Assembly (NCBI RefSeq): GCF_013170805.1
Contig: NZ_CP051293.1
Coordinates: forward strand, 4,346,001 to 4,410,000
Direction of reading: 5' to 3'
From: Mesorhizobium sp. NZP2077
Lineage (GTDB): Bacteria; Pseudomonadota; Alphaproteobacteria; Rhizobiales; Rhizobiaceae
DNA: 64,000 nucleotides
Below the pieces are notes generated by a model. The model ran no database searches and was not told the origin of the DNA. It saw only the letters and a program-made list of their open reading frames with translations. A program made the position numbers and the translations under genes. Positions 1 through 64,000 of the stretch are shown one piece after another. Within the stretch, counting starts at the first letter, position 1. Each line of letters opens with the position of its first letter.

Positions 1-365
1 TCCTCGATCAACGTGCGCCAAAACGGCGTATCGACGAACAGATCAGAGACGGTGTCGACGATTTCCCAGGAATCGAAATCGCCGGCCCAGCGGCGGCATT
101 CTTCGATGGTGATCTTCTTCGGCTCACCGGTGAAAGCCGCCATCAGCCGCGCTTCGCGAATGCCGCTGGCCCACAGCGCCAGGGACCGCTCATGGCTGCG
201 CTTCAGCTTGCGCGCCAATGGCCGCAAATCCGTATTGCCGACGCCGAGCGCGGTCGCGGTGTTGATGCCAAACCGCGCCATGCCGGCGCGATTTTCCGCA
301 GTGCCTATCGAGCGCAGATGCGCGACGATGTCCTGCGCCGTCCAGCCTGGAGCGAGCAGGGACAT
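1..365 (-). CDS. DNA alkylation repair protein, AlkD-like (3' end cut by window edge)
   Basis: My own translation of the minus strand from the ATG at 365 gives an open frame to the window edge beginning MSLLAPGWTAQDIVAHLRSI, with helical repeats such as LRPLARKLKRSHERSLALW and a conserved DFDSWEIVDTVSDLF stretch. This matches HEAT-like repeat AlkD DNA glycosylases, which remove N3/N7-alkylated purines. It starts 6 bases after the stop of the dehydrogenase gene upstream, so the two are probably co-transcribed. The C-terminal part lies outside the window. Family assignment rests on recognised sequence pattern only. Confidence 0.75.
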   Translation of the reverse strand, partial: MSLLAPGWTAQDIVAHLRSIGTAENRAGMARFGINTATALGVGNTDLRPLARKLKRSHERSLALWASGIREARLMAAFTGEPKKITIEECRRWAGDFDSWEIVDTVSDLFVDTPFWRTLIE

Positions 366-371
366 GGTCGT

Positions 372-1241
372 CTACTTCTCCAGCCGCGCCAGCAGCGAGG
401 ACGTGTCCCAGCGCTTGCCGCCCATTGCCTGCACGTCCTTGTAGAACTGATCGACAAGTGCTGTCACCGGCAGCTTGGCACCGTTGCGGTCGGCTTCAGT
501 CAGGCAGATGCCGAGGTCCTTGCGCATCCAGTCGACGGCGAAGCCGAAATCATATTTGCCGGCATTCATCGTCTTGTGCCGGTTCTCCATCTGCCAGGAC
601 CCGGCCGCACCCTTGGAAATCACCTCGATCACCTTCTGGATGTCGAGCCCGGCCTGCTTGCCGAAATGGATGCCTTCCGACAGTCCCTGCACCAGTCCGG
701 CGATGCAGATCTGGTTGATCATCTTGGTCAGCTGACCGGCGCCCGCCGATCCCATCAGGCCGACCATGCGGGCATAGGCGTCGATGACCGGGCTCGCCTT
801 GTCGAAAGCATCCTGGTCGCCGCCGACCATGACGGTCAGCACGCCGTTCTCGGCGCCGGCCTGGCCACCGGAGACCGGCGCATCGAGAAATGAAAATCCG
901 CCGGCTTGCGCGGCGGCGGCCAGTTCGCGCGCGACTTCTGCTGAGGCAGTGGTGTTGTCGATGAAGACCGAACCTTTCTTCATCGATTTGAAGGCGCCTT
1001 CCGGACCTGTCGTCACCGAGCGCAGATCATCGTCATTGCCGACACAGGAAAAGACAAAATCCTTGCCTTCAGCGGCTTGCGCCGGGGTCACGGCAAAGCT
1101 GCCGCCATGCTGGCCGACCCATTGCTCGGCCTTGGCCTTGGTGCGGTTGTAGACGGTGACGTCGTGGCCACCCTTGTTCGCGAGATGTGCGGCCATGGGG
1201 TAGCCCATAACGCCAAGACCGAGAAACGCCACAGATGCCAT
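372..1241 (-). CDS. NAD(P)-dependent beta-hydroxyacid dehydrogenase (3-hydroxyisobutyrate dehydrogenase family)
   Basis: A 289-residue protein with an N-terminal Rossmann motif (LGLGVMGYPMAAHL, residues 6-19) and the family substrate-binding signature DAPVSGGQAGAENG near residue 120. The catalytic lysine is in the GQLTKMINQ segment (about residue 170). The family oxidises or reduces small beta-hydroxy acids, for example 3-hydroxyisobutyrate, tartronate semialdehyde or succinic semialdehyde; the exact substrate cannot be told from the sequence. Length is normal for the family. It is followed within 6 bases by the AlkD-like gene, and lies downstream of the amino acid importer permeases. Confidence 0.85.
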   Translation of the reverse strand: MASVAFLGLGVMGYPMAAHLANKGGHDVTVYNRTKAKAEQWVGQHGGSFAVTPAQAAEGKDFVFSCVGNDDDLRSVTTGPEGAFKSMKKGSVFIDNTTASAEVARELAAAAQAGGFSFLDAPVSGGQAGAENGVLTVMVGGDQDAFDKASPVIDAYARMVGLMGSAGAGQLTKMINQICIAGLVQGLSEGIHFGKQAGLDIQKVIEVISKGAAGSWQMENRHKTMNAGKYDFGFAVDWMRKDLGICLTEADRNGAKLPVTALVDQFYKDVQAMGGKRWDTSSLLARLEK

Positions 1242-1347
1242 GAACTTGCCCTTCAGACGGAAACGAAATCGCTGCCCAAGCTCTAGGCCCTGCGCTCATT
1301 TCGTCAAGACGTCTGTGGTCCGATCGACTGGTACAGCCGAGAACGGG

Positions 1348-2169
1348 TCAGCGTTTCAGGTGAATGGTGATCCGGCGCTCGATCCATTCGATCGCATGGC
1401 GCAACAACTCGACCATCACGAGGTATACCAGGGCGACCCAGATATAGGCCTGGATGTCGAAGGAATTGGCGAAGGCGAGTTTTGCGTTGCCCATCAGATC
1501 GTAGACGGTGATGATGGCGACGATCGCCGAAGCCTTGACCATCAGGATCAGCTCATTGCCGTAGGGTCGCAAGGCGACGATCAGGGCTTGTGGCAGGATG
1601 ATCTTGCGCAGTGTCTGCAGTTTGTGCAGGCCGAGCGAGGCAGCGCCTTCCCATTGACCCCTGTGCACGCTTTCGATGGCGCCGCGCAGGATCTCGGCCT
1701 GGTAGGCGGCGGTGTTGAGCGCAAAGGCGAAGACGCCGCAGTTGAAGGCGTCCTTGAAAAAATCCCAGAGCCCGATCATCTGGAGTTCCGGTCGGAACGA
1801 CCCCAAGCCGTAATAGACCAGAAATGTCTGGACCAGCAGCGGCGTGCCCCGGAAGAAATAGACGTAGCAATAGGCAAGGCCGGACAGGATCCGGTTCCTG
1901 GACATGCGCCCGTAAGCGACAGGCAAGGACATAACGGCGCCAAGCACCATCGAAATTGCGACCAGCGACAGGGTGACGCCAAGTCCTCGCAGATAGGCCG
2001 GCGCATATTTGGCGAAGAAGGGTGCGTTCCAGGCAAAGAAGAGGTAGGCGACGATACCGAGGCCGAAGGCTATCCACAGGCAGACCAGCGCGTAGCCGAC
2101 GATGCGCCTTTGCGGCCAGCCGCGGGCTCGGGGAGGCGGCCGTTCGACCAGGGTGGCCGTGGCGCTCAT
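1348..2169 (-). CDS. Polar amino acid ABC transporter permease (HisM-type)
   Basis: Inner-membrane permease of a lysine/arginine/ornithine/histidine-type importer. The 273-residue frame begins MSATATLVERPPPRARG, then has five or so hydrophobic segments and the EAA loop (GQWEGAASLGLHKLQTLRKI followed by ILPQAL) that docks the ATPase. A longer frame extends upstream, but the ATG at 2169 overlaps the stop of the preceding permease by 4 bases (ATGA), which fixes the start. Last gene of the binding protein-HisQ-HisM operon; no ATPase gene follows. Confidence 0.9.
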   Translation of the reverse strand: MSATATLVERPPPRARGWPQRRIVGYALVCLWIAFGLGIVAYLFFAWNAPFFAKYAPAYLRGLGVTLSLVAISMVLGAVMSLPVAYGRMSRNRILSGLAYCYVYFFRGTPLLVQTFLVYYGLGSFRPELQMIGLWDFFKDAFNCGVFAFALNTAAYQAEILRGAIESVHRGQWEGAASLGLHKLQTLRKIILPQALIVALRPYGNELILMVKASAIVAIITVYDLMGNAKLAFANSFDIQAYIWVALVYLVMVELLRHAIEWIERRITIHLKR

Positions 2170-2885
2170 CGTTGTGCCTCCCGCTTGCCGAGCGAGCGCA
2201 AAATGGCGCTGGTGGCGAAGGATGACACGATGGCCAGAGCAAGAAAGACCAAGGCCGCCACGCCGTAGAACAGGAACGAATGCTTGGTCACGCGCGCGGC
2301 CACGCCGGCGTTGCGCAGGGTCTCCGCGAGACCGACGACCGACACCAGTGAGGTGTCCTTCAACAGGCTGAGCCAGCAATTCTCGAGACCGGGAAACGCA
2401 ATGCGCAGCAGCTGCGGCAGGATCACCAGGCGCATCGTCTGCGCGTAGGAAAGACCGATGGCATAACCACCCTCATATTGGCCTTTCGGGATGGCCCGGA
2501 AGGCCGAGAGGAAAACCTCGCTGGCATAGGACGAAAAGATCAGCGCGAGCACGATCATCCCGGCGACGAAGCTGTTGACGTCGATGGTCGCATCGGGGCG
2601 GAAATATCGGATGAGGTGCTGCAGCAGGATCGGCATGCCGAAGAAGAATAGGAAGAGCGTCACCAGTTCCGGCAGGCCGCGAAAGACCGTGGTGTAGATA
2701 TTGGCGGCGAGGCGCAGCGAGGGCTCTTCGGATTGCTTGCCCAGCGCAATGAAAAAGCCGATCGTCAAACCGATGGGAAGCGTCGCCAGCGCAAGCAGAA
2801 CCGTTACAATGACGCCATAGGCAATATCGTCACTCCAGCCATCAGGTCCCCAACTGAGAAGTGTCCAGATGCTTTGGGCTGGCAT
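2166..2885 (-). CDS. Polar amino acid ABC transporter permease (HisQ-type)
   Basis: A 239-residue integral membrane protein with a typical HisQ N-terminus (WGPDGWSDDIAYGVIVTVLL), a central EAA motif (GQYEGGYAIGLSYAQTMRLVILPQLLR) and hydrophobic segments between. It pairs with the HisM-type permease to form the membrane channel for basic or polar amino acids. It overlaps that gene by 4 bases and is separated from the binding protein gene by 81 bases that contain a strong hairpin, which suggests lower expression of the permeases than of the binding protein. Confidence 0.9.
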   Translation of the reverse strand: MPAQSIWTLLSWGPDGWSDDIAYGVIVTVLLALATLPIGLTIGFFIALGKQSEEPSLRLAANIYTTVFRGLPELVTLFLFFFGMPILLQHLIRYFRPDATIDVNSFVAGMIVLALIFSSYASEVFLSAFRAIPKGQYEGGYAIGLSYAQTMRLVILPQLLRIAFPGLENCWLSLLKDTSLVSVVGLAETLRNAGVAARVTKHSFLFYGVAALVFLALAIVSSFATSAILRSLGKREAQR

Positions 2886-2925
2886 TGACGGATCTTATCT
2901 CCACGGCATTTCCGAGACGATTAGA

Positions 2926-2955
2926 AAGACGGCGGGGAATTCTCCCCGCCGTCTT
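2926..2955 (-). terminator. Intercistronic hairpin between binding protein and permease genes
   Basis: A perfect 13-base inverted repeat (AAGACGGCGGGGA / TCCCCGCCGTCTT) with a 4-base loop sits 12 bases after the stop of the binding protein gene. On the minus strand the 3' arm ends in CTT with only a short T run, so it may act as a partial terminator or an mRNA 3'-end stabiliser rather than a full stop. Such hairpins are typical after periplasmic binding protein genes. Confidence 0.75.
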
Positions 2956-2966
2956 GATCTTGTCTA

Positions 2967-3752
2967 TCAGGACTCGGCGCCGTAAACGTCAAACTTGAAG
3001 TACTTGTCGTTGATTTCCTTGTATTTTCCATTGGCGCGGATGGCGTCGATGGCCTCATTGAGCTTGTTGACCAGGTCGGTCTCGCCCTTGCGCACGGCAA
3101 TGCCGGCGCCCGGCCCGAAGATATCGACCGGTTGCGGCGACGGCTGGCCGAGAATCTTGCAGCAGGCGCCATCAGGCGAGTCCAGCCACTGCTGCAGCAC
3201 GACAACATCGTCCTCGATGGCGTCGAGACGACCATTGGCAAGATCTGCCTGCTCCTCGGGGCTGCTCGGATAACCCTTCACGGTGCTGTCGGTATAGGTC
3301 TTCGAGGCATAGTTGAAATGGGTGGTCGTGGTGGCGACACCGATGGTCTTGCCGGCGAGATCGGCCTTGGTCACGCCCTTCAGCGTCGAGTCTTTGGGCA
3401 CGGCGAGCGCCGACGGGGTGTTGTAGTATTTGTGCGAGAAGTCGACCTTCTCCTTACGCTCCGGCGTGATCGACATCGAAGCGACGATGGCGTCGAACTT
3501 GCCGGCCTGAAGTGCCGGAATGATGCCGTCCCAATCTTGGGCGACGAAGGTGCACTTGACCTTCATCTGATCGCAAAGCGCCTGGGCGATGTCGATGTCG
3601 AAGCCGACGAGCTTGCCGTCGGAGGTCAGGTTGTTGAAAGGGGGGTAGGCGCCTTCGGTGCCGATCCGCAGGGTCTTTTCCTGGGCCTGGGCTACGCCGA
3701 GCGTCAGCAGCGCAGCCGATGCGGCGAGCGCGATACGCAGTGCAATACGCAT
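2967..3752 (-). CDS. Periplasmic basic/polar amino acid-binding protein (HisJ/ArgT family)
   Basis: A 261-residue protein starting MRIALRIALAASAALLTLG with a Sec signal peptide cleaved near AQAQ. The mature part has the family start (TLRIGTEGAYPPFN), the CTFVAQDWDGIIPALQAGKFDAI segment and the FSHKYYNTP motif. It captures amino acids for the adjacent permeases. The ATG at 3752 is preceded by AGAGGA, a good ribosome binding site, whereas upstream in-frame starts lack a signal-peptide arrangement. A cysteine pair (CCKI) is present. Substrate specificity is inferred only at the family level. Confidence 0.92.
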   Translation of the reverse strand: MRIALRIALAASAALLTLGVAQAQEKTLRIGTEGAYPPFNNLTSDGKLVGFDIDIAQALCDQMKVKCTFVAQDWDGIIPALQAGKFDAIVASMSITPERKEKVDFSHKYYNTPSALAVPKDSTLKGVTKADLAGKTIGVATTTTHFNYASKTYTDSTVKGYPSSPEEQADLANGRLDAIEDDVVVLQQWLDSPDGACCKILGQPSPQPVDIFGPGAGIAVRKGETDLVNKLNEAIDAIRANGKYKEINDKYFKFDVYGAES

Positions 3753-3911
3753 GATAGTCCTCTCTTTATGGTCCCGGCCGTCGTTCCGAAACGGCTCTGT
3801 GGGGCGGTGCTTTTTGACCGCCCGCTGAGGTGATATTCCCACTCTTTCCAAGAAAAAAGCAACTGCAAAACCACCGAAATCGGTAATGGGGTTCTGCCGT
3901 TAGGTTACATC

Positions 3912-4421
3912 TCAAGCAACGAGGCCGGTGGTGCGCTCGATGAAGTCGACTATCGATTTTAGGTCGTCGAGGTCGAATACCGGCAGGCTCTCGTCCGTGA
4001 CGGCGAAATCCGCGGCGATGGCGACAATATTGGGATCATCAGTTGAAAGCGGCGCCCGGTCTTTCGCCTTCAGCCGCCGCGTTTCGATCTTGCGGTGGGA
4101 TTCGCGCTTGTAGCCTTCGACCAGCACGATATCGCATGGGGCGAGTCGCGAGAGGATGCCCTCCAGCGGCGGCTCATCCTCGCCGCGCAATTCGTGCATC
4201 AGCGCCCAGCGATTGCCGGATACGATCGCCACCTCGGTGGCGCCGGCCTGCCGATGGCGGAAGCTGTCGGCGCCGGGCTTGTCGATGTCGAAATCATGAT
4301 GGGCATGCTTGACCGTCGAGACCTTCCAGCCGCGCCGCACAAGCTCGGCGACCAGCTTTTCGGTCAGAGTGGTCTTGCCGGAGTTTTTCCAGCCGGTGAT
4401 GCCGAAGACGCGTCCATTCAT
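3912..4421 (-). CDS. mobB: Molybdopterin-guanine dinucleotide biosynthesis protein B
   Basis: A 169-residue GTP-binding protein with a P-loop at residues 10-18 (GWKNSGKTT) and the MobB segment TVKHAHHDFDIDKPGADSFRHR. MobB helps MobA attach GMP to molybdopterin to make the bis-MGD cofactor of the DMSO reductase family; it is an accessory, not essential, protein. It overlaps the stop of mobA by 4 bases (ATGA), so the two are translationally coupled in the order mobA-mobB. Length is normal. Confidence 0.95.
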   Translation of the reverse strand: MNGRVFGITGWKNSGKTTLTEKLVAELVRRGWKVSTVKHAHHDFDIDKPGADSFRHRQAGATEVAIVSGNRWALMHELRGEDEPPLEGILSRLAPCDIVLVEGYKRESHRKIETRRLKAKDRAPLSTDDPNIVAIAADFAVTDESLPVFDLDDLKSIVDFIERTTGLVA

Positions 4422-5044
4422 GATGCCATGCTCTGCAACAGGCGTCCGGCCTCGGCAAGATCGTCCGGCACATTGATGTTGAAGAAAGGATCGAGCGCGA
4501 CGGATTGCAGGGCCGGAAATTGCACCTCGACATGGCCGTGGCGCTCGATGAAGGTCGACACCCGCCTGTTATCCTCATCGAGCAGGAAATGCCGCAGGGC
4601 GTCGCGACAATCGGTCGACCACAGCGCAAAGGTCGGGTGGAGCCTGCCGGCCGAAGAGGCGACCGCGATCGAACCGGGATGTTCGCCGGCAGCGGCCGCC
4701 AGACGGTGGACCAGATCAAGCGGCAGGAAAGGCGTGTCGCCAGCAGCGGTGACGATCGCCTTGCAAGGTGTGCCCGCTGCGGCCCATTCGAGGCCGGTCA
4801 GAATGCCGGCAAGCGGTCCGGCAAAGCCTTCGACCGTGTCGGCAAGCACAGGCAGTCCGAAACGGGCAAAGCGTGCCGGGTCGCCATTGGCGCTCAGCAC
4901 CAAGGTTTCGATCTGCGGCCCAAAGCGCGACAGGACCTGGTCAAGTACGCTGCCGCCGCCAAGCGGCAACAGGCTCTTGTCGCCGCCTCCCATCCGCCTC
5001 GACTGGCCTCCGGCCAGGACGATCCCTGCAATATCTCGTCTCAT
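4418..5044 (-). CDS. mobA: Molybdenum cofactor guanylyltransferase
   Basis: A 208-residue nucleotidyltransferase. The GTP-binding motif AGGQSRRMGGGDKSL lies at residues 11-25, and the metal-binding AAGDTPFLP segment is near residue 95. It transfers GMP from GTP to Mo-molybdopterin. The gene is upstream of and overlaps mobB. With moaA at 7219-8214 on the same strand it indicates that this organism makes molybdenum enzymes, but the rest of the pathway is not in the window. Confidence 0.95.
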   Translation of the reverse strand: MRRDIAGIVLAGGQSRRMGGGDKSLLPLGGGSVLDQVLSRFGPQIETLVLSANGDPARFARFGLPVLADTVEGFAGPLAGILTGLEWAAAGTPCKAIVTAAGDTPFLPLDLVHRLAAAAGEHPGSIAVASSAGRLHPTFALWSTDCRDALRHFLLDEDNRRVSTFIERHGHVEVQFPALQSVALDPFFNINVPDDLAEAGRLLQSMAS

Positions 5045-5087
5045 GCATCGAGCCTGTACGCCAGCCGCCGGAAATCACAAGACCTGG

Positions 5088-6095
5088 CTAGATTCCATCC
5101 GGCGCCATGGCCGGCCCGGTCGTTTCGGCGACAATCCTCCGCCGACCGACCACCCGCTCGCGATAGAGCGCATAGAGACCCGAGCATACGACGATTGTTG
5201 CGCCGACAATCATTGGCATGTCCGGTATGTCGCCGAAGACCAACAGGCCAAGCAGGATGGACCAGAGGAGTGCGGTGTAGCGGAACGGCGCGATGAAGGA
5301 GATTTCGCCCGAGCGCATCGCCATGATGATGAACTGATAGCCGATGAGCACGAGCACGGCCGCCAGCGCCAGCAGCGCCGTGCTGTTGCCGGTCATCGGC
5401 GCCCAACCGCCCATCGGTGACAGCAGCAACGCGCCGACGATGGTCATTGCCAGTGCGGTGGCGGTCGAGACCAGCATCGTCGGAATGGTTTGGGGGATGC
5501 GCTTGGTGGCGAGATCGCGCACGGTGCAGCAGGCAACGCTGGCCAACGCCCAAAGGGAATATAGGCTGAAGCCGTCGAAGCCCGGCCGGACGATGACCAT
5601 CACGCCGGCAAAACCGGCGGCGATTGCCAGCCAGCGCCGCCAGCCGACCGTTTCGCCGAAAAACAGCGCGGCACCCATGGTCACCGCCAGCGGCAGCGCC
5701 TGAAGAACGGCTGACACACTGCCGATCGGCAAATGGGCAAGCGCCACGAGAAATGACACGGTGCCGCCTGCTTCACCCAGGACGCGGATTGCCACCAGCG
5801 GCTGCAGCATCTGGCGCGGCCGCAAAAGCGCGCCACGTTGCCAGGCCAGCAGGCCGACGAAGAGCGAGGCAAATGCCCCTCTGATCAGCATGACCTGCGC
5901 CATGTTCATCGACTGCGAAGAATATTTGGTGATGGCGTCGTTGAGCGTGAAGCCAACCATCGCCACCATCATGAACAATGCGCCGCGAAGATTTGGAGAA
6001 AGGGGCAAGACATCTACCGGTTGCTTAGGCAAGCAAGCCTGTAACAGCCCACCACGAAACAGCAACGGCAAAGGGCTGGGCCAGGACCGCGGCAT
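5088..6095 (-). CDS. DMT superfamily transporter (EamA family)
   Basis: A 335-residue membrane protein with about ten hydrophobic segments in two repeated halves, typical of EamA drug/metabolite exporters (for example GALFMMVAMVGFTLNDAITKY at the start of the first repeat and FIAPFRYTALLWSILLGLLVFGD in the second). It sits in the inner membrane; its substrate is unknown. The first 40 residues of the longest frame are not typical and the true start may be the in-frame TTG at 6008 or a nearby codon; no clear ribosome binding site decides it. Confidence 0.85.
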   Translation of the reverse strand: MPRSWPSPLPLLFRGGLLQACLPKQPVDVLPLSPNLRGALFMMVAMVGFTLNDAITKYSSQSMNMAQVMLIRGAFASLFVGLLAWQRGALLRPRQMLQPLVAIRVLGEAGGTVSFLVALAHLPIGSVSAVLQALPLAVTMGAALFFGETVGWRRWLAIAAGFAGVMVIVRPGFDGFSLYSLWALASVACCTVRDLATKRIPQTIPTMLVSTATALAMTIVGALLLSPMGGWAPMTGNSTALLALAAVLVLIGYQFIIMAMRSGEISFIAPFRYTALLWSILLGLLVFGDIPDMPMIVGATIVVCSGLYALYRERVVGRRRIVAETTGPAMAPDGI

Positions 6096-6190
6096 CCGTC
6101 ATTGCCTGCCTGAAATCACGTCCCGGATTCGGCACGCCTCCGGCCGAGAGGCGGCTTTGCCTCCCGGAAGCTGTACAGGCGCGGCGGTGT

Positions 6191-6550
6191 CTATTTCTTC
6201 GGCGTCAGTATCTCGGTGCCATTGCCTTCCTTGCCGGCGATGGTCCACAGGCCATGCAGCGACCCGTCATCCTCGACCTTGTAGACGACGAGGCCGATAT
6301 CCTTGCCCATGACATAGCCGGCGGAGAACGCATCGTCATTGCGCATGCAGATGCCGTCAGACGCAGAACCGCCGGTCTCCCAGTGGATCGCGCAGGTCGT
6401 CCCGCTGGTCAGCGTGATCGTGGCTTCGCCATCATATTTCGATCCGTCGAAGTTGGTGCCGGCGACGGTGTAGGTGCCACCGATCGACTGGGCTGCCGCG
6501 GGCAGGGCCGTGAGGCCAAGCAATGCAAGAGAAAGAATGAGTTTGCGCAT
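6191..6550 (-). CDS. Small secreted hypothetical protein
   Basis: A 119-residue protein with a clear Sec signal peptide (MRKLILSLALLGLTALPAAAQ). The mature part is a small beta-rich domain (GGTYTVAGTNFDGSKYDGEA) with two cysteines that could form one disulfide (TTCAIHW and GICMRND). It ends in basic residues (TPKK). It belongs to a type of small periplasmic protein common in rhizobia; I do not recognise a function. It is a stand-alone gene with its start next to a purine-rich ribosome binding region. Confidence 0.7.
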   Translation of the reverse strand: MRKLILSLALLGLTALPAAAQSIGGTYTVAGTNFDGSKYDGEATITLTSGTTCAIHWETGGSASDGICMRNDDAFSAGYVMGKDIGLVVYKVEDDGSLHGLWTIAGKEGNGTEILTPKK

Positions 6551-6669
6551 GATTTATTCCCCCTGTGAGCGACGATTCCGCTACGGGGAAAGCTAGGCCG
6601 GAACATGCTGTCGGTAAATCGGGCAACCGTCTGCGGATCAGACTTTTTCTGGGATGTGACCGAAAATGC

Positions 6670-7164
6670 TCATGGCCCCTTGAGGCTGCCGGCGATAGCT
6701 CCGACCAGCGGGTCATATTTCGACTTGAACGATGCTGGATATTCGATCCAGACGGTGTGGATGACGTCCTCCTTTCCGAACACGCATCGCTCATAGAAGA
6801 TTTTGTCGCCCTTGGTACCCGACAGCACAGCCCAGTTCCTGCCCGTCTTGCTGTAGGTGACCTTGTGACCCGGCTCGGTGCTCGCTTTTTCCTCTTCCAC
6901 GACGCTCTCGGGCGTAGCGTCGCCGGCGTTGTAGCTGCCGTAACAGGCGACGCTGGCGCCATCGGCGCTAAGCCACTGTAGGCCATCGCCATTCTCCGGC
7001 TCAGGCATGCGCTTGCTGAAAATTTGGTCCGGGAAGGTGCATACGGTGCCGAAGCGCGCGTTGACATAGGTGAACGGCTTGGCGATTGCCGCTGTTGTGA
7101 TAATGGTCGCCAAGGACATCGCTGTTGTCAGCGACGATAAGCCGACTCGATAAAGACACAGCAT
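6670..7164 (-). CDS. Secreted hypothetical protein
   Basis: A 164-residue protein starting MLCLYRVGLSSLTTAMSLAT, with an N-terminal hydrophobic signal segment ending near AAIAKP. The mature part has three cysteines and aromatic-rich strands (FTYVNARFGTVCTFPDQIF, NWAVLSGTKGDKIFYERC). The ATG at 7164 is chosen because AAGGGGGC lies just upstream; a longer frame starts ten codons earlier. No family is recognised with confidence. It lies 24 bases downstream of the moaA stop on the same strand. Confidence 0.65.
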   Translation of the reverse strand: MLCLYRVGLSSLTTAMSLATIITTAAIAKPFTYVNARFGTVCTFPDQIFSKRMPEPENGDGLQWLSADGASVACYGSYNAGDATPESVVEEEKASTEPGHKVTYSKTGRNWAVLSGTKGDKIFYERCVFGKEDVIHTVWIEYPASFKSKYDPLVGAIAGSLKGP

Positions 7165-7218
7165 GATGCCCCCTTGGCTTGTCACCAAAGACAATCTTGC
7201 ACCAAATCGGAGAAAAAA

Positions 7219-8214
7219 TCAGCCGCCAGTGACGCTCATATGCCGTGACACCGATGGGCGGCTGGTGCGGCGGTCGATGATGAAGTCATGGCCTTTTGGC
7301 TTGCGGCCGATGGCCTCGTCGATCGCGTCGGCGACCAGTTCGTTGCCTTCGGATGCGCGCAAGGGCGAGCGCAGGTCCGCCGCATCTTCCTGGCCGAGGC
7401 ACATATAGAGCGTGCCGGTGCATGTCAGCCGGACGCGGTTGCAGCTCTCGCAGAAATTATGCGTCATCGGCGTGATGAAGCCGAGCTTTCCGCCGGTCTC
7501 GGCGACGTGGACGTAGCGGGCCGGGCCGCCGGTCTTGAAGGGAATGTCGTTCAGCGTGAACTGGCGCTCCAGCGAAGCGCGCAGCAGCGACAGCGGCAGA
7601 TACTGGTCGGTGCGGTCGGCGTCGATCTCGCCCATCGGCATGGTTTCGATGACGGTCAGGTCCATGCCGCGGCCATGCGCCCAGCGCATCATGTCGGGCA
7701 GTTCGGCGTCGTTGAAATCCTTCAGCGCCACCGCGTTGAGCTTGACCTTCAGCCCGGCCGCCTGCGCGGCATCGATGCCTTGTATGACCTTGTCCAGATG
7801 GCCCCAGCGGGTGATTTTGTGGAACTTGTCGGCATCGAGTGTGTCGAGCGAAACGTTGATGCGCTTGACGCCGCAATCGGCAAGCTCCACGGCGAAGCGC
7901 GACAGTTGCGAGCCGTTGGTTGTCAGCGTCAGCTCTTCCAGCGCGCCGCTGTCGAGGTGACGCGAGATCTGACGCACCAGATGCATGATGTTCTTGCGCA
8001 CCAGCGGCTCACCACCGGTGAGGCGCAGCCTTTTGACGCCCTTTTCGATGAAGACGGTGCAGAGCCGGTCCAGCTCTTCCAGCGACAACAGGTCCTTCTT
8101 CGGCAGGAAGGTCATGTCCTCGGCCATGCAATAGGTGCAGCGGAAATCGCAGCGGTCGGTGACCGACACTCTGAGATAGCTGATCGTGCGACCGAAGGGG
8201 TCGATCATGTTCAT
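7219..8214 (-). CDS. moaA: GTP 3',8-cyclase, molybdenum cofactor biosynthesis
   Basis: A 331-residue radical SAM enzyme. The N-terminal cluster motif CDFRCTYC (C22, C26, C29) binds the SAM [4Fe-4S] cluster. The C-terminal [14 protein letters not shown] segment binds the second cluster, and the chain ends in the conserved Gly-Gly (SVTGG). It converts GTP to 3',8-cyclo-GTP, the first step of molybdopterin synthesis. The start at 8214 has GGAAACG upstream; a second ATG two codons later is possible. The divergent neighbour is the DUF971 gene. Confidence 0.96.
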
Positions 8215-8228
8215 ATTCGAGCGTTTCC

Positions 8229-8239
8229 GTAACCGTTAC
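8229..8239. promoter_or_regulatory. Short palindrome in moaA leader
   Basis: A perfect GTAAC-C-GTTAC palindrome lies 15 bases upstream of the moaA start in the 196-base divergent region. A second inverted repeat, CCGACA-N5-TGTCGG, is at 8323-8339. Either could be an operator in the shared promoter region; no known molybdenum cofactor riboswitch fold could be made out by eye. Confidence 0.3.
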
Positions 8240-8410
8240 CGGCGTCGTTATATACAGCTATGTGATACGATCCAGCCCGCCATTCAAGATACCGCTTCTC
8301 GGTCTTTGGTAACATCCCGGAGCCGACACGGTATGTCGGTCCGCTCATCAGGACTTTTCCCATTCGGCGAAGCGGCGTAGGGAAGGGCAATCGATACGGG
8401 ATCAAGCAGC

Positions 8411-8764
8411 ATGACCGCACCAAAAGAACTCAGGGTCTCCAAGGACCGCAAACTGCTGTCGGTCACCTTTCCCAATCACCACCCGTTCGAACTGCCGGCC
8501 GAGCTGTTGCGCGTTGCCTCGCCATCGGCCGAGGTGCAGGGTCATTCGCCTGAGCAGCGGGTGACGGTTCCCGGCAAGCGCAATGTAGCCATCCTGAAGA
8601 TCGAGCCGGTCGGCAACTATGCGGTGCGCATCACCTTCGACGATTTTCACGACACCGGCATTTTCACCTGGAACTATTTGCACACGCTCGGCCACGAGAG
8701 AGATGAGCGCTGGAAAGCCTATCTGGCGGAGCTTGCGGAAAAGGGATTGAGCCGAGACCGCTAA
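8411..8764 (+). CDS. DUF971 (gamma-butyrobetaine hydroxylase-like N-terminal domain) protein
   Basis: A 117-residue protein consisting of one GBBH-like N-terminal domain: LRVSKDRKLLSVTFPNHHPFELPAELLR, then AILKIEPVGNYAVRITFDDFHDTGIFTWNYL. Bacterial stand-alone members of this family are small proteins of uncertain function, often linked to iron-sulfur or cofactor genes. It is divergent from moaA across a shared 196-base promoter region, which fits a link to cofactor metabolism, but that link is an inference. Confidence 0.85.
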   Translation: MTAPKELRVSKDRKLLSVTFPNHHPFELPAELLRVASPSAEVQGHSPEQRVTVPGKRNVAILKIEPVGNYAVRITFDDFHDTGIFTWNYLHTLGHERDERWKAYLAELAEKGLSRDR

Positions 8765-8835
8765 ACTCATGCCGTCGCTGTCGTCAAAACGTCATCGATG
8801 TGGAGTAGCGCCGGCAAAGGTTCGGAGACGAAACG

Positions 8836-9447
8836 ATGTCGCTCATCACCACGGTCGAACAGCTTGAGGCACTCTATGGCGTGCCAGGCGAAGCCTCACT
8901 GGTCAAGGAACTCGACCACGTCATTCCCGAATATGCCGCCTTCATCGAAGCCTCGCCCTTTGTCGCGCTGGCCACCAGCGGCCCGGAGGGACTGGATTGT
9001 TCGCCGCGCGGCGATCTCGCCGGCTTCGTGCGCATCGTTGATCCCAAGACGCTGATGATGCCGGACCGGCGCGGCAACAATCGCGCCGATTCGCTACGGA
9101 ACATCATCAGGGATCCGCGTGTCGGCCTCTTGTTCCTGGTGCCGGGCTCCGGCACGACGCTGCGCATCAACGGGCGAGCCCATATCACCACCGATGCCGA
9201 ACTTTGCGCGTCCTTCATGGTCGACGGCAAGGTGGCGCGCTCGGTGACCGTCATCGATATCGATTCAGTCTACTTCCAGTGCGCTCGGGCCATCGTGCGG
9301 TCGGAACTTTGGAATCCGGCCAAACATGTCGATCCGAAATCGCTGCCGACGCCTGGAAAAATCCTGGAAATCACCAGCCGAAAAAACATCGACGGCGAAA
9401 CCTACGACAAGGAATGGCCGGAGCGGGCGAAGAAGACGATGTGGTGA
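8836..9447 (+). CDS. Pyridoxamine 5'-phosphate oxidase family FMN-binding protein
   Basis: A 203-residue protein with the split-barrel flavin fold signature: PFVALATSGPEGLDCSPRGD, then MMPDRRGNNRADSLRNI and a GLLFLVPGSGTTLRINGRA strand. These match the subfamily of PNPOx-like proteins annotated as MSMEG_1061-type. They are probably FMN- or F420-dependent reductases rather than true PNP oxidases. The start is preceded by GGAGACGA. The gene stands between the DUF971 gene and the convergent marR gene. Confidence 0.85.
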   Translation: MSLITTVEQLEALYGVPGEASLVKELDHVIPEYAAFIEASPFVALATSGPEGLDCSPRGDLAGFVRIVDPKTLMMPDRRGNNRADSLRNIIRDPRVGLLFLVPGSGTTLRINGRAHITTDAELCASFMVDGKVARSVTVIDIDSVYFQCARAIVRSELWNPAKHVDPKSLPTPGKILEITSRKNIDGETYDKEWPERAKKTMW

Positions 9448-9471
9448 GCGGACGCCTGGCCGAAACGGCGC

Positions 9472-9924
9472 TTACGCCTCCTTCAGCACCTCATAGATCT
9501 TGCGCATCTGTTCGCCGATCATGTCGCATTGTTCCGGCGTCGACTGGCTCATCGCTTTCTCGATCAGCGCCATATGCACTTTCAGCGCCTGCATCAGCAG
9601 CGCCTCGCCGGCTTCGGTCAAGGTGAGCCGCAGGATGCGCTTGTCCTTCTCATCGCCATCGCGGCGCAGCAGGCCACGCACCTCCAACTGCGGCAACAGC
9701 ATGGTGATGTTGGAGCGGCCGACGAGCAGCTTGCGGGCAAGGTCGTGCTGCGACATGCCGGGATGGCGATAGAGGTTCATCAGCACGTCGAGCTGCGCCG
9801 GCTTCAGGTCCAGCGGCGCGAGTTTCACCGCCAGCGTGCGCTCCAGCACATGGCAGGCGCGCGCCACCGCGACCCAGTTGCGAAAACGCGGGTTGTCCCA
9901 AGGTAACTCTTGTTTATTGTTCAT
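9472..9924 (-). CDS. MarR family transcriptional regulator
   Basis: A 150-residue winged-helix regulator. The recognition region is YRHPGMSQHDLARKLLVGRSNITMLLPQLEVRGLLRRDGDEKDKRIL, with the beta-wing around RDGDEKDKRILRLTLTE. It is divergent from the alpha/beta hydrolase gene, with its start 47 bases from that gene's start, and two identical-spaced palindromes lie in and next to its own start codon, so it very likely represses both itself and the hydrolase. Confidence 0.93.
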   Translation of the reverse strand: MNNKQELPWDNPRFRNWVAVARACHVLERTLAVKLAPLDLKPAQLDVLMNLYRHPGMSQHDLARKLLVGRSNITMLLPQLEVRGLLRRDGDEKDKRILRLTLTEAGEALLMQALKVHMALIEKAMSQSTPEQCDMIGEQMRKIYEVLKEA

Positions 9925-9932
9925 CTTTGAAC
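9919..9932. promoter_or_regulatory. MarR operator candidate 1
   Basis: GTTCA-N4-TGAAC, a perfect inverted repeat that covers the marR start codon. It is repeated 20 bases on (two helical turns) as a second perfect palindrome with the same arms. Two phased palindromes between a regulator and its divergent target strongly suggest the autoregulatory binding sites. Confidence 0.75.
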
Positions 9933-9938
9933 TATTAT

Positions 9939-9952
9939 GTTCATGCTTGAAC
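9939..9952. promoter_or_regulatory. MarR operator candidate 2
   Basis: Second GTTCA-N4-TGAAC palindrome, 20 bases from the first and 20 bases upstream of the hydrolase start codon. It is placed to block the promoter or ribosome access of the divergent hydrolase gene. Confidence 0.75.
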
Positions 9953-9971
9953 GTATGGATGGATTCTCACT

Positions 9972-10937
9972 ATGGCATCAATCGGGCTGAAGGTCATCCG
10001 GAGCGTATTTGGTGCGGCCGAACATATTGCGCCACGCATCAGCGGGCGCGCGGCTTTCGAACTGTTCTGCCGTACGCCGAGCACCAAGGCGCTGACCGAC
10101 GGTGAGCGCCGCGCCATCGGCCGCGCCGCGGAGTTCATGACCGAGGCGCGCCATCATCGGCTGAAGACCAAGACCGGCTGCGTCATGGTGCACGAATTCC
10201 GGCCGGAGTCGGGCAGGGCGGCTGCCGGCACCGTGCTTGTCGTCCATGGCTGGCGTTCGCGCACCGAATATATGCGCGCCTTGATCGAGGGCTATCGTGC
10301 GGCCGGCTACAGGGTCGTTTCCCTTGACCTGCCGGGCCATGGCCATTCGCATGGCCGACACCTGAACATCGTCAATGCGGTCGAGGCCATACGGGTCGCC
10401 GGCGAATGGTTCGGTCCGTTCGTGGCAGCGGTTGGACATTCCTTCGGTGGCGCCGTTGCCGCCAATGCCATCGCCGGTTCGGTCAAGAACATCCCGCCGC
10501 TGGCCGCCAGGCGCCTTGTGCTGATCGCAGCACCGAGCTCCTTGCCGGCGATCTTCGCGGACTTCAGCCGCATGCTCAATGTCGGGCCGCGCTCGCAAGT
10601 CGCCATGGCGGACCGTGTCGAACATCTGTCCGGCCGGCCGCTGCATGAATTCACCGGCGACCGCCAGCTTGCCCAGGCGCCCGTGCCGACCCTGGTCATC
10701 CACGCGCCGGATGATCGCGAAGTGCCGGCCGAGCACGCGAAACGCTACGCTGGCGCTGGCGATCATGTGCGGCTGCACTGGGCCGATGGGCTCGGCCATC
10801 GCCGCATTCTTGCCGACAAGGGTGTGGTCGAACGCGCCGTTGCCTTCGTAGCGGACACCGCGAGCCGTCATTGCTGCATTGAGCCGCAATCCTCGTTCTA
10901 TGCATGTCATTGTCTCAAAAACCGGGACCACTTTTGA
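9972..10937 (+). CDS. Alpha/beta hydrolase (serine hydrolase)
   Basis: A 321-residue protein with the oxyanion-side motif VVHGWRSR, the nucleophile elbow GHSFGG (serine about residue 158), an acid in HAPDDREVP and the catalytic His in GLGHRRIL. It probably cleaves an ester or amide; the substrate is unknown. It is divergent from the MarR gene. The last dozen or so codons are read through a dispersed palindromic repeat at 10901-10947, so the C-terminus has been altered by insertion of that repeat or by loss of an earlier stop. Confidence 0.88.
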   Translation: MASIGLKVIRSVFGAAEHIAPRISGRAAFELFCRTPSTKALTDGERRAIGRAAEFMTEARHHRLKTKTGCVMVHEFRPESGRAAAGTVLVVHGWRSRTEYMRALIEGYRAAGYRVVSLDLPGHGHSHGRHLNIVNAVEAIRVAGEWFGPFVAAVGHSFGGAVAANAIAGSVKNIPPLAARRLVLIAAPSSLPAIFADFSRMLNVGPRSQVAMADRVEHLSGRPLHEFTGDRQLAQAPVPTLVIHAPDDREVPAEHAKRYAGAGDHVRLHWADGLGHRRILADKGVVERAVAFVADTASRHCCIEPQSSFYACHCLKNRDHF

Positions 10938-10947
10938 GCGACATGCA
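10901..10947. repeat. Dispersed palindromic repeat, copy 1
   Basis: A 47-base imperfect palindrome that begins TGCATGTC and ends GACATGCA, with inner arms CTCAAAA and TTTTGAG. A second copy is at 16846-16891. It covers the last codons and stop of the hydrolase gene and lies between it and the convergent rhodanese gene. I recognise this kind of element as a common intergenic repeat of Mesorhizobium genomes. Confidence 0.8.
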
Positions 10948-10952
10948 TGGGG

Positions 10953-11348
10953 CTATTTCTTCTTCTCGCCGGGCTCGACGGGCAGTCCGGCCGCCTTCCA
11001 GGCGGTGTAGCCGCCAAGGATGTGCTTGACCGGCGCAAGTCCCATATCCTGCGCCGTCTTGGTGGCCAGCGCTGAGCGCCAGCCGCCGGCGCAGAAGAAA
11101 ACAAAACTCTTGCCCGAGGCAAAGAACGGCTTGTGATACGGACTTTCGGGATCGATCCAGAATTCCAGCATGCCGCGGGTGACATGTTTGGCGCCGGGGA
11201 TTTTCCCGTCGCGCTCCACCTCGCGCGGATCGCGCAGGTCGACGAAGATTGTACCTTCGTCGTCGAGCAATCCGGACGCTTCCTCCGGTGAAACCACTTC
11301 GATCTCGGCGTTGGCTTCGTCCAGCAGTTCGCGATACCCCTTTTTCAC
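10953..11348 (-). CDS. Rhodanese-like sulfurtransferase
   Basis: A single rhodanese domain of 131 residues. The active-site loop is CAGGWRS with the cysteine at residue 86; upstream are the typical VDLRDPREVERDGKIPGA and the LGGYTAWKAAGLPV ending. It transfers sulfane sulfur from a donor to a thiol or cyanide acceptor in the cytoplasm. I chose the GTG at 11348, which follows GGAGG by nine bases; a longer frame from 11402 has an unlikely N-terminus. Convergent with the hydrolase gene. Confidence 0.85.
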   Translation of the reverse strand: MKKGYRELLDEANAEIEVVSPEEASGLLDDEGTIFVDLRDPREVERDGKIPGAKHVTRGMLEFWIDPESPYHKPFFASGKSFVFFCAGGWRSALATKTAQDMGLAPVKHILGGYTAWKAAGLPVEPGEKKK

Positions 11349-11646
11349 CCTCTCGTCCCTCCCGGCCGCCACTTGGTTTGCGGCAGGTCGAATTTCGAGC
11401 ACAACGGCCGGCGTTTGTCACGCCGCACCAGTAGGCCATTGTCCGGCAGGCAGTCGTTGCCGCGGCCATGCATCCACGGCAGCCGTCACGATGTTGTGAA
11501 ACCGTTCTGCAACAGGCTTGCCGAAATTTATGAAAGCTTAACGAAATCGGTATGAATCGGTATAGTCACGCCTTACATCCGCCATGCGGTGAGCGAGACG
11601 TCTAGCGTGCGGAACGGGAACCGGTTGCGACCGGAGCGGGTGATCC

Positions 11647-13527
11647 ATGAAATTCCTCGGTAAAAATGCAACCGCAATGCCGCTGATGGCGATCGCGGTA
11701 ACGCTCGCCCTGGGCGCGCCCCAGGCAGGCGCGCAAGGGCTGTTCGACATGCTGTTCGGCGGCGGCATCAAGCACCAGCCGGAGGGCGAGTTTCCGCCTC
11801 CTCCACCGAAGCACAGACCCAAAGCCCCGGCCGGTGGCGGCGGTGTGAAGATCAGCGGCCCGTCCTACTACACCTACAAGGCCGACAAGCTGGTGCGCGT
11901 CGACTTCTCGACGCTGTCCACGGCACCGCAGCCAGCGACGGCGCAGGACGCCGCGTTCGTTCCGTCGGCAACAGGGGCTGCTTTCCATGACGCCATTGCC
12001 GGTCTCAGCGACTATGAACTCTACGCGGAACCCGACATCGCCAAGGCATTGATCGCCTACTACTCGGCCAATCCGGATTTCATCTGGGTGAACGGAACCA
12101 GCCCCAACAGCCGCGCGCAGGACGCGGTGCGCGTGCTTGGCGAGGCAGCGAGCTATGGCCTGACGCCCGCCGACTATACGGTCGAAGTGCCCGCCACCAG
12201 CGCGTCGTCGTCCGACACCAATGCGCAAGTGAAAGAGTTCGTCCGCTTCGAGATGGCGCTGTCGGCCCGGGTGCTGCGCTATGCCCGTGATGCCCAGAAC
12301 GGCCGCGTCGATCCCAACCGGATGACCGGTTACTATGATTTCCCGGCAAAGCCGATCGACCTGGTGGGCGTGCTGAAGACATTGGCGCATACGCAGGAAG
12401 TGCGCACCTATCTCGAATCGCGCCATCCGCAGAATGCTGAATACCAGGCGCTGCGCGTTGAGTTGGAATCGCTGCAGGCGAGCGCCGAAAACGAGATCGT
12501 CGTCGATCCCAAGCTGCTGCTGAAGCCGGGCGAAACCAGCCCGGAACTGCCGAAGCTGCTGACGCTGATCGCACGCAGTCTCGATGACGACATGGGCGGC
12601 ACCTATGGCGAGATGCTGTCGCGGCTGGCGACCAGCGAGGTCTACGTCCCCGAACTGGTTCCGCTGATCAAGGCGGTGCAGGTGAAGGAAGGCATGAAGG
12701 GCGACGGCGTCATCGGTCCGCGCACCGTTGCCTTGCTGGCCGGCACGTCGAAGGCCGACAGGCTGCTCAAGGTGCAGGTGGCGCTGGAGGAACTGCGTTG
12801 GCTGCCTTCCGATCTCGGCAGCCCGCGCGTCTTCATCAACCAGCCGGCGTTCACCGCCAGCTACATCGACAATGGCCAGGAGCAGTTGAAGACGCGCGCC
12901 GTCGTCGGCCGGGTCACCAACCAGACGGCTTTCTTCTACGACCAGATCAAGCAGGTCGACTTCCATCCCTATTGGGGCGTGCCGCAGTCGATCATCGTCA
13001 ACGAGATGCTGCCCAGGTTGCGCAGCGATCCCGGCTATCTTGACCGGGCCGGCTACGAGGTGACGGATGCGCGCGGCAAGCGCATTCCGTCGTCGGCGGT
13101 CAACTGGGGCGCTTATGGCGCCAACATTCCCTACAATGTGCGCCAGCAGCCGAGCGAGGCCAATGCGCTGGGCGAGTTGAAGATCCTGTTCCCCAACAAG
13201 CACGCGATCTACATGCACGACACGCCGCAGAAATCGTTCTTCAAGCAGGATATGCGGGCGCTCAGCCATGGCTGCGTGCGCCTGCAGGATCCGCGCGGCA
13301 TGGCGGCGGCCGTGCTTGGCACCTCGGTCGACTATATCGCCGAGAAGCTGAAGCACGGACATTCGACCGAGGACGTGACGCGCAAGATCCCGGTCTATGT
13401 CGCCTATTTCACCGCATGGCCCGACATGTCCGGCAAGGTCGAGTATTTCAACGACGTCTACGACCGCGATTCGCGGCTGAAGCAGGCCCTGGACGCCACC
13501 GAGGCGGTTCGTTCGCCGTCGAGCTGA
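11647..13527 (+). CDS. L,D-transpeptidase (YcbB/YkuD family), periplasmic
   Basis: A 626-residue exported protein with a signal peptide ending near AGAQG, a proline-rich linker, an amidase-like or scaffold region, a peptidoglycan-binding segment (VKEGMKGDGVIGPRTVALL, about residue 345) and a C-terminal YkuD catalytic domain. The active-site motif SHGCVRLQDP has its cysteine at residue 543. It forms 3-3 cross-links in peptidoglycan, a major cross-link in rhizobia. The size and domain order match the long YcbB class. A strong terminator follows. Confidence 0.93.
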   Translation: MKFLGKNATAMPLMAIAVTLALGAPQAGAQGLFDMLFGGGIKHQPEGEFPPPPPKHRPKAPAGGGGVKISGPSYYTYKADKLVRVDFSTLSTAPQPATAQDAAFVPSATGAAFHDAIAGLSDYELYAEPDIAKALIAYYSANPDFIWVNGTSPNSRAQDAVRVLGEAASYGLTPADYTVEVPATSASSSDTNAQVKEFVRFEMALSARVLRYARDAQNGRVDPNRMTGYYDFPAKPIDLVGVLKTLAHTQEVRTYLESRHPQNAEYQALRVELESLQASAENEIVVDPKLLLKPGETSPELPKLLTLIARSLDDDMGGTYGEMLSRLATSEVYVPELVPLIKAVQVKEGMKGDGVIGPRTVALLAGTSKADRLLKVQVALEELRWLPSDLGSPRVFINQPAFTASYIDNGQEQLKTRAVVGRVTNQTAFFYDQIKQVDFHPYWGVPQSIIVNEMLPRLRSDPGYLDRAGYEVTDARGKRIPSSAVNWGAYGANIPYNVRQQPSEANALGELKILFPNKHAIYMHDTPQKSFFKQDMRALSHGCVRLQDPRGMAAAVLGTSVDYIAEKLKHGHSTEDVTRKIPVYVAYFTAWPDMSGKVEYFNDVYDRDSRLKQALDATEAVRSPSS

Positions 13528-13548
13528 GCGCAGCATTTTCGCATCTGG

Positions 13549-13582
13549 AGCGGTTCAACGTCCGATCGTTGAACTGCTTTTT
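13549..13582 (+). terminator. Rho-independent terminator of the L,D-transpeptidase gene
   Basis: A 12-base stem (AGCGGTTCAACG paired with CGTTGAACTGCT, one G-U pair), 6-base loop, then a T run. It starts 22 bases after the stop codon and overlaps the stop end of the convergent gene. Confidence 0.85.
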
Positions 13583-14057
13583 ATCGTTCCGACAGAGGAC
13601 GCCGGAAACCGGCGTCCCGACCGGCAATCAGCCAGTAGATGAGCCCTGCAACAAGGCCGGCAGCAGCGATGATGCCGATGTCGGCCCAGCGCTCCGGATT
13701 CATGTCCTCGGTCGGAGTAGGCCAGATCAGGAAGAAGCCGCCGGCCGCAGCCGCCGCGCCAAAGAGCATGTGCAGCAGGACATTGCGCAACGAAAAGAAT
13801 TCGGCAATCAGCGCGAAGATCAGGGTCTGCAATCCCGTTATGACGATTGTCACGAAGTATATGAACATGCCGAGTGGTGGCACCACCAGCGCCGCGAGCG
13901 GCGTGACGACGGCAAAGCCGAAATACTCAGGCGCGTTGGGCAGGGCACTGAGCGTGGCGTAGATTGCCACCACGGCGATCAGTCCGACCAGCACGGCCAC
14001 AAGATAGCCGGCTAACATCATCAATATACGTTTAATCACGTGTTTTGCCGTCGCCAT
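13581..14057 (-). CDS. Integral membrane hypothetical protein
   Basis: A 158-residue protein with four predicted membrane segments: ILMMLAGYLVAVLVGLIAVV, a second from FAVVTPLAALVVPPLGMFIY, a third ITGLQTLIFALIAEFF to LLHMLFGAAAAAGGFFLIW, and IGIIAAAGLVAGLIYWLIAG near the end. No known family is recognised; similar short membrane proteins are common in rhizobia. The ATG at 14057 follows GGGGG by seven bases; two other ATGs upstream are possible. Confidence 0.75.
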   Translation of the reverse strand: MATAKHVIKRILMMLAGYLVAVLVGLIAVVAIYATLSALPNAPEYFGFAVVTPLAALVVPPLGMFIYFVTIVITGLQTLIFALIAEFFSLRNVLLHMLFGAAAAAGGFFLIWPTPTEDMNPERWADIGIIAAAGLVAGLIYWLIAGRDAGFRRPLSER

Positions 14058-14175
14058 GCCCATACCCCCGTCCGGCGCACTCAACCAGTCCAGTCAGCCA
14101 TCAAAGCACGGCTGACGCAAGGGGAGGCACAAGCGGGCTGCTTTGGCGGCTTTCGTGGATCACGAAGCAGTCTGA

Positions 14176-14916
14176 TCAGGCGCCGCCACACAGATGTTCC
14201 GAATCCGGCAGGGCCCAACTGCCCTTGGCGACCAGGTCGAGGGCGTAAAAAACTCGGCCGCGGTCGTCGTCTTTGGGGCAATCCCTGGGAATGGCGATCA
14301 GGCACATCTCGACGGGTTCGCCGACCTTCGAGGCGACGAGGCCAGGCTCGCGATCATAGGAGACAGACCCGCCGCCATTGGTGAAGGTGGCTGCGCTGCC
14401 GCCCTCAGGCGGGGCCGTTTCCAGCGGGTCGTCTCCAAGCCGCGTGGTCAGCGTCTTGATATGCGTGGTCGCACATTGCCCGACGGCCGAGGGCAGGGGC
14501 TGATCGCGGTTGTCGGGGTTGCGCGCAGCGGCATCCAGCGCCTTCTTGCCGATCAGCGCGATGTTATAATCCTGCACCCATGAAGGCGCATTGCCATAGG
14601 TCTGCAAAGCGTTGTTGAGCGCGCTGACGATGCAGGCCGTATCGCCCTTGCAGGCGTTGCGGTCGGCAATCAGCCCGCGGGCAATCTTGCGCTTGTCGCC
14701 GCCGAATGCCGGCTCGAAATCCTTGTAGGCCTTGGCAACCAGCAGATCGATGGCCGACAGCTGCGGATCTGCGCAGATAGCCTTCTCCGCCGGCAGGCTT
14801 GCCTTGGCGCAGTCGAAGGACGGCCCCTCGGCCCGCGCCGGCGCGGCTCCAAGGATGCTGCCGGCCAAAATGGTAGCAAGCACCAGCATGACATCGGTTC
14901 GAACGGAAAATCGCAT
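14176..14916 (-). CDS. LprI-like (DUF1311) periplasmic protein
   Basis: A 246-residue protein with a signal peptide (MRFSVRTDVMLVLATILAGS, cleavage near ARAEG). The mature N-terminus carries the DUF1311/LprI pattern: FDCAKASLPAEKAICADPQLSAIDLLVAKAY and IADRNACKGDTACI, four cysteines in two predicted disulfides. Some members inhibit lysozyme. The C-terminal half (CATTHIKTLTTRLGDD onward) has two further cysteines and is not recognised. The start is supported by GGGGGC upstream. Confidence 0.78.
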   Translation of the reverse strand: MRFSVRTDVMLVLATILAGSILGAAPARAEGPSFDCAKASLPAEKAICADPQLSAIDLLVAKAYKDFEPAFGGDKRKIARGLIADRNACKGDTACIVSALNNALQTYGNAPSWVQDYNIALIGKKALDAAARNPDNRDQPLPSAVGQCATTHIKTLTTRLGDDPLETAPPEGGSAATFTNGGGSVSYDREPGLVASKVGEPVEMCLIAIPRDCPKDDDRGRVFYALDLVAKGSWALPDSEHLCGGA

Positions 14917-15039
14917 GACGGCCCCCAAGCCAACAGGCGCTGCCCCGCGCCTGACATGCATATCATACTCCAAGGATGGACATTTTGCGGCGGGGCCGGC
15001 TAGCGATCGAAGCGTCCGGTGAAATGTCCGCCGAGGCGT

Positions 15040-15297
15040 CTATTTTGGCTCGGCTGTCACCGGATCATAGGTGATCTCGACCTTCGCCTTGTCCGAGGTG
15101 TAGTAGGTGACGGTGTAGGCGTCTTTGTCCCAGTCGACCTCTTTCACATAGCGAAAGCCGTCGCGCTGCTCGACCTTGGCGAGGATCTCCGACAGCTTCT
15201 TGGCATTGGGCGGCGGCAGAGGCGCTTCATCCGCGGCAAAGGCCGGCCCCGCGGCGATAAGAACGGCGACGCTGGTCACCAGCAGAACTCTGGACAT
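15040..15297 (-). CDS. Small periplasmic PepSY-like protein
   Basis: An 85-residue protein with a signal peptide (MSRVLLVTSVAVLIAAGPAFA). The 64-residue mature part, with ILAKVEQRDGFRYVKEVDWD and a YTVTYYTSDKAKVEITYDP strand pair, looks like a single PepSY-type domain. PepSY domains often inhibit or chaperone peptidases or sense signals in the periplasm. The role here is unknown. Confidence 0.75.
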   Translation of the reverse strand: MSRVLLVTSVAVLIAAGPAFAADEAPLPPPNAKKLSEILAKVEQRDGFRYVKEVDWDKDAYTVTYYTSDKAKVEITYDPVTAEPK

Positions 15298-15480
15298 GGC
15301 TTTCCCTCAAGTTTCGGTCGACAGAAACTCGTTGGTGCTCCGGTTTGTTCGGTATCTGAAATGCGGGACCATTCAGTCCATCGATTTGCAGATGCCCGGA
15401 AGAAAAAATCCGCCAAAAAACCACGATGCGCCGCTTCACTATTCGTTGCCATATTGCTGGCGGTTCACTTGGGGGTCCAT

Positions 15481-15753
15481 ATGCGCACGCGTCATGTCGT
15501 CATGCTTGCACTGTCAGTGCTTTCCATCCCGGCCGTTTCCATGCCCGTGCAGAAAGCCAGGGCGCTGGAACCTGAAAAATACACGGTCTACTGCGCGAAC
15601 GACCACATCGAAGTGTCGTTCTGGGATCTCGACCAGATGAAGGTGCGGAACGGCTCCGACGTCTGCCAGTTCCAGAGCTATACGAGCTACAGCAGCGCGC
15701 TGAATTTCGCCCAGAAGAATTTTGGTGGGGAAGGGGCGAGTTGTAGTTGCTAG
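15481..15753 (+). CDS. Small secreted hypothetical protein
   Basis: A 90-residue protein with a signal peptide (MRTRHVVMLALSVLSIPAVS). The mature part has four cysteines (VYCAND, DVCQF and the terminal SCSC). The start at 15481 has GGGGG five bases upstream. A much longer frame exists upstream but it lacks coding character. No family is recognised. Confidence 0.65.
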   Translation: MRTRHVVMLALSVLSIPAVSMPVQKARALEPEKYTVYCANDHIEVSFWDLDQMKVRNGSDVCQFQSYTSYSSALNFAQKNFGGEGASCSC

Positions 15754-15789
15754 CGGTGCTGGCCTTGAGTGCATTTTCAGGAAGGTAGA

Positions 15790-15864
15790 TGGTGGGCGAT
15801 GCAGGGATTGAACCTGCGACCCCACCCGTGTGAAGGGTGTGCTCTCCCGCTGAGCTAATCGCCC
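15790..15864 (-). tRNA. tRNA-Val(CAC)
   Basis: A 75-base cloverleaf read on the minus strand: acceptor GGGCGAT paired with ATCGCCC, anticodon loop TTCACAC with anticodon CAC, T arm with GGTTCAATCCC and an encoded CCA end. It lies between the small secreted protein gene and gph. Confidence 0.96.
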
Positions 15865-16002
15865 GCTCGTTGCCCGAAGGCCAAGCGAGCCGCGATATAA
15901 GGGAGGCAGGCCGGTTGAGTCAAGGCGCTGTCTGGCGTTCTTCCGAGGACCGGATTGCCGCACTTTCGAGTCTGTTTCCGGCGGGACGCCGGCCGCGTCC
16001 GA

Positions 16003-16689
16003 TCAGTATCCTGCGGCGGCGTTGATCAGCTTCTCCGCCAGATCCAGCGTCAGCGCGTCGAAATGCGAAATCACCGCCGAGGGCTCGAATTCACGGACAT
16101 GGCGGTCGGTGTAGCCGAAATCGACGGCGACGACGGGAATGCCGGCAGCCTTGGCGGTGTCGATGTCGGTTTGCGAATCGCCGACCATCAGCGCGCGGTG
16201 CGGATCGCCGCCGGCCCGTTTGATGGTTTCTATCAGGTGGCGCGGATCGGGCTTGCGGAACGCGAACGTGTCCTGGCCGGCGATCGCGGCGAAATGCCTG
16301 GTCAGGCCGAGCGCTTCGATCAACGCCAGCGAGTTGGCCTCGTATTTGTTGGTGCAGATAGCCAGGAGATAGCCCGCCTTCTCGAAGCGTGCGATCGCCT
16401 CGGTGACGCCGGGGTAGGGACGGGATTTGCCGGGAATGTTGTCGGTGTAGTGATCGAGGAACAGTTTTAGCAGCCGGTCATGTTCGTCGACATCGAGCAA
16501 GCGCTGCTGGGCGGCGTGCGCCCGCTCTATCATCACCCGGCCGCCATGGCCGACGAAGCGCTTGAAGCCGGCTTCGTCGACGGCCTGGAGTTCGCTGGCG
16601 GCAAGGCTGTGGTTGAGGCTGTCGAGCAGGTCCGGCGCCGTGTCAACAAGCGTTCCGTCGAGGTCGAACACGATGATCGGGCCGGTCAT
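16003..16689 (-). CDS. gph: Phosphoglycolate phosphatase
   Basis: A 228-residue HAD-superfamily hydrolase. Motif I is VFDLDGTLVDTAPDL (residues 6-20, nucleophile D8), motif II CTNKYE, motif III lysine in FRKPDP, and motif IV VGDSQTDIDTAKAAG. It dephosphorylates 2-phosphoglycolate made by DNA repair or oxygenase activity. The ATG at 16689 fits the family start; a longer frame upstream is non-homologous. It is divergent from rpiA. Confidence 0.92.
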   Translation of the reverse strand: MTGPIIVFDLDGTLVDTAPDLLDSLNHSLAASELQAVDEAGFKRFVGHGGRVMIERAHAAQQRLLDVDEHDRLLKLFLDHYTDNIPGKSRPYPGVTEAIARFEKAGYLLAICTNKYEANSLALIEALGLTRHFAAIAGQDTFAFRKPDPRHLIETIKRAGGDPHRALMVGDSQTDIDTAKAAGIPVVAVDFGYTDRHVREFEPSAVISHFDALTLDLAEKLINAAAGY

Positions 16690-16845
16690 GATCCATCCTG
16701 CGCAGGTTTGTGCATCGGCAGGCGATAGCGGCTGCGGCGCGTCAAGGCAAGCAGAGCGGTGGATGGCGGCCCAAGGGCTTTGACCACGGTCAAAGGCTTT
16801 GACCCGGCCGGCAAAAATGCTAGGAGCCCGGACCACTCAGTTTCA

Positions 16846-16891
16846 TGCATGTCGTTTTCCCAAAACCGAGGTCACATTTGGGCGACATGCA
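16846..16891. repeat. Dispersed palindromic repeat, copy 2
   Basis: A 46-base imperfect palindrome beginning TGCATGTCG and ending CGACATGCA, with inner arms CCCAAA and TTTGGG. It is the same element as the copy at 10901-10947. It ends 24 bases before the rpiA start codon, so it lies in the promoter or 5' untranslated region of rpiA and could fold in the mRNA. Confidence 0.85.
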
Positions 16892-16915
16892 TTAGGTTCC
16901 GGGGCAGCAAGCGGC

Positions 16916-17647
16916 ATGGATGCAAGACAGTTGAAGGTCGAGGCCGCGCGGGCCGCCCTTGCCCATGTCAGTGACGGCATGCGGCTCGGCATCGGCACCG
17001 GCACCACGGCGGAAGAGTTCGTGCGCCTGTTGGCCGACAAGGTCGCCACCGGCATGACTGTCATCGGTGTGCCGACCTCGGAGCGCACCGCAGTACTGTG
17101 CCGCGAGCTTGGCGTGCCACTGTCGACGCTGGAGGAAACGCCCGAGCTCGATCTCACCGTCGACGGCGCCGATGAAGTCGATCCGGAACTGACCCTGATC
17201 AAGGGCGGCGGCGGCGCGCTGCTGCGCGAGAAGATCGTGGCCGCGGCCTCGCAACGCATGATCGTCATTGCCGACCGGTCGAAGATGGTCGAGACGCTCG
17301 GGCGTTTTCCGCTGCCGATCGAAGTCAACCAGTTCGGCCTGCGCGCCACCGAGATCGCGATAGCCGCGGCGGCTGCAAATCTCGGCCTTTCCGGTCCGAT
17401 TACATTGAGGATGACGGGAGGCCAGGCTTTTGTTACAGACGGCGGCCATTTTATCCTCGATGCATCTTTTGGCCGCATTCCGGATACAAGAGCGCTTTCG
17501 AATGCTCTCCATGCCATTCCGGGCGTGGTCGAGCATGGTCTTTTCATCGGGCTGGCGTCAGCGGCCATCATCGCCGGCGGCGACGGTATCCAAACCGTCC
17601 ATGCCGCCCGAAAACCAGGGAGTTCTACCGATCATGATGTTGCATAA
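16916..17647 (+). CDS. rpiA: Ribose-5-phosphate isomerase A
   Basis: A 243-residue enzyme interconverting ribose 5-phosphate and ribulose 5-phosphate in the pentose phosphate pathway. Motifs: [12 protein letters not shown] (phosphate binding), [25 protein letters not shown] (catalytic DGADE and KGGGGA) and [11 protein letters not shown]. The start at 16916 ([11 protein letters not shown]) is the family start; a longer upstream frame reads through the palindromic repeat and is rejected. The 3' end overlaps the next gene by 14 bases. Confidence 0.96.
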
Positions 17648-18272
17648 CCGGGTTCGCGGCCTTTGCGTCGTTCTGGCGGCTTCGGCCGTTTTCGCCTTGT
17701 CGTCGCCGGCGTTTTCGCAGGACGTCACCGATTCGCACCTGAAGGCGGCGCGGGCGGCGGTCGCGGCGATCCATGCGACCGACCCGTTCGACGGCATCCT
17801 GCCGCAGGCGGCGGCCGCGCTCGAATCGCAGCTCATCCAGAAGAACCCGGACATGCAGGAGCTGATCAGCAAGACCGTCAATGAGAAGGCGCTGGCGCTG
17901 GCCTCGCGCCGCGCCGATCTCGAAAAGGAAGCAGCCCTTGCCTATGCGAAGGTGTTTTCAGAGAAGGACCTCAATGACATCGCAACTTTCTACAGCTCCG
18001 ACGCTGGCAAGAAGCTGCTTGACAGCGGTCCGACTGTGACGCGTGAATTGGTCAAGGCAGCCGACATCTGGCAAAATGGCGTCGCCCGAGATCTCGCCCA
18101 GCAGGTCGGCCAAACGCTGGCGGCCGCCGCCAAGGCTGCGGCGCCTGCTCCGGCTGCGCCCGCCGAGGACGCCGCTCCGGCCGACAATTCAGCTCCGGCT
18201 GATGGCGCGGCTCCGGCCGATGGCGCCGCACCCGCCGACGGTTCGGCTCCCGCCGACGGCACGCAGAACTGA
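17634..18272 (+). CDS. DUF2059 secreted protein with alanine/proline-rich tail
   Basis: A 212-residue protein with a signal peptide (ending near PAFSQD) and a DUF2059 domain ([29 protein letters not shown]). The C-terminal 50 residues are low complexity: repeated APADG and APADN/APADGS units, an extended acidic linker or wall-associated tail. The gene overlaps the end of rpiA and precedes gor. DUF2059 proteins are periplasmic and of unknown function. Confidence 0.85.
18190..18265 (+). repeat. Tandem 15-base coding repeats (APADG units)
   Basis: Five near-identical 15-base units encode APADG/APADN-type pentapeptides at the end of the DUF2059 gene. Such arrays change length readily by slippage and would vary the tail length between strains. 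Confidence 0.65.
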
Positions 18273-18309
18273 TCCTGCGTTTTCAAATCCGGCCTTGCGG
18301 CCATCTGTG

Positions 18310-18336
18310 AAGCCCGGCTCGCCCGGGCTTTTCTTT
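18310..18336 (+). terminator. Rho-independent terminator after the DUF2059 gene
   Basis: Stem AAGCCCGG/CCGGGCTT with a 5-base loop followed by TTCTTTT. It separates the rpiA-DUF2059 transcription unit from gor. Confidence 0.85.
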
Positions 18337-18392
18337 TGGCCCTTGGCGGCCTACCTGTCACTCTCATTTTCCGACATTCAAGGAGCCGCGTC

Positions 18393-19781
18393 ATGGCCGA
18401 TTATGACTACGATCTCTTCGTCATCGGCGGCGGCTCGGGCGGGGTGAGGGCGGCGCGCGTCGCCGCGGCACTCGGCAAGCGCGTCGGTATCGCCGAGGAA
18501 TACCGTTTTGGCGGCACCTGCGTCATCCGCGGCTGCGTGCCGAAGAAGCTCTATGTTTACGCCTCGCAATTTCCGGAGCATTTCGCAGACGCTGCCGGCT
18601 ATGGCTGGACGGTGCCGGAAGCCAGTTTCGACTGGCGCACACTGGTCGCCAACAAGGATCGTGAAATCAGCCGGCTGGAGGCGATCTACAAGAAAAATGT
18701 CGAGGGCGCCGGTGGCGAGACCTTCCATTCGCGGGCTATGATCGTCGACCCGCACGTGATCCATCTTCTGGCCGAGGACCGCACCGTTACCGCCGACCAG
18801 ATCCTGATCGCGACCGGCGGCCGGCCGGCGGCGCATCCAGCGCTGCCCGGCCATGAATACTGCATTTTCTCCAATGAGGCTTTCGACCTCAAGGAGCTGC
18901 CGAAGGCGATCATGATCGAGGGCGGCGGCTATATCGCGGTCGAGTTCGCCAACATCTTCCACGGCCTTGGCGTCGACACCACGCTGGTCTATCGCGGCAA
19001 GGAGATCCTCAGCCGCTTCGACATGGATCTGCGTCGTACGCTACACGAGACCATGGAGAAGAAAGGCATCAAGATACTTTGCCATTCGGTGTCCGAGGGG
19101 GTGCGCAAGCGGCCGGACGGCCGGCTCGACGCCCTTCTTTCCAGTGGCCAGACGCTGACAGTGGACCAGGTCATGCTGGCCATCGGGCGCATCCCCAACA
19201 CCGAGAATATGGGCCTGGAAGGCATCGGCATCGAGATGAGCGCGGCCGGCGCGATCAAGGTCGACGATTATTCCCGCACCAACATCGACAACATCTGGGC
19301 GATCGGCGACGTCACTAACCGCGTGCAGCTGACGCCGGTGGCGATCCATGAAGCGATGTGCTTCATCGAGACGGCATTCAAGGATAACCCGACCGCGCCG
19401 GACCACGAGACGATCGCGACCGCGGTCTTCTCACAACCGGAAATCGGTACGGTTGGCCTGTCGGAAGACGAAGCCGTGAAGCGTTTCGCCGATATCGAGA
19501 TCTACCGCGCCAGCTTCCGGCCGATGCGGCATACGCTGTCGGGCCGCGACGAGAAGATGCTGATCAAGCTGGTGGTCGATGGCGCGTCCCGCAAAGTGCT
19601 CGGCGCACACATATTGGGGCCGGATGCCGGCGAAATGGCGCAGCTGCTCGGCATTCCGCTGAAGGCCGGACTGACCAAGGATGACTTCGACCGCACCATG
19701 GCCGTGCACCCGACCGCGGCGGAGGAACTCGTCACCATGTACAAGCCGACATATCGGGTGAGAGACGGCGTGCGCGTCTGA
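18393..19781 (+). CDS. gor: Glutathione-disulfide reductase
   Basis: A 462-residue class I pyridine nucleotide-disulfide oxidoreductase. FAD motif VIGGGSGGVRAAR at residues 10-22, redox-active pair GGTCVIRGCVPKK (C43, C48), NADPH motif EGGGYIAVEFA, second FAD motif NIWAIGDVTNR, and the C-terminal interface with the catalytic His in AVHPTAAEE. It keeps glutathione reduced using NADPH. AAGGAG seven bases upstream fixes the start. Confidence 0.95.
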   Translation: MADYDYDLFVIGGGSGGVRAARVAAALGKRVGIAEEYRFGGTCVIRGCVPKKLYVYASQFPEHFADAAGYGWTVPEASFDWRTLVANKDREISRLEAIYKKNVEGAGGETFHSRAMIVDPHVIHLLAEDRTVTADQILIATGGRPAAHPALPGHEYCIFSNEAFDLKELPKAIMIEGGGYIAVEFANIFHGLGVDTTLVYRGKEILSRFDMDLRRTLHETMEKKGIKILCHSVSEGVRKRPDGRLDALLSSGQTLTVDQVMLAIGRIPNTENMGLEGIGIEMSAAGAIKVDDYSRTNIDNIWAIGDVTNRVQLTPVAIHEAMCFIETAFKDNPTAPDHETIATAVFSQPEIGTVGLSEDEAVKRFADIEIYRASFRPMRHTLSGRDEKMLIKLVVDGASRKVLGAHILGPDAGEMAQLLGIPLKAGLTKDDFDRTMAVHPTAAEELVTMYKPTYRVRDGVRV

Positions 19782-19810
19782 CCTTTCGCCTGCCGCAGAG
19801 GGGAGCATCA

Positions 19811-20974
19811 ATGTCCGTGACCGCCGGCGCCGCAGCGCTTGATCGTGGCTTTGGCGGACGTGTCAATCAGGTCGTCGACAGGGCGATCGAGGAGGGACGC
19901 GTCGTCGGCGCGGTGATCCTTGTCGCCCGGCACGGTGAAGTCCTTTATAGGCGCGCCGCCGGCCTCGCCGACCGCGAAACGAACAAACCGATGGCGACGG
20001 ACGCGATCTTCCGGCTTGCGTCGGTGACTAAACCCGTCGTCGCAACAGCCGCACTTGCCCTTGTCGAAGCCGGCGTCATCCGCCTCGATGATCCCGTGAC
20101 AAAATTCATCCCGGAATTCCAGCCGAAACTGGCAGATGGGAGCGAACCCGTCATCACCATCCGCCAGTTGCTGACGCATACTGCGGGGCTGGACTATGGT
20201 TTTCGTCAGGCGGCGGATGGGTCTTATCATCGCGCGGATGTTTCCGACGGTCTCGACCAGCCCGGCCTCTCCATGGCCGAGAATCTCGAGCGCATCGCGT
20301 CGGTGCCGCTGTCCTATGTCCCGGGAACGGGATGGAGCTACTCGGTGGCGATGGATGTTCTGGGGGAAGCGATGGCGAGAGCCACTGGTGCCTCCTTGCC
20401 GGAATTGGTCGATCGCCTGGTTGTCCAACCGCTCGGCATGCATGACGCGGCCTTTGCCGTACGCGATCGATCCCGGCTGGTGACGCCTTACGCCGACGGA
20501 CCCGGCAGGGCTATCTCGATGGGCGCGCATCATCGCGTGCCGTTCGGCAACGGCGCCATCTCATTCTCGCCCGGGCGTGTCTTCGATCCCGCTTCCTTCG
20601 CCTCGGGCGGAACCGGCATGAACGGCACCGCCGGCGATGTCCTCAAGCTGCTCGAGGCGTTGCGTTCGGGCGGCGCGCCGGTCATCCGCCCCGAGACGGC
20701 CGCGGCGATGACCACTGATGCGATACCAAGGCTGGAAACCACCATGCCTGGCTGGGGCTGGGGGCTCGGATTTGCCGTCCTTCGTGACCCGATCTCCGCG
20801 TCGACGCCTCAAAGTGCCGGCACATGGCGCTGGGGTGGCGTTTACGGTCATTCGTGGTTCGTGGATCCGGCATTGGAGCTGACGATGTTGGCGCTGACAA
20901 ACACGGCCATCGCCGGCATGACCGGCGCCTTCCCCGATGCACTCCGCGACGCCATCTATGGCAGGCAGGCCTAG
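19811..20974 (+). CDS. Serine hydrolase, class C beta-lactamase family
   Basis: A 387-residue protein with the SxxK motif SVTK (S71, K74), the second motif around GWSYSVAMD (tyrosine general base) and a C-terminal HSWFVDPA segment in place of the KTG box. No signal peptide is seen, so it is probably a cytoplasmic esterase or peptidase of the EstB type rather than an antibiotic resistance enzyme. It follows gor by 29 bases and may be co-transcribed. GGGGAGC precedes the start. Confidence 0.88.
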   Translation: MSVTAGAAALDRGFGGRVNQVVDRAIEEGRVVGAVILVARHGEVLYRRAAGLADRETNKPMATDAIFRLASVTKPVVATAALALVEAGVIRLDDPVTKFIPEFQPKLADGSEPVITIRQLLTHTAGLDYGFRQAADGSYHRADVSDGLDQPGLSMAENLERIASVPLSYVPGTGWSYSVAMDVLGEAMARATGASLPELVDRLVVQPLGMHDAAFAVRDRSRLVTPYADGPGRAISMGAHHRVPFGNGAISFSPGRVFDPASFASGGTGMNGTAGDVLKLLEALRSGGAPVIRPETAAAMTTDAIPRLETTMPGWGWGLGFAVLRDPISASTPQSAGTWRWGGVYGHSWFVDPALELTMLALTNTAIAGMTGAFPDALRDAIYGRQA

Positions 20975-21017
20975 GACGGCCGCCGGCCATGGCCAGCGGC
21001 GGAGACCGTTGACGCTG

Positions 21018-21242
21018 CTACAGCAGCGTGCCGCGCAGGATCACCAGCGCCACCGAGAAATAGATCACCAGCCCGGTGACATCGACCAGTGTGGCAACAA
21101 ACGGCGCCGATGCGCTGGCCGGGTCGAAGCCGATGCGCTTCAGGGCAAATGGCAGCATAGACCCTGACAGGGAGCCAAAGGTTGACGATGCCGACCAGTG
21201 CCGCGCCGACGGTCCTGGCGATCAGATCGCCGACTGCCGTTC
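21018..21242 (-). pseudogene. Magnesium transporter MgtE, C-terminal remnant with frameshift
   Basis: Minus-strand reading gives [15 protein letters not shown] in one frame and then, after a one-base shift near 21173, [20 protein letters not shown] and [20 protein letters not shown] with a stop at 21018. Together these are the last membrane helices of MgtE. Restoring one G joins the two frames into the expected NLWGSLSGSM sequence. The rest of the gene is absent: upstream is the stop of the ABC transporter gene. It is a decayed fragment. Confidence 0.75.
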
Positions 21243-21270
21243 TACCCGGCAAGTCGCGGTGAAATCACCG

Positions 21271-23268
21271 TTATTTCTGCTTCAGCCGACGCGAGAAACG
21301 CAGCCATTTGTCCTCTACCGGCCGTGGCTGCGCCAGGATCGTGGTGAGTTCGACAGGCAGCGTCGGAACCAGAGGCTTCTTGGTGGCGACGCCGTCGGCG
21401 ATCAAGACGATCGAGTGGTAGAACTCGGTACCGGCAGCCGATCGCGGCGCCACCGCTTCGTGCATGACGCTGATCACCGTGACATCGGGGCAGTTGTCCT
21501 TGATCGCCTGATGGAAGGCAATCTTGCCCTCAGGGTCGAGCGCACCGGTCGCTTCATCGAGGAACAGCAGTCCCGGCTGCTGCAGAATGATGCGGGCCAC
21601 CACCAGCTTCTGCTTCTGGCCACCCGACAGGACCTGATCCCAGCTTTTGCCCTCGCGGCTTTCATTGGCCATTTGTTCGATGAAGTCGCCGAGACCAGCC
21701 TTGTGCAGCGCGGACGCGACCTGGGCATCGCCATGATCATGTTCGGAGCCCGGCAGGCAGACCAGCTGTTTCAGCGACACCTGCGGGAGCTTGACCTCCT
21801 GAGCGGCATAAAAACTCTTCACCTCGTCAGGGAAGACGATGGTGCCGTGGCCGTAGGGCCAGAGGCCGTTGATCGCCTTGATCAGCGAAGTCTTGCCGCA
21901 ACCGGATTCGCCCTTCAGGAAAGTCCACTCGCCGCGCCGGAAGCGCAAATTGGCGGTACTGAGGAAGGGCGTGGCGTCCTCGCCCTGATGCGCCAGTTCG
22001 AGCTTCTGGATGGTCAGGCCGAAGACCGGGTTCTGGCTGGCATAGTGGAAGTCGGAACGGCCGGTCTTGCTGTAGAACTCCTGCGGATGCTGAACATCCT
22101 CGATCGCATTCGCCAGTTCGGTGACACGCTGGCTGTTGGCGCGTAGCGTCGCGATGGCCGGCATGACGTGGATGAACCACGAGCACTGGCTGATCAGCTG
22201 GGCGACCATTTCAGAGCCGGTTATATAGCCTTTGTAGTCCAGGCGATTGTGGATGAACGACACGAGACCGGGACCATAGGCGACGATCCGGGCGCCGATG
22301 AAGTTGTAGATCAGCTCGAACGACGTGTAACTGTTGTTGACGACATTGAGCCTGCCCCACGTGCGATCGATGTCGACATAGAGCCGGTCGTGCATCGATT
22401 TTTGTACGCCCTCGCCGTGCGAGGCGGCGACATGGAAGCTGCGGCGCAGGAACGTCGTCAGTTCACTGCGGTAGCTGCCCTCGGCCTGCTGCATGCGGAT
22501 ATTCAGCCGCTCGAGCAGGCGCCCAAGCTTGACCGCAATCCAGGTGTTCAGCGGCACGTAAATGGCGACGGCGAGGAAGGCCAGCACTGCGCTGCCATAA
22601 GCGCCGAGGAACTCCAGCCCTTTGACCTCGACAGAGGATCCAATCAGATTTTCGCCGATAAAATAGAGCGACGTCGCGACACCCAGAACGCCCATGGCGA
22701 GACCGATCGCCCCGCCGGTCATGTCCTTGATCGATTCCTGGATGCGCTGGTCGATGTTGTCGGGCGCCACGATACCGCCGGCCGCCGAACCGTGCTGGGC
22801 ATGGAAATGCGTATGATTGCCGTCGAGCAGAGCCTGGTTGAACTGGCTGTTCAGCCAACCACGCCATTTTCGGTGCAAGGTTGCAGAGACAAGACCGCGC
22901 ACGCCGGTAAAGCCGGCATCCTTAAGCACGACCAGCACAACCAATATGCCGGCGTTGGTCAGAATTGCCTGCAGCGGGTTGGTGTTGGCGGCATCGTGGA
23001 AGAAGGCGATCGAATTGCCCAACTCGCCCAATGCCACGGCAAACCACACGCCGGCCTTGCTGGAAAGCGCCGTCAGCAGCGCGATGACGACGGTGAGCGT
23101 CCAGGCTTCCTTCCAGTGGTCAGACAACCAGTAGGCCTTCATTAGCCCCCAGAAACTGCGCATCGAGGATACCGGCGTCAAATGCGACGGCCGTGCGGCG
23201 CCGCGGTGTAGTCTATCCGATACTGACTCCTGCGATCGTTTGCCGATCCGAATCACGATCCCGCCCAA
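21271..23268 (-). CDS. ABC transporter, fused permease/ATPase (YddA/SbmA-related, ABC_membrane_2)
   Basis: A 665-residue half-transporter: an N-terminal membrane domain related to SbmA/BacA and peroxisomal ABCD proteins (LHRKWRGWLNSQFNQALL is characteristic), followed by an ATPase domain with Walker A GESGCGKTS, signature LSGGQKQKL and Walker B LLFLDEATGALD. It probably works as a homodimer; the substrate is unknown, although peptides or vitamins are common for relatives. The start is uncertain: TTG at 23268, GTG at 23256 or ATG at 23163. Confidence 0.88.
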   Translation of the reverse strand: MGGIVIRIGKRSQESVSDRLHRGAARPSHLTPVSSMRSFWGLMKAYWLSDHWKEAWTLTVVIALLTALSSKAGVWFAVALGELGNSIAFFHDAANTNPLQAILTNAGILVVLVVLKDAGFTGVRGLVSATLHRKWRGWLNSQFNQALLDGNHTHFHAQHGSAAGGIVAPDNIDQRIQESIKDMTGGAIGLAMGVLGVATSLYFIGENLIGSSVEVKGLEFLGAYGSAVLAFLAVAIYVPLNTWIAVKLGRLLERLNIRMQQAEGSYRSELTTFLRRSFHVAASHGEGVQKSMHDRLYVDIDRTWGRLNVVNNSYTSFELIYNFIGARIVAYGPGLVSFIHNRLDYKGYITGSEMVAQLISQCSWFIHVMPAIATLRANSQRVTELANAIEDVQHPQEFYSKTGRSDFHYASQNPVFGLTIQKLELAHQGEDATPFLSTANLRFRRGEWTFLKGESGCGKTSLIKAINGLWPYGHGTIVFPDEVKSFYAAQEVKLPQVSLKQLVCLPGSEHDHGDAQVASALHKAGLGDFIEQMANESREGKSWDQVLSGGQKQKLVVARIILQQPGLLFLDEATGALDPEGKIAFHQAIKDNCPDVTVISVMHEAVAPRSAAGTEFYHSIVLIADGVATKKPLVPTLPVELTTILAQPRPVEDKWLRFSRRLKQK

Positions 23269-23471
23269 ACCTTTTCTTGTTTTGTAACGGATGGTAACAC
23301 CAATTGATCATTTTCCATTAATTTTTCTAGGGGGCCTGCGGGATTGAAGTGCCGGGCCGTGTCGGCAAGGCAACAGAACGGCCTTTCCGGGGGGGTGCGC
23401 GGAAGCCGGCGAAACCGTGATTTACCGCAACGATGTCAGAAGGTTACCAAGCAATTTGTAAGACGCTTCTA

Positions 23472-23488
23472 CCTTCCCCCAGGGAAGG
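23472..23488. other. Hairpin in a 270-base intergenic region
   Basis: CCTTCCC-CCA-GGGAAGG, a perfect 7-base stem, lies in the stretch 23269-23538 between the secreted-protein gene and the ABC transporter gene. There is no T run, so it is not a standard terminator. No gene is seen in this stretch. Confidence 0.4.
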
Positions 23489-23538
23489 CTCCCACACGAT
23501 TTTGTGACTCATTCTGGCGTGCCGGGTGGGCGGAATTT

Positions 23539-24048
23539 TCATTGCGGGCTAACCAAAACTCCCGAAAATCGACCGTCCTTGATGTCTGCTTCCTTGCCAT
23601 CATCGTCCTTGCCGGAGGCGGAGAAATGACCTGAAATGGTCTTTGCGGCAGGGTCGTACGTTTCGATCACCACTTCGCCGCTCTTGAACCTGACGTGCCC
23701 GACCATGGCGCCGGAATCGAGGATGTTGAAGTTGGCGCCATTGGCGGGAAATCCGCCGCCGAACGGGTAGGTGCCGACATAGTCGCCTGGCGTTTTCAGC
23801 ACCAGCATCGAATTGAATGTCATCGTCGGCGAGCCCTGTTGGGTCCCCGACAGGTTCAGCACCGGTTTGCCTGCCATCTCCAGCGTCGTGCCTTGCGCGA
23901 AGGATGCCGTCCACGGCTTGCCGTCGAAACTGGCGGTCATGGCGGCGTCCCCGGCGTTTGCGGCCGATATGAACTGCGGGCCGGCCAGAACCGTGAGGCA
24001 AAGCAGCAAGAATGAAACGCGGCCAAGTCCTGTGAGCATTGTGACCAT
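23539..24048 (-). CDS. Secreted hypothetical protein
   Basis: A 169-residue protein with a signal peptide (LGRVSFLLLCLTVLAGPQ, cleavage near ANAGD). The mature part is a beta-rich domain (MTASFDGKPWTASFAQGTTLEM ... GTYPFGGGFPANGANFNI ... GHFSASGKDDDGKEADIKDGRF). The pattern resembles DUF6252-type lipocalin-like proteins, but I do not assign it. The ATG at 24048 follows GGGGGAC. Confidence 0.65.
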   Translation of the reverse strand: MVTMLTGLGRVSFLLLCLTVLAGPQFISAANAGDAAMTASFDGKPWTASFAQGTTLEMAGKPVLNLSGTQQGSPTMTFNSMLVLKTPGDYVGTYPFGGGFPANGANFNILDSGAMVGHVRFKSGEVVIETYDPAAKTISGHFSASGKDDDGKEADIKDGRFSGVLVSPQ

Positions 24049-24224
24049 GAACGTCCCCCATCGATCAACCATGCTGGGGACACTAGCGCAGAGCTTGACT
24101 GCCGGCGATTCACCAGATCGTCATGCGAAGGGTGCCGTTTGACAAAATACGTAGATGAGGTTGAACCTAGTCCGGGGCTGTCGGCACCAATGCATATCAG
24201 GTTCTCTTACAAGGAAGGTTCCCA

Positions 24225-24659
24225 ATGCTTGCACGCGAAGCCGCACCCGCAATCCTGTTGCTTTTCGCGTGGCTGCCTCTGGCGCATGCCGGCGGACAAT
24301 CCTTTCCGGCAAGTTCGCAAGGGCAAGTCGAGTTCAATGCTCCCTCTGGTAACATCGGCTGTATCTACACGCCGAAAGGCGGCACCAGCACCTATTCACC
24401 ACAGGACGGCGGTCCGGAACTGAGCTGCTCCCGGATTGAACCAAGCTACGTGACCGTAATCCTCGGCCCAAAAGGCCCGGCCACCCTAATCAAGAACCCC
24501 GGTGAACAGAGCTGTTGCAGTGATGGAGACAAGCTCGACTACGGGAACAGCTGGAGCCAGGGGCCGTTCACTTGCCAGTCGTCGACCAAGGGGCTGACCT
24601 GCACCGGCAGCAATGGTCACGGGTTCTTCGTCAGCAAAGCCAAGGTGACGGTGCAATAG
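24225..24659 (+). CDS. Secreted DUF6636-like protein
   Basis: A 144-residue protein with a signal peptide (ILLLFAWLPLAHAGG). The mature region carries six cysteines and the pattern SGNIGCIY ... LDYGNSWSQGPFTC ... GLTCTGSNGHGFFVSKAKV that I associate with the DUF6636 family of actinobacterial and alphaproteobacterial exported proteins. Function unknown. It is convergent with the DsbA-like gene. Confidence 0.7.
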   Translation: MLAREAAPAILLLFAWLPLAHAGGQSFPASSQGQVEFNAPSGNIGCIYTPKGGTSTYSPQDGGPELSCSRIEPSYVTVILGPKGPATLIKNPGEQSCCSDGDKLDYGNSWSQGPFTCQSSTKGLTCTGSNGHGFFVSKAKVTVQ

Positions 24660-24687
24660 GCTGCAGCGCCCGCGGAAGCGGCGGCGC

Positions 24688-25377
24688 TCAGCCGACCTTG
24701 TCCAACTCGCCGCGTGCCTTGGCCGCGGCCACCTGGCGGATCGCATCGGCCAGCGTGTCGGCGTCTTGCGCACCCATGACTGCGTATTTGCCTTCGATGA
24801 GAAAGCACGGCACGCCTGATATGCCCATGCGCGCCGCCGTGGCGATCTCGGTGCGCACCGCTTCGACATCGGCATCGGTCGGCAGGAGCGTCGCGGCCAC
24901 GGACGCATCCATGCCGGCCTCACGGGCGGCTTCGACCAGCACGGCATGGTCGCCGATGTTGACGCCCTGCTCGAAATTCAACTGGAACAGGCGACGGACC
25001 AGTCTGTTCTGCACGGCTTCGCCGGCGGCACCCGCCCAGCGGATCAGCCGATGCGCATCCAGCGTGTTAGGCGCCACCTTGATGGCGTCGAAGGCAAAGG
25101 AAATGCCCTCGGCTTCGCCAAGCGGTTCGATACGGGCATGGATCTCGCGGATGCGCTCCTCGCTGCCGAACTTGGCCAGCATGTACTCGCGGCGGTCCTT
25201 GCCTTGCGGCTGAATGGTCGGATCGAGCTGGAACGGCCGCCAGCGTATATGCACATCGACATCGCCGACCGCGGCGACCGCGGCGACTGCCTTGTCCAGC
25301 CGCTTCTGGCCAATGAAACACCAGGGGCAGACGACGTCCGACACCACATCGACGGTTATCGCGTTCGCTTCGCTCAT
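24688..25377 (-). CDS. DsbA family oxidoreductase (FrnE-like)
   Basis: A 229-residue cytoplasmic thioredoxin-fold protein. The active site CPWC is in VVSDVVCPWCFIGQKRLD (about residues 17-20). Other family marks are WRPFQLDP, HRLIRWA and the cis-Pro segment GISGVPCFLIEGKYAVMGAQ near residue 185. FrnE/FrnE-like proteins act as cytosolic disulfide isomerases or in polyketide modification. GGAG precedes the ATG at 25377. It lies 16 bases downstream of the peptide-binding protein gene. Confidence 0.9.
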   Translation of the reverse strand: MSEANAITVDVVSDVVCPWCFIGQKRLDKAVAAVAAVGDVDVHIRWRPFQLDPTIQPQGKDRREYMLAKFGSEERIREIHARIEPLGEAEGISFAFDAIKVAPNTLDAHRLIRWAGAAGEAVQNRLVRRLFQLNFEQGVNIGDHAVLVEAAREAGMDASVAATLLPTDADVEAVRTEIATAARMGISGVPCFLIEGKYAVMGAQDADTLADAIRQVAAAKARGELDKVG

Positions 25378-25393
25378 CTCGATCTCCGGGCTG

Positions 25394-27214
25394 TCAGTTC
25401 GGTTTGCGCCACCATGTCGGCAGCTGATATCCGAATATGGGCGTCTTCCTCGGATGTTCCAGATAATTCCAGTAAGCAAGCCACTGCTGCGTGTTGTACT
25501 GCGTCGGCACCATGTAGTAGCCCGAGATCAGCAGCCGGTCGAGAACGCGAACGGCGGCGACATAGTCCTCCTTCGATTGGGCGCGCAGCATCGCTTCGAT
25601 CGCCGCATCGACCGCCGGATCGGCAACGCCGGCGAGATTGAACGAGCCTTCGGCCTTGGCCGCCTCGGAGCTCCAGCGTCCGAGCTGTTCGAAGCCTGGC
25701 GACAGGGAATTGTTGAAGCCGCTGGATCCGATCAGAGCCTCGAAATCGAAGCGCTGCTTGCGTGACTGGATCTGGTCGCCGTCGAGGCTACGGATGCTGA
25801 CGTTGATGCCGATCTTCTCCAATGTGCGCTGATAGATGCCGGCCAGGCGCTCCTCATCCTGCGAAGCAGTCAAGATCTCGAATCCGAAAGGTTTGCCGTC
25901 GGGATCGAGCATCGTACCGTCCTGGACATGGTAACCGATGCTTTTCAGGAGATCGAAAGCTGTCTTCAACACCTTGCGGTCCTGGCCCGAACCGTCGGTT
26001 ACCGGCGGTGTCCAGGTGCCGTCCATGACGTCAGGCGGCACACGGCCGGGGTAGGGGGCGAGCAACGCCTTCTCCCTGTCGTCGGCCGGATGGCCGAGCG
26101 CGGAAAGCTCGGAGTTCTGCCAATAACTCATCGTACGCGTGTACTTGCCGCCGAACAGGTTCTTGTTGGCCCATTCGAAATCGTAGAGCATGCCGAGCGC
26201 GCGCCGAACCACCGGATTGCCGAACTTCTGCAGCCTCGTGTTGAACAGGAAACCGGTCACGACGGGCGGAATGCCGGTGTCGAAGGTTTCGGCGACCACG
26301 TCACCCCTGTGGAAGGCCGGGAAATCGAGATCGCGCTCACGCTTGACCGGATCGCTGTCGTCGTCGATGGCGCAGAGGCCTTTCTTGAAGGCCTCGAGCT
26401 TGGCGTTGGCGTTGAGGAAATATTCGATGGTGATCTGGTCGTAATTGTCGAAGCCGCGCTTGGCCGGGACATCCTTGCCCCAATAATCGGGGTTGCGCTT
26501 GAACACGATGCGCTGGCCAGGCGCCACCTGGGCAATGGTGTAAGGTCCACTGCCAATCAGCGGCTTCAGCGTTGTCTTGTCGAAAGTCTCCTTGTTGAAG
26601 GCATGTTTCGGCAGGATCGGCGTCAGCGCGATAATCAGGGGCGTTTCACGATTGGCCTTCTCGTTGAATGTGAAGCGCACGCTGTGATCACCGGTCTTTT
26701 CAAGCTTGGCGATCAGGCTCATGCGTGCGTTGTAGGGCGGGCGGCCCTTGTCGGTAAAGACATCGTAAGTGAACAGCACATCCTCCGGCGTCACCGGTTC
26801 GCCGTCTGACCATTTTGCGGTGGGGTTGAGATGGAATTCGATCGACTTGCGCTGGGGATCCATGTCGACGCTATCTGCGAGCAAGCCATAGAGACTGAAG
26901 GCCTCGTCGTTGTTGCGCTGCATCAACGGCTCGAAAACGAGGTTGCCGTAGTTCAGATCCATCATGCCGCGCGCCGTCGTGCGCAGGCTTTTCAGGATGA
27001 ACGGGTTGAGGTTGTCGAAGCTGCCGACGACGCAATAGGTAATGTTACCGCCCTTCGGCGCGTCGGGATTGACGTAGTCGAAGTGGGTATAGTCAGGCGG
27101 CAGTGCTGGCTCGCCCTGCATGGCAATAGCATGCTTCGGTTCCGACATGGCCGGCCGCGGCGAGAGGGTGAAAAGAGATGTCGCGGTGATCAGCCAAACA
27201 AGAACGCGGCCCAT
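25394..27214 (-). CDS. Periplasmic oligopeptide-binding protein (SBP family 5, YejA-like)
   Basis: A 606-residue exported protein with a signal peptide (MGRVLVWLITATSLFTLSPR, cleavage near AMSEP). Family 5 features include FDYVNPDAPKGGNITY, the WSDGEPVTPEDVLFTYDVF segment and NPDYWGKDVPAKRGFDNYD. The long FDYVNPDAPKGG N-terminus is typical of YejA, the binding protein of the microcin C/oligopeptide importer. No permease or ATPase genes are beside it. AAGGAG precedes the chosen ATG. Confidence 0.9.
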   Translation of the reverse strand: MGRVLVWLITATSLFTLSPRPAMSEPKHAIAMQGEPALPPDYTHFDYVNPDAPKGGNITYCVVGSFDNLNPFILKSLRTTARGMMDLNYGNLVFEPLMQRNNDEAFSLYGLLADSVDMDPQRKSIEFHLNPTAKWSDGEPVTPEDVLFTYDVFTDKGRPPYNARMSLIAKLEKTGDHSVRFTFNEKANRETPLIIALTPILPKHAFNKETFDKTTLKPLIGSGPYTIAQVAPGQRIVFKRNPDYWGKDVPAKRGFDNYDQITIEYFLNANAKLEAFKKGLCAIDDDSDPVKRERDLDFPAFHRGDVVAETFDTGIPPVVTGFLFNTRLQKFGNPVVRRALGMLYDFEWANKNLFGGKYTRTMSYWQNSELSALGHPADDREKALLAPYPGRVPPDVMDGTWTPPVTDGSGQDRKVLKTAFDLLKSIGYHVQDGTMLDPDGKPFGFEILTASQDEERLAGIYQRTLEKIGINVSIRSLDGDQIQSRKQRFDFEALIGSSGFNNSLSPGFEQLGRWSSEAAKAEGSFNLAGVADPAVDAAIEAMLRAQSKEDYVAAVRVLDRLLISGYYMVPTQYNTQQWLAYWNYLEHPRKTPIFGYQLPTWWRKPN

Positions 27215-27446
27215 GACCGTCTCCTTAACAGGTCGACTTGATGATTCGATGCGCACCCTAGCATGAGGCAGCTGCGAGCCGGCCAATGGTGTCATCAAGA
27301 ATTACAGGAGGCGGGCTGGATTCGGCACCGCTTGCAGTGTAACACGCCGTCCGAAGTCATCCTGTTGCCTCATTTCGGCAACAGGTAGCTGGACCACACG
27401 GCGCAGAGAAGCCGGTTCCGGGATCATTTGAGAGGAAGTGCACGAT

Positions 27447-28076
27447 ATGACGAGCCTGAACAGCAATGCGTACCGCCTTTCGGTCATGGCCGCGGGCGTG
27501 GTCGGCTTTCTCTGCGCAGGACTACCTTCTGCTTCCGCACAGCAGCAGCCGCAGATCCCACAGGGCTGGTTCAAGGCCTGCACCAAGCAGGAAGACGTCG
27601 ACATCTGCAACGTCCAGAACATCGTCACTGCCGGTAACGGCCAGCTCGTCACCGGTGTGAGCCTGATCGAACTCAAGGGCAAGGTGAACCGCAAGGTGTT
27701 CCAGGTGACGGTCCCGACTGGCCGCCTCGTGCCTCCCGGCATCGGCCTGCAGATCGACACCGGCAAGGCGCAGAAGCTCGACTATGTCATCTGCTTCCCG
27801 GATCGTTGCGTGGCCGAAGTGCCGCTGACCGACCAGCTCGTCGCCGCGTTCAAGAAAGGTCAGGGGATCACTCTGACCTCGATCAATTTCCAGAACCAGG
27901 CCAACCCGATCAAGATCGCCCTGCAGGGCTTCAGCGGCGCCTATGACGGCGCGCCGCTGCAGCAGTCGGACATCGAGGATCGGCAGAAGAAGCTCCAGGA
28001 CTTCGTCGCCAAGAACAACCAGGACTTCGCCAAGAAGCTCAAGGACGAGCAGGACAAGGCCAAGACCGCCAACTGA
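27447..28076 (+). CDS. Invasion-associated locus B (IalB) family protein
   Basis: A 209-residue exported protein: signal peptide ending near ASAQQ, then the IalB core WFKACTKQEDVDICNVQNIV, a KVFQVTVPTGRLVPPGIGLQID stretch and LDYVICFPDRCVAEVPLTDQLV, with four cysteines. The C-terminal 40 residues are a highly charged helix (DRQKKLQDFVAKNNQDFAKK). IalB proteins were found in Bartonella, where they help erythrocyte entry; in rhizobia they are common periplasmic proteins of unknown role. A strong terminator follows. Confidence 0.92.
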   Translation: MTSLNSNAYRLSVMAAGVVGFLCAGLPSASAQQQPQIPQGWFKACTKQEDVDICNVQNIVTAGNGQLVTGVSLIELKGKVNRKVFQVTVPTGRLVPPGIGLQIDTGKAQKLDYVICFPDRCVAEVPLTDQLVAAFKKGQGITLTSINFQNQANPIKIALQGFSGAYDGAPLQQSDIEDRQKKLQDFVAKNNQDFAKKLKDEQDKAKTAN

Positions 28077-28108
28077 TCATCGGCATCGGGCCAACACCGA
28101 AGCCAAAG

Positions 28109-28136
28109 AAAAAGCGGGGTCATGCCCCGCTTTTTT
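28109..28136 (+). terminator. Rho-independent terminator of ialB-like gene
   Basis: Perfect stem AAAAAGCGGGG/CCCCGCTTTTT with a 5-base loop and T run; the A-rich 5' arm could make it work in both directions, serving also the convergent hspQ gene. Confidence 0.93.
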
Positions 28137-28188
28137 CAATCCAGGCCATGGCCTGGATCTCCTGACGAATGGCCGGAATGCCGGAACG

Positions 28189-28512
28189 TCAGTGCCTGGA
28201 CTGCCGTTTCGGCTCGTAGCGTCCGTCCGGCTTCTTGTCGAACATCTCCTTGATCTGCGGGTGGCGCACCGGCTCGCCCGACTGATCCTCGAGCAGGTTC
28301 TGCTCCGACACATAGGCGATGTATTCGGTTTCCGAATTCTCGGCGAGCAGATGGTAGAATGGCTGATCCTTGCGCGGCCGCACGTCGGCAGGGATGGCTT
28401 CGTACCATTCGTCGGTGTTGGCGAATTGCGGGTCGACGTCGAAAATGATGCCTCGAAACGGAAACAGCCGGTGGCGAACCACCTGTCCGATCGCGAATTT
28501 GGCCGTTTTCAT
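28189..28512 (-). CDS. hspQ: Heat shock protein HspQ (hemimethylated DNA-binding family)
   Basis: A 107-residue protein starting MKTAKFAIGQVVRHRLFPFRG with the family motif VDPQFANTDEWYEAIP and YHLLAENSETEYIAYVSEQNLL. HspQ (YccV) binds hemimethylated DNA in vitro and is a specificity factor for Lon protease in enterobacteria. The longer upstream frame is not coding. The role in this organism is inferred from the family. Confidence 0.93.
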   Translation of the reverse strand: MKTAKFAIGQVVRHRLFPFRGIIFDVDPQFANTDEWYEAIPADVRPRKDQPFYHLLAENSETEYIAYVSEQNLLEDQSGEPVRHPQIKEMFDKKPDGRYEPKRQSRH

Positions 28513-28660
28513 CGTACTCACCACTGAATTCCTTGACTTTATTTGGCGCAGACTCCGAGTCAATTCAATCCCGAAGCGTTTGAGCGTCCTCAAGCTACGC
28601 AGAATGCGGCGCAAAGGTTTTTGATTGACGTCGCGATGCCGCGATAAGTCCGCAAGATCG

Positions 28661-29926
28661 CTACTGCCGCCGCATCGGTTTTCGCAGGCCGCCGGCGAGT
28701 GCTGCAAAACCACTGCCGGGACGAAGCCCTTCGCGCATGAAGAAGGCGCGCAGCGGTGCAAAGCCACCGAGTACGCTAAGACCAGCGCCGCGTGCCATCT
28801 GCGCCGGCAGCATATCGGAGAGCAGCGACATGTTGAGCAGATTGACTGCGCTGCTGCGCGCCAGGATGTCGGGGCGGCGTTTGAAATCGTAGGCGGCAAG
28901 GGCGTTGGCCGCGCCGGGATCGCCACGATTGTCGTCAGCAATTCCAACCAGATCGTCAATATCCCTGATGCCAAGGTTGAGGCCCTGCGCGCCGATCGGC
29001 GGGAATACATGCGCGGCTTCGCCGACAAGCGCCACCCGCCGATGTGCAAAGCGCAAGGGCGTCACGGTCGAAAGCGGATAGATCTGGCGGCCCGGTTCTA
29101 CCGTCACTCGGCCCAGCATCGACTGCATCTGCTGCTCGACCCGCAGCGAGAGCGCTGCATCATCCAGTGCGGCAAGCTCCTTGGCTGTCTCGGGCTTGAC
29201 CACCCAGACGAGGCTTGAGCGATTGCCGGGCAACGGAACCTGCGTGAACGGACCGGTCTCGGTGTGGAATTCGGTCGAGGTGAAGGCATGCTCGCTTCTA
29301 TGGCCGAAATTGAGCACGAGCGCCGCCTGAGGATAGGAGCGCGCGGCGGTCGAAATGCCCGCCGCCTCGCGCGCAGGCGACAGGCGCCCATCGGCGGCGA
29401 CCGCCAACGGCGCGCCAACCTCACCGCCGTCGGCGAGCGTTGCATAAGCCTTGTCGGCATCGAGACGCCAGGTCTTGACCATTGACCTCAGCCATTCGAT
29501 CCCGGAATGCGCGGCCACCTTGCCGGCAAGCGCCGGGCCAAAGACGCTGTTGGGCAGGTTCAGCCCGAACTGGTCCTCGTCGATCTCGCTGGCGCGGAAG
29601 GTGACAACGGGGCTGCGGATCAGCCGGCTGGTCGCATCGACGATGCGCATGATTTTCAAGGGGGCGGCCTTGGGCTTGATGTCTTCGAGGACATCAAGCC
29701 GCTCAAGCACTTTCAGGGCAGGGTTCATCAGCGCCGTGGTGCGGCCATCGGGGGCCGACGCCTCAGGCCCGACAAGCGTCACCGGGAAGCCGGCATCGGC
29801 GAAAGCGAGCGCCGCGATCAGCCCTGCCGGTCCCGTGCCGGCAATCAGTATCGACGCTGTTTCCTGATGCTCCAAGGATCGGCTTTCGGCTTGCGATGCG
29901 AGGCGGCCACCAGACCTGCCAGTCAA
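28661..29926 (-). CDS. UbiH/UbiF-family FAD-dependent monooxygenase
   Basis: A flavoprotein of up to 421 residues with an N-terminal dinucleotide fold (ILIAGTGPAGLIAALAFADAG), the DG motif around VAADGRLSPAREAAGI and the FAD ribityl motif GEAAHVFPPIGAQGLNLGIRD. This matches ubiquinone-biosynthesis hydroxylases. The start is uncertain: the first 17 residues are atypical and the TTG at 29875 (LEHQETASILI) may be the real one. It is divergent from the DUF2182 gene. Confidence 0.9.
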   Translation of the reverse strand: MTGRSGGRLASQAESRSLEHQETASILIAGTGPAGLIAALAFADAGFPVTLVGPEASAPDGRTTALMNPALKVLERLDVLEDIKPKAAPLKIMRIVDATSRLIRSPVVTFRASEIDEDQFGLNLPNSVFGPALAGKVAAHSGIEWLRSMVKTWRLDADKAYATLADGGEVGAPLAVAADGRLSPAREAAGISTAARSYPQAALVLNFGHRSEHAFTSTEFHTETGPFTQVPLPGNRSSLVWVVKPETAKELAALDDAALSLRVEQQMQSMLGRVTVEPGRQIYPLSTVTPLRFAHRRVALVGEAAHVFPPIGAQGLNLGIRDIDDLVGIADDNRGDPGAANALAAYDFKRRPDILARSSAVNLLNMSLLSDMLPAQMARGAGLSVLGGFAPLRAFFMREGLRPGSGFAALAGGLRKPMRRQ

Positions 29927-29945
29927 GGAGCATATAGGTCAGATC

Positions 29946-30875
29946 ATGCGGCTTGATCAACGCGGCGATTCGGCCCATTCGGGTGTCATGACCGGCCACC
30001 AGGACGATTTCAGCCATCTCGACCGCGCCGGCCGCGCCACGGCTGATATTGCGCGCAACCCGCGCTTGGCGGTCAATGTCGTCGTCGGCGCCGGCATCGG
30101 GCTCGCCTGGTTGTCGCTCGCCGCGATGGCGATTCGCGGTGCCGAAGCCCGGGGCAGTGCCCCTGGCGACACTCTGCTGCACGGCCTGCCACAGATGCCG
30201 TTGCCCGACTTCCTGGAGCGGTTCTTCGCGATCTGCCTGTCGCCGGCGCCGCTGGACGCAGGCATCGGGTTGCGCGCCCTGGCACTTGTCCTGATGTGGT
30301 TCCTGATGGCGATCGCCGCGATGCTGCCGTCCGCGGCGCCAATGATCCGTACCTATTGCGAGATCGCCGATACGGCGCGGATCAAGGGCGAGCCGGTCGT
30401 CCATCCGCTGGTGCTGGTTGCCGGCTATCTCGGGGTCTGGCTCGCCGCCTCGATGCTGTTTTCGGCACTGACGTTGGGCGTGCACACTTTCACCGCGCCC
30501 GGCGAAATCTACGATCCGGTGCTTGGCATTGCCGGCGCTCTCGCATTGCTGGTTGCAGGCCTCTACCAGTTCAGCGGCCTCAAGGAGGCTTGCCTGAAAA
30601 AATGTCGCAACCCGTTCTCGATCCTGTTTTCGAACTGGAGTGCCAAACCGATCCCCGTGTTCCGGCTTGGCGTCGCGCAAGGCATATGGTGCCTCGGCTG
30701 CTGCTGGGCGCTGATGCTGGTGATGTTTGCCGTCGGCGTGATGAACATCTTCTGGATGGCGCTGATCGGCGTGTTCACCCTGATTGAAAAACAGACGACG
30801 GGAAGTCTTCCAACCCGGCTGGCCGGTGCGATACTGCTTGTCTGGGCAGGCGCGCTGCTAGTAGTCTCGCTGTGA
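29946..30875 (+). CDS. DUF2182 predicted metal-binding integral membrane protein
   Basis: A 309-residue membrane protein with about seven helices. The family marks are FLMAIAAMLPSAAPMIRTY and the cysteine-rich helix GIWCLGCCWALMLVMFAVGVMN, with Cys and Met side chains that could bind copper or another soft metal. FSGLKEACLKKCRNP adds another cysteine pair. It is followed directly by the DUF1326 gene, a pairing I recognise from other proteobacteria. Function unknown. Confidence 0.85.
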   Translation: MRLDQRGDSAHSGVMTGHQDDFSHLDRAGRATADIARNPRLAVNVVVGAGIGLAWLSLAAMAIRGAEARGSAPGDTLLHGLPQMPLPDFLERFFAICLSPAPLDAGIGLRALALVLMWFLMAIAAMLPSAAPMIRTYCEIADTARIKGEPVVHPLVLVAGYLGVWLAASMLFSALTLGVHTFTAPGEIYDPVLGIAGALALLVAGLYQFSGLKEACLKKCRNPFSILFSNWSAKPIPVFRLGVAQGIWCLGCCWALMLVMFAVGVMNIFWMALIGVFTLIEKQTTGSLPTRLAGAILLVWAGALLVVSL

Positions 30876-30889
30876 GTGGGGGGAATTCA

Positions 30890-31504
30890 ATGACAGATCA
30901 GGGCTGGGCAATGAAAGGAGAGCTTGTACTCTCCTGCAATTGCACGGTTTTTTGCCCTTGTGTGCTGTCGCTCGGCAGTCACCCTCCGACCGAGGGCTAT
31001 TGCCAGACCTGGGCGGGTTTCCGTATCGACGCCGGTCATTTCGGCGAGGTTGACCTCTCCGGCCTCAACCTTGGGCTGATCATGGAAATCCCCGGTTATA
31101 TGAGCCGCGGCAACTGGACCGCTGGTCTCTTCGCCGACAAACGTGCCTCGGTCTACGCGGTCAAGGCATTGACGAAGATCTTCACCGGCAAGGCGGGCGG
31201 GACCACGTCGCTGCTGTCGATCCTGGTCGGAAAATTCCTGGGTGTCGAACAGGTGCCGATCACCTATGAGACGCGGGACAAGACGCGTATCTTCCAGATA
31301 CCGAAGATCATCGACGGGGCCGTTACGCCAATCGCGGGCAAGGATCGCGAGAAGGATACGGTGATCACGAATTCGGAATACTGGATCGCGCCGGAGATCA
31401 TCGTGGCGAGGTCCGACAAAAGCAAGATGCGGGCCTTTGGCCGCAACTGGAATTTTGCTGGCCGCTCGGCCGAAATCTGCAAGCTGGATTGGCGGGGCCC
31501 GTGA
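30890..31504 (+). CDS. DUF1326 domain protein
   Basis: A 204-residue soluble protein with a conserved N-terminal cysteine cluster CNCTVFCPC (about residues 16-24) and a further cysteine in GYCQTW. The ATG at 30890 follows GGGGGGAA by four bases. It is downstream of the DUF2182 membrane protein and overlaps the pcs start (GTGA). The paired cysteines suggest metal binding together with the DUF2182 protein, but no function is established to my knowledge. Confidence 0.85.
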   Translation: MTDQGWAMKGELVLSCNCTVFCPCVLSLGSHPPTEGYCQTWAGFRIDAGHFGEVDLSGLNLGLIMEIPGYMSRGNWTAGLFADKRASVYAVKALTKIFTGKAGGTTSLLSILVGKFLGVEQVPITYETRDKTRIFQIPKIIDGAVTPIAGKDREKDTVITNSEYWIAPEIIVARSDKSKMRAFGRNWNFAGRSAEICKLDWRGP

Positions 31505-32334
31505 GCAAGAACACAACAGCCAGGAATTTGGCGGCAAGGAAAGCCGCCAAGAAGCTCACCGATCGGATTCCGCGACCGAAGAAGAAGGTCACCTGGCCGC
31601 AGGCGAGGGCGTTCTCCGTTCATCTGCTGACGGCGTCAGGGTCGTTCCTTGCCTTCCTGTCACTGGTGGCGGCGAGCGAGGAACGCTGGACGGCGATGTT
31701 CTGGTGGCTTGGACTGGCGCTGTTCGTCGACGGTATCGACGGGCCGATCGCCAGGAAGCTCGAGGTCAAGGAGATCCTGCCGACCTGGTCGGGCGAACTC
31801 CTCGACAACATCATCGACTATGTGACCTATGTGCTGATCCCGGCCTTCGCGCTCTACCAGCGCGGATTCATGGGCGAGGGCCTGTCGTTCCTGTCGGCGG
31901 CGATCATCGTCGTCTCCAGTGCGATCTATTATGCCGACACCGGCATGAAGACGAAGGAGAATTTCTTCAAGGGATTCCCGGTTGTCTGGAACATGGTGGT
32001 GTTCACGCTGTTCGTCATCGAGCCGGGACAATGGGTCTCGTTCGCGGTGGTGGTGGTGGCCGGTGTTCTGACGTTCGTCCCGATCAATTTCATTCATCCG
32101 GTGCGGGTGGTGCGCCTACGGCGCATCAATCTGACAATGACGCTTTTGTGGTGCGCCTTCGGCGCGCTTGCGCTTGCGCAGGCGGCTCTGGCCGCCTTCT
32201 ATGATCAGATCGGCGTGCTGGGCGAACAGGTCAGCACTTTCATCAAGATCGGCATCACCATCAGCGGGCTCTACCTCGCCTCTATCGGTGGCATCATGCA
32301 GTTCTTTCCAAATCTCGGTGCCAAGAAGGCTTGA
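31501..32334 (+). CDS. pcs: Phosphatidylcholine synthase
   Basis: A 277-residue CDP-alcohol phosphotransferase that condenses CDP-diacylglycerol with choline to make phosphatidylcholine, typical of host-associated alphaproteobacteria. The catalytic motif is DGIDGPIAR followed, after 12 residues, by GELLDNIIDY; the 12-residue spacing (instead of the usual 8) is characteristic of Pcs. About eight membrane helices. The GTG at 31501 overlaps the previous stop; an N-terminal basic stretch (ARKAAKKLTDRIPRPKKK) precedes the first helix. Confidence 0.94.
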   Translation: MSKNTTARNLAARKAAKKLTDRIPRPKKKVTWPQARAFSVHLLTASGSFLAFLSLVAASEERWTAMFWWLGLALFVDGIDGPIARKLEVKEILPTWSGELLDNIIDYVTYVLIPAFALYQRGFMGEGLSFLSAAIIVVSSAIYYADTGMKTKENFFKGFPVVWNMVVFTLFVIEPGQWVSFAVVVVAGVLTFVPINFIHPVRVVRLRRINLTMTLLWCAFGALALAQAALAAFYDQIGVLGEQVSTFIKIGITISGLYLASIGGIMQFFPNLGAKKA

Positions 32335-32361
32335 TCAGCCACTCCCATAGGAAGCCAATCC

Positions 32362-33339
32362 ATGTCCAAAGCGATCCGCATCCACGCCCATGGCGGCCCG
32401 GAAGTTCTGACCTATGAGGACACCGATCCCGGCCAGCCGGGTTCGGGGCAGATCCTGGTCAAGCATACGGCCATCGGCCTCAACTTCATCGATGTCTATC
32501 ATCGCTCAGGGCTCTATCCGCCGCCCGGCGGTTTTCCGCTCATTCCCGGCAGCGAAGCCGCCGGCGTGGTGCAAGAGGTCGGTGAGGGTGTCGACTGGCT
32601 GAAACCTGGCGACCGGATCGCCTATTCGACGAATGTCGGCGCCTATGCCGAGCAACGCGTCATCGCCGCCGACCGTGTGGTGAAGATTCCCGAAGGCATC
32701 AGTGACGAACAGGCAGCCGCGATGATGTTGAAAGGCATGACGGCCGAATATCTCTTGCGCCGCACCTTCAAGGTGAAGGCCGGCGACACGATCCTGTTCC
32801 ATGCTGCGGCCGGCGGCGTCGGCCTCATTCTCGGCCAATGGGCAAAACATCTCGGCGCAACCGTCATCGGCACGGCAAGTTCGACCGACAAGATCGAGCT
32901 CGCCAAGGCGCACGGCTTCGACCATGTCATCAACTACAAGGAGCAGGATTTCGTCGCCGGCGTTGCCGCAATCACCGGCGGCAAAAAATGCGACGTCGTT
33001 TACGATTCGGTGGGCAACGACACCTTTCCGGCCTCGCTCGACTGCCTGAAGCCGCTCGGCATGTTCGTCAGCTTCGGCCAGTCCTCGGGACCGATCCCAC
33101 CATTCTCGATGTCGCTGCTGGCCCAGAAGGGTTCCTTGTTCGCGACCAGACCGACGCTGTTCGTCTACAATGCAAAACGCGAGGACCTCGATGCCTCCGC
33201 GGCCGCACTGTTCGAGGTGGTGCTCAGCGGCGCCGTCAAGATCCAGATCAACCAGCGCTATGCGCTGAAGGATGCGGGCAAAGCGCATGCCGACCTTGAG
33301 GGTCGCAGGACAACAGGGGCGACCATTCTCATCCCTTAG
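32362..33339 (+). CDS. qorA: NADPH:quinone oxidoreductase, zeta-crystallin type
   Basis: A 325-residue medium-chain dehydrogenase without the zinc ligands. Features: GLNFIDVYHRSGLYP, PLIPGSEAAGVVQEVGEGV, the NADPH motif HAAAGGVGLILGQWAKHLGA and the end TTGATILIP. It reduces quinones with NADPH. The gene sits 27 bases after pcs and may belong to the same transcript. Confidence 0.92.
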   Translation: MSKAIRIHAHGGPEVLTYEDTDPGQPGSGQILVKHTAIGLNFIDVYHRSGLYPPPGGFPLIPGSEAAGVVQEVGEGVDWLKPGDRIAYSTNVGAYAEQRVIAADRVVKIPEGISDEQAAAMMLKGMTAEYLLRRTFKVKAGDTILFHAAAGGVGLILGQWAKHLGATVIGTASSTDKIELAKAHGFDHVINYKEQDFVAGVAAITGGKKCDVVYDSVGNDTFPASLDCLKPLGMFVSFGQSSGPIPPFSMSLLAQKGSLFATRPTLFVYNAKREDLDASAAALFEVVLSGAVKIQINQRYALKDAGKAHADLEGRRTTGATILIP

Positions 33340-33484
33340 TCCCGCCAGGCTTGCTATCCCTTGAATTTCCGCTGAAATTCTTGAAGCTCTTTCAAGACGC
33401 GTGCCGCTTTCCGTTGAGAGCCGGCGGCGCCTACCATGCTTGCGGGAACACAGAACATATCTGGCAAACCAGATGGGAGGCACT

Positions 33485-35050
33485 GTGAGTGCAGATCATG
33501 ACGGGGCGAACCTGCTTGAGGTTCGTGGCCTGACCAAGATATTTGGCACGCTGACGGCGTGCGATCATATCGACCTCAACATCGCCAAGGGTGAAATCCA
33601 CGCACTGCTCGGCGAGAATGGCGCCGGCAAGTCGACGCTGGTCAAGATGCTGTTCGGCTCGCTGGAGCCCAATTCCGGCGAGATTTTCTGGAACGGCCAG
33701 GCGGTGCGGATCGCCAGCCCGGGTGCTGCCAAGAAGCTCGGCATCGGCATGGTGTTCCAGCATTTTTCGTTGTTCGAGGCGCTGACCGCGGCCGAGAACA
33801 TCGCGCTGTCGCTCGATGACGGCGCGCCGATCAGCAGCATTGCCGCCAAGGCGAGGGCGCTTTCCTACAGCTACGGCCTGCCGCTCGATCCGGACACGCT
33901 GGTCGGCGACCTGTCGGTCGGCGAGCGCCAGCGCATCGAGATCATCCGCTGCCTGCTGCAGACGCCGCAGCTCATCATCCTGGACGAGCCGACCTCGGTG
34001 CTGACGCCGCAGGAGGCCGACAAGCTGTTCGAGACGCTGGAGCGGCTGCGCGCGGAAGGCAAGTCGATCCTCTACATTTCGCACCGGCTCGAAGAGGTCA
34101 AACGCATCTGCGACCGCGCCACCGTGCTGCGTCACGGCAAGGTGGTCGGTCACTGCAACCCGCGCGAGGAGACTGCTGCCTCGCTCGCCCGCATGATGGT
34201 CGGCAACGAGGTGCAGGCCGTGGTGCGTGCACCGGTCGAGGGGATCGAAACCGCGCAGGCGCTGCTCGAAATCCGCGACCTCAGCCGCAAGCCGGCGACG
34301 CCGTTCTCCATTCCGCTGAAGACCATCAACCTCAATGTCCGCGCCGGCGAGGTGATCGGCATTGCCGGTGTCGCCGGCAACGGCCAGGGCGAGTTCTTCG
34401 AATCCGTCTCCGGCGAAGTGTTGCAGCAGGATGCCGCCTCGGTGCGCATCCGGGGCAAGGATGCGGGCGGCCTCACCATCACCGGACGGCGCCTGCTGGG
34501 TGCCGCCTTCGTGCCGGAGGAGCGCCTCGGTCATGGTGCCGCGCCGCGCATGAAGCTCTCGGAAAACCTGCTGCTCTCGCGCCATGCCACCGACGGCAAG
34601 GCCTTTGTCGGTGCTGGTGGAATGGTCAAGAGCGGCGCTGTCTACGCCGCCTCGCAACGCATCATCGAGGCAATGGACGTGCGCAAGAGTGCGCCGGATC
34701 CTGAAGCGGCAGCGCTTTCGGGCGGCAATCTGCAGAAATTCATCGTCGGCCGCGAACTTGACCGCCGCCCGAGCGTCATGGTGGTCAACCAGCCGACCTG
34801 GGGCGTCGATGCCGGTGCCGCCGCCCATATCCGGCAGGCGCTGATCGAACTGTCGCGCAGCGGATCGGCGGTGCTGGTGATCAGCCAGGATCTCGACGAG
34901 CTGTTCGAAATCTCGGACTCGATCGCGGTCATGCACAATGGCGAGCTTTCCAAGCCGATGCCGATCGCCGAGGCAACCTTCGAGAAGGTCGGTCTGCTGA
35001 TGGGCGGCGCCGAGCCCGGCCACGCCGAACACACGCTGGAGACGGCATGA
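33485..35050 (+). CDS. BMP-type (nucleoside/simple sugar) ABC importer, ATPase with two ATP-binding domains
   Basis: A 521-residue protein with two ABC domains, as in the ribose and purine nucleoside transport families. First domain: Walker A GENGAGKST, signature LSVGERQRIEI, Walker B LIILDEPTSVLT. The second has a degenerate Walker A (GVAGNGQGE) and LSGGNLQKFIVGREL. The GTG at 33485 follows GGGAGG by four bases; upstream frame is rejected. First gene of a four-gene operon with both permeases and a BMP-family binding protein. Confidence 0.93.
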   Translation: MSADHDGANLLEVRGLTKIFGTLTACDHIDLNIAKGEIHALLGENGAGKSTLVKMLFGSLEPNSGEIFWNGQAVRIASPGAAKKLGIGMVFQHFSLFEALTAAENIALSLDDGAPISSIAAKARALSYSYGLPLDPDTLVGDLSVGERQRIEIIRCLLQTPQLIILDEPTSVLTPQEADKLFETLERLRAEGKSILYISHRLEEVKRICDRATVLRHGKVVGHCNPREETAASLARMMVGNEVQAVVRAPVEGIETAQALLEIRDLSRKPATPFSIPLKTINLNVRAGEVIGIAGVAGNGQGEFFESVSGEVLQQDAASVRIRGKDAGGLTITGRRLLGAAFVPEERLGHGAAPRMKLSENLLLSRHATDGKAFVGAGGMVKSGAVYAASQRIIEAMDVRKSAPDPEAAALSGGNLQKFIVGRELDRRPSVMVVNQPTWGVDAGAAAHIRQALIELSRSGSAVLVISQDLDELFEISDSIAVMHNGELSKPMPIAEATFEKVGLLMGGAEPGHAEHTLETA

Positions 35051-36177
35051 TGCGCCTCGAACTCGTCAAACGCCCGCAGCGCTCCGTACTGTTTTCGGCC
35101 CTGTCGCCGTTCATCGCCTTCGCGCTGACCATCATTGCCGGCGCGGTTCTGTTCGCGCTGCTCGGCGTCAATCCGCTTACGGCGTTCCGGATCTATTTCA
35201 TCGAGCCGATCAGCCAGGTCTGGCAGCTGCATGAGCTGGCGATCAAGGCGGCGCCGCTGGTCCTGATCGCCGTCGGCCTGTCGGTCTGCTACAAGGCCAA
35301 CATCTGGAACATCGGCGCCGAGGGCCAGTTCGTCTTCGGCGCCATCTTCGGCTCCGCCATTCCGGTGCTGTTTCCGCAATTCGAAGGCCCGCTGGTGCTG
35401 CCGCTGATGCTTCTGCTCGGCATGGTCGGCGGTGCGGCCTATGCGGCGATCCCCGCGTTTCTGAAAACCCGGTTCAATACCAACGAGATCCTGACCAGCC
35501 TGATGCTGGTCTATGTCGCCCAACTCTTCCTCGACTGGCTGGTGCGCGGCCCGTGGCGCGATCCGCAGGGCCATGGTTTCCCGCAGACAATCCAGTTCGG
35601 TGACTCGGCCGTGCTGCCGGAACTGATGCCTGACGCCGGACGCGCCAACTGGGGTTTCGTCTTTGCGCTGGTTGCCGCGGTCCTGGTCTGGATCCTGATG
35701 AGCCGCATGCTCAAGGGCTTCGAGGTCCGCGTGCTGGGCTCGAGCCCACGGGCAGGGCGCTTCGCCGGCTTCGGCCTCAACCGCATGGTGTTCTTCGCCT
35801 TCCTGCTGTCTGGCGCACTGGCCGGACTTGCCGGCATCTCCGAAGTCTCGGGCGCCATCGGGCAGCTGCAGCCGGTGATCTCGCCCGGCTACGGCTTCAC
35901 CGCCATCATCGTGGCGTTCCTTGGGCGCCTCAATCCGCTTGGCATCATCGCGGCGGGTCTGGTGCTGGCGCTGACCTATCTCGGCGGCGAGGCGGTGCAA
36001 AGCGCACTCGGCATCTCCGACAAGGTGGCGAGGGTGTTTCAGGGCATGCTTTTGTTCTTTGTGCTCGGCTGCGACACGCTCATCCACTACCGCATCCGCG
36101 TGATCGGCCTGGCGCTGACGAAACAAGAAGGCGCGGCGAAGCTCGAAGCCGCGCCCAAGTTGAAGGAAGCCCGCTGA
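35047..36177 (+). CDS. BMP-type ABC importer permease (BPL_trans branch)
   Basis: A 376-residue membrane protein with 8-10 helices. Diagnostic segments: YKANIWNIGAEGQFVFGAIFGS, NTNEILTSLMLVYVAQLFL and a PGYGFTAIIVAFLGRLNPLGII loop, all typical of the YufP-like nucleoside permease. It overlaps the ATPase stop by 4 bases and the next permease start by 1 base. It forms the inner-membrane channel with that permease. Confidence 0.93.
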   Translation: MMRLELVKRPQRSVLFSALSPFIAFALTIIAGAVLFALLGVNPLTAFRIYFIEPISQVWQLHELAIKAAPLVLIAVGLSVCYKANIWNIGAEGQFVFGAIFGSAIPVLFPQFEGPLVLPLMLLLGMVGGAAYAAIPAFLKTRFNTNEILTSLMLVYVAQLFLDWLVRGPWRDPQGHGFPQTIQFGDSAVLPELMPDAGRANWGFVFALVAAVLVWILMSRMLKGFEVRVLGSSPRAGRFAGFGLNRMVFFAFLLSGALAGLAGISEVSGAIGQLQPVISPGYGFTAIIVAFLGRLNPLGIIAAGLVLALTYLGGEAVQSALGISDKVARVFQGMLLFFVLGCDTLIHYRIRVIGLALTKQEGAAKLEAAPKLKEAR

Positions 36178-37097
36178 TGGACATCACCGTCAACATCCTC
36201 CTGACCATCGCCACGGCAGCGACCCCGCTGTTGATCGCGGCGATCGGCGAACTGGTGGTCGAACGCTCCGGCGTGCTCAATCTCGGCGTCGAAGGCATGA
36301 TGATCATGGGCGCGGTCGGCGGCTTCGGCGCCGGCTATCTGACCGGCTCGCCGTGGATCGGCCTTTTGGCGGCAATCGTCATGGGCGCGCTGTTCTCGCT
36401 GCTGTTTGCCGTCATGACGCTGTCGCTGGCCACCAACCAGGTGGCGACCGGCCTGTCGCTGACGCTGCTCGGCCTCGGCCTCTCCGGCATGATCGGCACG
36501 AGCTTTGTCGGTCAGCCCGGTGTCAGGCTGCCCAATCTCGACATTCCCGGCCTTAGCTCAATCCCGGTCGTGGGCAAGCTGCTGTTCGGCCAGGATCCGA
36601 TCTTCTACATCTCGATCGCGCTGACCGCCTCCGTCATGTGGTTCCTGTTCAAGACACGCACCGGCCTTACGCTGCGTTCGATCGGCGACAGTCACACATC
36701 GGCGCACGCGCTCGGTATCAAGGTCATCCGCTACCGTTATCTCTCAGTCATCTTCGGCGGCGCTTGCGCCGGTCTGGCCGGCGGCCACCTGTCGCTCGTC
36801 TACACGCCGCAATGGGTCGAGAACATGACCGCGGGCCGTGGCTGGATCGCACTGGCGCTGGTTGTGTTCGCGTCGTGGCGGCCTTGGCGGGTGCTAGCCG
36901 GCGCCTACATCTTCGGTGCGGTGTGGATCGGCCAGCTTCATGCACAGGCTTTTGGCATTCCGGTGCCCTCGCAGATGCTTTCTTCTCTGCCCTATCTGGC
37001 AACTGTCGTGGTTCTCGTTCTAATCTCGCGCAACAAGCGTCTGACGATGATGAACACGCCGGCATCCCTGGGGCAGCCATTCGTTCCGGATCGTTGA
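36177..37097 (+). CDS. BMP-type ABC importer permease (second subunit)
   Basis: A 306-residue membrane protein of the YufQ-like type: ERSGVLNLGVEGMMIMGAVGGFG near the N-terminus, TLSLATNQVATGLSLTLLGLGLSG in the middle and GRGWIALALVVFASWRPWR toward the end. Its start codon overlaps the stop of the first permease (TGATG). With the preceding genes it makes a heterodimeric permease for nucleosides or related compounds. Confidence 0.93.
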   Translation: MDITVNILLTIATAATPLLIAAIGELVVERSGVLNLGVEGMMIMGAVGGFGAGYLTGSPWIGLLAAIVMGALFSLLFAVMTLSLATNQVATGLSLTLLGLGLSGMIGTSFVGQPGVRLPNLDIPGLSSIPVVGKLLFGQDPIFYISIALTASVMWFLFKTRTGLTLRSIGDSHTSAHALGIKVIRYRYLSVIFGGACAGLAGGHLSLVYTPQWVENMTAGRGWIALALVVFASWRPWRVLAGAYIFGAVWIGQLHAQAFGIPVPSQMLSSLPYLATVVVLVLISRNKRLTMMNTPASLGQPFVPDR

Positions 37098-37146
37098 CAA
37101 TAAAAAAGACGGGAAGCTCCGAGGCTTAACACAGAGAGGTAACACA

Positions 37147-38214
37147 ATGAAAAAACTGCTTATTGCCCTGATGACGACAACAGCGGCTTTGTCGCTGGCC
37201 GCGTCCGCAGAGGCTGCCGACAAGTTGAAGGCCTGCTGGGTCTATACCGGCCCGATCGGCGATTTCGGCTATTCCTACCAGCACGACCAGGGCCGGCTCG
37301 AGGTCGAGAAGGCGCTCGGCGACAAGGTGGAGACCGCCTATCTGGAGAACGTCTCGGAAGGCCCCGATGCCGACCGTGCTTTCGAGCGCCTGGCGCGCGA
37401 AGGCTGCAAGCTGATCTTCGGCACATCGTTCGGCTTCATGGACGCCGAAGTAAAGGTCGCCAAGAAGTTCCCCAAGGTGATGTTCGAGCACGCCACTGGC
37501 TACAAGACCGGCGACAATCTCGGCATCTACAATGCGCGCTTCTATGAAGGCCGCTACGTGCTCGGCCAGATCGCCGCCAAGGAATCGAAGGCCGGCGTTG
37601 CCGGCTACATCGTCTCCTTCCCGATCCCGGAAGTGGTGATGGGCATCAACTCCTTCATGCTCGGCGCGCAGTCGATCAACCCGAATTTCAAGGCCAAGAT
37701 CGTCTGGGTCAATTCGTGGTTCGATCCGGGCAAGGAAGCCGACGCTGCCAAGGCGCTGTTCGACCAGGGCGCCGACATCATCGTCCAGCACACCGATTCG
37801 ACCGCTGCCTTGCAGGTGGCCGAGGAGCGCAAGCTGCACGGCTTCGGCCAGTCGTCCGACATGATCAAGTTCGCGCCGAACGCGCAGCTGACCTCGCTCA
37901 CCGACGAATGGGGTCCCTATTACACAAGCCGGGTCCAGGCAGCGCTGGACGGCACCTGGAAGCCGGACAATGTCTGGCTCGGCATCAAGGACGGCGCGGT
38001 CAAGCTCGCGCCCTTCACCAACATGCCCGACGACGTGAAGGCGATGGCCGAGGCAACCTCGAAGAAGATCGCCGGCGGCTGGAACCCCTTCACCGGACCG
38101 ATCGCCAAGCAGGACGGCTCGGCGTGGCTGAAGGACGGCGAAGTCGCCGACGACGGCACGCTGCTCGGCATGAACTTCTATGTGAAGGGCGTCGACGACA
38201 AGCTGCCGCAATAA
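37147..38214 (+). CDS. BMP family periplasmic substrate-binding protein
   Basis: A 355-residue exported protein. Signal peptide MKKLLIALMTTTAALSLAAS with cleavage near AEAAD; the mature start KLKACWVYTGPIGDFGYSYQHDQG and the segment LIFGTSFGFMDAEVKVAKKFPKVMFEHATG are characteristic of BMP/PnrA-like proteins. Family members bind purine nucleosides, and this is the likely substrate, but it was not tested. The gene is last in the operon with 49 bases before it and AGAGAGG as ribosome binding site. Confidence 0.93.
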   Translation: MKKLLIALMTTTAALSLAASAEAADKLKACWVYTGPIGDFGYSYQHDQGRLEVEKALGDKVETAYLENVSEGPDADRAFERLAREGCKLIFGTSFGFMDAEVKVAKKFPKVMFEHATGYKTGDNLGIYNARFYEGRYVLGQIAAKESKAGVAGYIVSFPIPEVVMGINSFMLGAQSINPNFKAKIVWVNSWFDPGKEADAAKALFDQGADIIVQHTDSTAALQVAEERKLHGFGQSSDMIKFAPNAQLTSLTDEWGPYYTSRVQAALDGTWKPDNVWLGIKDGAVKLAPFTNMPDDVKAMAEATSKKIAGGWNPFTGPIAKQDGSAWLKDGEVADDGTLLGMNFYVKGVDDKLPQ

Positions 38215-38232
38215 GCGGCGCACCCGAATAGG

Positions 38233-38258
38233 AAAGGGCGCCGCGAGGCGCCCTTTTC
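38233..38258 (+). terminator. Rho-independent terminator of the BMP operon
   Basis: Perfect 10-base stem AAAGGGCGCC/GGCGCCCTTT with loop GCGA and a short T run, 19 bases after the stop codon of the binding protein gene. Confidence 0.9.
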
Positions 38259-38284
38259 ATTGTCTGGAGAAACCGAACAAAGGC

Positions 38285-39598
38285 TCAGACAGCCGAACCG
38301 TAGAGGTCATAGGCATCGGCACGGTCGATCTTGACGGTGACGATGTCGCCTTGGCGCAGCGGACGGCGCGACTGGATGTGGACCGAGCCGTCGATCTCGG
38401 GCGCATCGTATTTGGTGCGACCCTTCGCCGAGGTGCCGTGCGCATCGTCGATCAGTACCGGCAGGCGCTTGCCGACCTTCCTGGCCAGCTGCGTCGCCGA
38501 AATCTTCTGCTGGCGCTGCATGAAGCGGTGCCAGCGTGCCTCCTTGATTTCCTGCGGCACGTGTTCGAGACCGAGGTCGTTGGAACGGGCGCCCTTGACC
38601 GGCTCATATTTGAAGCAGCCGGCACGGTCGATCTTGGCCTCGTCCAGCCAGTCGAGCAGCATTTCGAAATCGTCGTCCGTCTCGCCGGGAAAGCCGACGA
38701 TGAAGGTCGAGCGGATGGCGAGATCCGGGCAGACATCCCGCCAGCCGCGGATGCGTTCCAGCGTCTTTTCGCCGTGCGCCGGGCGGCGCATGTTCTTCAG
38801 CACCTGCGGCGACGCATGCTGGAACGGGATGTCCAGATAGGGAAGGATCTTGCCGTCGGCCATCAGCGGGATGACATCGGCGACATGCGGGTAGGGGTAG
38901 ACATAGTGCATGCGCACCCAGATGCCGAGCTTGCCCAGTTCCTCCGAGAGATCGAGGAATTTCGCGCGCACTTCGCGATCGCCGAACATGGACGTCTGGT
39001 ACTTGATGTCGATCCCGTAGGCGCTGGTGTCCTGCGAGATGACGAGCAGCTCCTTGACGCCGGCCTTGGCCAGTTTCTCGGCTTCGCGCAGCACATCGGC
39101 CGCCGGCCGCGAAACGAGATCGCCACGCAGGGCGGGGATGATGCAGAAGGTGCAGCGGTTGTTGCAGCCTTCCGAGATCTTGAGATAGGCATAGTGGCGC
39201 GGCGTCAGCTTGACGCCCTGCGGCGGCAGTAGGTCGATATAGGGATCGTGCGAGGGCGGAGCTGCCTCATGCACGGCGGCCATCACGCTCTCATAGGCCT
39301 GTGGCCCGGTGATCGCCAGCACGTTGGGATGCTTCTCGCGGATCACATCCGGCTCAGCGCCCAGGCAGCCGGTGACGATGACCCTGCCGTTTTCCGAAAG
39401 CGCGGAGCCGATGGCATTGAGCGACTCGTCGCGGGCGGAATCGAGAAAGCCGCAGGTGTTGACGACGACGAGATCGGCGCCGTCATGCTTGCGGGCGATC
39501 TCATAGCCTTCGGCGCGCAGGCGCGTGATGATGCGCTCGGAATCCACGAGCGCCTTAGGGCATCCAAGGCTGACGAAACTGACGCGAGGGGCGGACAT
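38285..39598 (-). CDS. rimO: Ribosomal protein S12 methylthiotransferase
   Basis: A 437-residue radical SAM enzyme that methylthiolates Asp of ribosomal protein S12. The N-terminal UPF0004 domain carries three cluster cysteines (C13, C49, C78), the radical SAM domain has GCNNRCTFC (C145, C149, C152), and a TRAM domain ends the chain. [12 protein letters not shown] and HYVYPYPH are RimO-specific rather than MiaB. The ATG at 39598 is the family start. Confidence 0.95.
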
Positions 39599-39763
39599 AG
39601 GGCAAGTTTCCAATGGACTCGAAGCCGGAACACCGATCCGGTCCGCAGTCTCAACATATGACGGTTTGCATGGCTCCCGCAGGAGCTCAATTTGGGCGGC
39701 GCAATAGCACGGGTTCAGCAATCAAGCAAACAAGACCGGCGCCAGCGCGACGCCGACCACGTC

Positions 39764-40450
39764 TCAATGCCCGCCCGACCCCAACCAGGGCGCCAGGAAA
39801 GCGAAGTGATCGGGGTACTGCAGTACCGCACCGTCCAGCAGCATTTTCACCGCAACGTAGAGAATAATCGCCAGGCCGAGATAGGCGATCCAGCGATATT
39901 TGTGCAGGAGGCGCGCGACGAACGAGGCAGCAAAGCCCATCAAGGCAATCGACAGGGCCAGTCCGACAATCAGGACCGTCGGATGGTTCATCGCCGCTCC
40001 CGCTACGGCAAGAACGTTGTCGAGCGACATCGAAACGTCGGCGATGACGATCTGCCAGGCAGCCTGCGAGAAGGTCTTGCGCGGCCCTTTGCCACCGATG
40101 ACTCCGTCCTTGTCGAAATCACCATTCGACAGAGATTCGGTCGCGTCGCGCTCCTGTTCATGACTGACACGCAGTTCGCGCCACATCTTCCAGCAGACCC
40201 ACAGCAGCAGCAGGCCGCCGGCGAGAAGCAGGATGGGGCCAATGGTCAGCAGCCATTGCGTGATCAGGGCGAAGAAAATGCGAAGAACGGTGGCCGCCGC
40301 GATGCCGACGAGAATGGCCTGCTTGCGCTGAGCGGCTGGCAGGCCGGCCGCGGCGAGGCCGATGACGATGGCATTGTCGCCAGCAAGCGCAAGGTCGATG
40401 GCTATGACCTGAAGAAGAGCCGATAAGCCCGCGGCAGTGAATATTTCCAT
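39764..40450 (-). CDS. TerC family integral membrane protein (YjbE-type)
   Basis: A 228-residue protein with about seven helices and the two TerC acid motifs: IDLALAGDNAIVIGLAA near residue 19 and ADVSMSLDNVLAVAGAA about residue 137. A polar cytoplasmic loop (HEQERDATESLSNGDFDKDG) lies between. TerC-family proteins are linked to tellurite resistance, and some export manganese. The ATG at 40450 opens directly into the first helix. No yybP-ykoY-type riboswitch could be made out upstream. Confidence 0.87.
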   Translation of the reverse strand: MEIFTAAGLSALLQVIAIDLALAGDNAIVIGLAAAGLPAAQRKQAILVGIAAATVLRIFFALITQWLLTIGPILLLAGGLLLLWVCWKMWRELRVSHEQERDATESLSNGDFDKDGVIGGKGPRKTFSQAAWQIVIADVSMSLDNVLAVAGAAMNHPTVLIVGLALSIALMGFAASFVARLLHKYRWIAYLGLAIILYVAVKMLLDGAVLQYPDHFAFLAPWLGSGGH

Positions 40451-40641
40451 AGACCTGCAAGCCCTTGCCTGTTCGCCAAGTGTTCGTCGTTGACTATCCA
40501 AACGGGCCTAAAGGCATGGTCCGTTGGCGTCAAGACGCCGCATCGGACAACGTTGGGAAACCACTTTTGTTACAGTGGGATTACCGGGGGATTTTCAGTT
40601 CTCGCAGCTCGAAACGCTTGCGCCGCTGCGAGTGTGGAAAA

Positions 40642-41031
40642 CTAGTCGTAGAGATTGTACTTCGCCCAGTCGGCTTCCGGAATTTCGTCGCCGATCCGGT
40701 AGCGCAGCTGCAGGACCTCCATATGGTCCGGACCGGTCTGGCATTTGAATTTCAGCCGATACCATTGTCCCTTGCTGCGGAACGCCGCACCAGGGCTCCT
40801 GATCGCATCGGCGCTCATCTCGGGCGTGGCGAAGGCGTAGGCGACGACACGGTCGGCCTTGAACTTGCGGTCATCGTGCGTGATCTGGTCCAGGACTTCG
40901 GCATCGCAGCGCTGCTCGAGGCGTGTTTGCGGATCAAGTTTCATCAGGCCGTTGCGCAAGGCGTTGTCCATTGCGCTGGCCGGAAAAGCCAGCGTCAGGG
41001 ACGCAATGGCCATCATGCAGAGTGTCTTCAT
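40642..41031 (-). CDS. DUF930 secreted protein
   Basis: A 129-residue protein with a signal peptide (MKTLCMMAIASLTLAFPASA). The mature region MDNALRNGLMKLDPQTRLEQRCD, the VVAYAF segment and the WYRLKFKCQTGPDHMEVLQLRYRIGDEIP ending match the rhizobial DUF930 family, with two cysteines likely bridged. Function unknown. The start is the second ATG of the longest frame and gives a normal signal peptide. Confidence 0.85.
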   Translation of the reverse strand: MKTLCMMAIASLTLAFPASAMDNALRNGLMKLDPQTRLEQRCDAEVLDQITHDDRKFKADRVVAYAFATPEMSADAIRSPGAAFRSKGQWYRLKFKCQTGPDHMEVLQLRYRIGDEIPEADWAKYNLYD

Positions 41032-41105
41032 GGGCGGGACTAGCAGCATATTTTGTCTGAAAAATCAACCAAGAGGGGCGCTTCGTGCTCGGTAAGCGCC
41101 CGCAT

Positions 41106-41804
41106 TCAGGCGGTCTGCGCAATCAAAATCTCGTGTCGGACGTCGTCATTCGGGGCCTGCGGCCAACGAACCAGCGAGGCGCGGCCGGCATCGGTGAGGT
41201 CGTAAAGGCCGCGATCGACGCGCGCGAACCAGCCATAGACATTATGCTGCAGGATTTTCGGCGCGATCGGCGTCAAGGCCTTCAGATCGCGCGGTCGCCT
41301 GGGTCCGTCAACCATCGCGGCGGCGCAGGTGAGGGCGCTTTGGCGGTAGGCGGTCATGATCGGATTGCGCGATCCACCGCCGGCGACGGGATCGCCGCGG
41401 CGACGCTGATGCTCATCGACAAGACGGGAGCGCCGCCGTGCGTTCTTGCGCGGCTCCGGCGCGGCGGGACTGACAAGCACTTCGACCTTATCACTGGCTG
41501 TCACGCCAAGCACGCCGAAGCCAAGCCGACGGCAGAGATTGCGGAACCGGGCGTCGCTTTCGCGCCCCTTGCCACGTGCCGACATGCGCGCCGCCAGCCA
41601 GACCTCGTCGCAAGCGGCGGCACGGTCGACGGCTTGCAGCACGAGTTCGAGATTGAACTGCAGCTTCAATTCGCAGATGACGACCACCGGCGGCTCGCCC
41701 TCGCGCAGCGCGACGATGTCGCAGCCGCCAATCTCCCCCTTCACGACGAAGTCGAGACTTTCGAGAAACCGCTTCACCGGCGCATAGAGTGAGGTCTCGT
41801 TCAT
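41106..41804 (-). CDS. DUF2161 family protein, putative PD-(D/E)XK nuclease fold
   Basis: A 232-residue cytoplasmic protein. The N-terminal half has the nuclease-like pattern GGCDIVALREGEPPVVVICELKLQFNLELVLQAVDR, with D and E-x-K positioned as in PD-(D/E)XK enzymes. The C-terminal half (IMTAYRQSALTCAAAM ... DLTDAGRAS) looks like a winged helix. Family members are annotated as putative phosphodiesterases. No neighbouring gene suggests its target. Confidence 0.8.
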   Translation of the reverse strand: MNETSLYAPVKRFLESLDFVVKGEIGGCDIVALREGEPPVVVICELKLQFNLELVLQAVDRAAACDEVWLAARMSARGKGRESDARFRNLCRRLGFGVLGVTASDKVEVLVSPAAPEPRKNARRRSRLVDEHQRRRGDPVAGGGSRNPIMTAYRQSALTCAAAMVDGPRRPRDLKALTPIAPKILQHNVYGWFARVDRGLYDLTDAGRASLVRWPQAPNDDVRHEILIAQTA

Positions 41805-41922
41805 CCCTCAAGGCTTAGCCGATTCGGCGCAAAAAACCTTCTGCCCGCGACCGCCCAAAGCCATCTGTCGAGCTGGTCGATGCCCCGCGAATCGGGCAAC
41901 ACCGCGATCGATAGGCGGACGA

Positions 41923-42477
41923 TTAGGCGATATCGGCCGGTTCGGCCTTACGTTTTCGCCCGGTTATCATGGCCCGGACCAGGTTTTCGCGATGGCGAAA
42001 GCTGGCCAGCGCGACGCCGCCCAGATGGAAAAGGACCAGCACGAGCAGGCTGTGCGCCGCCAGGCTGTGCGCCGCTTCGACCCACGTTACGCCGAAATAG
42101 GCGTCCGTTGTCATCAACCAGCCGGTGAGTGCGGTCGACCCCATTGTTCCAATCAGCACGATTACCATCGCGGCGCCGGCAGGATTGTGGCCGATATAGC
42201 GGGCCTCACGACCGCTGACTATTGCCAAGAGATAGCGCAGCACCGTCGCCGGACCGCGCACGAATTGGGCGAACCGCGCGTAGGGCGTGCCCACGAATCC
42301 CCACAAGAGCCGCATCGCGACGAGGGCGGCAGCGGCATAGCCAGCCCAGTGATGAATGATCTCGGAAGAATGCGAGGTGAGCCAGGCGATGACGAAGCTC
42401 AGAACCAGCGCCCAGTGGAAGCTGCGTACGACCCGGTCCCAGACGCGCACCATTTCTGGCGATCGGTGCGCGTCCAT
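41923..42477 (-). CDS. Cytochrome b561 family membrane protein
   Basis: A 184-residue protein with four helices. Haem ligands are expected from FHWALVLSFVIAW, IIHHWAGYAAAAL, AHSLAAHSLLVLVLFHLGG and a late histidine in SFRHREN. The VWDRVVRSFHW start is typical of nickel-dependent hydrogenase-type b561 proteins. The start may be the ATG at 42519, which would overlap the PepSY gene by 23 bases. Together with that PepSY protein it probably forms a membrane electron-transfer unit. Confidence 0.88.
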   Translation of the reverse strand: MDAHRSPEMVRVWDRVVRSFHWALVLSFVIAWLTSHSSEIIHHWAGYAAAALVAMRLLWGFVGTPYARFAQFVRGPATVLRYLLAIVSGREARYIGHNPAGAAMVIVLIGTMGSTALTGWLMTTDAYFGVTWVEAAHSLAAHSLLVLVLFHLGGVALASFRHRENLVRAMITGRKRKAEPADIA

Positions 42478-42496
42478 GACTGCCGAACCGCTCGGA

Positions 42497-42775
42497 TCAG
42501 TTTTCGCCGGCTTCGGCATTGTCGAGCTTTTCAAGGGTCTCGGCATTGTAGGCCAGGTTCACCTTCTTACCGGCCTTGTCGACCGCGTAAACTTCGTAGC
42601 AGCCCTTCTCGACCTTGATCTGGCGGACAGTGAGGCCTTCGCCGGTCAATTGCGCCTCGAGTGTTGCCTTGGGCTTGAACTGCGATTTTGGGGCGGTGCT
42701 GCAGCTGCCGCCGGCGGCAAATGCCGGCCCTGCAATGACGCCGGCGAGGGCGGCTAGAAGAAGAGTGCGATACAT
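42497..42775 (-). CDS. PepSY domain periplasmic protein
   Basis: A 92-residue exported protein: signal peptide MYRTLLLAALAGVIAGPAFA, then a single PepSY-type domain (LEAQLTGEGLTVRQIKVEKGCYEVYAVDKAGKKVNLAY). Two cysteines (GSCST and KGCYE) could form a disulfide. GGAG precedes the ATG. The gene is directly upstream of the cytochrome b561 gene, a common pairing whose exact role is not established. Confidence 0.87.
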   Translation of the reverse strand: MYRTLLLAALAGVIAGPAFAAGGSCSTAPKSQFKPKATLEAQLTGEGLTVRQIKVEKGCYEVYAVDKAGKKVNLAYNAETLEKLDNAEAGEN

Positions 42776-43054
42776 GATTGCTCCATTCGGAATGGTTGGG
42801 CGCGGATGTCGCGCCTGTGGGTGGGATGTCGATCAGTTCCTGTCGGACGGCGCATAACCGTCAGGGGTTCGGCATAACCAATTCAACCTGACAACTGGCT
42901 GACAGCAGCATCCGTGCCGCGACCGGGTGGTACCGGCCATACCTCCACTGTCAGCTTCTTGTCAGCCTGGCTGTTCTAGCCCGACGCCGCGACCAAGAAT
43001 CATTCCCCAACCACCGCTTGCGGGTCGCCGCAAACGATCAGGAGCTTCTCGAAC

Positions 43055-43531
43055 ATGCAGCCTCTCAAGACCGGACTGGTCCTCGTCCTGCTAGCCGTAT
43101 CGGCACCCGCCTTCGCCACCTCGATCGTACACGTCAAGCTTTGGGACAAGGAAGGCGTCGCGAGCCCCAACTCGAAAATGGGGATGGGCATGCCGGCTAA
43201 CATGAGCATGGCCACCATGAGGATCAAACTGGATCAGACAGTCGTATCCGCGGGTAAAATCTCCTTCGAGGTTCAGAACAGCTCCAAGGACACGGTCCAC
43301 GAGATGATCGTGGTGCCGGTGAGCGACCCCAAAAAGACGACGCTGCCCTACGTGCCGAATGAAAACCGCGTCAACGAGGATGCGGCAGGCCATCTCGGTG
43401 AAGTCTCCGAACTTGACCCCGGCAAGACCGGATCTCTGACGCTCGACCTCAAGCCCGGCAACTATGCCGTCTTTTGCAATATTCCCGGCCACTTCATGAA
43501 CGGAATGTGGGCGACCATCCTGGTCAAGTAG
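43055..43531 (+). CDS. Cupredoxin (plastocyanin/azurin-like) periplasmic copper protein
   Basis: A 158-residue exported protein: signal peptide ending near APAFATS, a Met-rich stretch (SKMGMGMPANMSMATM), and a cupredoxin fold whose type 1 copper ligands are visible as H in TVHEMIV, C in VFCNIPGH, H in PGHF and M in NGMW. The Met-rich loop could bind additional copper. It may carry electrons or act as a copper chaperone. It is divergent from the PepSY-b561 pair. Confidence 0.92.
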   Translation: MQPLKTGLVLVLLAVSAPAFATSIVHVKLWDKEGVASPNSKMGMGMPANMSMATMRIKLDQTVVSAGKISFEVQNSSKDTVHEMIVVPVSDPKKTTLPYVPNENRVNEDAAGHLGEVSELDPGKTGSLTLDLKPGNYAVFCNIPGHFMNGMWATILVK

Positions 43532-43546
43532 GCGGTGATTGAGTTA

Positions 43547-43582
43547 CCCGCCGCGCCAATCAGGGGCGGCGGGCTTTTTTTT
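43547..43582 (+). terminator. Rho-independent terminator of the cupredoxin gene
   Basis: Stem CCCGCCGC/GCGGCGGG with an 11-base loop, followed by a run of eight T. Confidence 0.9.
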
Positions 43583-43599
43583 GTTCACACCCGCCGATG

Positions 43600-44400
43600 T
43601 CAGCCGTCAGGCTTCGGTGCTCGGCGCTGGACGGTTCGATTCTCACGGGGCAGGAGCGGATAGCTGACTTGGCCGAAGTAACTGGCCGGGATCGGATCAT
43701 CGACGCCATATTTTTCCGGAACCTTGTTGCCGGTGGCATTGTAGGTGCCGAACACCATGTCGAGGACAGGCAGCTGCCCGGCGAAGTTCTTGTCATAGGC
43801 TTCGCGCTGGTTGGCATGGTGCCAACGATGGAACTGCGGGCTGGCGATCAGCCACTTCAAGGGGCCGAACGGAATCCGCAGGTTTGAATGAACAAGCAGC
43901 GTGTGTCCAAAATAGAGTGACGAAAAGACGGCGATCGAGGCTTCGGAGAAGCCGAGGAAAAAGATCGGCGTCAGCGATATCGCCTTTGTGAGGATTGCGT
44001 CGACCGGGTGGGAGTGGAAGGCGCCGAGCCAGTCCAGCTCCTCGATGCCGTGGTGAACGGCGTGGAATTTCCAAAGCGCGGGGATTTCGTGGAAGGCCCG
44101 GTGCGTCCAGTAGACGCCGATATCGGTGATCAAGATGATTTCCGCGACCTGCAGCCAGATGGGCTGGCTGCCGACGGCGTGCGCCATTGATTGCGGGACC
44201 AGGATTGAAGCGGCATCGAGGGTGTTGGCCGCGATCAGAACGATGACCACTTTTATGATGAGGCCGTTGAACAGCACATAGATCAGATCGACACCCAGGC
44301 CCTTGCGGAGGGTCTTCTGGGGCCGTTCGTGGAACAGATGTTCGAACGGAATGAAGATCAACGCGGAGATCAACAGCGCCTTGATGCCAAATATATCCAT
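43600..44400 (-). CDS. Sterol desaturase/fatty acid hydroxylase family protein
   Basis: A 266-residue membrane di-iron enzyme. The histidine boxes are HRAFH, HAVHH and, near the C-terminus, HRWHH, with two to four hydrophobic segments before and between. Bacterial members hydroxylate lipids, carotenoids or hopanoid-related compounds; the substrate is unknown here. The ATG at 44400 opens the first helix (MDIFGIKALLISALIFIPF); the long upstream frame is not coding. Confidence 0.9.
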   Translation of the reverse strand: MDIFGIKALLISALIFIPFEHLFHERPQKTLRKGLGVDLIYVLFNGLIIKVVIVLIAANTLDAASILVPQSMAHAVGSQPIWLQVAEIILITDIGVYWTHRAFHEIPALWKFHAVHHGIEELDWLGAFHSHPVDAILTKAISLTPIFFLGFSEASIAVFSSLYFGHTLLVHSNLRIPFGPLKWLIASPQFHRWHHANQREAYDKNFAGQLPVLDMVFGTYNATGNKVPEKYGVDDPIPASYFGQVSYPLLPRENRTVQRRAPKPDG

Positions 44401-44552
44401 TTGCCCGCCTCTGTTGCCTTTGCCGTTGGCCAGCACCCGCTCGCGCTTCAGCTTTCGGACAGAACCACATTTCTCCTTTCCAAAGGCTTGATGCCGGTCC
44501 CACGTGGTCACGGTCGCGACCCGGGATGTGATCGAGACGCTCACCGGCCTGT

Positions 44553-44668
44553 CACATCGGTGTCGCAACCGGGCGATATCTCAGCGATGTGCGGTCGACG
44601 AACGCAGCGCGTGCCGCGCGTCCTCCCAAGACCAACCCCTCCGGTTCCCTGCCGGCGGGGTTTTCTAT
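44553..44668 (+). ncRNA. Candidate trans-acting small RNA (AbcR/alpha-r15-like)
   Basis: In the 346-base gene-free stretch 44401-44746 a plus-strand Rho-independent terminator (44634-44667) has no protein gene before it. Upstream are a stem CACATCG (44553-44559) with CGATGTG (44585-44591), a second small stem and a single-stranded CTCCCAAGACC just before the terminator. This three-part layout with a CTCCC anti-Shine-Dalgarno motif resembles the rhizobial AbcR small RNAs. The 5' end is a guess and the family is inferred from memory of its layout. Confidence 0.42.
44634..44667 (+). terminator. Orphan Rho-independent terminator
   Basis: Stem AACCCC-T-CCGG paired with CCGG-C-GGGGTT (one mismatch) and TTTTCT after it. 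It is the 3' end of the candidate small RNA; no coding gene ends here. Confidence 0.8.
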
Positions 44669-44746
44669 TTCAGATGCCGTCTTGCTTGGCAGTCGCGAAT
44701 TGTCCTTGCTATTGTGGCTCTACGATCAGCGCAGGACACCCCCGTC

Positions 44747-44980
44747 ATGGACACAAGTGAAATGATTGCGATCGGCGACACCCTCATGAGGATCGTCACG
44801 CCCGACATGTCTCCCAAGCAGCTTGTCAAGGCAGCCCAGAAAGCGCACCCTAAAGCTTCGAAGAAGGACATAGCGAGAGCGGCCTTCTTTTCAATCATCG
44901 CAAATGCGGATCAGGACATCGGCAAGGCCAAGAACCTGCAGGCATTTGCTATCGCGGAGCGTAGTCAGAGATCCGATTGA
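44747..44980 (+). CDS. Small hypothetical protein
   Basis: A 77-residue helical protein starting MDTSEMIAIGDTLMRIVTPD, with a lysine-rich middle (KQLVKAAQKAHPKASKKDIARAAFF). No family is recognised. A weak ribosome binding site (CAGGA) lies 11 bases upstream. The long in-frame extension upstream runs through the candidate small RNA and is rejected as coding. Confidence 0.5.
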   Translation: MDTSEMIAIGDTLMRIVTPDMSPKQLVKAAQKAHPKASKKDIARAAFFSIIANADQDIGKAKNLQAFAIAERSQRSD

Positions 44981-45061
44981 TTGAGGCAATCGCCTGGCGT
45001 TGCGCGGGCTCGTCACCGCCGCGCCACCACGGTTGCCGACCGCCACGATCGAGTGCGCGGT

Positions 45062-45601
45062 TCAAGAAGCTGTATGGTCCAGGAGTTTGGTGGTCGGGTC
45101 GCGACGCTGTTCGGAATTGGCGCGGTCGACACCCTCAACAGTTATCGCGATCGTCCCGTTCTCGATCCTTGCTATCCAACCTTTTGCCTTGAGATACCAG
45201 AGATGAAACTCAAGGTGCTCTCGCGGGCAGCCTGACAATCGTTCAAGCTCTACGTCTCCAATGCCAGGATTGTTGACGTCTTGTCTGCGTTTTACATAGA
45301 GAAGTGCCAGCAGTTTTGCTTGAATTACGACGTCACGCTCCATGCCTTTGGGGTTTGCGGCTTCGTCGGCCAGTTCCCGACGCAGACCCGCATGGTCCCT
45401 GTACTGGATGTCGTATTGCGCACGTTTGACAGGATCCTTGAGCGTATTGTGAGCCTCCACGATTTCGCTGAAGCGGGATTCATCGCCGGTGGCCTGATTG
45501 TCGGGATGGTAACGCATGGCGAAATAACGAAACACCCGTTCCAACGTTTCGGAGTTGGCGTTCGGGCTAACTTCCAGAACTTCGTAGTAGTCAACGAACA
45601 T
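45062..45601 (-). CDS. J-domain protein (DnaJ-like)
   Basis: A 179-residue protein with an N-terminal J domain (YYEVLEVSPNANSETLERVFRYFAMRYHPDNQATGD, HPD motif near residue 32) that would stimulate an Hsp70 ATPase. There is no Gly/Phe or zinc-finger region. The C-terminal half (LLALLYVKRRQDVNNPGIGDVELERLSGCPREHLEFHLWYLKAKGWI) looks like a winged helix. It is the last recognisable host gene before the integrated element, 254 bases from its left end. Confidence 0.85.
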   Translation of the reverse strand: MFVDYYEVLEVSPNANSETLERVFRYFAMRYHPDNQATGDESRFSEIVEAHNTLKDPVKRAQYDIQYRDHAGLRRELADEAANPKGMERDVVIQAKLLALLYVKRRQDVNNPGIGDVELERLSGCPREHLEFHLWYLKAKGWIARIENGTIAITVEGVDRANSEQRRDPTTKLLDHTAS

Positions 45602-45855
45602 CGCGGCGCTCCCTCCAACGCAATCATATATTCGTATCGGCTAAAATAATGAACATCCAGTGGACAAGCTCGGAACCAAAGCAGTTACGTCGGACCATTT
45701 CTTGCGGCAGCCAAGACTTTGGTCTGATGGCCGGCTTCTGTCTGCTGGGAGGACCAATAGCGCTCAATGGACAGAAGTGTGGGTCGACAGATACCGCCGC
45801 ACTGCATAGGCCAGTTGCCTTACGATGGCCGTATTTTTTGTACGCTGGAGCCGTA
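45602..45855. other. Gene-free stretch left of the integrated element
   Basis: No supported gene. Short frames here lack ribosome binding sites and coding character. The stretch runs from the J-domain gene start to the left attachment repeat and should contain the J-domain gene promoter. Confidence 0.5.
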
Positions 45856-45869
45856 TGGCGGAGGGAGTG
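45856..45869. other. Left attachment site (attL core)
   Basis: TGGCGGAGGGAGTG, identical over 14 bases to the 3' end of the tRNA-Ser gene at 62648-62661. The flanking bases differ, so the duplicated core is exactly this length. Confidence 0.88.
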
Positions 45870-45954
45870 CCCGCCGTTCCGCCGTTTCTGCCGCTTTTAT
45901 GGCTCATAACCCATTGTAAACAGCAATAAAATCAATAATGTCACGTATGCGGTT

Positions 45955-47145
45955 ATGGCAACGGGACATGAAATGTCTAGGCACAAGCTATCTGAAGCAG
46001 GCCTGAAGAAGCTCGACAAGGCGGGCATATACAGCGACGGCGACGGGCTTTTCCTGCGTGTCCGCAAGGGCGGATCGAAGCAGTGGTTTTTCATTTACAA
46101 GCGCGCCGGCAAGCGGGCTGAACTCGGCCTGGGCGGATACGGGCAGGGGACGGCACCGGTGTCTGTCGCTCTGGCCCGGGAGAAGGCCGACATATTTCGA
46201 CAGAAGCTTGCCCGAGGCGAGGAATTGCGCGCGACCAGCAAGCCGCCGCGCGTCATCACATTCGAGCACTGCATGGATGAGTTGCTGAAGGCCAAGGCCG
46301 GCGACTGGAAGAACATGAAGCACAAAGCTCAGTGGGAAATGACGCTCCGCGAATATGCCAAGCCGCTTCACGAAATGCCGGTCGCCGACATCGTGCTCGG
46401 GGACGTGAAGGAATGTCTCTTGCCCCATTGGACAGAGAGGCCTGAGACGGCCGACAGGCTCCGGTCACGCATACAGGCTGTCATCGACTACGCCATCGCC
46501 CATGAGTGGCGCACAGCGACCAACCCGGCTCGCTGGCGTGGTCTGCTGGACAAGGTGATGCCGAAGCAGAAGACGCTTTCCCGAGGCCACCATGCGGCGT
46601 TGGCGTATGCCGAAACACCCGCGATGATCAGAAAGCTTCGCCAATCCACAGGCACCGCGGCGCGGGCGGTCGAGTTTCTTGCACTGACTGCCTCGCGCTC
46701 CGGCGAGACGCGCGGCGCCACGTTCCCCGAGATCGACGTCAAGGCAAAGACCTGGACCATACCGGCCGATCGCATGAAGGCCGGGAAAGAACATGTGGTG
46801 CCGCTCACCGACCGGGCGCTCGCCATTGTAGAAATCATGCGCCAACGGTCCACATCGCCGCTGGTCTTCGGGGGAGGAATCGAGGACCGGCCCATATCTG
46901 ACACCGCGATGACGAAGGCGCTTAGGCTGGCATCGCCGGATAAGAAGGCGACGCTGCACGGGCTCCGCAGCTCGTTCCGCGATTGGTGCGGCGACTGCAC
47001 GGCGTTCGAGCGTGACGTTGCCGAGGCTGCACTCGCTCACGCCCTCCGGGATAAGACAGAGGCAGCCTACAGGCGCGCAACGGCGCTGGAGAAGCGGCGG
47101 GAGTTGATGACGGCTTGGGAGGCTTACCTTGACGGATCACGGTGA
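45955..47145 (+). CDS. int: Tyrosine recombinase integrase
   Basis: A 396-residue integrase with an N-terminal arm-binding DUF4102 domain (YSDGDGLFLRVRKGGSKQWFF), a SAM-like core-binding domain and a catalytic domain. The active residues are R248 (SRSGE), K275, H335 and R338 (HGLRSSFRDW), H362 and Y372 (AAYRR). It would recombine the element with the tRNA-Ser site 90 bases to its left. The start could also be the ATG at 45973. The AT-rich leader 45900-45954 probably holds the promoter. Confidence 0.96.
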   Translation: MATGHEMSRHKLSEAGLKKLDKAGIYSDGDGLFLRVRKGGSKQWFFIYKRAGKRAELGLGGYGQGTAPVSVALAREKADIFRQKLARGEELRATSKPPRVITFEHCMDELLKAKAGDWKNMKHKAQWEMTLREYAKPLHEMPVADIVLGDVKECLLPHWTERPETADRLRSRIQAVIDYAIAHEWRTATNPARWRGLLDKVMPKQKTLSRGHHAALAYAETPAMIRKLRQSTGTAARAVEFLALTASRSGETRGATFPEIDVKAKTWTIPADRMKAGKEHVVPLTDRALAIVEIMRQRSTSPLVFGGGIEDRPISDTAMTKALRLASPDKKATLHGLRSSFRDWCGDCTAFERDVAEAALAHALRDKTEAAYRRATALEKRRELMTAWEAYLDGSR

Positions 47146-47728
47146 AATCCTCAGGCGCGCCGCTGCGGGCGAACTAAGCGAAGCCGACGAAACCGCCTTG
47201 GCCGACCGGGTAGTGGAGGCGCTGCGGTTGTACGATCGCCACGTTCAACTTGGCATGGAACTACAAGACGCCAATGGCGACGAGATAAAGGCTCTCCAGG
47301 CGGTTTGCCGTTATCTTTCTCAGACAGCGATACCACCGTGGATGACCATGCCGTTCTGGCTCCGCATCACGGATCTTCGAGCCCCAGAGTTTCGAGAGTC
47401 CAGCGCGTCACTGCCAGAAGCGCAATTGTGGCCAAAGACCTTCGCTTCAGCGGCAATATCTCAATACAAAATTCTACACCTGCGCACGATCAGCGACGCT
47501 GCCAAACATGTGGCAAAGCTGACCGGCTTTGACCACGAGATGATCCTAGCGTTTCGTAAAAGGACGATCGACGAGAGGGAGAAGGGGACCGTCCGAAGGG
47601 CGGGTTACGATCACTACTTGGAGTATTTCAAGTCGATCCCGGCGGAGGATTTCGAGGCGACCGTTTTCGTGGATCTCGCCCAAATCTCCGCAATCCCGGC
47701 AGAAAAAAAGCGAGCTCACAGAAAATAG
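47129..47728 (+). CDS. Element-encoded hypothetical protein
   Basis: A 199-residue soluble protein that starts at TTG within the end of the integrase gene (17-base overlap), preceded by GGGAGG at six bases. Acidic N-terminus (EILRRAAAGELSEADETALADRVV), tryptophan-rich middle (PPWMTMPFWLRI) and basic C-terminus (AEKKRAHRK). No domain is recognised. Its overlap implies co-expression with the integrase. Confidence 0.6.
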   Translation: MTDHGEILRRAAAGELSEADETALADRVVEALRLYDRHVQLGMELQDANGDEIKALQAVCRYLSQTAIPPWMTMPFWLRITDLRAPEFRESSASLPEAQLWPKTFASAAISQYKILHLRTISDAAKHVAKLTGFDHEMILAFRKRTIDEREKGTVRRAGYDHYLEYFKSIPAEDFEATVFVDLAQISAIPAEKKRAHRK

Positions 47729-47760
47729 CGTAATTCGGACCTTTGATTTACGACCTGACT

Positions 47761-47833
47761 ATGCCGCACATGAAGAGCCGTTAACCGGAGCGGCATTTTC
47801 AGCATTGCCGTTCCTACCGAAAGGAACGGCATC
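47761..47833 (+). promoter_or_regulatory. Structured leader of the alpA-like gene with sequestered ribosome binding site
   Basis: A perfect 10-base hairpin (TGCCGTTCCT 47806-47815 with AGGAACGGCA 47822-47831, 6-base loop) holds the ribosome binding site AGGA in its 3' arm, ending two bases before the ATG. Upstream, ATGCCGC (47761-47767) can pair with GCGGCAT (47790-47796), and CGGCA (47791-47795) can instead pair with TGCCG (47806-47810), which would free the ribosome binding site. This is the layout of a translational switch. Confidence 0.65.
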
Positions 47834-48034
47834 ATGGACGAGCATCCCCTCATCAGTATCAAGCAGGTTTCCGCGATGACTTCGCTGTCTCGCGGCGCCA
47901 TCAACATCATGCGTCGTGAAGGCGCTTTTCCGCCTGCAGTCCAACTCGGCGAGAAGCGCATCGCCTTTGTCCGTGCCGAAGTCGATGCATGGGTTCGTGG
48001 TCGCATCGCGGCGCGCCAGCCGGAGACCGCATAG
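47834..48034 (+). CDS. AlpA-family DNA-binding regulator/excisionase
   Basis: A 66-residue protein with a MerR-like helix-turn-helix: PLISIKQVSAMTSLSRGAINIMRREGAFPPAVQLGEKRIAFVRAEVDAWVRGRI. AlpA proteins activate integrase genes or act as excisionases (recombination directionality factors), and in satellites they switch on the element after helper infection. It lies after the integrase and before the replication genes. Its translation appears controlled by the leader hairpin. Confidence 0.9.
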   Translation: MDEHPLISIKQVSAMTSLSRGAINIMRREGAFPPAVQLGEKRIAFVRAEVDAWVRGRIAARQPETA

Positions 48035-48241
48035 ATGAGCTTCGATCTCGATCCCGATCTCGTCGTCCAGGAAGCCGCTCGCTTCCTCATCGAGACGCCG
48101 AAGGCACAGCGCCCGCGGCCTGCAGTCGTGGAAATCCGCAGCCGCTACCCACTCGACGCTCAGGGCGCCTGTGCCGCGCTTAGGCTGGCCAATTCTATTC
48201 GAGCGGGAGGTGTTGCCAATGACAACCACCGCACCTCCTAA
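48035..48241 (+). CDS. Small element-encoded hypothetical protein
   Basis: A 68-residue protein starting MSFDLDPDLVVQEAARFLIE immediately after the AlpA stop codon, so probably made by translational coupling. It overlaps the next gene by 23 bases. No domain is recognised; the LDAQGACAALRLANSIRAGG segment could be a helix-turn-helix but this is weak. Confidence 0.6.
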   Translation: MSFDLDPDLVVQEAARFLIETPKAQRPRPAVVEIRSRYPLDAQGACAALRLANSIRAGGVANDNHRTS

Positions 48242-48953
48242 TCAACGAAAACCCGCCGGCCAGGGCGGGTCTCGCGAAGCAGTTGGGCAGGCAGTCGATA
48301 CCCTTGAAGTTAGCGGTAACCGCGCTGATTTTCAAGGGAAACCATCGCTATCAAATCGGCTGCCGGTACTCGCCGCACAGATTGCCGAGGCGCATATCGG
48401 AGCGCTCGACGCTGCCAAGACTGCCGCAGAGCGGGCTATCGAAGCCGGCCACGCGCTCATCGAGGCGAAGTCGCTGGTCAAGCACGGCGAGTGGTTGCCC
48501 TGGCTGAAAGGGCACTGCCACATATCCGAACGGTCGGCGCAATTTTATATGAAGATCGCCAAGCTCGGCCTCAAATCCGAAATGGTTTCGTTTTTGGGCA
48601 TCAAGGCCGCCGCCGAGGTGATCACCCTCTCCTACCCAGACCCCTTCACGGAGAAGTCCAAGGACGATCTGCGGGAATGGGCGCTTTACATGATCATGGC
48701 CGTCCGAGACGGCTTATCGCTTGGAGCCGCCGAGAGCCACTGTCATTGGCTGGCTCGGCAGAACTGGAAAACGCCATCAGAGTGGCTGGGCGATCGCGGC
48801 GAGCGGTATCGCGCATTTTTCAAAATGAAACAGCCTTCCGGCGCTCATAGGGACGCCTGGCGCGCGTTCATTGAGGCGAACGCCGACAAGACGTTAGAGG
48901 ACATCGAGGCCGAGGTCGCTTCGCTTGCTGGTGGCGCCGGTGGCCAAGCCTGA
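48219..48953 (+). CDS. DUF3102-like phage protein
   Basis: A 244-residue protein with a disordered basic N-terminus (QRKPAGQGGSREAVGQ) and a central DUF3102-like region: AAERAIEAGHALIEAKSLVKHGEWLPWLKGHCHISERSAQFYMKIAKL. Such proteins occur in phages and plasmids and resemble ParB-associated or HTH proteins. GGGAGG eight bases upstream supports the ATG at 48219. It is adjacent to the replication-initiator-like gene. Confidence 0.65.
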   Translation: MTTTAPPNQRKPAGQGGSREAVGQAVDTLEVSGNRADFQGKPSLSNRLPVLAAQIAEAHIGALDAAKTAAERAIEAGHALIEAKSLVKHGEWLPWLKGHCHISERSAQFYMKIAKLGLKSEMVSFLGIKAAAEVITLSYPDPFTEKSKDDLREWALYMIMAVRDGLSLGAAESHCHWLARQNWKTPSEWLGDRGERYRAFFKMKQPSGAHRDAWRAFIEANADKTLEDIEAEVASLAGGAGGQA

Positions 48954-49575
48954 TCGCAAGCGCCTGCCGTGGGAGAAGGAACTGGTCGACTTGAACAAGT
49001 TCGACTGGTCGATCGCCGTTGGGCTGTCTCATTGGCATAAACACTCCCCCCTACAGCTTCGCATCGCCAACGTGCTCATGCAGCACGCGAACGATGGAAA
49101 CATTGCATGGCCGTCGCAACAGACGCTTGCGCAGTATGCCGGCGTTGCCGACTCCGGCCAGGTTCGAAAGGGTGTTCGAGCGCTCAAGGGCTCGGGGGCG
49201 ATCAGCTACTGCAGGATCTCGCAACTCGACGACGTGGAACAGTCGAAGATCACCAGGCAGAAGCGCGGACTCGCCTACAAGCTCGAAATGTTTTGGGCCT
49301 ACGAGCAACTTGAGGAATCACAACAGCCGCTCCGAGCAATGCCGAGACAGCTTCGGGACGGGAAGGCACGCAAGCAACAGCAGCAGTTAGACCGGTCTAC
49401 GGCAGACCGCTCCAACCGGTCTACGATAGACCGCTCCACACCGGTCCACGATAGACCGCCTTATAAGGATGGAACAGAAGAGATCAGTGAAAAGACGGCA
49501 CTGAACGAGGAAGATTCAGCGTCTACACGCGCGACCCCTATCAACGCCTATTCGGCCGCAACGAGGGCTGGCTGA
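48925..49575 (+). CDS. Replication initiator-like protein with HTH domain (lambda O-like), contains the origin
   Basis: A 216-residue protein: an N-terminal winged-helix domain (SPLQLRIANVLMQHANDGNIAWPSQQTLAQYAGVADSGQVRKGVRALKGSGAI) as in phage and plasmid replication proteins, a linker rich in Q and R, and a hydrophilic C-terminus. Three palindromic 24-base iterons lie inside the coding sequence at 49391-49460, as in the lambda O gene. The start is TTG at 48925 or GTG at 48940; it overlaps the previous gene. The initiator role is inferred. Confidence 0.7.
   Translation: MLVAPVAKPDRKRLPWEKELVDLNKFDWSIAVGLSHWHKHSPLQLRIANVLMQHANDGNIAWPSQQTLAQYAGVADSGQVRKGVRALKGSGAISYCRISQLDDVEQSKITRQKRGLAYKLEMFWAYEQLEESQQPLRAMPRQLRDGKARKQQQQLDRSTADRSNRSTIDRSTPVHDRPPYKDGTEEISEKTALNEEDSASTRATPINAYSAATRAG
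49391..49414. repeat. Iteron 1 of a candidate replication origin
   Basis: First of three tandem copies. It has dyad symmetry GGTCT-N5-AGACC. The unit is ACCGGTCTACGGCAGACCGC plus TCCA. It lies in the initiator-like gene. Confidence 0.75.
49415..49438. repeat. Iteron 2 of a candidate replication origin
   Basis: Directly abuts iteron 1 and differs from it at two positions in the centre. Perfect dyad GGTCTA-CGA-TAGACC. Confidence 0.75.
49440..49460. repeat. Iteron 3 of a candidate replication origin, followed by a weaker-pairing segment
   Basis: Third copy, truncated at its end, dyad GGTC(C)A-CGA-TAGACC. The following 60 bases (TTATAAGGAT onward) are A-rich on the plus strand, as expected for an unwinding region beside iterons. 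Confidence 0.7.
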
Positions 49576-49576
49576 G

Positions 49577-49861
49577 ATGGAGCGCGGCAACCCCGCCGGC
49601 CGCGTCTGCCAGCAGTGCAGCGGCAGCCTTGAGGGCAAGAGGTCCGATGCGAAGTTTTGCGGCGTGAACTGTCGCAATGCGCACTTCAAACACCAGGTTG
49701 GCCGCGTGGACGCAATTACCGCTCAAGAGCTGATCGGCAGCGCCATGCGCACTGCCTTGATCGAGGCTGAAATTCTAAATCCACAGGACGAGCACGATCC
49801 CGATAAACTGCGCGAAGCGTTCAGCCTTATGTGCCGAAAATTCGAGAAAAATTATGCGTAA
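49577..49861 (+). CDS. Small zinc-ribbon-like hypothetical protein
   Basis: A 94-residue protein with four cysteines arranged as CQQC ... KFCGVNCRNAHF, a treble-clef or zinc-ribbon type site, then a helical acidic C-terminus (TAQELIGSAMRTALIEAEILN). It starts one base after the stop of the initiator-like gene, so the two are coupled. Zinc-ribbon proteins in this position in phages may be transcription or replication accessories. Confidence 0.7.
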   Translation: MERGNPAGRVCQQCSGSLEGKRSDAKFCGVNCRNAHFKHQVGRVDAITAQELIGSAMRTALIEAEILNPQDEHDPDKLREAFSLMCRKFEKNYA

Positions 49862-49937
49862 CTCCGTTTTCGGTTACGGCTAGCCGCCCTGATGTAGATT
49901 CGGCGCACAGGAAATTTCCTCTCGCCGGAGCGCTCAA

Positions 49938-50480
49938 TTGCTAGCGATTTTCAAACCTGCTGCGCACGACGTGTCATATTTTACGAGCGCGTTGAAGCTT
50001 CCCCGGCCTAGCTCAGAATTTCTCGCAGCCGAACGGGAGGCGCGCCATGCAACGGCGGAACTGCGTTCCCTGGTCGAGCGCCGCGAAACGATGAAGCTCC
50101 AGGCAGAGGTCGACAGCCCGACCACGGCACGGATCCCTGCCGAAACCTTTCGCAGCATGCTGGAAAGCCTCAACGCCGAGATTGCCGCCGCCCAAGGCCG
50201 CGATCAAGCAGCAGCCGGCGAGTTCGATCGACAGAAGACCGCCTATGTCGACCACGTCCGCGAAAACCTTGCCGGCGACATCGAAGGTCTAGGTGCCGCG
50301 ATCACCGTCCACCTCGACTTAACACTCGAGTTGCTCGACATCGCCGCTTCGCTCGGCGCCGAAGCACGCGAGCGCCACGTCGAGATGCCCGGCCTCGTCA
50401 AAGATGCAGCGGCCGCCAAGCGGTTGATTGAAACGGTGGCTTTCAGTGCCGTTCGCAAAATGATCGGGGCAAGACTTTGA
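49938..50480 (+). CDS. Coiled-coil element-encoded hypothetical protein
   Basis: A 180-residue largely helical protein starting at TTG, with GGAG seven bases upstream. Coiled-coil stretches are ATAELRSLVERRETMKLQAEV and SMLESLNAEIAAAQGRDQAAAGE. It overlaps the start of the ClpP-like gene by 4 bases. Scaffolding proteins of phage heads are often of this kind and lie beside the protease gene, so a scaffold role is possible, but no homology is recognised. Confidence 0.6.
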   Translation: MLAIFKPAAHDVSYFTSALKLPRPSSEFLAAEREARHATAELRSLVERRETMKLQAEVDSPTTARIPAETFRSMLESLNAEIAAAQGRDQAAAGEFDRQKTAYVDHVRENLAGDIEGLGAAITVHLDLTLELLDIAASLGAEARERHVEMPGLVKDAAAAKRLIETVAFSAVRKMIGARL

Positions 50481-51151
50481 CCGACGATCTCCTCTCCCGC
50501 ATCGCCGCGCTTGAGCAGCAAGTTGGCGAATTCCTGCCGGCTGCGCTGGTACGGAAAAGCGGCGCCCTGCAGCCGGCCGAGTGGCTGATGGGTGAAGTTC
50601 GAGCCAAGGCTGAAATTGATCGCGACAGTGCGAATATGTCCGTCGTTGATGTGGCGGAAATTCACATCGTTGGCGACATCGATGACGTCATGGCCTTGAG
50701 CGTGCACGACCAGTTGGAAGCGGCTCGGCTCTCGCCGGCAATCCGCGTCCATATCGACAGCCAAGGCGGTGATTACGATGCCGCTGTCAGGATCCACCGC
50801 AGCATCCGGTGGCATCCTGGCATGACGCACGCCAAGCTCGGCCGGCGGTGCATGAGTGCCGGTGTGCTGGTGGCGATGGGATGCGATCGCCGCGTCGCAT
50901 CATCGACTACAGAATTTATGCTTCACTTGACCGCTGACCTTCCCGACCCGCGCGATCGTTGGACGATGTACAGGCACATCGAGGCAGCCCGCCGGCTGCG
51001 GCAGACTGACAGCTTGTACCTCAACGTCATCGCCGATCGCAGTGGCGCCGACCTCGCCGCATTGGCGATCGAGGCAGCAAAGGACGAGCGGCAGTCGCTT
51101 CAATGGTGCCTGGCGAACAAGCTCATTCACGCCATTGAGATGCCGCTATGA
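50477..51151 (+). CDS. ClpP-like head maturation protease
   Basis: A 224-residue serine protease of the ClpP/S14 phage prohead type. The core strand-helix pattern EIHIVGDIDD and VHIDSQGGDYDAAVRIHRSIR is clear; the predicted nucleophile is S127 (RRCMSAGVLVAMG) and the histidine H150 (TEFMLHL). In phages it trims capsid and scaffold proteins during head assembly, yet no capsid gene is recognisable in the element. Starts at TTG overlapping the previous stop. Confidence 0.85.
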   Translation: MTDDLLSRIAALEQQVGEFLPAALVRKSGALQPAEWLMGEVRAKAEIDRDSANMSVVDVAEIHIVGDIDDVMALSVHDQLEAARLSPAIRVHIDSQGGDYDAAVRIHRSIRWHPGMTHAKLGRRCMSAGVLVAMGCDRRVASSTTEFMLHLTADLPDPRDRWTMYRHIEAARRLRQTDSLYLNVIADRSGADLAALAIEAAKDERQSLQWCLANKLIHAIEMPL

Positions 51152-52089
51152 AAAAGCCAGCAGCCTCAAAGCCAGTCGTTATCGGCGACCCGCACCAGGC
51201 CGGCCTGAGCAAGGTCAACCGGGAAATCGATGAACTCGACGCTGCGATCAAGCTACTGGCGGTGGACGAGAAAGATGCTGAGCAGAAGCTCGACGATGAT
51301 CGGTGGCGCGCCGTCGGGAAGGCTATGCGTGCTGCCATAGATCGCCGGACGAAACTCCAGGCCGAGCGTGCCGAGCGCATGGCGGGAATCTGGATCGAGC
51401 CAAAGCAACCGGCTGCTCCCGCCGCCGCGCCGGTTCAACACCGCGCTTGGGAGATAAACGAGCAGGCTCTAAAGGCCGGCGTCCCGAAGTATCCTGCTGA
51501 CGTCCTCAGGACGGGCAGCAAGGCCGACAAGGATGAGGTGTTCTTCAAGGAATACGGGCGTTCCGTCGAATACTGGTCTGCGAATTTTGCGGAAGGCTTT
51601 AGGAAACAAGGCTTCCCCCCGGATTTAAAGGTGGGGCTAGACTTCCTGTGCAACATGATGGGAGCGGATAGGGCCAGCTTCCTGTGGCTCTCGCATCGCT
51701 GCCTGTCCCTGGAGACGCGCCTCGCCGAGATCGAGAGCCGTCCCGTCTCCGAGCAGCGCGGCAACGCCAAACCCTTGCAGCGGTCGGTGACCAAGGTTTT
51801 GAAGCACGGCACCGACGGCCGCATCGAGGAATTCGAAAAGATCGAAGGCGAGTCGGAACAGATCGACCTGCTTGCCCGCATCGAGGCTTTGGAAGCCCGG
51901 CCCACGCTGAAATATGCAGGCGTCTGGAACAAAACGATCAAATATTCGCCCGGCGACATAGTCAGCTACGGCGGCTCTTCCTGGCATTCGAACATCACAT
52001 CGACTGGTCTGCAGCCTGGCGCAGACAATCCGGCGAGCTGGACGCTCATGACCAAGCGCGGCAGAGACGGGAAGGACGCAAGGCCATGA
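51148..52089 (+). CDS. Phage structural-type protein with C-terminal carbohydrate-binding module
   Basis: A 313-residue protein. The N-terminal 90 residues are a charged helical region (EIDELDAAIKLLAVDEKDAEQKL). The C-terminal 60 residues form a CBM5/12-like module: YAGVWNKTIKYSPGDIVSYGGSSWHSN ... PASWTLMTKRGRDGKD, common at the ends of phage tail fibres. It overlaps the protease gene by 4 bases (ATGA) and the next gene by 4 bases. It may be a head decoration or receptor-binding protein; this is an inference. Confidence 0.65.
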   Translation: MKKPAASKPVVIGDPHQAGLSKVNREIDELDAAIKLLAVDEKDAEQKLDDDRWRAVGKAMRAAIDRRTKLQAERAERMAGIWIEPKQPAAPAAAPVQHRAWEINEQALKAGVPKYPADVLRTGSKADKDEVFFKEYGRSVEYWSANFAEGFRKQGFPPDLKVGLDFLCNMMGADRASFLWLSHRCLSLETRLAEIESRPVSEQRGNAKPLQRSVTKVLKHGTDGRIEEFEKIEGESEQIDLLARIEALEARPTLKYAGVWNKTIKYSPGDIVSYGGSSWHSNITSTGLQPGADNPASWTLMTKRGRDGKDARP

Positions 52090-52646
52090 CCCTCGACGAA
52101 GCAGACCAGACCCTGCGTGACGCCATGCGCAAGGCGCTGCGGGCGTATGCCGTTGAACTGCAGGCCGAGGGCGTGGACACTGAGAGTTTGTCCTGCCCGA
52201 AGCTGGACGCGTACTACCTCGTCCTGCATCAATGGCGGCTGGACACCCTGGCCAGCATCACCAGCCCAACGACCAAGGCAGCGAACGACAACACCACCGT
52301 GTCGGCCGAGCTTGCCCAGGTCAGCAAGAGATGCGCGGGCCTGTTCGTGAACCACTTCAAGCGCGCGCCGACGGCAGCGGAGACGACGATGCTCGTCGGC
52401 GCCATCATGCGGTGGCACGTCGCAGACAGAGCGGCGAAGGAAGCCAAGGCCAAGGCGCCAGTCCTTGATCAGGTCGATGTCGTGTTGGCCGAGGATGGCA
52501 AGAGCGTCGCGCTGTACGGCTACACCAGCGATGACCAATGCTTCACTCAGTCCTTTGCCGCGCTACCGATGGCGATCGACGAAGAGAACATCATCGACGA
52601 CGAATGGCGCGCCGCCGCTGATCCGACAAAGTGGGTGCGGCTGTGA
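52086..52646 (+). CDS. Element-encoded hypothetical protein
   Basis: A 186-residue protein starting MTLDEADQTLRDAMRKALRA with a 4-base overlap to the previous gene, which fixes the start. Helical first half, then a stretch ending in IDEENIIDDEWRAAADPTKW. No domain is recognised. Lies just ahead of the terminase genes. Confidence 0.65.
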   Translation: MTLDEADQTLRDAMRKALRAYAVELQAEGVDTESLSCPKLDAYYLVLHQWRLDTLASITSPTTKAANDNTTVSAELAQVSKRCAGLFVNHFKRAPTAAETTMLVGAIMRWHVADRAAKEAKAKAPVLDQVDVVLAEDGKSVALYGYTSDDQCFTQSFAALPMAIDEENIIDDEWRAAADPTKWVRL

Positions 52647-52771
52647 GCGCGATCTCGAACCCTTGGGGGGGACATTCCGACCTTGCCGGACAACACAGCG
52701 GACCGACTCCCGACGCTCTCTTGCGCGTTCTGGTCCTCCGGTTTCTTCCGTGTGCGCGTAGGGGCGGCTGA
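52643..52771 (+). CDS. Possible 42-residue small ORF ahead of the small terminase gene
   Basis: A GTG codon overlaps the stop of the previous gene (GTGA) and opens a 42-codon frame, MSAISNPWGGHSDLAGQHSG and on, that ends 2 bases before the small terminase start. It fills the only gap in an otherwise overlapping operon. Composition alone does not prove that it is translated. Confidence 0.3.
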   Translation: MSAISNPWGGHSDLAGQHSGPTPDALLRVLVLRFLPCARRGG

Positions 52772-52773
52772 AA

Positions 52774-53193
52774 ATGGGTGCTCGCGGTCCAAAATCATCG
52801 GCACATTCGGCCATCGTCTCCGAGACGCCAGCCAGCCCGAACCCTGTGGCGACCAGGCCAGCACCGAAAGTGCCGCCGGCGCCGTCGCACCTGTCACCAC
52901 AGACACGCAAGTGGTTCGAGGCCATCGTGGCCGAGTTCGAGCTCGAAAGCTGGCACATCAAGGTTTTGATCGCTGCGGCCGAGTCGTGGGACCGCAAAGA
53001 GCAAGCGAGGCGCGCCATCGCGCGGCATGGCCTCAGCTTCAAGGATGCGCGCGGCAACGTGAAGGTGCGGCCGGAAGTGTCGGTCGAGCGCGATGCGCGC
53101 ACCGCCTTCATGCGGGCGATGCGGGAACTCGACCTTGACGCGGAAGGACCCAAGGAAGCGCCGCGCGCGCCGGCCATTCGGAGCAATCGATGA
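52774..53193 (+). CDS. terS: Phage terminase small subunit, P27 family
   Basis: A 139-residue protein with the P27-type opening MGARGPKS and a helical DNA-binding core (SPQTRKWFEAIVAEFELESWHIKVLIAAAESWDRKEQARRAI). It recognises the packaging site and recruits the large subunit to start genome packaging. It ends with a 4-base overlap into the next small gene; terL and an HNH endonuclease follow, the classic packaging module order. Confidence 0.88.
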   Translation: MGARGPKSSAHSAIVSETPASPNPVATRPAPKVPPAPSHLSPQTRKWFEAIVAEFELESWHIKVLIAAAESWDRKEQARRAIARHGLSFKDARGNVKVRPEVSVERDARTAFMRAMRELDLDAEGPKEAPRAPAIRSNR

Positions 53194-53426
53194 AGCGCCG
53201 CATCTCCAAGGTACGAACCGGCTTCAGCGACCACGCCGTGGAAGCCTTCCGCGCAGGCGATCGGCTTGCTCTCGGTCAGGCGCTGGACCTGAAGCCATGG
53301 GAGCCGAACCCATTGGACGTCGACGGGCCTCTCGCGCCTGACTGGGCGCGCCACGATGGCACTGCCTGGAGCCAGGCGTGGTCGGCATCCTGGGAAGTCC
53401 GCCAGCAACTCGAGGACCTATCATGA
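53190..53426 (+). CDS. Small hypothetical protein between terS and terL
   Basis: A 78-residue protein starting MKRRISKVRTGFSDHAVEAF, with a tryptophan-rich C-terminus (PDWARHDGTAWSQAWSASWEV). It overlaps both neighbours by 4 bases (ATGA), so it is surely translated with them. Function unknown; similar small proteins lie between terminase subunits in other rhizobial prophages. Confidence 0.7.
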   Translation: MKRRISKVRTGFSDHAVEAFRAGDRLALGQALDLKPWEPNPLDVDGPLAPDWARHDGTAWSQAWSASWEVRQQLEDLS

Positions 53427-54955
53427 TCAGCCGGGCCGAGCGAAATATCAGGTGGATTGAGGATTTCTGTCGGGTTCCCGAAGGCAAGGACATTGGCAAG
53501 CCCGTACGGTTGCGGCCTTGGCAGAAGGACGATCTCCGCAAGATCTACGATAATCCGCATGGCACGCGCCTGGCGATCATTTCGTTTGGAAAGAAGAACG
53601 GCAAAACATCGCTGGCCGGCTGTCTGCTGCTGCTGCATACGTGCGGCCCGGAGGCGATCCCGAACACCCAGCTTCCGAGCACGGCGCAATCGAAGGAACA
53701 GGCGGCTGTGCTGTTCGGTCTCGCTGCGAAGATGGTGCGCTTCAGTCCAAGTTTGGACGCGGCGATCGTCATCCGCGATACCGTCAAGCAGCTGCACGCG
53801 CCGACCTTGGGAACGCTCTACAAGGCGCTCTCGGCCGAGGCCTCGACGGCACACGGACAATCCCCGATCTTTGCCGTTCATGACGAGCTTGGTCAGGTGC
53901 GCGGCCCGGTTTCCGAACTTTACAACGCCGTCGAAAATGCAATGGGCGCCCATGAAGCGCCGATGAGCGTGATCATCTCGACCCAGGCGCCGAACGACTC
54001 GGATCTGCTCTCGATCCTGATCGACGACGCGCTCGCCGGGCATGATCCCCATACCGTGATCAGCCTCTATTCGGCCGACATGTCGATCGATCCGTTTTCC
54101 GATGAGGCGCTGCTTCAGGCGAACCCGGCCTTCGGCGACTTCCTGAACGCTGACGAGGTGCGTAAGCAAGCCGAGAACGCCCGGCGCCTATCGTCCCAGG
54201 AACCCTTGTTCAGAAACTACACGCTAAACCAGCGCGTCGAGGCGAGCAGCCCGTTTGTCTCGCGCGGCGCATGGCAGGAATGCGGCGGCCCGGTCGCCGC
54301 GGATTTCAAGGGCCGGCCGGTCTATGGCGGCCTCGACCTGTCGGAAGTGAACGATCTCACGGCCCTGGTGTTGGTCGCGCCCTTCGATGACGTCTGGAAC
54401 GTCAAACCGACGTTCTGGCTGCCTGGTGCAAGCCTACGCGAGAAAGCCCGCCATGATCGGGTGCCTTATGACGTGTGGGCGAAGGAAGGGTTCCTTACGC
54501 CGACGCCCGGCCCGACAGTCGACTATGAGTATGTCGCCAAGGCGCTGGCGGCCATCTTCGACCACCTCGACGTTCGAAAGATCGCCTTTGACCGTTGGAA
54601 CTGGCGGCACCTCAAGCCCTACCTGGCAAAGGTCGGCTTCACCGAGGCACAGCTAGAAGGCGACAACGCCGTTTTCGAGCAGATGGGACAGGGCTTCCAG
54701 TCCATGTCGCCGGCGCTGCGCGAATTGGAAAGCGCCATCCTCAACGGCAAGATCGCTCACGGCAACCATCCCGTTCTAGGCATGTGCGCGGCCAACGCCA
54801 CGGTGCAGACGGACCCGGCCGGTAATAGAAAGCTGTCGAAGTCCAAGTCGCACGGTCGCATCGACGGCATGGTTGCTCTCGCTATGGCCATGAGCGTCGC
54901 AGGCACCCACAAAGAGGCGCCCAAGCCGACGTATCAAATGTTGTTTGTCGGGTGA
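53423..54955 (+). CDS. terL: Phage terminase large subunit
   Basis: A 510-residue packaging motor. ATPase domain: Walker A SFGKKNGKTS (K61), Walker B FAVHDELGQ (D154, E155). The C-terminal RNase H-like nuclease has acidic residues D305 (GGLDLSEVND), D390 (IAFDRWN) and D481 (HGRIDGM). This is the HK97-type Terminase_1 family; all key residues are present, so the protein should be active. It overlaps the preceding gene by 4 bases. Confidence 0.93.
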   Translation: MISRAERNIRWIEDFCRVPEGKDIGKPVRLRPWQKDDLRKIYDNPHGTRLAIISFGKKNGKTSLAGCLLLLHTCGPEAIPNTQLPSTAQSKEQAAVLFGLAAKMVRFSPSLDAAIVIRDTVKQLHAPTLGTLYKALSAEASTAHGQSPIFAVHDELGQVRGPVSELYNAVENAMGAHEAPMSVIISTQAPNDSDLLSILIDDALAGHDPHTVISLYSADMSIDPFSDEALLQANPAFGDFLNADEVRKQAENARRLSSQEPLFRNYTLNQRVEASSPFVSRGAWQECGGPVAADFKGRPVYGGLDLSEVNDLTALVLVAPFDDVWNVKPTFWLPGASLREKARHDRVPYDVWAKEGFLTPTPGPTVDYEYVAKALAAIFDHLDVRKIAFDRWNWRHLKPYLAKVGFTEAQLEGDNAVFEQMGQGFQSMSPALRELESAILNGKIAHGNHPVLGMCAANATVQTDPAGNRKLSKSKSHGRIDGMVALAMAMSVAGTHKEAPKPTYQMLFVG

Positions 54956-54960
54956 TCGCC

Positions 54961-55311
54961 ATGGCCAGGAAAGACCGCCGCAGTCCCGAAGCCGAAGCTT
55001 ATCGGAAGCTCTACAAGACCGCGTATTGGCAGGCGATTCGCACCGGACAGCTGAACAAGCACCCGCTATGCCAACCATGCCTGCAGCGCGGCCGCGTCGA
55101 GCGCGCCACGGTCTGCCACCACGTCGACCCAGAGACGAAGAAAACCAACTTCTACGGCGGACCTTTTCAGTCCGTCTGCCAGCCCTGCCACGACGGTCCA
55201 ATCCAGTCCGAAGAGAAGCGCGGTTTCTCCAACGAGATCGGCGTCGACGGCTGGCCGGTCGATCCGTCCCATCCTGCCAATCGCAAGCCGGGAGCGTCAA
55301 GCAATGATTAA
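54961..55311 (+). CDS. HNH endonuclease
   Basis: A 116-residue protein with the zinc-bound HNH fold: CQPC (C37, C40), the catalytic VCHHVDP (H53, H54) and CQPCH (C73, C76, H77). In many cos-type phages an HNH protein beside the terminase is needed for DNA cleavage during packaging. It begins 5 bases after the terL stop (an alternative GTG at 54952 overlaps it) and overlaps the next gene by 8 bases. Confidence 0.9.
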   Translation: MARKDRRSPEAEAYRKLYKTAYWQAIRTGQLNKHPLCQPCLQRGRVERATVCHHVDPETKKTNFYGGPFQSVCQPCHDGPIQSEEKRGFSNEIGVDGWPVDPSHPANRKPGASSND

Positions 55312-55549
55312 GAAACCGCAAACCTACTGGACCGAGCGCGCGGAAGCGGCCGACGCGGCACGCCGTGAGCAACAGCTTGCGATCGCCCGCAACCTGATCA
55401 TCGCCGGCATCGAAGCGGCCTTCCTGATCACGGGATCCGGACTCGAGGCCCTTGAAGAAACTGAAACAGCGATGGGTGCCTTTCTGGCTGCCCATGGCGC
55501 GCAGCTGACGGCCGAGGTCGAAGCTATTGAAACTCAGGGGAGTGCCTGA
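55304..55549 (+). CDS. Small element-encoded hypothetical protein
   Basis: An 81-residue helical protein starting MIKKPQTYWTERAEAADAAR with an alanine-rich hydrophobic middle (IIAGIEAAFLITGSGLEALEE). It overlaps the HNH gene and ends 2 bases before the tape-measure-like gene. No family is recognised. In complete prophages the portal and capsid genes would lie here. Confidence 0.65.
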   Translation: MIKKPQTYWTERAEAADAARREQQLAIARNLIIAGIEAAFLITGSGLEALEETETAMGAFLAAHGAQLTAEVEAIETQGSA

Positions 55550-55551
55550 AC

Positions 55552-57405
55552 ATGGTTGCGACGGTTGGCTCGATCAGCATCGATCTTTCGACGAACGCGA
55601 GCAAGTTCGCGTCTGGCTTCACTGCCAGCGCGACCACGGTCGAGCAGCAGTCCGCCCGGATGCGCAAGAGCATTGCCGCGGTAGAGGAAAGGACGGCTCT
55701 TGCCGGCGACAAGTTCAAGGAATTTGGGCTCAGTCTCGCGGCGGGGACCGGCTTGGCGGCGGTGTTTTCGCTGGAAGCCGCCTTCGATAAGCTGAAAGAA
55801 ACGGTCAGCGAATATGACGCGATTTCCAAGAATGCGAAGACATCTGGGCTGAACACCGACACTTACCAGGCGCTCGGCTTCGCAGCCAGGCAGGCCGATA
55901 TCGACCAGGAAAGCCTGAACTCATCGCTCGACATCTTCGCCAAGAACGCCGGTCTTGCCGCTCACGGCACTGGATCGCTCTACAGCGGCCTGAAAACCCT
56001 GAACCCGCAACTGCTGCAGAGCATCATCAATACAAAAGATCAGGAAGAGCGCCTCAAGCTTGTCGCCGATGCCATGGCCAGGACCAGCGACGCATCGCAA
56101 AAGGCCGCGCTTTCGACAATCGTCTTCGGCAAGGGCGGCGTGGAGATGTCTCGCTTGCTCGATCAGGGCCGAGCCTCGATCGAGAAGTTCAAGAAGACCG
56201 CGCAAGGGCTAGGGATCATCATCCCGGACGAACTCTTGGCGAAGGCCGGCGAGCTCGACGAAAAGCTGAAGGTTCTGGGCGCCGTCATAAACCACAACAT
56301 CGGCGAGGCGCTGATCAATGCTGCACCAGCAATTGTTGCGGCCACCAATGATTTTGCGAACCTGTCCAAAGAGATAAATGGCATCTCGAAGGCCATGACC
56401 GAGTTCGCTGACAACCCCAGTCTGGCAAAATTCAGGGATTTGCTGTCACAGATCACGGGCCTGTCGATCATCCCTGGCAGCCTTGCCGACGACGTCGTCA
56501 ATGGGATGAAATTTTCGGCCCCAGATACCTCAGCCCTCACGTCCGGCATCGACTTTCTGGAAAAGAAACTGGTCGAGTTGCAGGCGCAGGCCGCCGCCGG
56601 TGCCGATGTCCACATCGAGATTGCCGACGCCACCACCAGCCTCAACGATCTGAAAGCCAAGCTGGCGGAGGTCCAGGGCGCGGGCAGTTCTGCGGCAAAT
56701 GCAATAAGTGCCAATTTCGCCCAAGCATTCCGCGAGGCTGAAAACGCTTCAATGGATGCACTGGCGGCCATGCAAGGAGGTTCCGGCGGCGCACTTCCAA
56801 CGGTGACGCGCTATGGTGGCGATCCCAATAAGATCACGCTGCCGGCGCAACAGTACAATGAACAGACGAACGTCAATGGCAGCGGCGTCAACGTTCGGTC
56901 TTATGGCGCGCCAGACCCGAATGCAAAGGCCACCGCCGGCAATACCCAGCAAACAGCCGACAACGTCTCGACGCTTGACAGGAACACCAAGTCCTATCTG
57001 CAAAGTCTGAGCAGCGATATCGGCGGCTATTCGGCCCAGCAGAACATCACCATCAACAAGCTCAGCGATGTCACCGCGGCGACGTTCGGTCAGTTGTCTG
57101 GCTCCATTTTGCAGTTGCTAGTTTCGAAGACCGACACGGCCGATAACTCCGCAGCCGGCAACGGGTTTTTGACCCACGACCAGGTGTTCATTCCGGGCAT
57201 GACTTCATACGCAGGCAAAGTCCCGACAATCCATCTCGCTCCGACGACGAGTGATGGCTCGTTCAACACATCCGTCAATGTCCAGCAACCAGGCACCTCG
57301 ATCACGCTGAACTATGTCGCTTCAGCCAATGAGAGCGCGGATACGGCTAAGCAGCGCGCCCGCGACATGTTCAACGAACTTGTCAGAGCACAAGCGAGCG
57401 CATAG
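55552..57405 (+). CDS. Tape-measure-like phage tail protein
   Basis: A 617-residue protein with the typical start of tail tape measure proteins: VGSISIDLSTNASKFASGFTASATTVEQQSARMRKSIAAVEE, a glycine/alanine hydrophobic helix (FGLSLAAGTGLAAVFSLEAAF) and long helical stretches. The C-terminal 150 residues are Asn/Gln/Thr-rich and beta-like (SVNVQQPGTSITLNYVASANE). At 617 residues it would set a short tail if used alone. No tail tube, sheath or chaperone genes accompany it. GGGGAG precedes the start. Confidence 0.75.
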   Translation: MVATVGSISIDLSTNASKFASGFTASATTVEQQSARMRKSIAAVEERTALAGDKFKEFGLSLAAGTGLAAVFSLEAAFDKLKETVSEYDAISKNAKTSGLNTDTYQALGFAARQADIDQESLNSSLDIFAKNAGLAAHGTGSLYSGLKTLNPQLLQSIINTKDQEERLKLVADAMARTSDASQKAALSTIVFGKGGVEMSRLLDQGRASIEKFKKTAQGLGIIIPDELLAKAGELDEKLKVLGAVINHNIGEALINAAPAIVAATNDFANLSKEINGISKAMTEFADNPSLAKFRDLLSQITGLSIIPGSLADDVVNGMKFSAPDTSALTSGIDFLEKKLVELQAQAAAGADVHIEIADATTSLNDLKAKLAEVQGAGSSAANAISANFAQAFREAENASMDALAAMQGGSGGALPTVTRYGGDPNKITLPAQQYNEQTNVNGSGVNVRSYGAPDPNAKATAGNTQQTADNVSTLDRNTKSYLQSLSSDIGGYSAQQNITINKLSDVTAATFGQLSGSILQLLVSKTDTADNSAAGNGFLTHDQVFIPGMTSYAGKVPTIHLAPTTSDGSFNTSVNVQQPGTSITLNYVASANESADTAKQRARDMFNELVRAQASA

Positions 57406-57468
57406 GGAGGCTTGCCGATAACCGGCGGCTTATGCAATATCGGCGCACTTCCAGCATGAGGTGCGCCC

Positions 57469-57831
57469 TTGCAAGACCACGACCTTATCGAGCGTCCTGG
57501 TAAAGGCTTCACGCCGTGGAAAGAAGGCCCGCCCGACGGCGCCATCGACAAGATTTGGTGGGCGGCTCGAGAATTGCATTTCGCCAAATTGAATGTGACG
57601 TGCTGGTTTGACGGCTCAGATCTCGTCGGCATCGAACATTGGGGTTTCCGCCACGCGAAGTGGACGATGAAGGTGAAGCCGGCCGACTGGCAGCCGCTCC
57701 CTGAAGTATACCGCCTGGCCCGAGAGGCGAAGGTGCAAGCCGAGGTCGATCTATTCCGGGCCAGGTCGAATGCGCGCTTCCTGCAGGCCACAGCAAGGCG
57801 CCAGAGCACGGGAAAGGCTTTCGGCGCGTAG
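57469..57831 (+). CDS. Element-encoded hypothetical protein
   Basis: A 120-residue protein starting at TTG, rich in tryptophan (GFTPWKEGPPDGAIDKIWWAARE, WGFRHAKWTMKVKPADWQPLP). The C-terminal 40 residues are basic and helical. No family is recognised. Located in the region where a complete phage would carry distal tail genes. Confidence 0.6.
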   Translation: MQDHDLIERPGKGFTPWKEGPPDGAIDKIWWAARELHFAKLNVTCWFDGSDLVGIEHWGFRHAKWTMKVKPADWQPLPEVYRLAREAKVQAEVDLFRARSNARFLQATARRQSTGKAFGA

Positions 57832-57883
57832 ACAACGGCTGGCCAAGAACGCCCGCTGGCGGGCTTCTCCGCGGCGAGCTAAT

Positions 57884-58012
57884 ATGAGCTTTGACCAAAA
57901 GAGGGGCCAGGGGCGAATGGGATGGCGCAGCATCTTGCTTATAAAGGGCATAGACCTAGCAATTTGTTTTCTGGCCGCAGCAATCGTGCTGACCGTATTG
58001 TGGGCGCGATGA
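57884..58012 (+). CDS. Possible single-helix membrane miniprotein
   Basis: A 42-residue frame starting MSFDQKRGQGRMGWRSILLI with one hydrophobic segment (IDLAICFLAAAIVLTVLWA). Its size and topology would suit a small holin-like or pinholin-like protein, but there is no lysin gene nearby and the ribosome binding site is weak. Tentative. Confidence 0.4.
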   Translation: MSFDQKRGQGRMGWRSILLIKGIDLAICFLAAAIVLTVLWAR

Positions 58013-58150
58013 CCGACGGGCGCTGGTGGAGAGCCGCCGCGAACCGTTTGGTCGCCAAACTCTTTGATGCCGCGCCAAGCCTATTGCCATCCAGATCGAT
58101 ATCAGGAATATAATCCTCTCCCTTGCGGCGACCCTTCAACGGAGATCGCC

Positions 58151-58441
58151 ATGCCCCAAAAGACCCTCGCTGAAACCCTTGCCGCCCGTGAAACCGTCTA
58201 TGTGCATTGCGGGCATCCTGTCTGCAGCAAATCAGCCCAGGTCGATATTCAAGCGCTGATCGACAAGCTGGGACCGGATCATGGTGCCATGCACTGGGAT
58301 CTCGTGGGGCTCTTTGCGTGCTCGGATTGCAAGGTCGCCGGCCGCGATCGGCGCCCTGTGTTCTTCACCGTCGTTCCTGATTACGAGGGCATCAACGCCC
58401 GACGAAACCGCGACTGGAAACCGACCTTCGATCAAAGGTAA
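58151..58441 (+). CDS. Small cysteine-rich (zinc-binding) hypothetical protein
   Basis: A 96-residue protein with two cysteine pairs, YVHCGHPVCSKSA and LFACSDCKVAG, positioned like a zinc knuckle. GGAG six bases upstream supports the ATG at 58151. Similar short proteins occur across rhizobial genomes and prophages without known function. It is followed by a terminator. Confidence 0.7.
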   Translation: MPQKTLAETLAARETVYVHCGHPVCSKSAQVDIQALIDKLGPDHGAMHWDLVGLFACSDCKVAGRDRRPVFFTVVPDYEGINARRNRDWKPTFDQR

Positions 58442-58530
58442 CGATCGACGGAACGTTAGCCATCTCTAAAGATTGATGCGTGCGGCAGGTGGTGCGCTCC
58501 ATTGCCTGCCGAAGATCGGCCCTCCGATCG

Positions 58531-58562
58531 GCCCGCGCCTCCCCGAGTGGCGCGGGCTCTTC
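58531..58562 (+). terminator. Terminator-like hairpin
   Basis: Stem GCCCGCGCC/GGCGCGGGC with a 9-base loop, then TCTTCAT. It lies 90 bases after the previous stop and 24 bases before the next start, and likely ends the long rightward operon. Confidence 0.7.
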
Positions 58563-58585
58563 ATCCTAGGAGAAAATAGCCAGAC

Positions 58586-58966
58586 ATGTCCCAATCTGTT
58601 GAACCACCGATCTTACCAGAGGGAAGCCCAGATCGTGAGGTGAACTGTGAAGTCGCATTAGAAGCCGCATTCGCGGCCCTGGTGACTACGTCAGAGGCGC
58701 AAGGTTGGACGCCCCAGGAAACGGCTGCAACTCTGCTCAAAATCGCGACGGAACATGCCCACCAGCTTGAGGCTGCTGCGGCCGCTGAGTTGCTGACCAC
58801 CAAGGACGAACAGGCGGCCTTCGATATGGCCAAGGAGATCGGCGGCAAGGTGCGGGTCGAGACGATCACGCCGAAGCCGCGCGAAAAGACCAGCACGACA
58901 GACACTGTAGACAAAAGCAGCGATTCTGGTAAATCTCCGGCCAAGCATAGGAAGGGGCAATCCTAG
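58586..58966 (+). CDS. Element-encoded hypothetical protein
   Basis: A 126-residue acidic helical protein (VALEAAFAALVTTSEAQGW ... ATLLKIATEHAHQLEAAAAAELL) with a disordered Ser/Lys-rich C-terminus (DKSSDSGKSPAKHRKGQS). AGGAGA precedes the start. No family is recognised; it resembles short proteins in rhizobial prophages. Confidence 0.6.
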   Translation: MSQSVEPPILPEGSPDREVNCEVALEAAFAALVTTSEAQGWTPQETAATLLKIATEHAHQLEAAAAAELLTTKDEQAAFDMAKEIGGKVRVETITPKPREKTSTTDTVDKSSDSGKSPAKHRKGQS

Positions 58967-58980
58967 GCGTCGGGGGTGCA

Positions 58981-59337
58981 ATGGCTGATCAACCTAAAGC
59001 CATCAAATTTCACTACATTAAATCACCACTCGCCAGGGACATACATGTTAACGGTGTTTTCGGGGGTATCAACCCGGTGACCGGTGACCTGCACTTGTCG
59101 GTTTTTGCGGAGCGGCCTCCGATCCCTACCGCCATTACGTTTGAACTTTCCTCTGAAGGCTCGTTGGGACCGGAGGTCGGCGATAGTCGAGAGGGCAGAG
59201 ACGGCATGGTTAGAATTGTACAGGACACCCTATACCTTGATTTCGCAACGGCGCTATCACTCCACCAATGGCTGAAAGGCCATCTTGGGAATTTTCTCAA
59301 GGCGCACCCTGAAATTGTTCTGGAAGACGAACTATGA
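58981..59337 (+). CDS. Element-encoded hypothetical protein
   Basis: A 118-residue beta-rich protein (KFHYIKSPLARDIHVNGVFGG, LHLSVFAERPPIPTAITFEL) ending in an alpha-helical LHQWLKGHLGNFLKAHPEI. It starts 14 bases after the previous gene with GGGGGTG upstream, and overlaps the next by 4 bases (ATGA). The fold resembles small immunity or phage accessory proteins, but no family is assigned. Confidence 0.6.
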   Translation: MADQPKAIKFHYIKSPLARDIHVNGVFGGINPVTGDLHLSVFAERPPIPTAITFELSSEGSLGPEVGDSREGRDGMVRIVQDTLYLDFATALSLHQWLKGHLGNFLKAHPEIVLEDEL

Positions 59338-59714
59338 CCCTCGACACCGCCACATTTCCGGCGGAGTTTGAGTCTCGACCGGAAATCCGCTCCAGCGAGT
59401 CCTACCGCTATGAAACACCGGACGCTGCCGCCCCCAAAAGTGTGGTCTTTTCTGGATCTGTTTCAGCTCCTAAAAGACCTATGAGACGCGTTCCCCAAAT
59501 ATCATCCGATATGGACGACGCGACGTTTCAAAAAGTAAGGTTTCGATTTTTTGTCGCCTTGCTTACGGGGGTGGCCGCACTTTCCCTTTTGGTTGCCGGC
59601 TTCTTTGTCGCCGCCGTTCCGCTGACCACCGCAGCCGCCTGTCTGTTTTTGATATGCATGACCGCCCTCGCGCAATGGCTGGAGTTGGCGTCTCGTGGCC
59701 CTTCCAACAATTAA
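59334..59714 (+). CDS. Two-helix membrane protein
   Basis: A 126-residue protein with a 70-residue hydrophilic N-terminus and two adjoining membrane segments (VALLTGVAALSLLVAGFFVAA and LTTAAACLFLICMTALAQWL). The 4-base overlap with the preceding gene fixes the start. The function is unknown; possibilities include a membrane-anchored exclusion protein acting with its cytosolic neighbour. Confidence 0.6.
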   Translation: MTLDTATFPAEFESRPEIRSSESYRYETPDAAAPKSVVFSGSVSAPKRPMRRVPQISSDMDDATFQKVRFRFFVALLTGVAALSLLVAGFFVAAVPLTTAAACLFLICMTALAQWLELASRGPSNN

Positions 59715-59727
59715 GGAAGTGACCACT

Positions 59728-59958
59728 ATGGCCTTGGCCGCGAAGGCCAAGGGTATAGTGCGTGGTGGGGCTGGGGCTTTTCTTTCCCTGCTACTCTTTC
59801 GGGTTGAGGACGTGATCGTGCCGCCAGCTTGGGCGCTTTACTTCGAAGTGCCGACGTTCGGCCTATTTCTCGTTTCACTCGGCGTGGTCTGTTACGCGGT
59901 GCTCAGACAGCAATCCGTGGCCAAGAAACCGGGCAGCCGGAAGTTACCTTCGAAGTAA
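59728..59958 (+). CDS. Small membrane protein
   Basis: A 76-residue protein with two hydrophobic segments (GGAGAFLSLLLFRVED and FGLFLVSLGVVCYAVL) and a basic C-terminal tail (KKPGSRKLPSK). The ATG at 59728 follows AAGGAAG. The topology would allow a holin-like role, but there is no lysin beside it. Confidence 0.5.
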   Translation: MALAAKAKGIVRGGAGAFLSLLLFRVEDVIVPPAWALYFEVPTFGLFLVSLGVVCYAVLRQQSVAKKPGSRKLPSK

Positions 59959-60041
59959 CTTTCGCTTTGCCATGGAAGGCAAGTGCCTTACCTATCGGCG
60001 CCTCCATCGGTCTCGGTGACACCAAGAGGGGGTGTCTTGTC

Positions 60042-60356
60042 CTAGTTAGAAGTTTGGCGCCTGAAGCCGTTCAGTGCCCATCGCACCAATATGGCAAAGA
60101 GAAAAACCGCCAATGGCGGCAGCAGAGCTTGACTGACCCATCCAAGCCAGTGGGCGAACTCAAAATCAAGTATATCGGCGACGCGGTTCGGACCTTCGTG
60201 CGGCCATGCCTCTGCAGAGCATAACTCCTGGCCCGTTCTAACGCCGTTGAGGTCAAGCATCTCAAAGCAGCTACTGTACAGCCGCCAAACTATATATCCA
60301 ATCCACACCGCTGATGACAGGATCCAAATCCTGATCAACCCACGACGCCAGTTCAT
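60042..60356 (-). CDS. Membrane protein co-transcribed with the repressor
   Basis: A 104-residue protein with two membrane segments, IWILSSAVWIGYIVWRLY and LLPPLAVFLFAILVRWAL, separated by about 50 acidic residues. Its ATG overlaps the repressor stop by 4 bases (ATGA), so it is expressed in the lysogenic state. Genes in this position often give superinfection exclusion or other lysogenic conversion traits; the role here is not known. Confidence 0.7.
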   Translation of the reverse strand: MNWRRGLIRIWILSSAVWIGYIVWRLYSSCFEMLDLNGVRTGQELCSAEAWPHEGPNRVADILDFEFAHWLGWVSQALLPPLAVFLFAILVRWALNGFRRQTSN

Positions 60357-60583
60357 CGCGCGCGCCTCAGCCTGACCCCGGCGCCGCCGCCATTCTCGGG
60401 GATGAACTCGACGCCAGCCGCTTCGAGGGCGCGCTCGATCGCCGCCAATGCGTCTTCCGAGCCGCCGTATTTGCCTGTCTCGAAATTCGAGATCGTATTG
60501 CGGTGAACTCCAGCCGCCTTGGAAAGGTCGGCAAGGGACCAGTTCAACGCCGCTCTCGCCATCCTCACTTGTGCAGGCTTCAC
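60353..60583 (-). CDS. Cro/CI-type transcriptional repressor
   Basis: A 76-residue XRE-family protein, essentially one helix-turn-helix domain: LADLSKAAGVHRNTISNFETGK at residues 17-38. It starts at GTG within one of the operator palindromes and is divergent from the small rightward genes, the normal place of a phage immunity repressor. It lacks a cleavable C-terminal domain, so induction by RecA-dependent cleavage is not expected. Confidence 0.88.
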   Translation of the reverse strand: MKPAQVRMARAALNWSLADLSKAAGVHRNTISNFETGKYGGSEDALAAIERALEAAGVEFIPENGGGAGVRLRRAR

Positions 60584-60586
60584 AAC
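60568..60586. promoter_or_regulatory. Immunity operator O1
   Basis: CTTGTG-N7-CACAAC, a near-perfect dyad that covers the repressor's GTG start codon. Same spacing as the next site. Confidence 0.65.
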
Positions 60587-60594
60587 TCATGTCC

Positions 60595-60613
60595 CTTGTG
60601 CTAATTTCACAAG
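60595..60613. promoter_or_regulatory. Immunity operator O2 and partial O3
   Basis: CTTGTG-N7-CACAAG, a perfect dyad with 7-base spacer between the divergent genes. A weaker third site (CAAGTG-N7-CACAAC) overlaps it at 60610-60628. The arrangement of two or three sites between divergent genes is like lambdoid operators. Confidence 0.7.
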
Positions 60614-60644
60614 TGTAAGTATCACAACCAACTGGAGAAATCCA

Positions 60645-60758
60645 ATGCCGAACACCTGTGTTCCGGCGGCCGGCGAAGCTATGCCCGCTGCCGAGGTAAT
60701 GCCGATCATCGGGCGATTTTCCGGCCGGATCCTGCTCGTCCAGCGGAGGCCGTCATGA
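60645..60758 (+). CDS. Small ORF in the cro position
   Basis: A 37-residue frame starting MPNTCVPAAGEAMPAAEVMP and ending ILLVQRRPS. GGAG seven bases upstream is a good ribosome binding site, and its stop overlaps the next small gene by 4 bases. It has no helix-turn-helix, so it is not a normal Cro protein. Confidence 0.5.
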   Translation: MPNTCVPAAGEAMPAAEVMPIIGRFSGRILLVQRRPS

Positions 60759-60913
60759 CCTACGCCGCAATAGCCATGCTGCTGAGCGCAGCGGCCTTAC
60801 GCACGCGCCTGGCGCGCGGTAGCCTCGCCTACCTACTCCTGAAGACGTCCAACGTCCTGCACGACGCTGGCGCCCGCGTAATCGACAACATCGAGGAGGA
60901 CTTCCATGGATGA
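60755..60913 (+). CDS. Small ORF, 52 residues
   Basis: My own translation gives a frame starting MTYAAIAMLLSAAALRTRLA with a short hydrophobic N-terminus and ending IEEDFHG. It overlaps the previous ORF by 4 bases (ATGA) and the next gene by 8 bases. No family is recognised; the overlaps on both sides are the main support. Confidence 0.5.
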   Translation: MTYAAIAMLLSAAALRTRLARGSLAYLLLKTSNVLHDAGARVIDNIEEDFHG

Positions 60914-61709
60914 GATCCAGCTTACGGCAGCCGCCGAAGGCATGCCCAATTTCAACCGCCGGAAGGCCTTGGCCGTCACCGGGTCGGGCCTAGCTGCCAC
61001 CATCGCCGCAATGGTTGCGCCTCGCAACGCAGCCGCTGCGGTGGTCGTCAATGAGGCGCCGGTCACCCGCGTCAACAACTTGGCCTGGGCCCTGGCGCGG
61101 GCCATGGACGACTGGATGGTCGACCTCGGAGTTGATGGCGTCCCGGATATCTGGAAGGCTCACGTCTACCCCTACAGCCAGCGCAAGCATCCCGTCGCGT
61201 TCGAAAGCCTTGATCGGTCGCCTTCACCTTCTGCCCGAGTGGCCGAACTCGAAGCCGCATTCCACGCCGAATGGGCAGCGCTCCGGGCCATAGAGCCGGC
61301 GCTGAATGCGGCAGAGCTGCGCTATATGGAGATCAAGGGGAGTCGGCCCGTCATGGGTGAAATGACGCCCGAGGAAGCCGACAGGCTTCGCAGCACCACT
61401 GTCGCTGACCTTGCAAAGCTACCGCCTAACCGCGCCAGCGTCGAACATGCCGAGGCAATGCGCGCGTATAACAAAGCCGACGCTGCTGCTCGCCGCAAGA
61501 CGGGTTACGGCAAGCTCGATAGAGCATACATGAAGGCCACGCACCGTACTTCGGACGTGGCCAACGCGCTCCTTCGCCATCCCGCCATGACGCTTGAAGA
61601 CCTTGCCTCCAAGGTGCGGGTTCATCGGGTGTGGGAGTACGACGGGGAAGACTTCAACTTCATTATGGACGACATCGCCCGTGTAGCCGGGAAGGCGGGT
61701 GCGTCATGA
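60906..61709 (+). CDS. Element-encoded protein with Tat-like signal
   Basis: A 267-residue protein. Residues 16-45 contain a twin-arginine pattern NRRKALAV followed by a hydrophobic stretch (TGSGLAATIAAMVAP) and an alanine-rich cleavage-like site (RNAAAA). The rest is helical and charged, with no recognised domain. Export of a protein from an early phage operon would be unusual. It overlaps the next gene by 4 bases. Confidence 0.65.
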   Translation: MDEIQLTAAAEGMPNFNRRKALAVTGSGLAATIAAMVAPRNAAAAVVVNEAPVTRVNNLAWALARAMDDWMVDLGVDGVPDIWKAHVYPYSQRKHPVAFESLDRSPSPSARVAELEAAFHAEWAALRAIEPALNAAELRYMEIKGSRPVMGEMTPEEADRLRSTTVADLAKLPPNRASVEHAEAMRAYNKADAAARRKTGYGKLDRAYMKATHRTSDVANALLRHPAMTLEDLASKVRVHRVWEYDGEDFNFIMDDIARVAGKAGAS

Positions 61710-61960
61710 ATCGCCAGACCCTGTTCATCGGCATGACGCCGACCCTTCGCCTGCGCATCGAAACGACGATCGAGAACCTGCTGTCGTTGCTCGACGAGAT
61801 CGATGGCGACGAGAACCTTGAGCCATACCACGCTGGCTTTGATCAGCGCACCATGGACGATCGCGAAGGCGACGACGAGCGGGAAGCGATAGACGAGCGC
61901 GAGGACGATCACGGGGATTACGACGGCCCCGGCTTCATATCGGGAGGGCAGGGTCTCTAA
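61706..61960 (+). CDS. Small acidic hypothetical protein
   Basis: An 84-residue protein starting MNRQTLFIGMTPTLRLRIET, with a very acidic second half (RTMDDREGDDEREAIDEREDDHGDYD). Acidic proteins of this size in phages often mimic DNA, for example anti-restriction proteins; this is a guess from charge only. Start fixed by a 4-base overlap with the previous gene. Confidence 0.6.
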   Translation: MNRQTLFIGMTPTLRLRIETTIENLLSLLDEIDGDENLEPYHAGFDQRTMDDREGDDEREAIDEREDDHGDYDGPGFISGGQGL

Positions 61961-62004
61961 ATTCTAAAGCACTAGGATGCGCACATTTCGCCATTTGACA
62001 CCAC

Positions 62005-62033
62005 TATGCGCATATGCAATACATATACGCATA
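62005..62033. promoter_or_regulatory. Operator palindrome ahead of the RHH gene
   Basis: TATGCGCATATG-N5-CATATACGCATA, 12-base arms with one mismatch, directly after a TTGACA -35-like hexamer (61995-62000) and 12 bases before the RHH start codon. Ideal place for autoregulation by the RHH protein. Confidence 0.75.
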
Positions 62034-62045
62034 AAGGAGGCGCGA

Positions 62046-62525
62046 ATGGCAAAGATGAGCATATACCTGCCGGACGAACTGAAAGAGCGCATGGACACCC
62101 GGCCAACCGATAATTGGTCCGGCATCGCCCAGCGAGCATTTGAAATGCAGATCAACTCAACCCTCAAAGGAGGCAGTGACATGACAGCAGTGATTGAACG
62201 GCTCCGCGCATCGAAGGAGAAGATCGAGGAGCAGCAGCGCCCGGAATGGACAAAAGACGGGCGCGAGTGGGCAAGCGAGCGGGCACAGTATGACGAACTC
62301 GCTCGCTACGGCGAGATCGACGTCGACCAATACGACGAACCAAACGAACTTCTGCGGGCCATGTGCGTGGCCTACTACGACGAGCTTGATATCGACGGCA
62401 TGCAGATAGCAGAAATGTGCGAGATGTTGACAGGCTCCGAGGACAAGCGACCGACTCTCAACCAACTGATCTGGTTCGTAGAAGGCGCCCAGGAAGTCTG
62501 GGAACAGGTCAAGGACGAGGTCTGA
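62046..62525 (+). CDS. Ribbon-helix-helix protein
   Basis: A 159-residue protein with an N-terminal RHH DNA-binding domain (AKMSIYLPDELKERMDTRPTDNWSGIAQRAFEMQI) and a long acidic C-terminal region (EWASERAQYDELARYGEIDVDQYDEPNELLRAM). It is like an antitoxin or Arc-type regulator; no toxin gene is beside it. AAAGGAGG upstream is a strong ribosome binding site, and a palindromic operator overlaps the promoter. Last gene of the element. Confidence 0.75.
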   Translation: MAKMSIYLPDELKERMDTRPTDNWSGIAQRAFEMQINSTLKGGSDMTAVIERLRASKEKIEEQQRPEWTKDGREWASERAQYDELARYGEIDVDQYDEPNELLRAMCVAYYDELDIDGMQIAEMCEMLTGSEDKRPTLNQLIWFVEGAQEVWEQVKDEV

Positions 62526-62552
62526 AAATCAAGTTTCTCCGCGCCAGCTTTG

Positions 62553-62582
62553 GCCCGCTGCCTCACGGTGGCGGGCTTTTTC
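62553..62582 (+). terminator. Rho-independent terminator at the right end of the element
   Basis: Stem GCCCGCTGCC/GGTGGCGGGC (one mismatch), short loop, then TTTTTT. It ends the RHH gene before the tRNA. Confidence 0.88.
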
Positions 62583-62647
62583 ATTTAGGTCAACGGTTAT
62601 GGCAAGACGGCAAAATGGTGCCTAAGTGATTGATTTTGCTTAGGTTG

Positions 62648-62661
62648 TGGCGGAGGGAGTG
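62648..62661. other. Right attachment site (attR core) within tRNA-Ser
   Basis: TGGCGGAGGGAGTG, the acceptor end of the tRNA, identical to the copy at 45856-45869. Confidence 0.88.
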
Positions 62662-62737
62662 GGATTCGAACCCACGGTGAACTTGCGCCCACGCCGGTTT
62701 TCAAGACCGGTGCCTTAAACCGCTCGGCCATCCCTCC
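62648..62737 (-). tRNA. tRNA-Ser(TGA), attachment target
   Basis: A 90-base class II tRNA on the minus strand: acceptor GGAGGGA with TCCCTCC, anticodon loop CTTGAAA (anticodon TGA), a long variable arm and an encoded CCA. The last 14 bases (62648-62661) are duplicated at 45856-45869 as the left end of the integrated element. The gene is intact. Confidence 0.97.
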
Positions 62738-62997
62738 GTCGTGATTTTTCAATCACTTGGTACAGTGCGCTTCCGACGGGTTTTCATCTGTTGGCACCGG
62801 ATTGGCACCGAAGGAGTTCCCGACCGGTTCGCTGTTCATTTCTGTAAAGCGGCATTGAGGGCCGCGTCAACCACCGCTGCGGCGCCTTCCTGTTGACCGG
62901 GCAAGTGCGGGACTCAATTTACGGAAGCCGTGGGGAGGTGGAGCGATCCTCCGAGGTGGCACCCGCTCGACGATGAGGCGGGGAACGTTCAAACGTG

Positions 62998-63180
62998 TCA
63001 CACAGGGGAAAAGGGGATGAATTTCGGCGTTCGCAGTTCCTGGGCTATTTTTGCCGCCTGAAAAATTGTCATCAGAACGACGATCGGCTCACCCTCTGTC
63101 GGGTTGATCGTCAGCACAACACGGCCGAGTTCGTCACTCATGCCGCAAGTCCAGTCCTTGATCGCGATCATCCCGGCCAT
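62998..63180 (-). CDS. Small hypothetical protein
   Basis: A 60-residue frame starting MAGMIAIKDWTCGMSDELGR with a beta-hairpin-like middle (VVLTINPTEGEPIVVLMTI) and ending TPKFIPFSPV. Its hydrophobic pattern resembles short proteins of rhizobia that have a VVLTINTTEG-type strand; no function is known. It lies 12 bases after the next gene upstream on the same strand and may be co-transcribed with it. Confidence 0.5.
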   Translation of the reverse strand: MAGMIAIKDWTCGMSDELGRVVLTINPTEGEPIVVLMTIFQAAKIAQELRTPKFIPFSPV

Positions 63181-63192
63181 GTGCCCAAGGTT

Positions 63193-63351
63193 TTATGCGG
63201 TCTGAAGCCGGTCGACCGAACCTTCGCCGGATATTGTGACCAGCCGTGCAACGGCAAATGCGGCCATAATTAAGAAAAACGCTGTGATGTTCAGGAACAT
63301 CGTTGACGCAAAAATGCTCGCGCTCTGATCATAGCAGCTTGCGAATTCCAT
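63193..63351 (-). CDS. Small membrane protein
   Basis: A 52-residue frame starting MEFASCYDQSASIFASTMFL with one membrane segment (FLNITAFFLIMAAFAVARLV). AAGGGG lies nine bases upstream of the ATG at 63351. No family is recognised. Confidence 0.45.
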   Translation of the reverse strand: MEFASCYDQSASIFASTMFLNITAFFLIMAAFAVARLVTISGEGSVDRLQTA

Positions 63352-63650
63352 GACGCTAAACCCCTTCAACGCTTGACGAACGGCGGACCACACCCATTGC
63401 TAAGAATGATCTTGATTTGGGGAAAATTCAAGCGATTGCTAATATATGCGACGCAGCGCACCCGGCGCAGCAGGGCGCCGTCACAATCTTGCCCGGTTCC
63501 GGCCACAATCGGTTAATATCGTGATAAACAATTCCTGCGCACAAAGGATCGGGGTTCAGGGCGCCGTTGGTGTTGTCGAGTGAGTGCTTTGGCTCCTCTG
63601 CTGTTCAAACCACGGCGTCTTGATTGAGACTGTAGGGGATTTCAGGAAAA

Positions 63651-64000
63651 ATGCAGGCTACGACGCGCCCGCGTCTTCGTCGCGCTTCCACGCTCACGCT
63701 GCTTGCTGCGTCGGCAGCCTTGCTGGCGGCTTGCGCGTCGCAGCCTGAGCCGAAGGGGATGGTCAATCCCAAGCCTCGCTCGAAGGAATACTTCGCCGAA
63801 ACCGAATATGGCGTGAAGGCAAGCCCGCGCGTCCAATTCATGCGGCGTGGCGGCGGTCGCGACCAGCTCGGCAAACCCTACCAGGTGCGCGGCAAGTGGT
63901 ATTACCCCAAGGAAGATCGGCACTACGCCAAGGTCGGCCTGGCCTCGTGGTACGGCGACGCTTTCCATGGCCGGCTGACCGCCAATGGCGAAGTCTACGA
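63651..64000 (+). CDS. rlpA: Septal ring lytic transglycosylase RlpA (cut by window edge)
   Basis: My translation of the plus strand from 63651 gives a lipoprotein-type signal (LTLLAASAALLAACAS, lipobox LAAC) and, near the window end, VGLASWYGDAFHGRLTANGE, the start of the RlpA double-psi beta-barrel domain with its catalytic aspartate. RlpA cleaves glycan strands that lack stem peptides during septation. The downstream part, which often contains a SPOR domain, is outside the window. CAGGAAAA precedes the ATG. Confidence 0.92.
   Translation, partial: MQATTRPRLRRASTLTLLAASAALLAACASQPEPKGMVNPKPRSKEYFAETEYGVKASPRVQFMRRGGGRDQLGKPYQVRGKWYYPKEDRHYAKVGLASWYGDAFHGRLTANGEVY

Follow-up and report, generated by a model that had tools for sequence, protein, structure and literature searches.

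A Mesorhizobium element with terminase and tape measure genes and no capsid or portal found: a probable representative of a phage satellite family without heads

How might a small integrated element be propagated if it encodes a DNA-packaging motor and no recognisable head to receive the DNA? The question is raised by an element of 16,806 bp at 45856..62661 of the window, as we call the whole stretch of 64,000 nucleotides from Mesorhizobium sp. NZP2077 that was analysed. Our favoured answer, with a probability of roughly 0.6, is that it belongs to a family of phage satellites that have no heads, carry their own terminase, borrow the heads of HK97-type siphophages and bring their own tape measure. 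We favour this satellite reading because a core is, with gaps, common to 13 elements, neither capsid nor portal was found, the terminase large subunit (TerL), the ClpP-like protease, the g313 protein and the tail tape measure protein (TMP) are under constraint, and an element from another genus (G356) repeats the layout. The family is little described.

The element itself is real. It is bounded by two 14-base core copies, TGGCGGAGGGAGTG, whose only exact occurrences in the window are at 45856 and 62648 (Table 1; gene starts are those of a simple gene caller). One copy is the 3′ end of the tRNA-Ser gene, which bears out the proposal of the initial annotation that an integrase-bearing element is integrated there, and the arrangement, an integrated unit delimited by att repeats at a tRNA gene, conforms to phage satellites in general. 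Apart from the tRNA, no RNA elements were found with Rfam. In one genome (G038), sequence related to the left flank as far as 45724 lies ∼1.5 kb from the same tRNA, as against ∼16.9 kb here. An exact empty site was found in none of 144 genomes, which counts against the satellite explanation.

Table 1. Features of the element, in window coordinates, with the evidence for each.
Feature	Position	Strand	Evidence
attL core TGGCGGAGGGAGTG	45856..45869	+	second exact copy of tRNA-Ser 3′ end
Tyrosine integrase, 396 aa	45955..47145	+	phrog_1 E 9.5e-45; PF22022, PF13356, PF00589
199-aa protein after int	47129..47728	+	ORF; no PADLOC match
AlpA-like regulator (weak), 66 aa	47834..48034	+	8c3t 'AlpA family phage regulatory protein' E 0.0034
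g35, 68-aa core protein	48035..48241	+	same-position kin in several family elements
DUF3102 protein (possible start 48219)	48171..48953	+	PF11300 E 1.4e-10
O-like replication initiator	48925..49575	+	phrog_391 E 3e-4; PF13730 just under cut-off
Three iterons, 20 nt, spacing 24-25 nt; probable origin	49391..49459		direct repeats (family D1)
g94, Cys-rich core protein	49577..49861	+	51-60% identity with G041, G145, G123, G067
g180, core protein upstream of ClpP	49938..50480	+	clustering kin in 7 other elements; 3 more by position alone
ClpP-like S14 serine protease, 224 aa	50477..51151	+	PF00574 above cut-off
g313, helical N-part and C-terminal CBM5/12-like domain	51148..52089	+	structure model; PHROG matches
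g186, core protein	52086..52646	+	partial kin in G145, G123, G006 and G041
TerS	52774..53193	+	phrog_83 E 6.1e-12; PF05119
g78, small protein after TerS	53190..53426	+	53-61% identity with G123, G049, L032
TerL, 510 aa	53423..54955	+	phrog_9 E 2.7e-117; 6z6d 'Terminase large subunit' E 2.6e-147
HNH endonuclease, downstream of TerL	54952..55311	+	phrog_2323 E 7.1e-26
g81, small protein immediately before TMP	55304..55549	+	68% identity with G041, same position
TMP, 617 aa	55552..57405	+	phrog_9483 E 3.2e-18
g120, conserved small protein	57469..57831	+	57% identity with G049, 51% with G356
g125, Cys-containing right-arm protein	58064..58441	+	≤72% identity in family elements
g126	58586..58966	+	phrog_37486 E 2.4e-9
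g52, small right-arm protein	60755..60913	+	83% identity with G041
267-aa right-arm protein	60906..61709	+	ORF; no family match
g109, very acidic right-arm protein	61706..61960	+	kin in other elements
182-aa protein, last gene	61977..62525	+	ORF; no family match
attR core, within tRNA-Ser 3′ end	62648..62661	+	exact repeat of attL core
tRNA-Ser(tga), integration target	62648..62737	-	ARAGORN and Rfam

PHROG and Pfam scans of 20 window proteins (a set without g2, the AlpA-like protein, g35, g94, g125, g52 and g109) confirmed most of the gene assignments made at the outset: integrase, TerS, TerL, HNH and tape measure by HMM, TerL also by a solved chain, and the ClpP-like protease through its Pfam family. 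At the left end, where a Gram-negative PICI would have int, an AlpA-type regulator and a replication gene, the integrase is clear and the matches for the other two genes are weak. A single match to a solved AlpA-family chain is the sole basis for the AlpA-like regulator, which stands in weakened form. The initiator-like gene has a weak O-like match, and the three iterons of the probable origin lie inside it. The near-continuous overlaps described between 49938 and 55549 were found at seven of eight gene junctions (4 or 8 bases), the exception being a 127-base gap at 52646/52774. Two earlier statements need correcting: no repressor-like match was obtained in the six right-hand ORFs scanned, and 'no tail genes' was too strong, since a tape measure belongs to the tail.

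Is a head hidden in the element or elsewhere in the genome? In six-frame profile searches, capsid (PF05065) and portal (PF04860) were absent from the 7.69-Mb, 2-contig host genome and from nine other Mesorhizobium genomes with examined elements. The controls were positive, each profile matching in 4 of 14 genomes (above the cut-off in 3 and 4, respectively), and in G356 and G176 the sole matches lay on contigs other than that of the element. Neither protein was found in any of the 13 elements examined, in line with the initial view that capsid and portal are missing. As judged by the same searches, the host genome is without a resident HK97-type helper, which counts against the satellite explanation. 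Measured against a complete temperate phage, the element lacks capsid and portal, and neither a major tail protein nor a connector was matched among the 20 window proteins scanned.

Four small proteins (g180, g186, g81 and g120) are 81-186 aa long. HK97-type capsid or portal proteins are usually well above this size, and these candidates are disfavoured on that ground. The larger g313 was rejected as a hidden portal: just its last ∼60 residues match PHROGs named 'portal protein', and its structure model comprises helices and a chitin-binding-like domain, with neither a portal nor a capsid fold. In annotated coliphage-type records, and in a Mesorhizobium prophage (G127), the C-terminal domain of g313 is a separate gene directly 3′ of the true portal. 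The first half of phrog_2271 matches portal and the second half matches the g313-like protein; because this family spans both, the label is explained, and we read it as a label error.

The ClpP-like gene is the marker of a family of small integrated elements, found mostly in Mesorhizobium, of which 13 from three genera were examined. Its family-level profile matched 171 of 394 genomes; from outside the genus, G356 and G176, with the strongest matches, were taken into the sample, and the remaining matches are presumed to be ordinary ClpP or other S14 proteins. L190 and further listed ClpP relatives lie outside the sample, as does G017, where the match covers just 53 residues and contains a stop, and G032, with portal and capsid and no ClpP match, was not counted as a member. 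The common core, with gaps, consists of the integrase, small genes, g180, ClpP and usually g313, and on it sits a variable cargo of TerS, TerL, HNH, tape measure, tail tip, glycosidase and prohead protease, most types of which have siphophage counterparts. By PHROG-scanned proteins, tblastn and clustering, by which very divergent copies may be missed, TerL was found in 3 of the 13 elements and TMP also in 3; no single packaging scheme therefore suits all members, a point against the satellite explanation. In G356 the order is TerS-TerL-neck-small tail protein-TMP, with no head genes and a very different TerL.

Variable cargo of this kind, with TerL not found in 10 of 13 elements (three of them, G080, G018 and G176, on short or ending contigs), would also be expected of an integrative mobile element or a plain island that collects phage genes by recombination and is packaged, if at all, wholly by a helper recognising its DNA. 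We consider this very unlikely, as TerL and TMP are constrained, the ClpP-g313 block is conserved, and no relaxase was matched among the 20 window proteins scanned.

Constraint was estimated from pairwise comparisons. Between family pairs dN/dS is 0.14-0.26 for ClpP and 0.20-0.25 for g313, and it is 0.25 for TMP; all are free of stops. TerL of the window element, 84% identical to that of L032, is constrained (dN/dS 0.10 at dS 1.18, no stops). Weaker constraint is seen in other pairs, namely HNH of G041/G006 (0.30) and the tail tip of L032/G067 (0.52), and dS is saturated between the window element and L032 for HNH and between it and G123 for TerS; these cases count against the satellite explanation. 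In the protease, Ser127 and His150 are invariant in 17 of 17 aligned sequences, and the structure model (pLDDT 89.7) matches ClpP. Its neighbour g180 has no PHROG or Pfam match, and its profile gives weak PDB matches to mostly helical chains, e.g. apolipoprotein A-IV and BST-2.

These values bear on whether each copy is instead a decaying prophage, the deletion remnant of a temperate siphophage whose intact genes have not yet been lost. The cargo does consist of typical siphophage genes, and there are marks of erosion: G145 has a protease-like fragment of 117 aa and G080 has 16 residues of g81 ahead of a glycosidase, to which come the ClpP fragment of G017 and the tail-tip ratio given above. 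In-frame stops in g313 of L032, and a stop in the g125 stretch of G049, point the same way and count against the satellite explanation. However, core, order and small size are alike in many genomes, and the ratios of 0.10-0.26 for TerL, ClpP, g313 and TMP, like the lack of capsid and portal matches in ten Mesorhizobium genomes, speak against decay. The ClpP gene is unmatched in 50,697 phage records, which leaves the elements without an obvious parent among known full phages; nor was it found in plasmids, and among viral contigs a single-sequence scan was empty, while the profile recovered L032 (as L189) and one weak match, L190. Larger phage parents, which would have marked the element as a deletion derivative, were not found among close relatives, the examined ones being of similarly small size and differing in their phage parts on a shared core. 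The gene order of the motor is also particular to the elements: of 37 other loci that have TerL and HNH, 36 show HNH on the upstream side, and HNH follows TerL in the window element and L032 alone. These two form a single TerL clade (SH-aLRT 99, quick method), and the TerL-HNH pair was therefore probably inherited within elements. The element is not a one-off deleted prophage, and general decay is an unlikely account of the family.

Among known systems, the capsid-forming cf-PICIs share int, an AlpA-like gene, a replication gene, TerS, TerL and HNH with the element. They are described as having capsid, protease, portal and connector genes of their own (PMC10690885), whereas in this family neither capsid nor portal was found, which sets the element apart from them as initially suggested. 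Putative tmp genes are shown in some cf-PICIs (PMC12987554, Extended Data Fig. 10 legend). Gram-negative PICIs, with genomes about one third the size of the helper's, have int, an AlpA-type regulator, a replication gene and in some cases TerS (PMC6092414); here int and TerS are present and the AlpA-type regulator and replication gene are weakly matched. TerL, TMP and a ClpP-g313 core go unmentioned in that description of PICIs.

The HK97-type siphophage prophage G127 of Mesorhizobium is similar to the element, with 66% identity in TerL, 68% in HNH and 49% in TMP (57% across its first 454 residues), and a g313-type gene and tail tip from the same PHROG families. Its order is TerS, TerL, head maturation protease, capsid, portal, g313-like gene, connector, major tail protein, TMP and tail tip. 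It differs from the element in having genes for capsid, portal, connector and major tail protein, and in giving no match to the ClpP gene. Full-length kin of the TMP occur in G041, with which it pairs in the tree (90/95), and in three phage-like loci (G127, G144 and G020). P4-like satellites are integrated, helper-dependent elements. For P4, the P2 terminase is reported to do the packaging, into P2 heads resized by Sid (PMC10690885); this element, by contrast, has a terminase of its own.

The PICI-like elements of Vibrio (PLEs), which bring a TMP together with a chaperone, make chimeric tails and are presented as the first satellites known to do so (PMC12987554, 2026). As far as this description goes our element is alike, with a TMP of its own and a small gene next to it, g81, which has the position of the PLE chaperones. 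The same source reports that Rta of PLE11 blocks phage tail assembly, a precedent for sabotage, in which stray TerS, TMP, tail tip or protease would poison phage assembly and transfer would be secondary. A changing sample of single virion parts would suit decoys. But TerS, TerL and HNH together are a complete motor, beyond what a decoy needs, the core resembles virion adaptation, and no defence gene was matched by PADLOC among 10 unknown proteins; we regard sabotage, too, as improbable.

In the satellite reading, the integrase would excise the element from tRNA-Ser, probably with AlpA in control and after a helper phage has become active, and replication would start from the iterons inside its own initiator gene. 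TerS, TerL and HNH would then load its DNA into heads (capsid, portal and connectors) made by a helper, probably a relative of the G127 prophage among HK97-type siphophages. TerL would then have to fit a portal from another phage, a point against the satellite explanation. Helper heads are probably adapted by the g180-ClpP-g313 core, with ClpP, at a guess, as a processing protease and g313 as an accessory virion protein like those whose genes neighbour portal. Loaded heads would be joined to tails assembled around the tape measure of the satellite, and the particles would be chimeric. We infer excision, helper dependence and mobilisation, packaging in helper heads, chimeric tails and these roles of ClpP and g313. 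The original suggestion of a satellite with its own packaging, unlike cf-PICIs, fits; its simple borrowing of virions does not, as the element and its kin carry a selection of parts for the virion (tape measure, tail tip, glycosidase and g313-type protein). More tentatively, and with somewhat less than even confidence, the family may be a distinct satellite class without heads, in which some members place a full packaging motor and interchangeable virion parts (tape measure, tail tip, glycosidase, neck and protease) on a fixed ClpP-centred core, load the helper's empty heads and rebuild the tail, the cargo setting helper or host range.

If this is true, a packaging motor is possible in a satellite without a head of its own, and the need for one element's TerL to work on another phage's portal would offer a direct test of motor-portal specificity. 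The family would add independent cases of satellite tape measures and of single virion parts traded on a constant core, and such trading would let helper choice and tail length be separated experimentally in a plant symbiont that is harmless. The host of the window element is a root-nodule bacterium.

The element is bounded by two copies of TGGCGGAGGGAGTG, the only ones in the window, and the right copy forms the 3′ end of a tRNA-Ser(tga) gene. Other genomes of the genus carry relatives of the left flank only a short distance from this tRNA, and DNA has therefore been inserted at the window site. As derived from match coordinates, the flank is continuous to window position 45724 in genome G038, where it ends ~1.5 kb from the tRNA versus ~16.9 kb in the window; it stops earlier in G026, G116 and G013 (at 44795, 44673 and 44499, respectively), ending ~240, ~330 and ~860 bp from the tRNA versus ~18 kb. 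No exact empty junction was found among 144 genomes. Sequences related to two segments on the left side of attL occur at many further sites in the genus (Table).

Profile HMM scans identify an integrase, DUF3102, a ClpP-type protease, TerS, TerL, HNH and a tape measure protein (TMP) in the element, and TerL is close to a solved terminase (6z6d, E 2.6e-147). The gene inventory of the initial annotation largely stands, with weak matches for its AlpA-like gene (E 0.0034) and its O-like initiator, which contains three iterons; the proposed repressor region was not borne out, as no repressor was identified among the ORFs scanned. The near-universal gene overlaps it described are present at seven of eight junctions (4 or 8 bases). 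Its statement that tail genes are lacking holds for the major tail protein, which was not found among the proteins scanned, and fails for the tape measure.

Positions of the element and of related features
Feature	Location	Remark
Element	window 45856-62661	16,806 bp
Left-flank segments	window 44747-44980 and 45062-45726	
Block of overlapping genes	window 49938-55549	
ClpP-like S14 protease	window 50477-51151	
g109	window 61706-61960	right end
S78 prohead protease	L032:2104-2580	158 aa; near ClpP-type protease
Compact element near tRNA-Val	L138 (G032:C24:236001-256000)	
G127 prophage interval	L139/L140, concatenated, about 14536-20591	~6 kb of other genes between capsid and portal genes

The absence of a recognisable capsid or portal, also claimed initially, was upheld. 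The host genome (7.69 Mb) has no match to the curated profiles for capsid (PF05065) and portal (PF04860); among 14 control genomes, each of the two profiles finds matches in four. When 13 whole genomes were searched in six frames, nine Mesorhizobium genomes bearing the family gave none; matches were present in G127, which has a full prophage, and in G032, which has a different compact element, and those in G356 and G176 sit on contigs other than their elements. Capsid, true portal and major tail protein were likewise not found among the family proteins scanned (ten ORFs for locus L032). Counting the host, ten family-bearing Mesorhizobium genomes (G000, G041, G145, G123, G006, G067, G080, G049, G018 and G003) are free of PF05065 and PF04860 matches.

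The one candidate portal, g313, was rejected, since its 'portal' labels stem from the last 60 residues only and this domain belongs to a separate gene after the portal gene in the phages compared. It directly follows the portal gene in Salmonella phage FSL SP-016 and in phage PPompW_EH2246, whose record labels this second gene portal as well, and in the G127 prophage a 354-aa g313-type protein directly follows a 472-aa portal. The first half of phrog_2271 matches that portal and its second half the g313-type protein. The g313 model (pLDDT 77.9, pTM 0.38) consists of long helices and a small domain like chitin-binding and phage tail-fibre domains, with no PDB match at E 0.001 and six viral matches reaching that value.

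The ClpP protein served as marker for relatives. It has 21 matches, itself included, among 5.8 billion proteins, those with a named source being Mesorhizobium. A search of 50,697 phage records gave no match. Matches were obtained in 11 of the 146 genomes of the genus: the window's own, five at 65-75% identity, four at 31-36% and one fragment (G017). A family-level profile search matched 171 of 394 genomes at E 1e-8 or better, mostly weakly; outside the genus, G356 (E 4.2e-67) and G176 (E 5.3e-35) stand out. Thirteen elements were examined (window, L032, G041, G145, G123, G006, G067, G080, G049, G018, G003, G356 and G176), all with ClpP by selection, those of L032, G080, G018 and G176 being on short or ending contigs. 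The order integrase, g35, g94, g180, ClpP, g313, g186 is common to the elements, with gaps (no g313 was detected in G049, G018 or G176), as are genes of the right arm, among them g125, g52 and g109. Proteins of the g109 family, found in nine other elements, are very acidic and repetitive, with D/E runs and repeated motifs. These elements form a well-supported mobile-element family for which no described counterpart was found.

Around this core the phage cargo varies. TerS was detected in seven of the 13 elements (window, L032, G123, G049, G003, G356, G176) and HNH in seven (window, L032, G041, G145, G006, G080, G356); TerL (window, L032, G356) and TMP (window, G041, G356) were detected in three each. 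Four have a tail-tip protein that aligns with the N-terminal region of phrog_4271 (L032 and G067; G049 and G018 by clustering), and four have proteins labelled glycosidase or baseplate, of LamG-like appearance (G041, G080, G003, L032). G356 has a neck protein, G067 a tail-fibre-type protein, and G123 and G049 one 211-228-aa protein each that aligns with the central part of long PHROGs named 'virion structural protein' (head and packaging) and has no Pfam match. An S78 prohead protease (PF04586) is encoded in L032, where a capsid gene was not detected, and a weak piece of one in G145.

In pairwise comparisons, dN/dS is 0.10 for TerL (window versus L032), 0.14-0.26 for ClpP (six pairs), 0.19 for g94, 0.20-0.25 for g313, 0.25 each for TMP and g81, 0.30 for HNH (one pair) and 0.52 for the tail tip (one distant pair), ratios that are rough because many dS values approach or exceed 1 or are saturated. 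This selection could in part date from an earlier life in phages. This is argued against by the TerL tree, in which window and L032 are sisters (SH-aLRT 99), and by gene order: HNH follows TerL in both, and precedes it in 36 of the 37 other loci with both genes, L032 being the sole exception. The window TMP groups with that of G041 with fair support (90/95) and is equally similar to that of genome G144. In G356, of another genus, TerL (24.8% over 153 residues) lies ~830 bp upstream of TMP, with a neck protein and a 108-aa tail protein between them, and head genes are absent. Signs of decay are in-frame stops in L032 g313, a g81 scar in G080, the G017 ClpP fragment and a stop in the G049 g125 stretch.

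A satellite life-style is likely, and the helper is likely a phage of the kind represented by the HK97-type G127 prophage. Its order is TerS, TerL (66% identical to the window's), head maturation protease, capsid, portal, g313-type gene, Neck1, major tail protein, a 126-aa gene, TMP and tail tip, and it has counterparts of most family cargo types in a comparison that left out glycosidase and LamG-like proteins. The element would be excised by its own integrase and replicate from the iterons; its TerS, TerL and HNH would load its DNA into helper heads, and tails would be built on its own tape measure. For this last step Vibrio PLEs offer a precedent: like the window element they encode their own TMP, together with a chaperone, and tmp deletion lowers transfer of PLEs, whose tails are chimeric (PMC12987554). 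The bolder reading, that these are head-less satellites that swap virion parts, has in our estimate a probability of roughly 0.4. According to PMC10690885, cf-PICIs combine terminase and HNH with their own capsid, protease, portal and connectors, whereas neither capsid nor portal was found in the window family. Searches confined to open-licence literature turned up no headless satellite equipped with both a complete terminase and a TMP.

Any task of ClpP in heads is a guess, because the G127 prophage has no counterpart, the predicted structure (pLDDT 89.7) resembles both cellular ClpP, with a TM-score on target of up to 0.84 among the matches listed, and SppA, and head maturation protease and ATP-dependent protease come out nearly level in the PHROGs ranking. 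Its Ser127 and His150 are invariant (17 of 17).

The compact element near tRNA-Val in G032 is different: it has portal, capsid, head-tail adaptor and TerL, the latter followed directly by a relative of the tape measure (48%) and then by AlpA-like and integrase-like genes, and resembles a capsid-forming satellite that carries a TMP. Finally, pieces of the right-arm genes g120 and g125 occur a short way upstream of the integrase-side end in G006 (C104; L163/L164), with a tRNA-Ser(tga) between, and in G049 (C5; L168), there with a g126 piece; both are probably tandem or neighbouring insertions.
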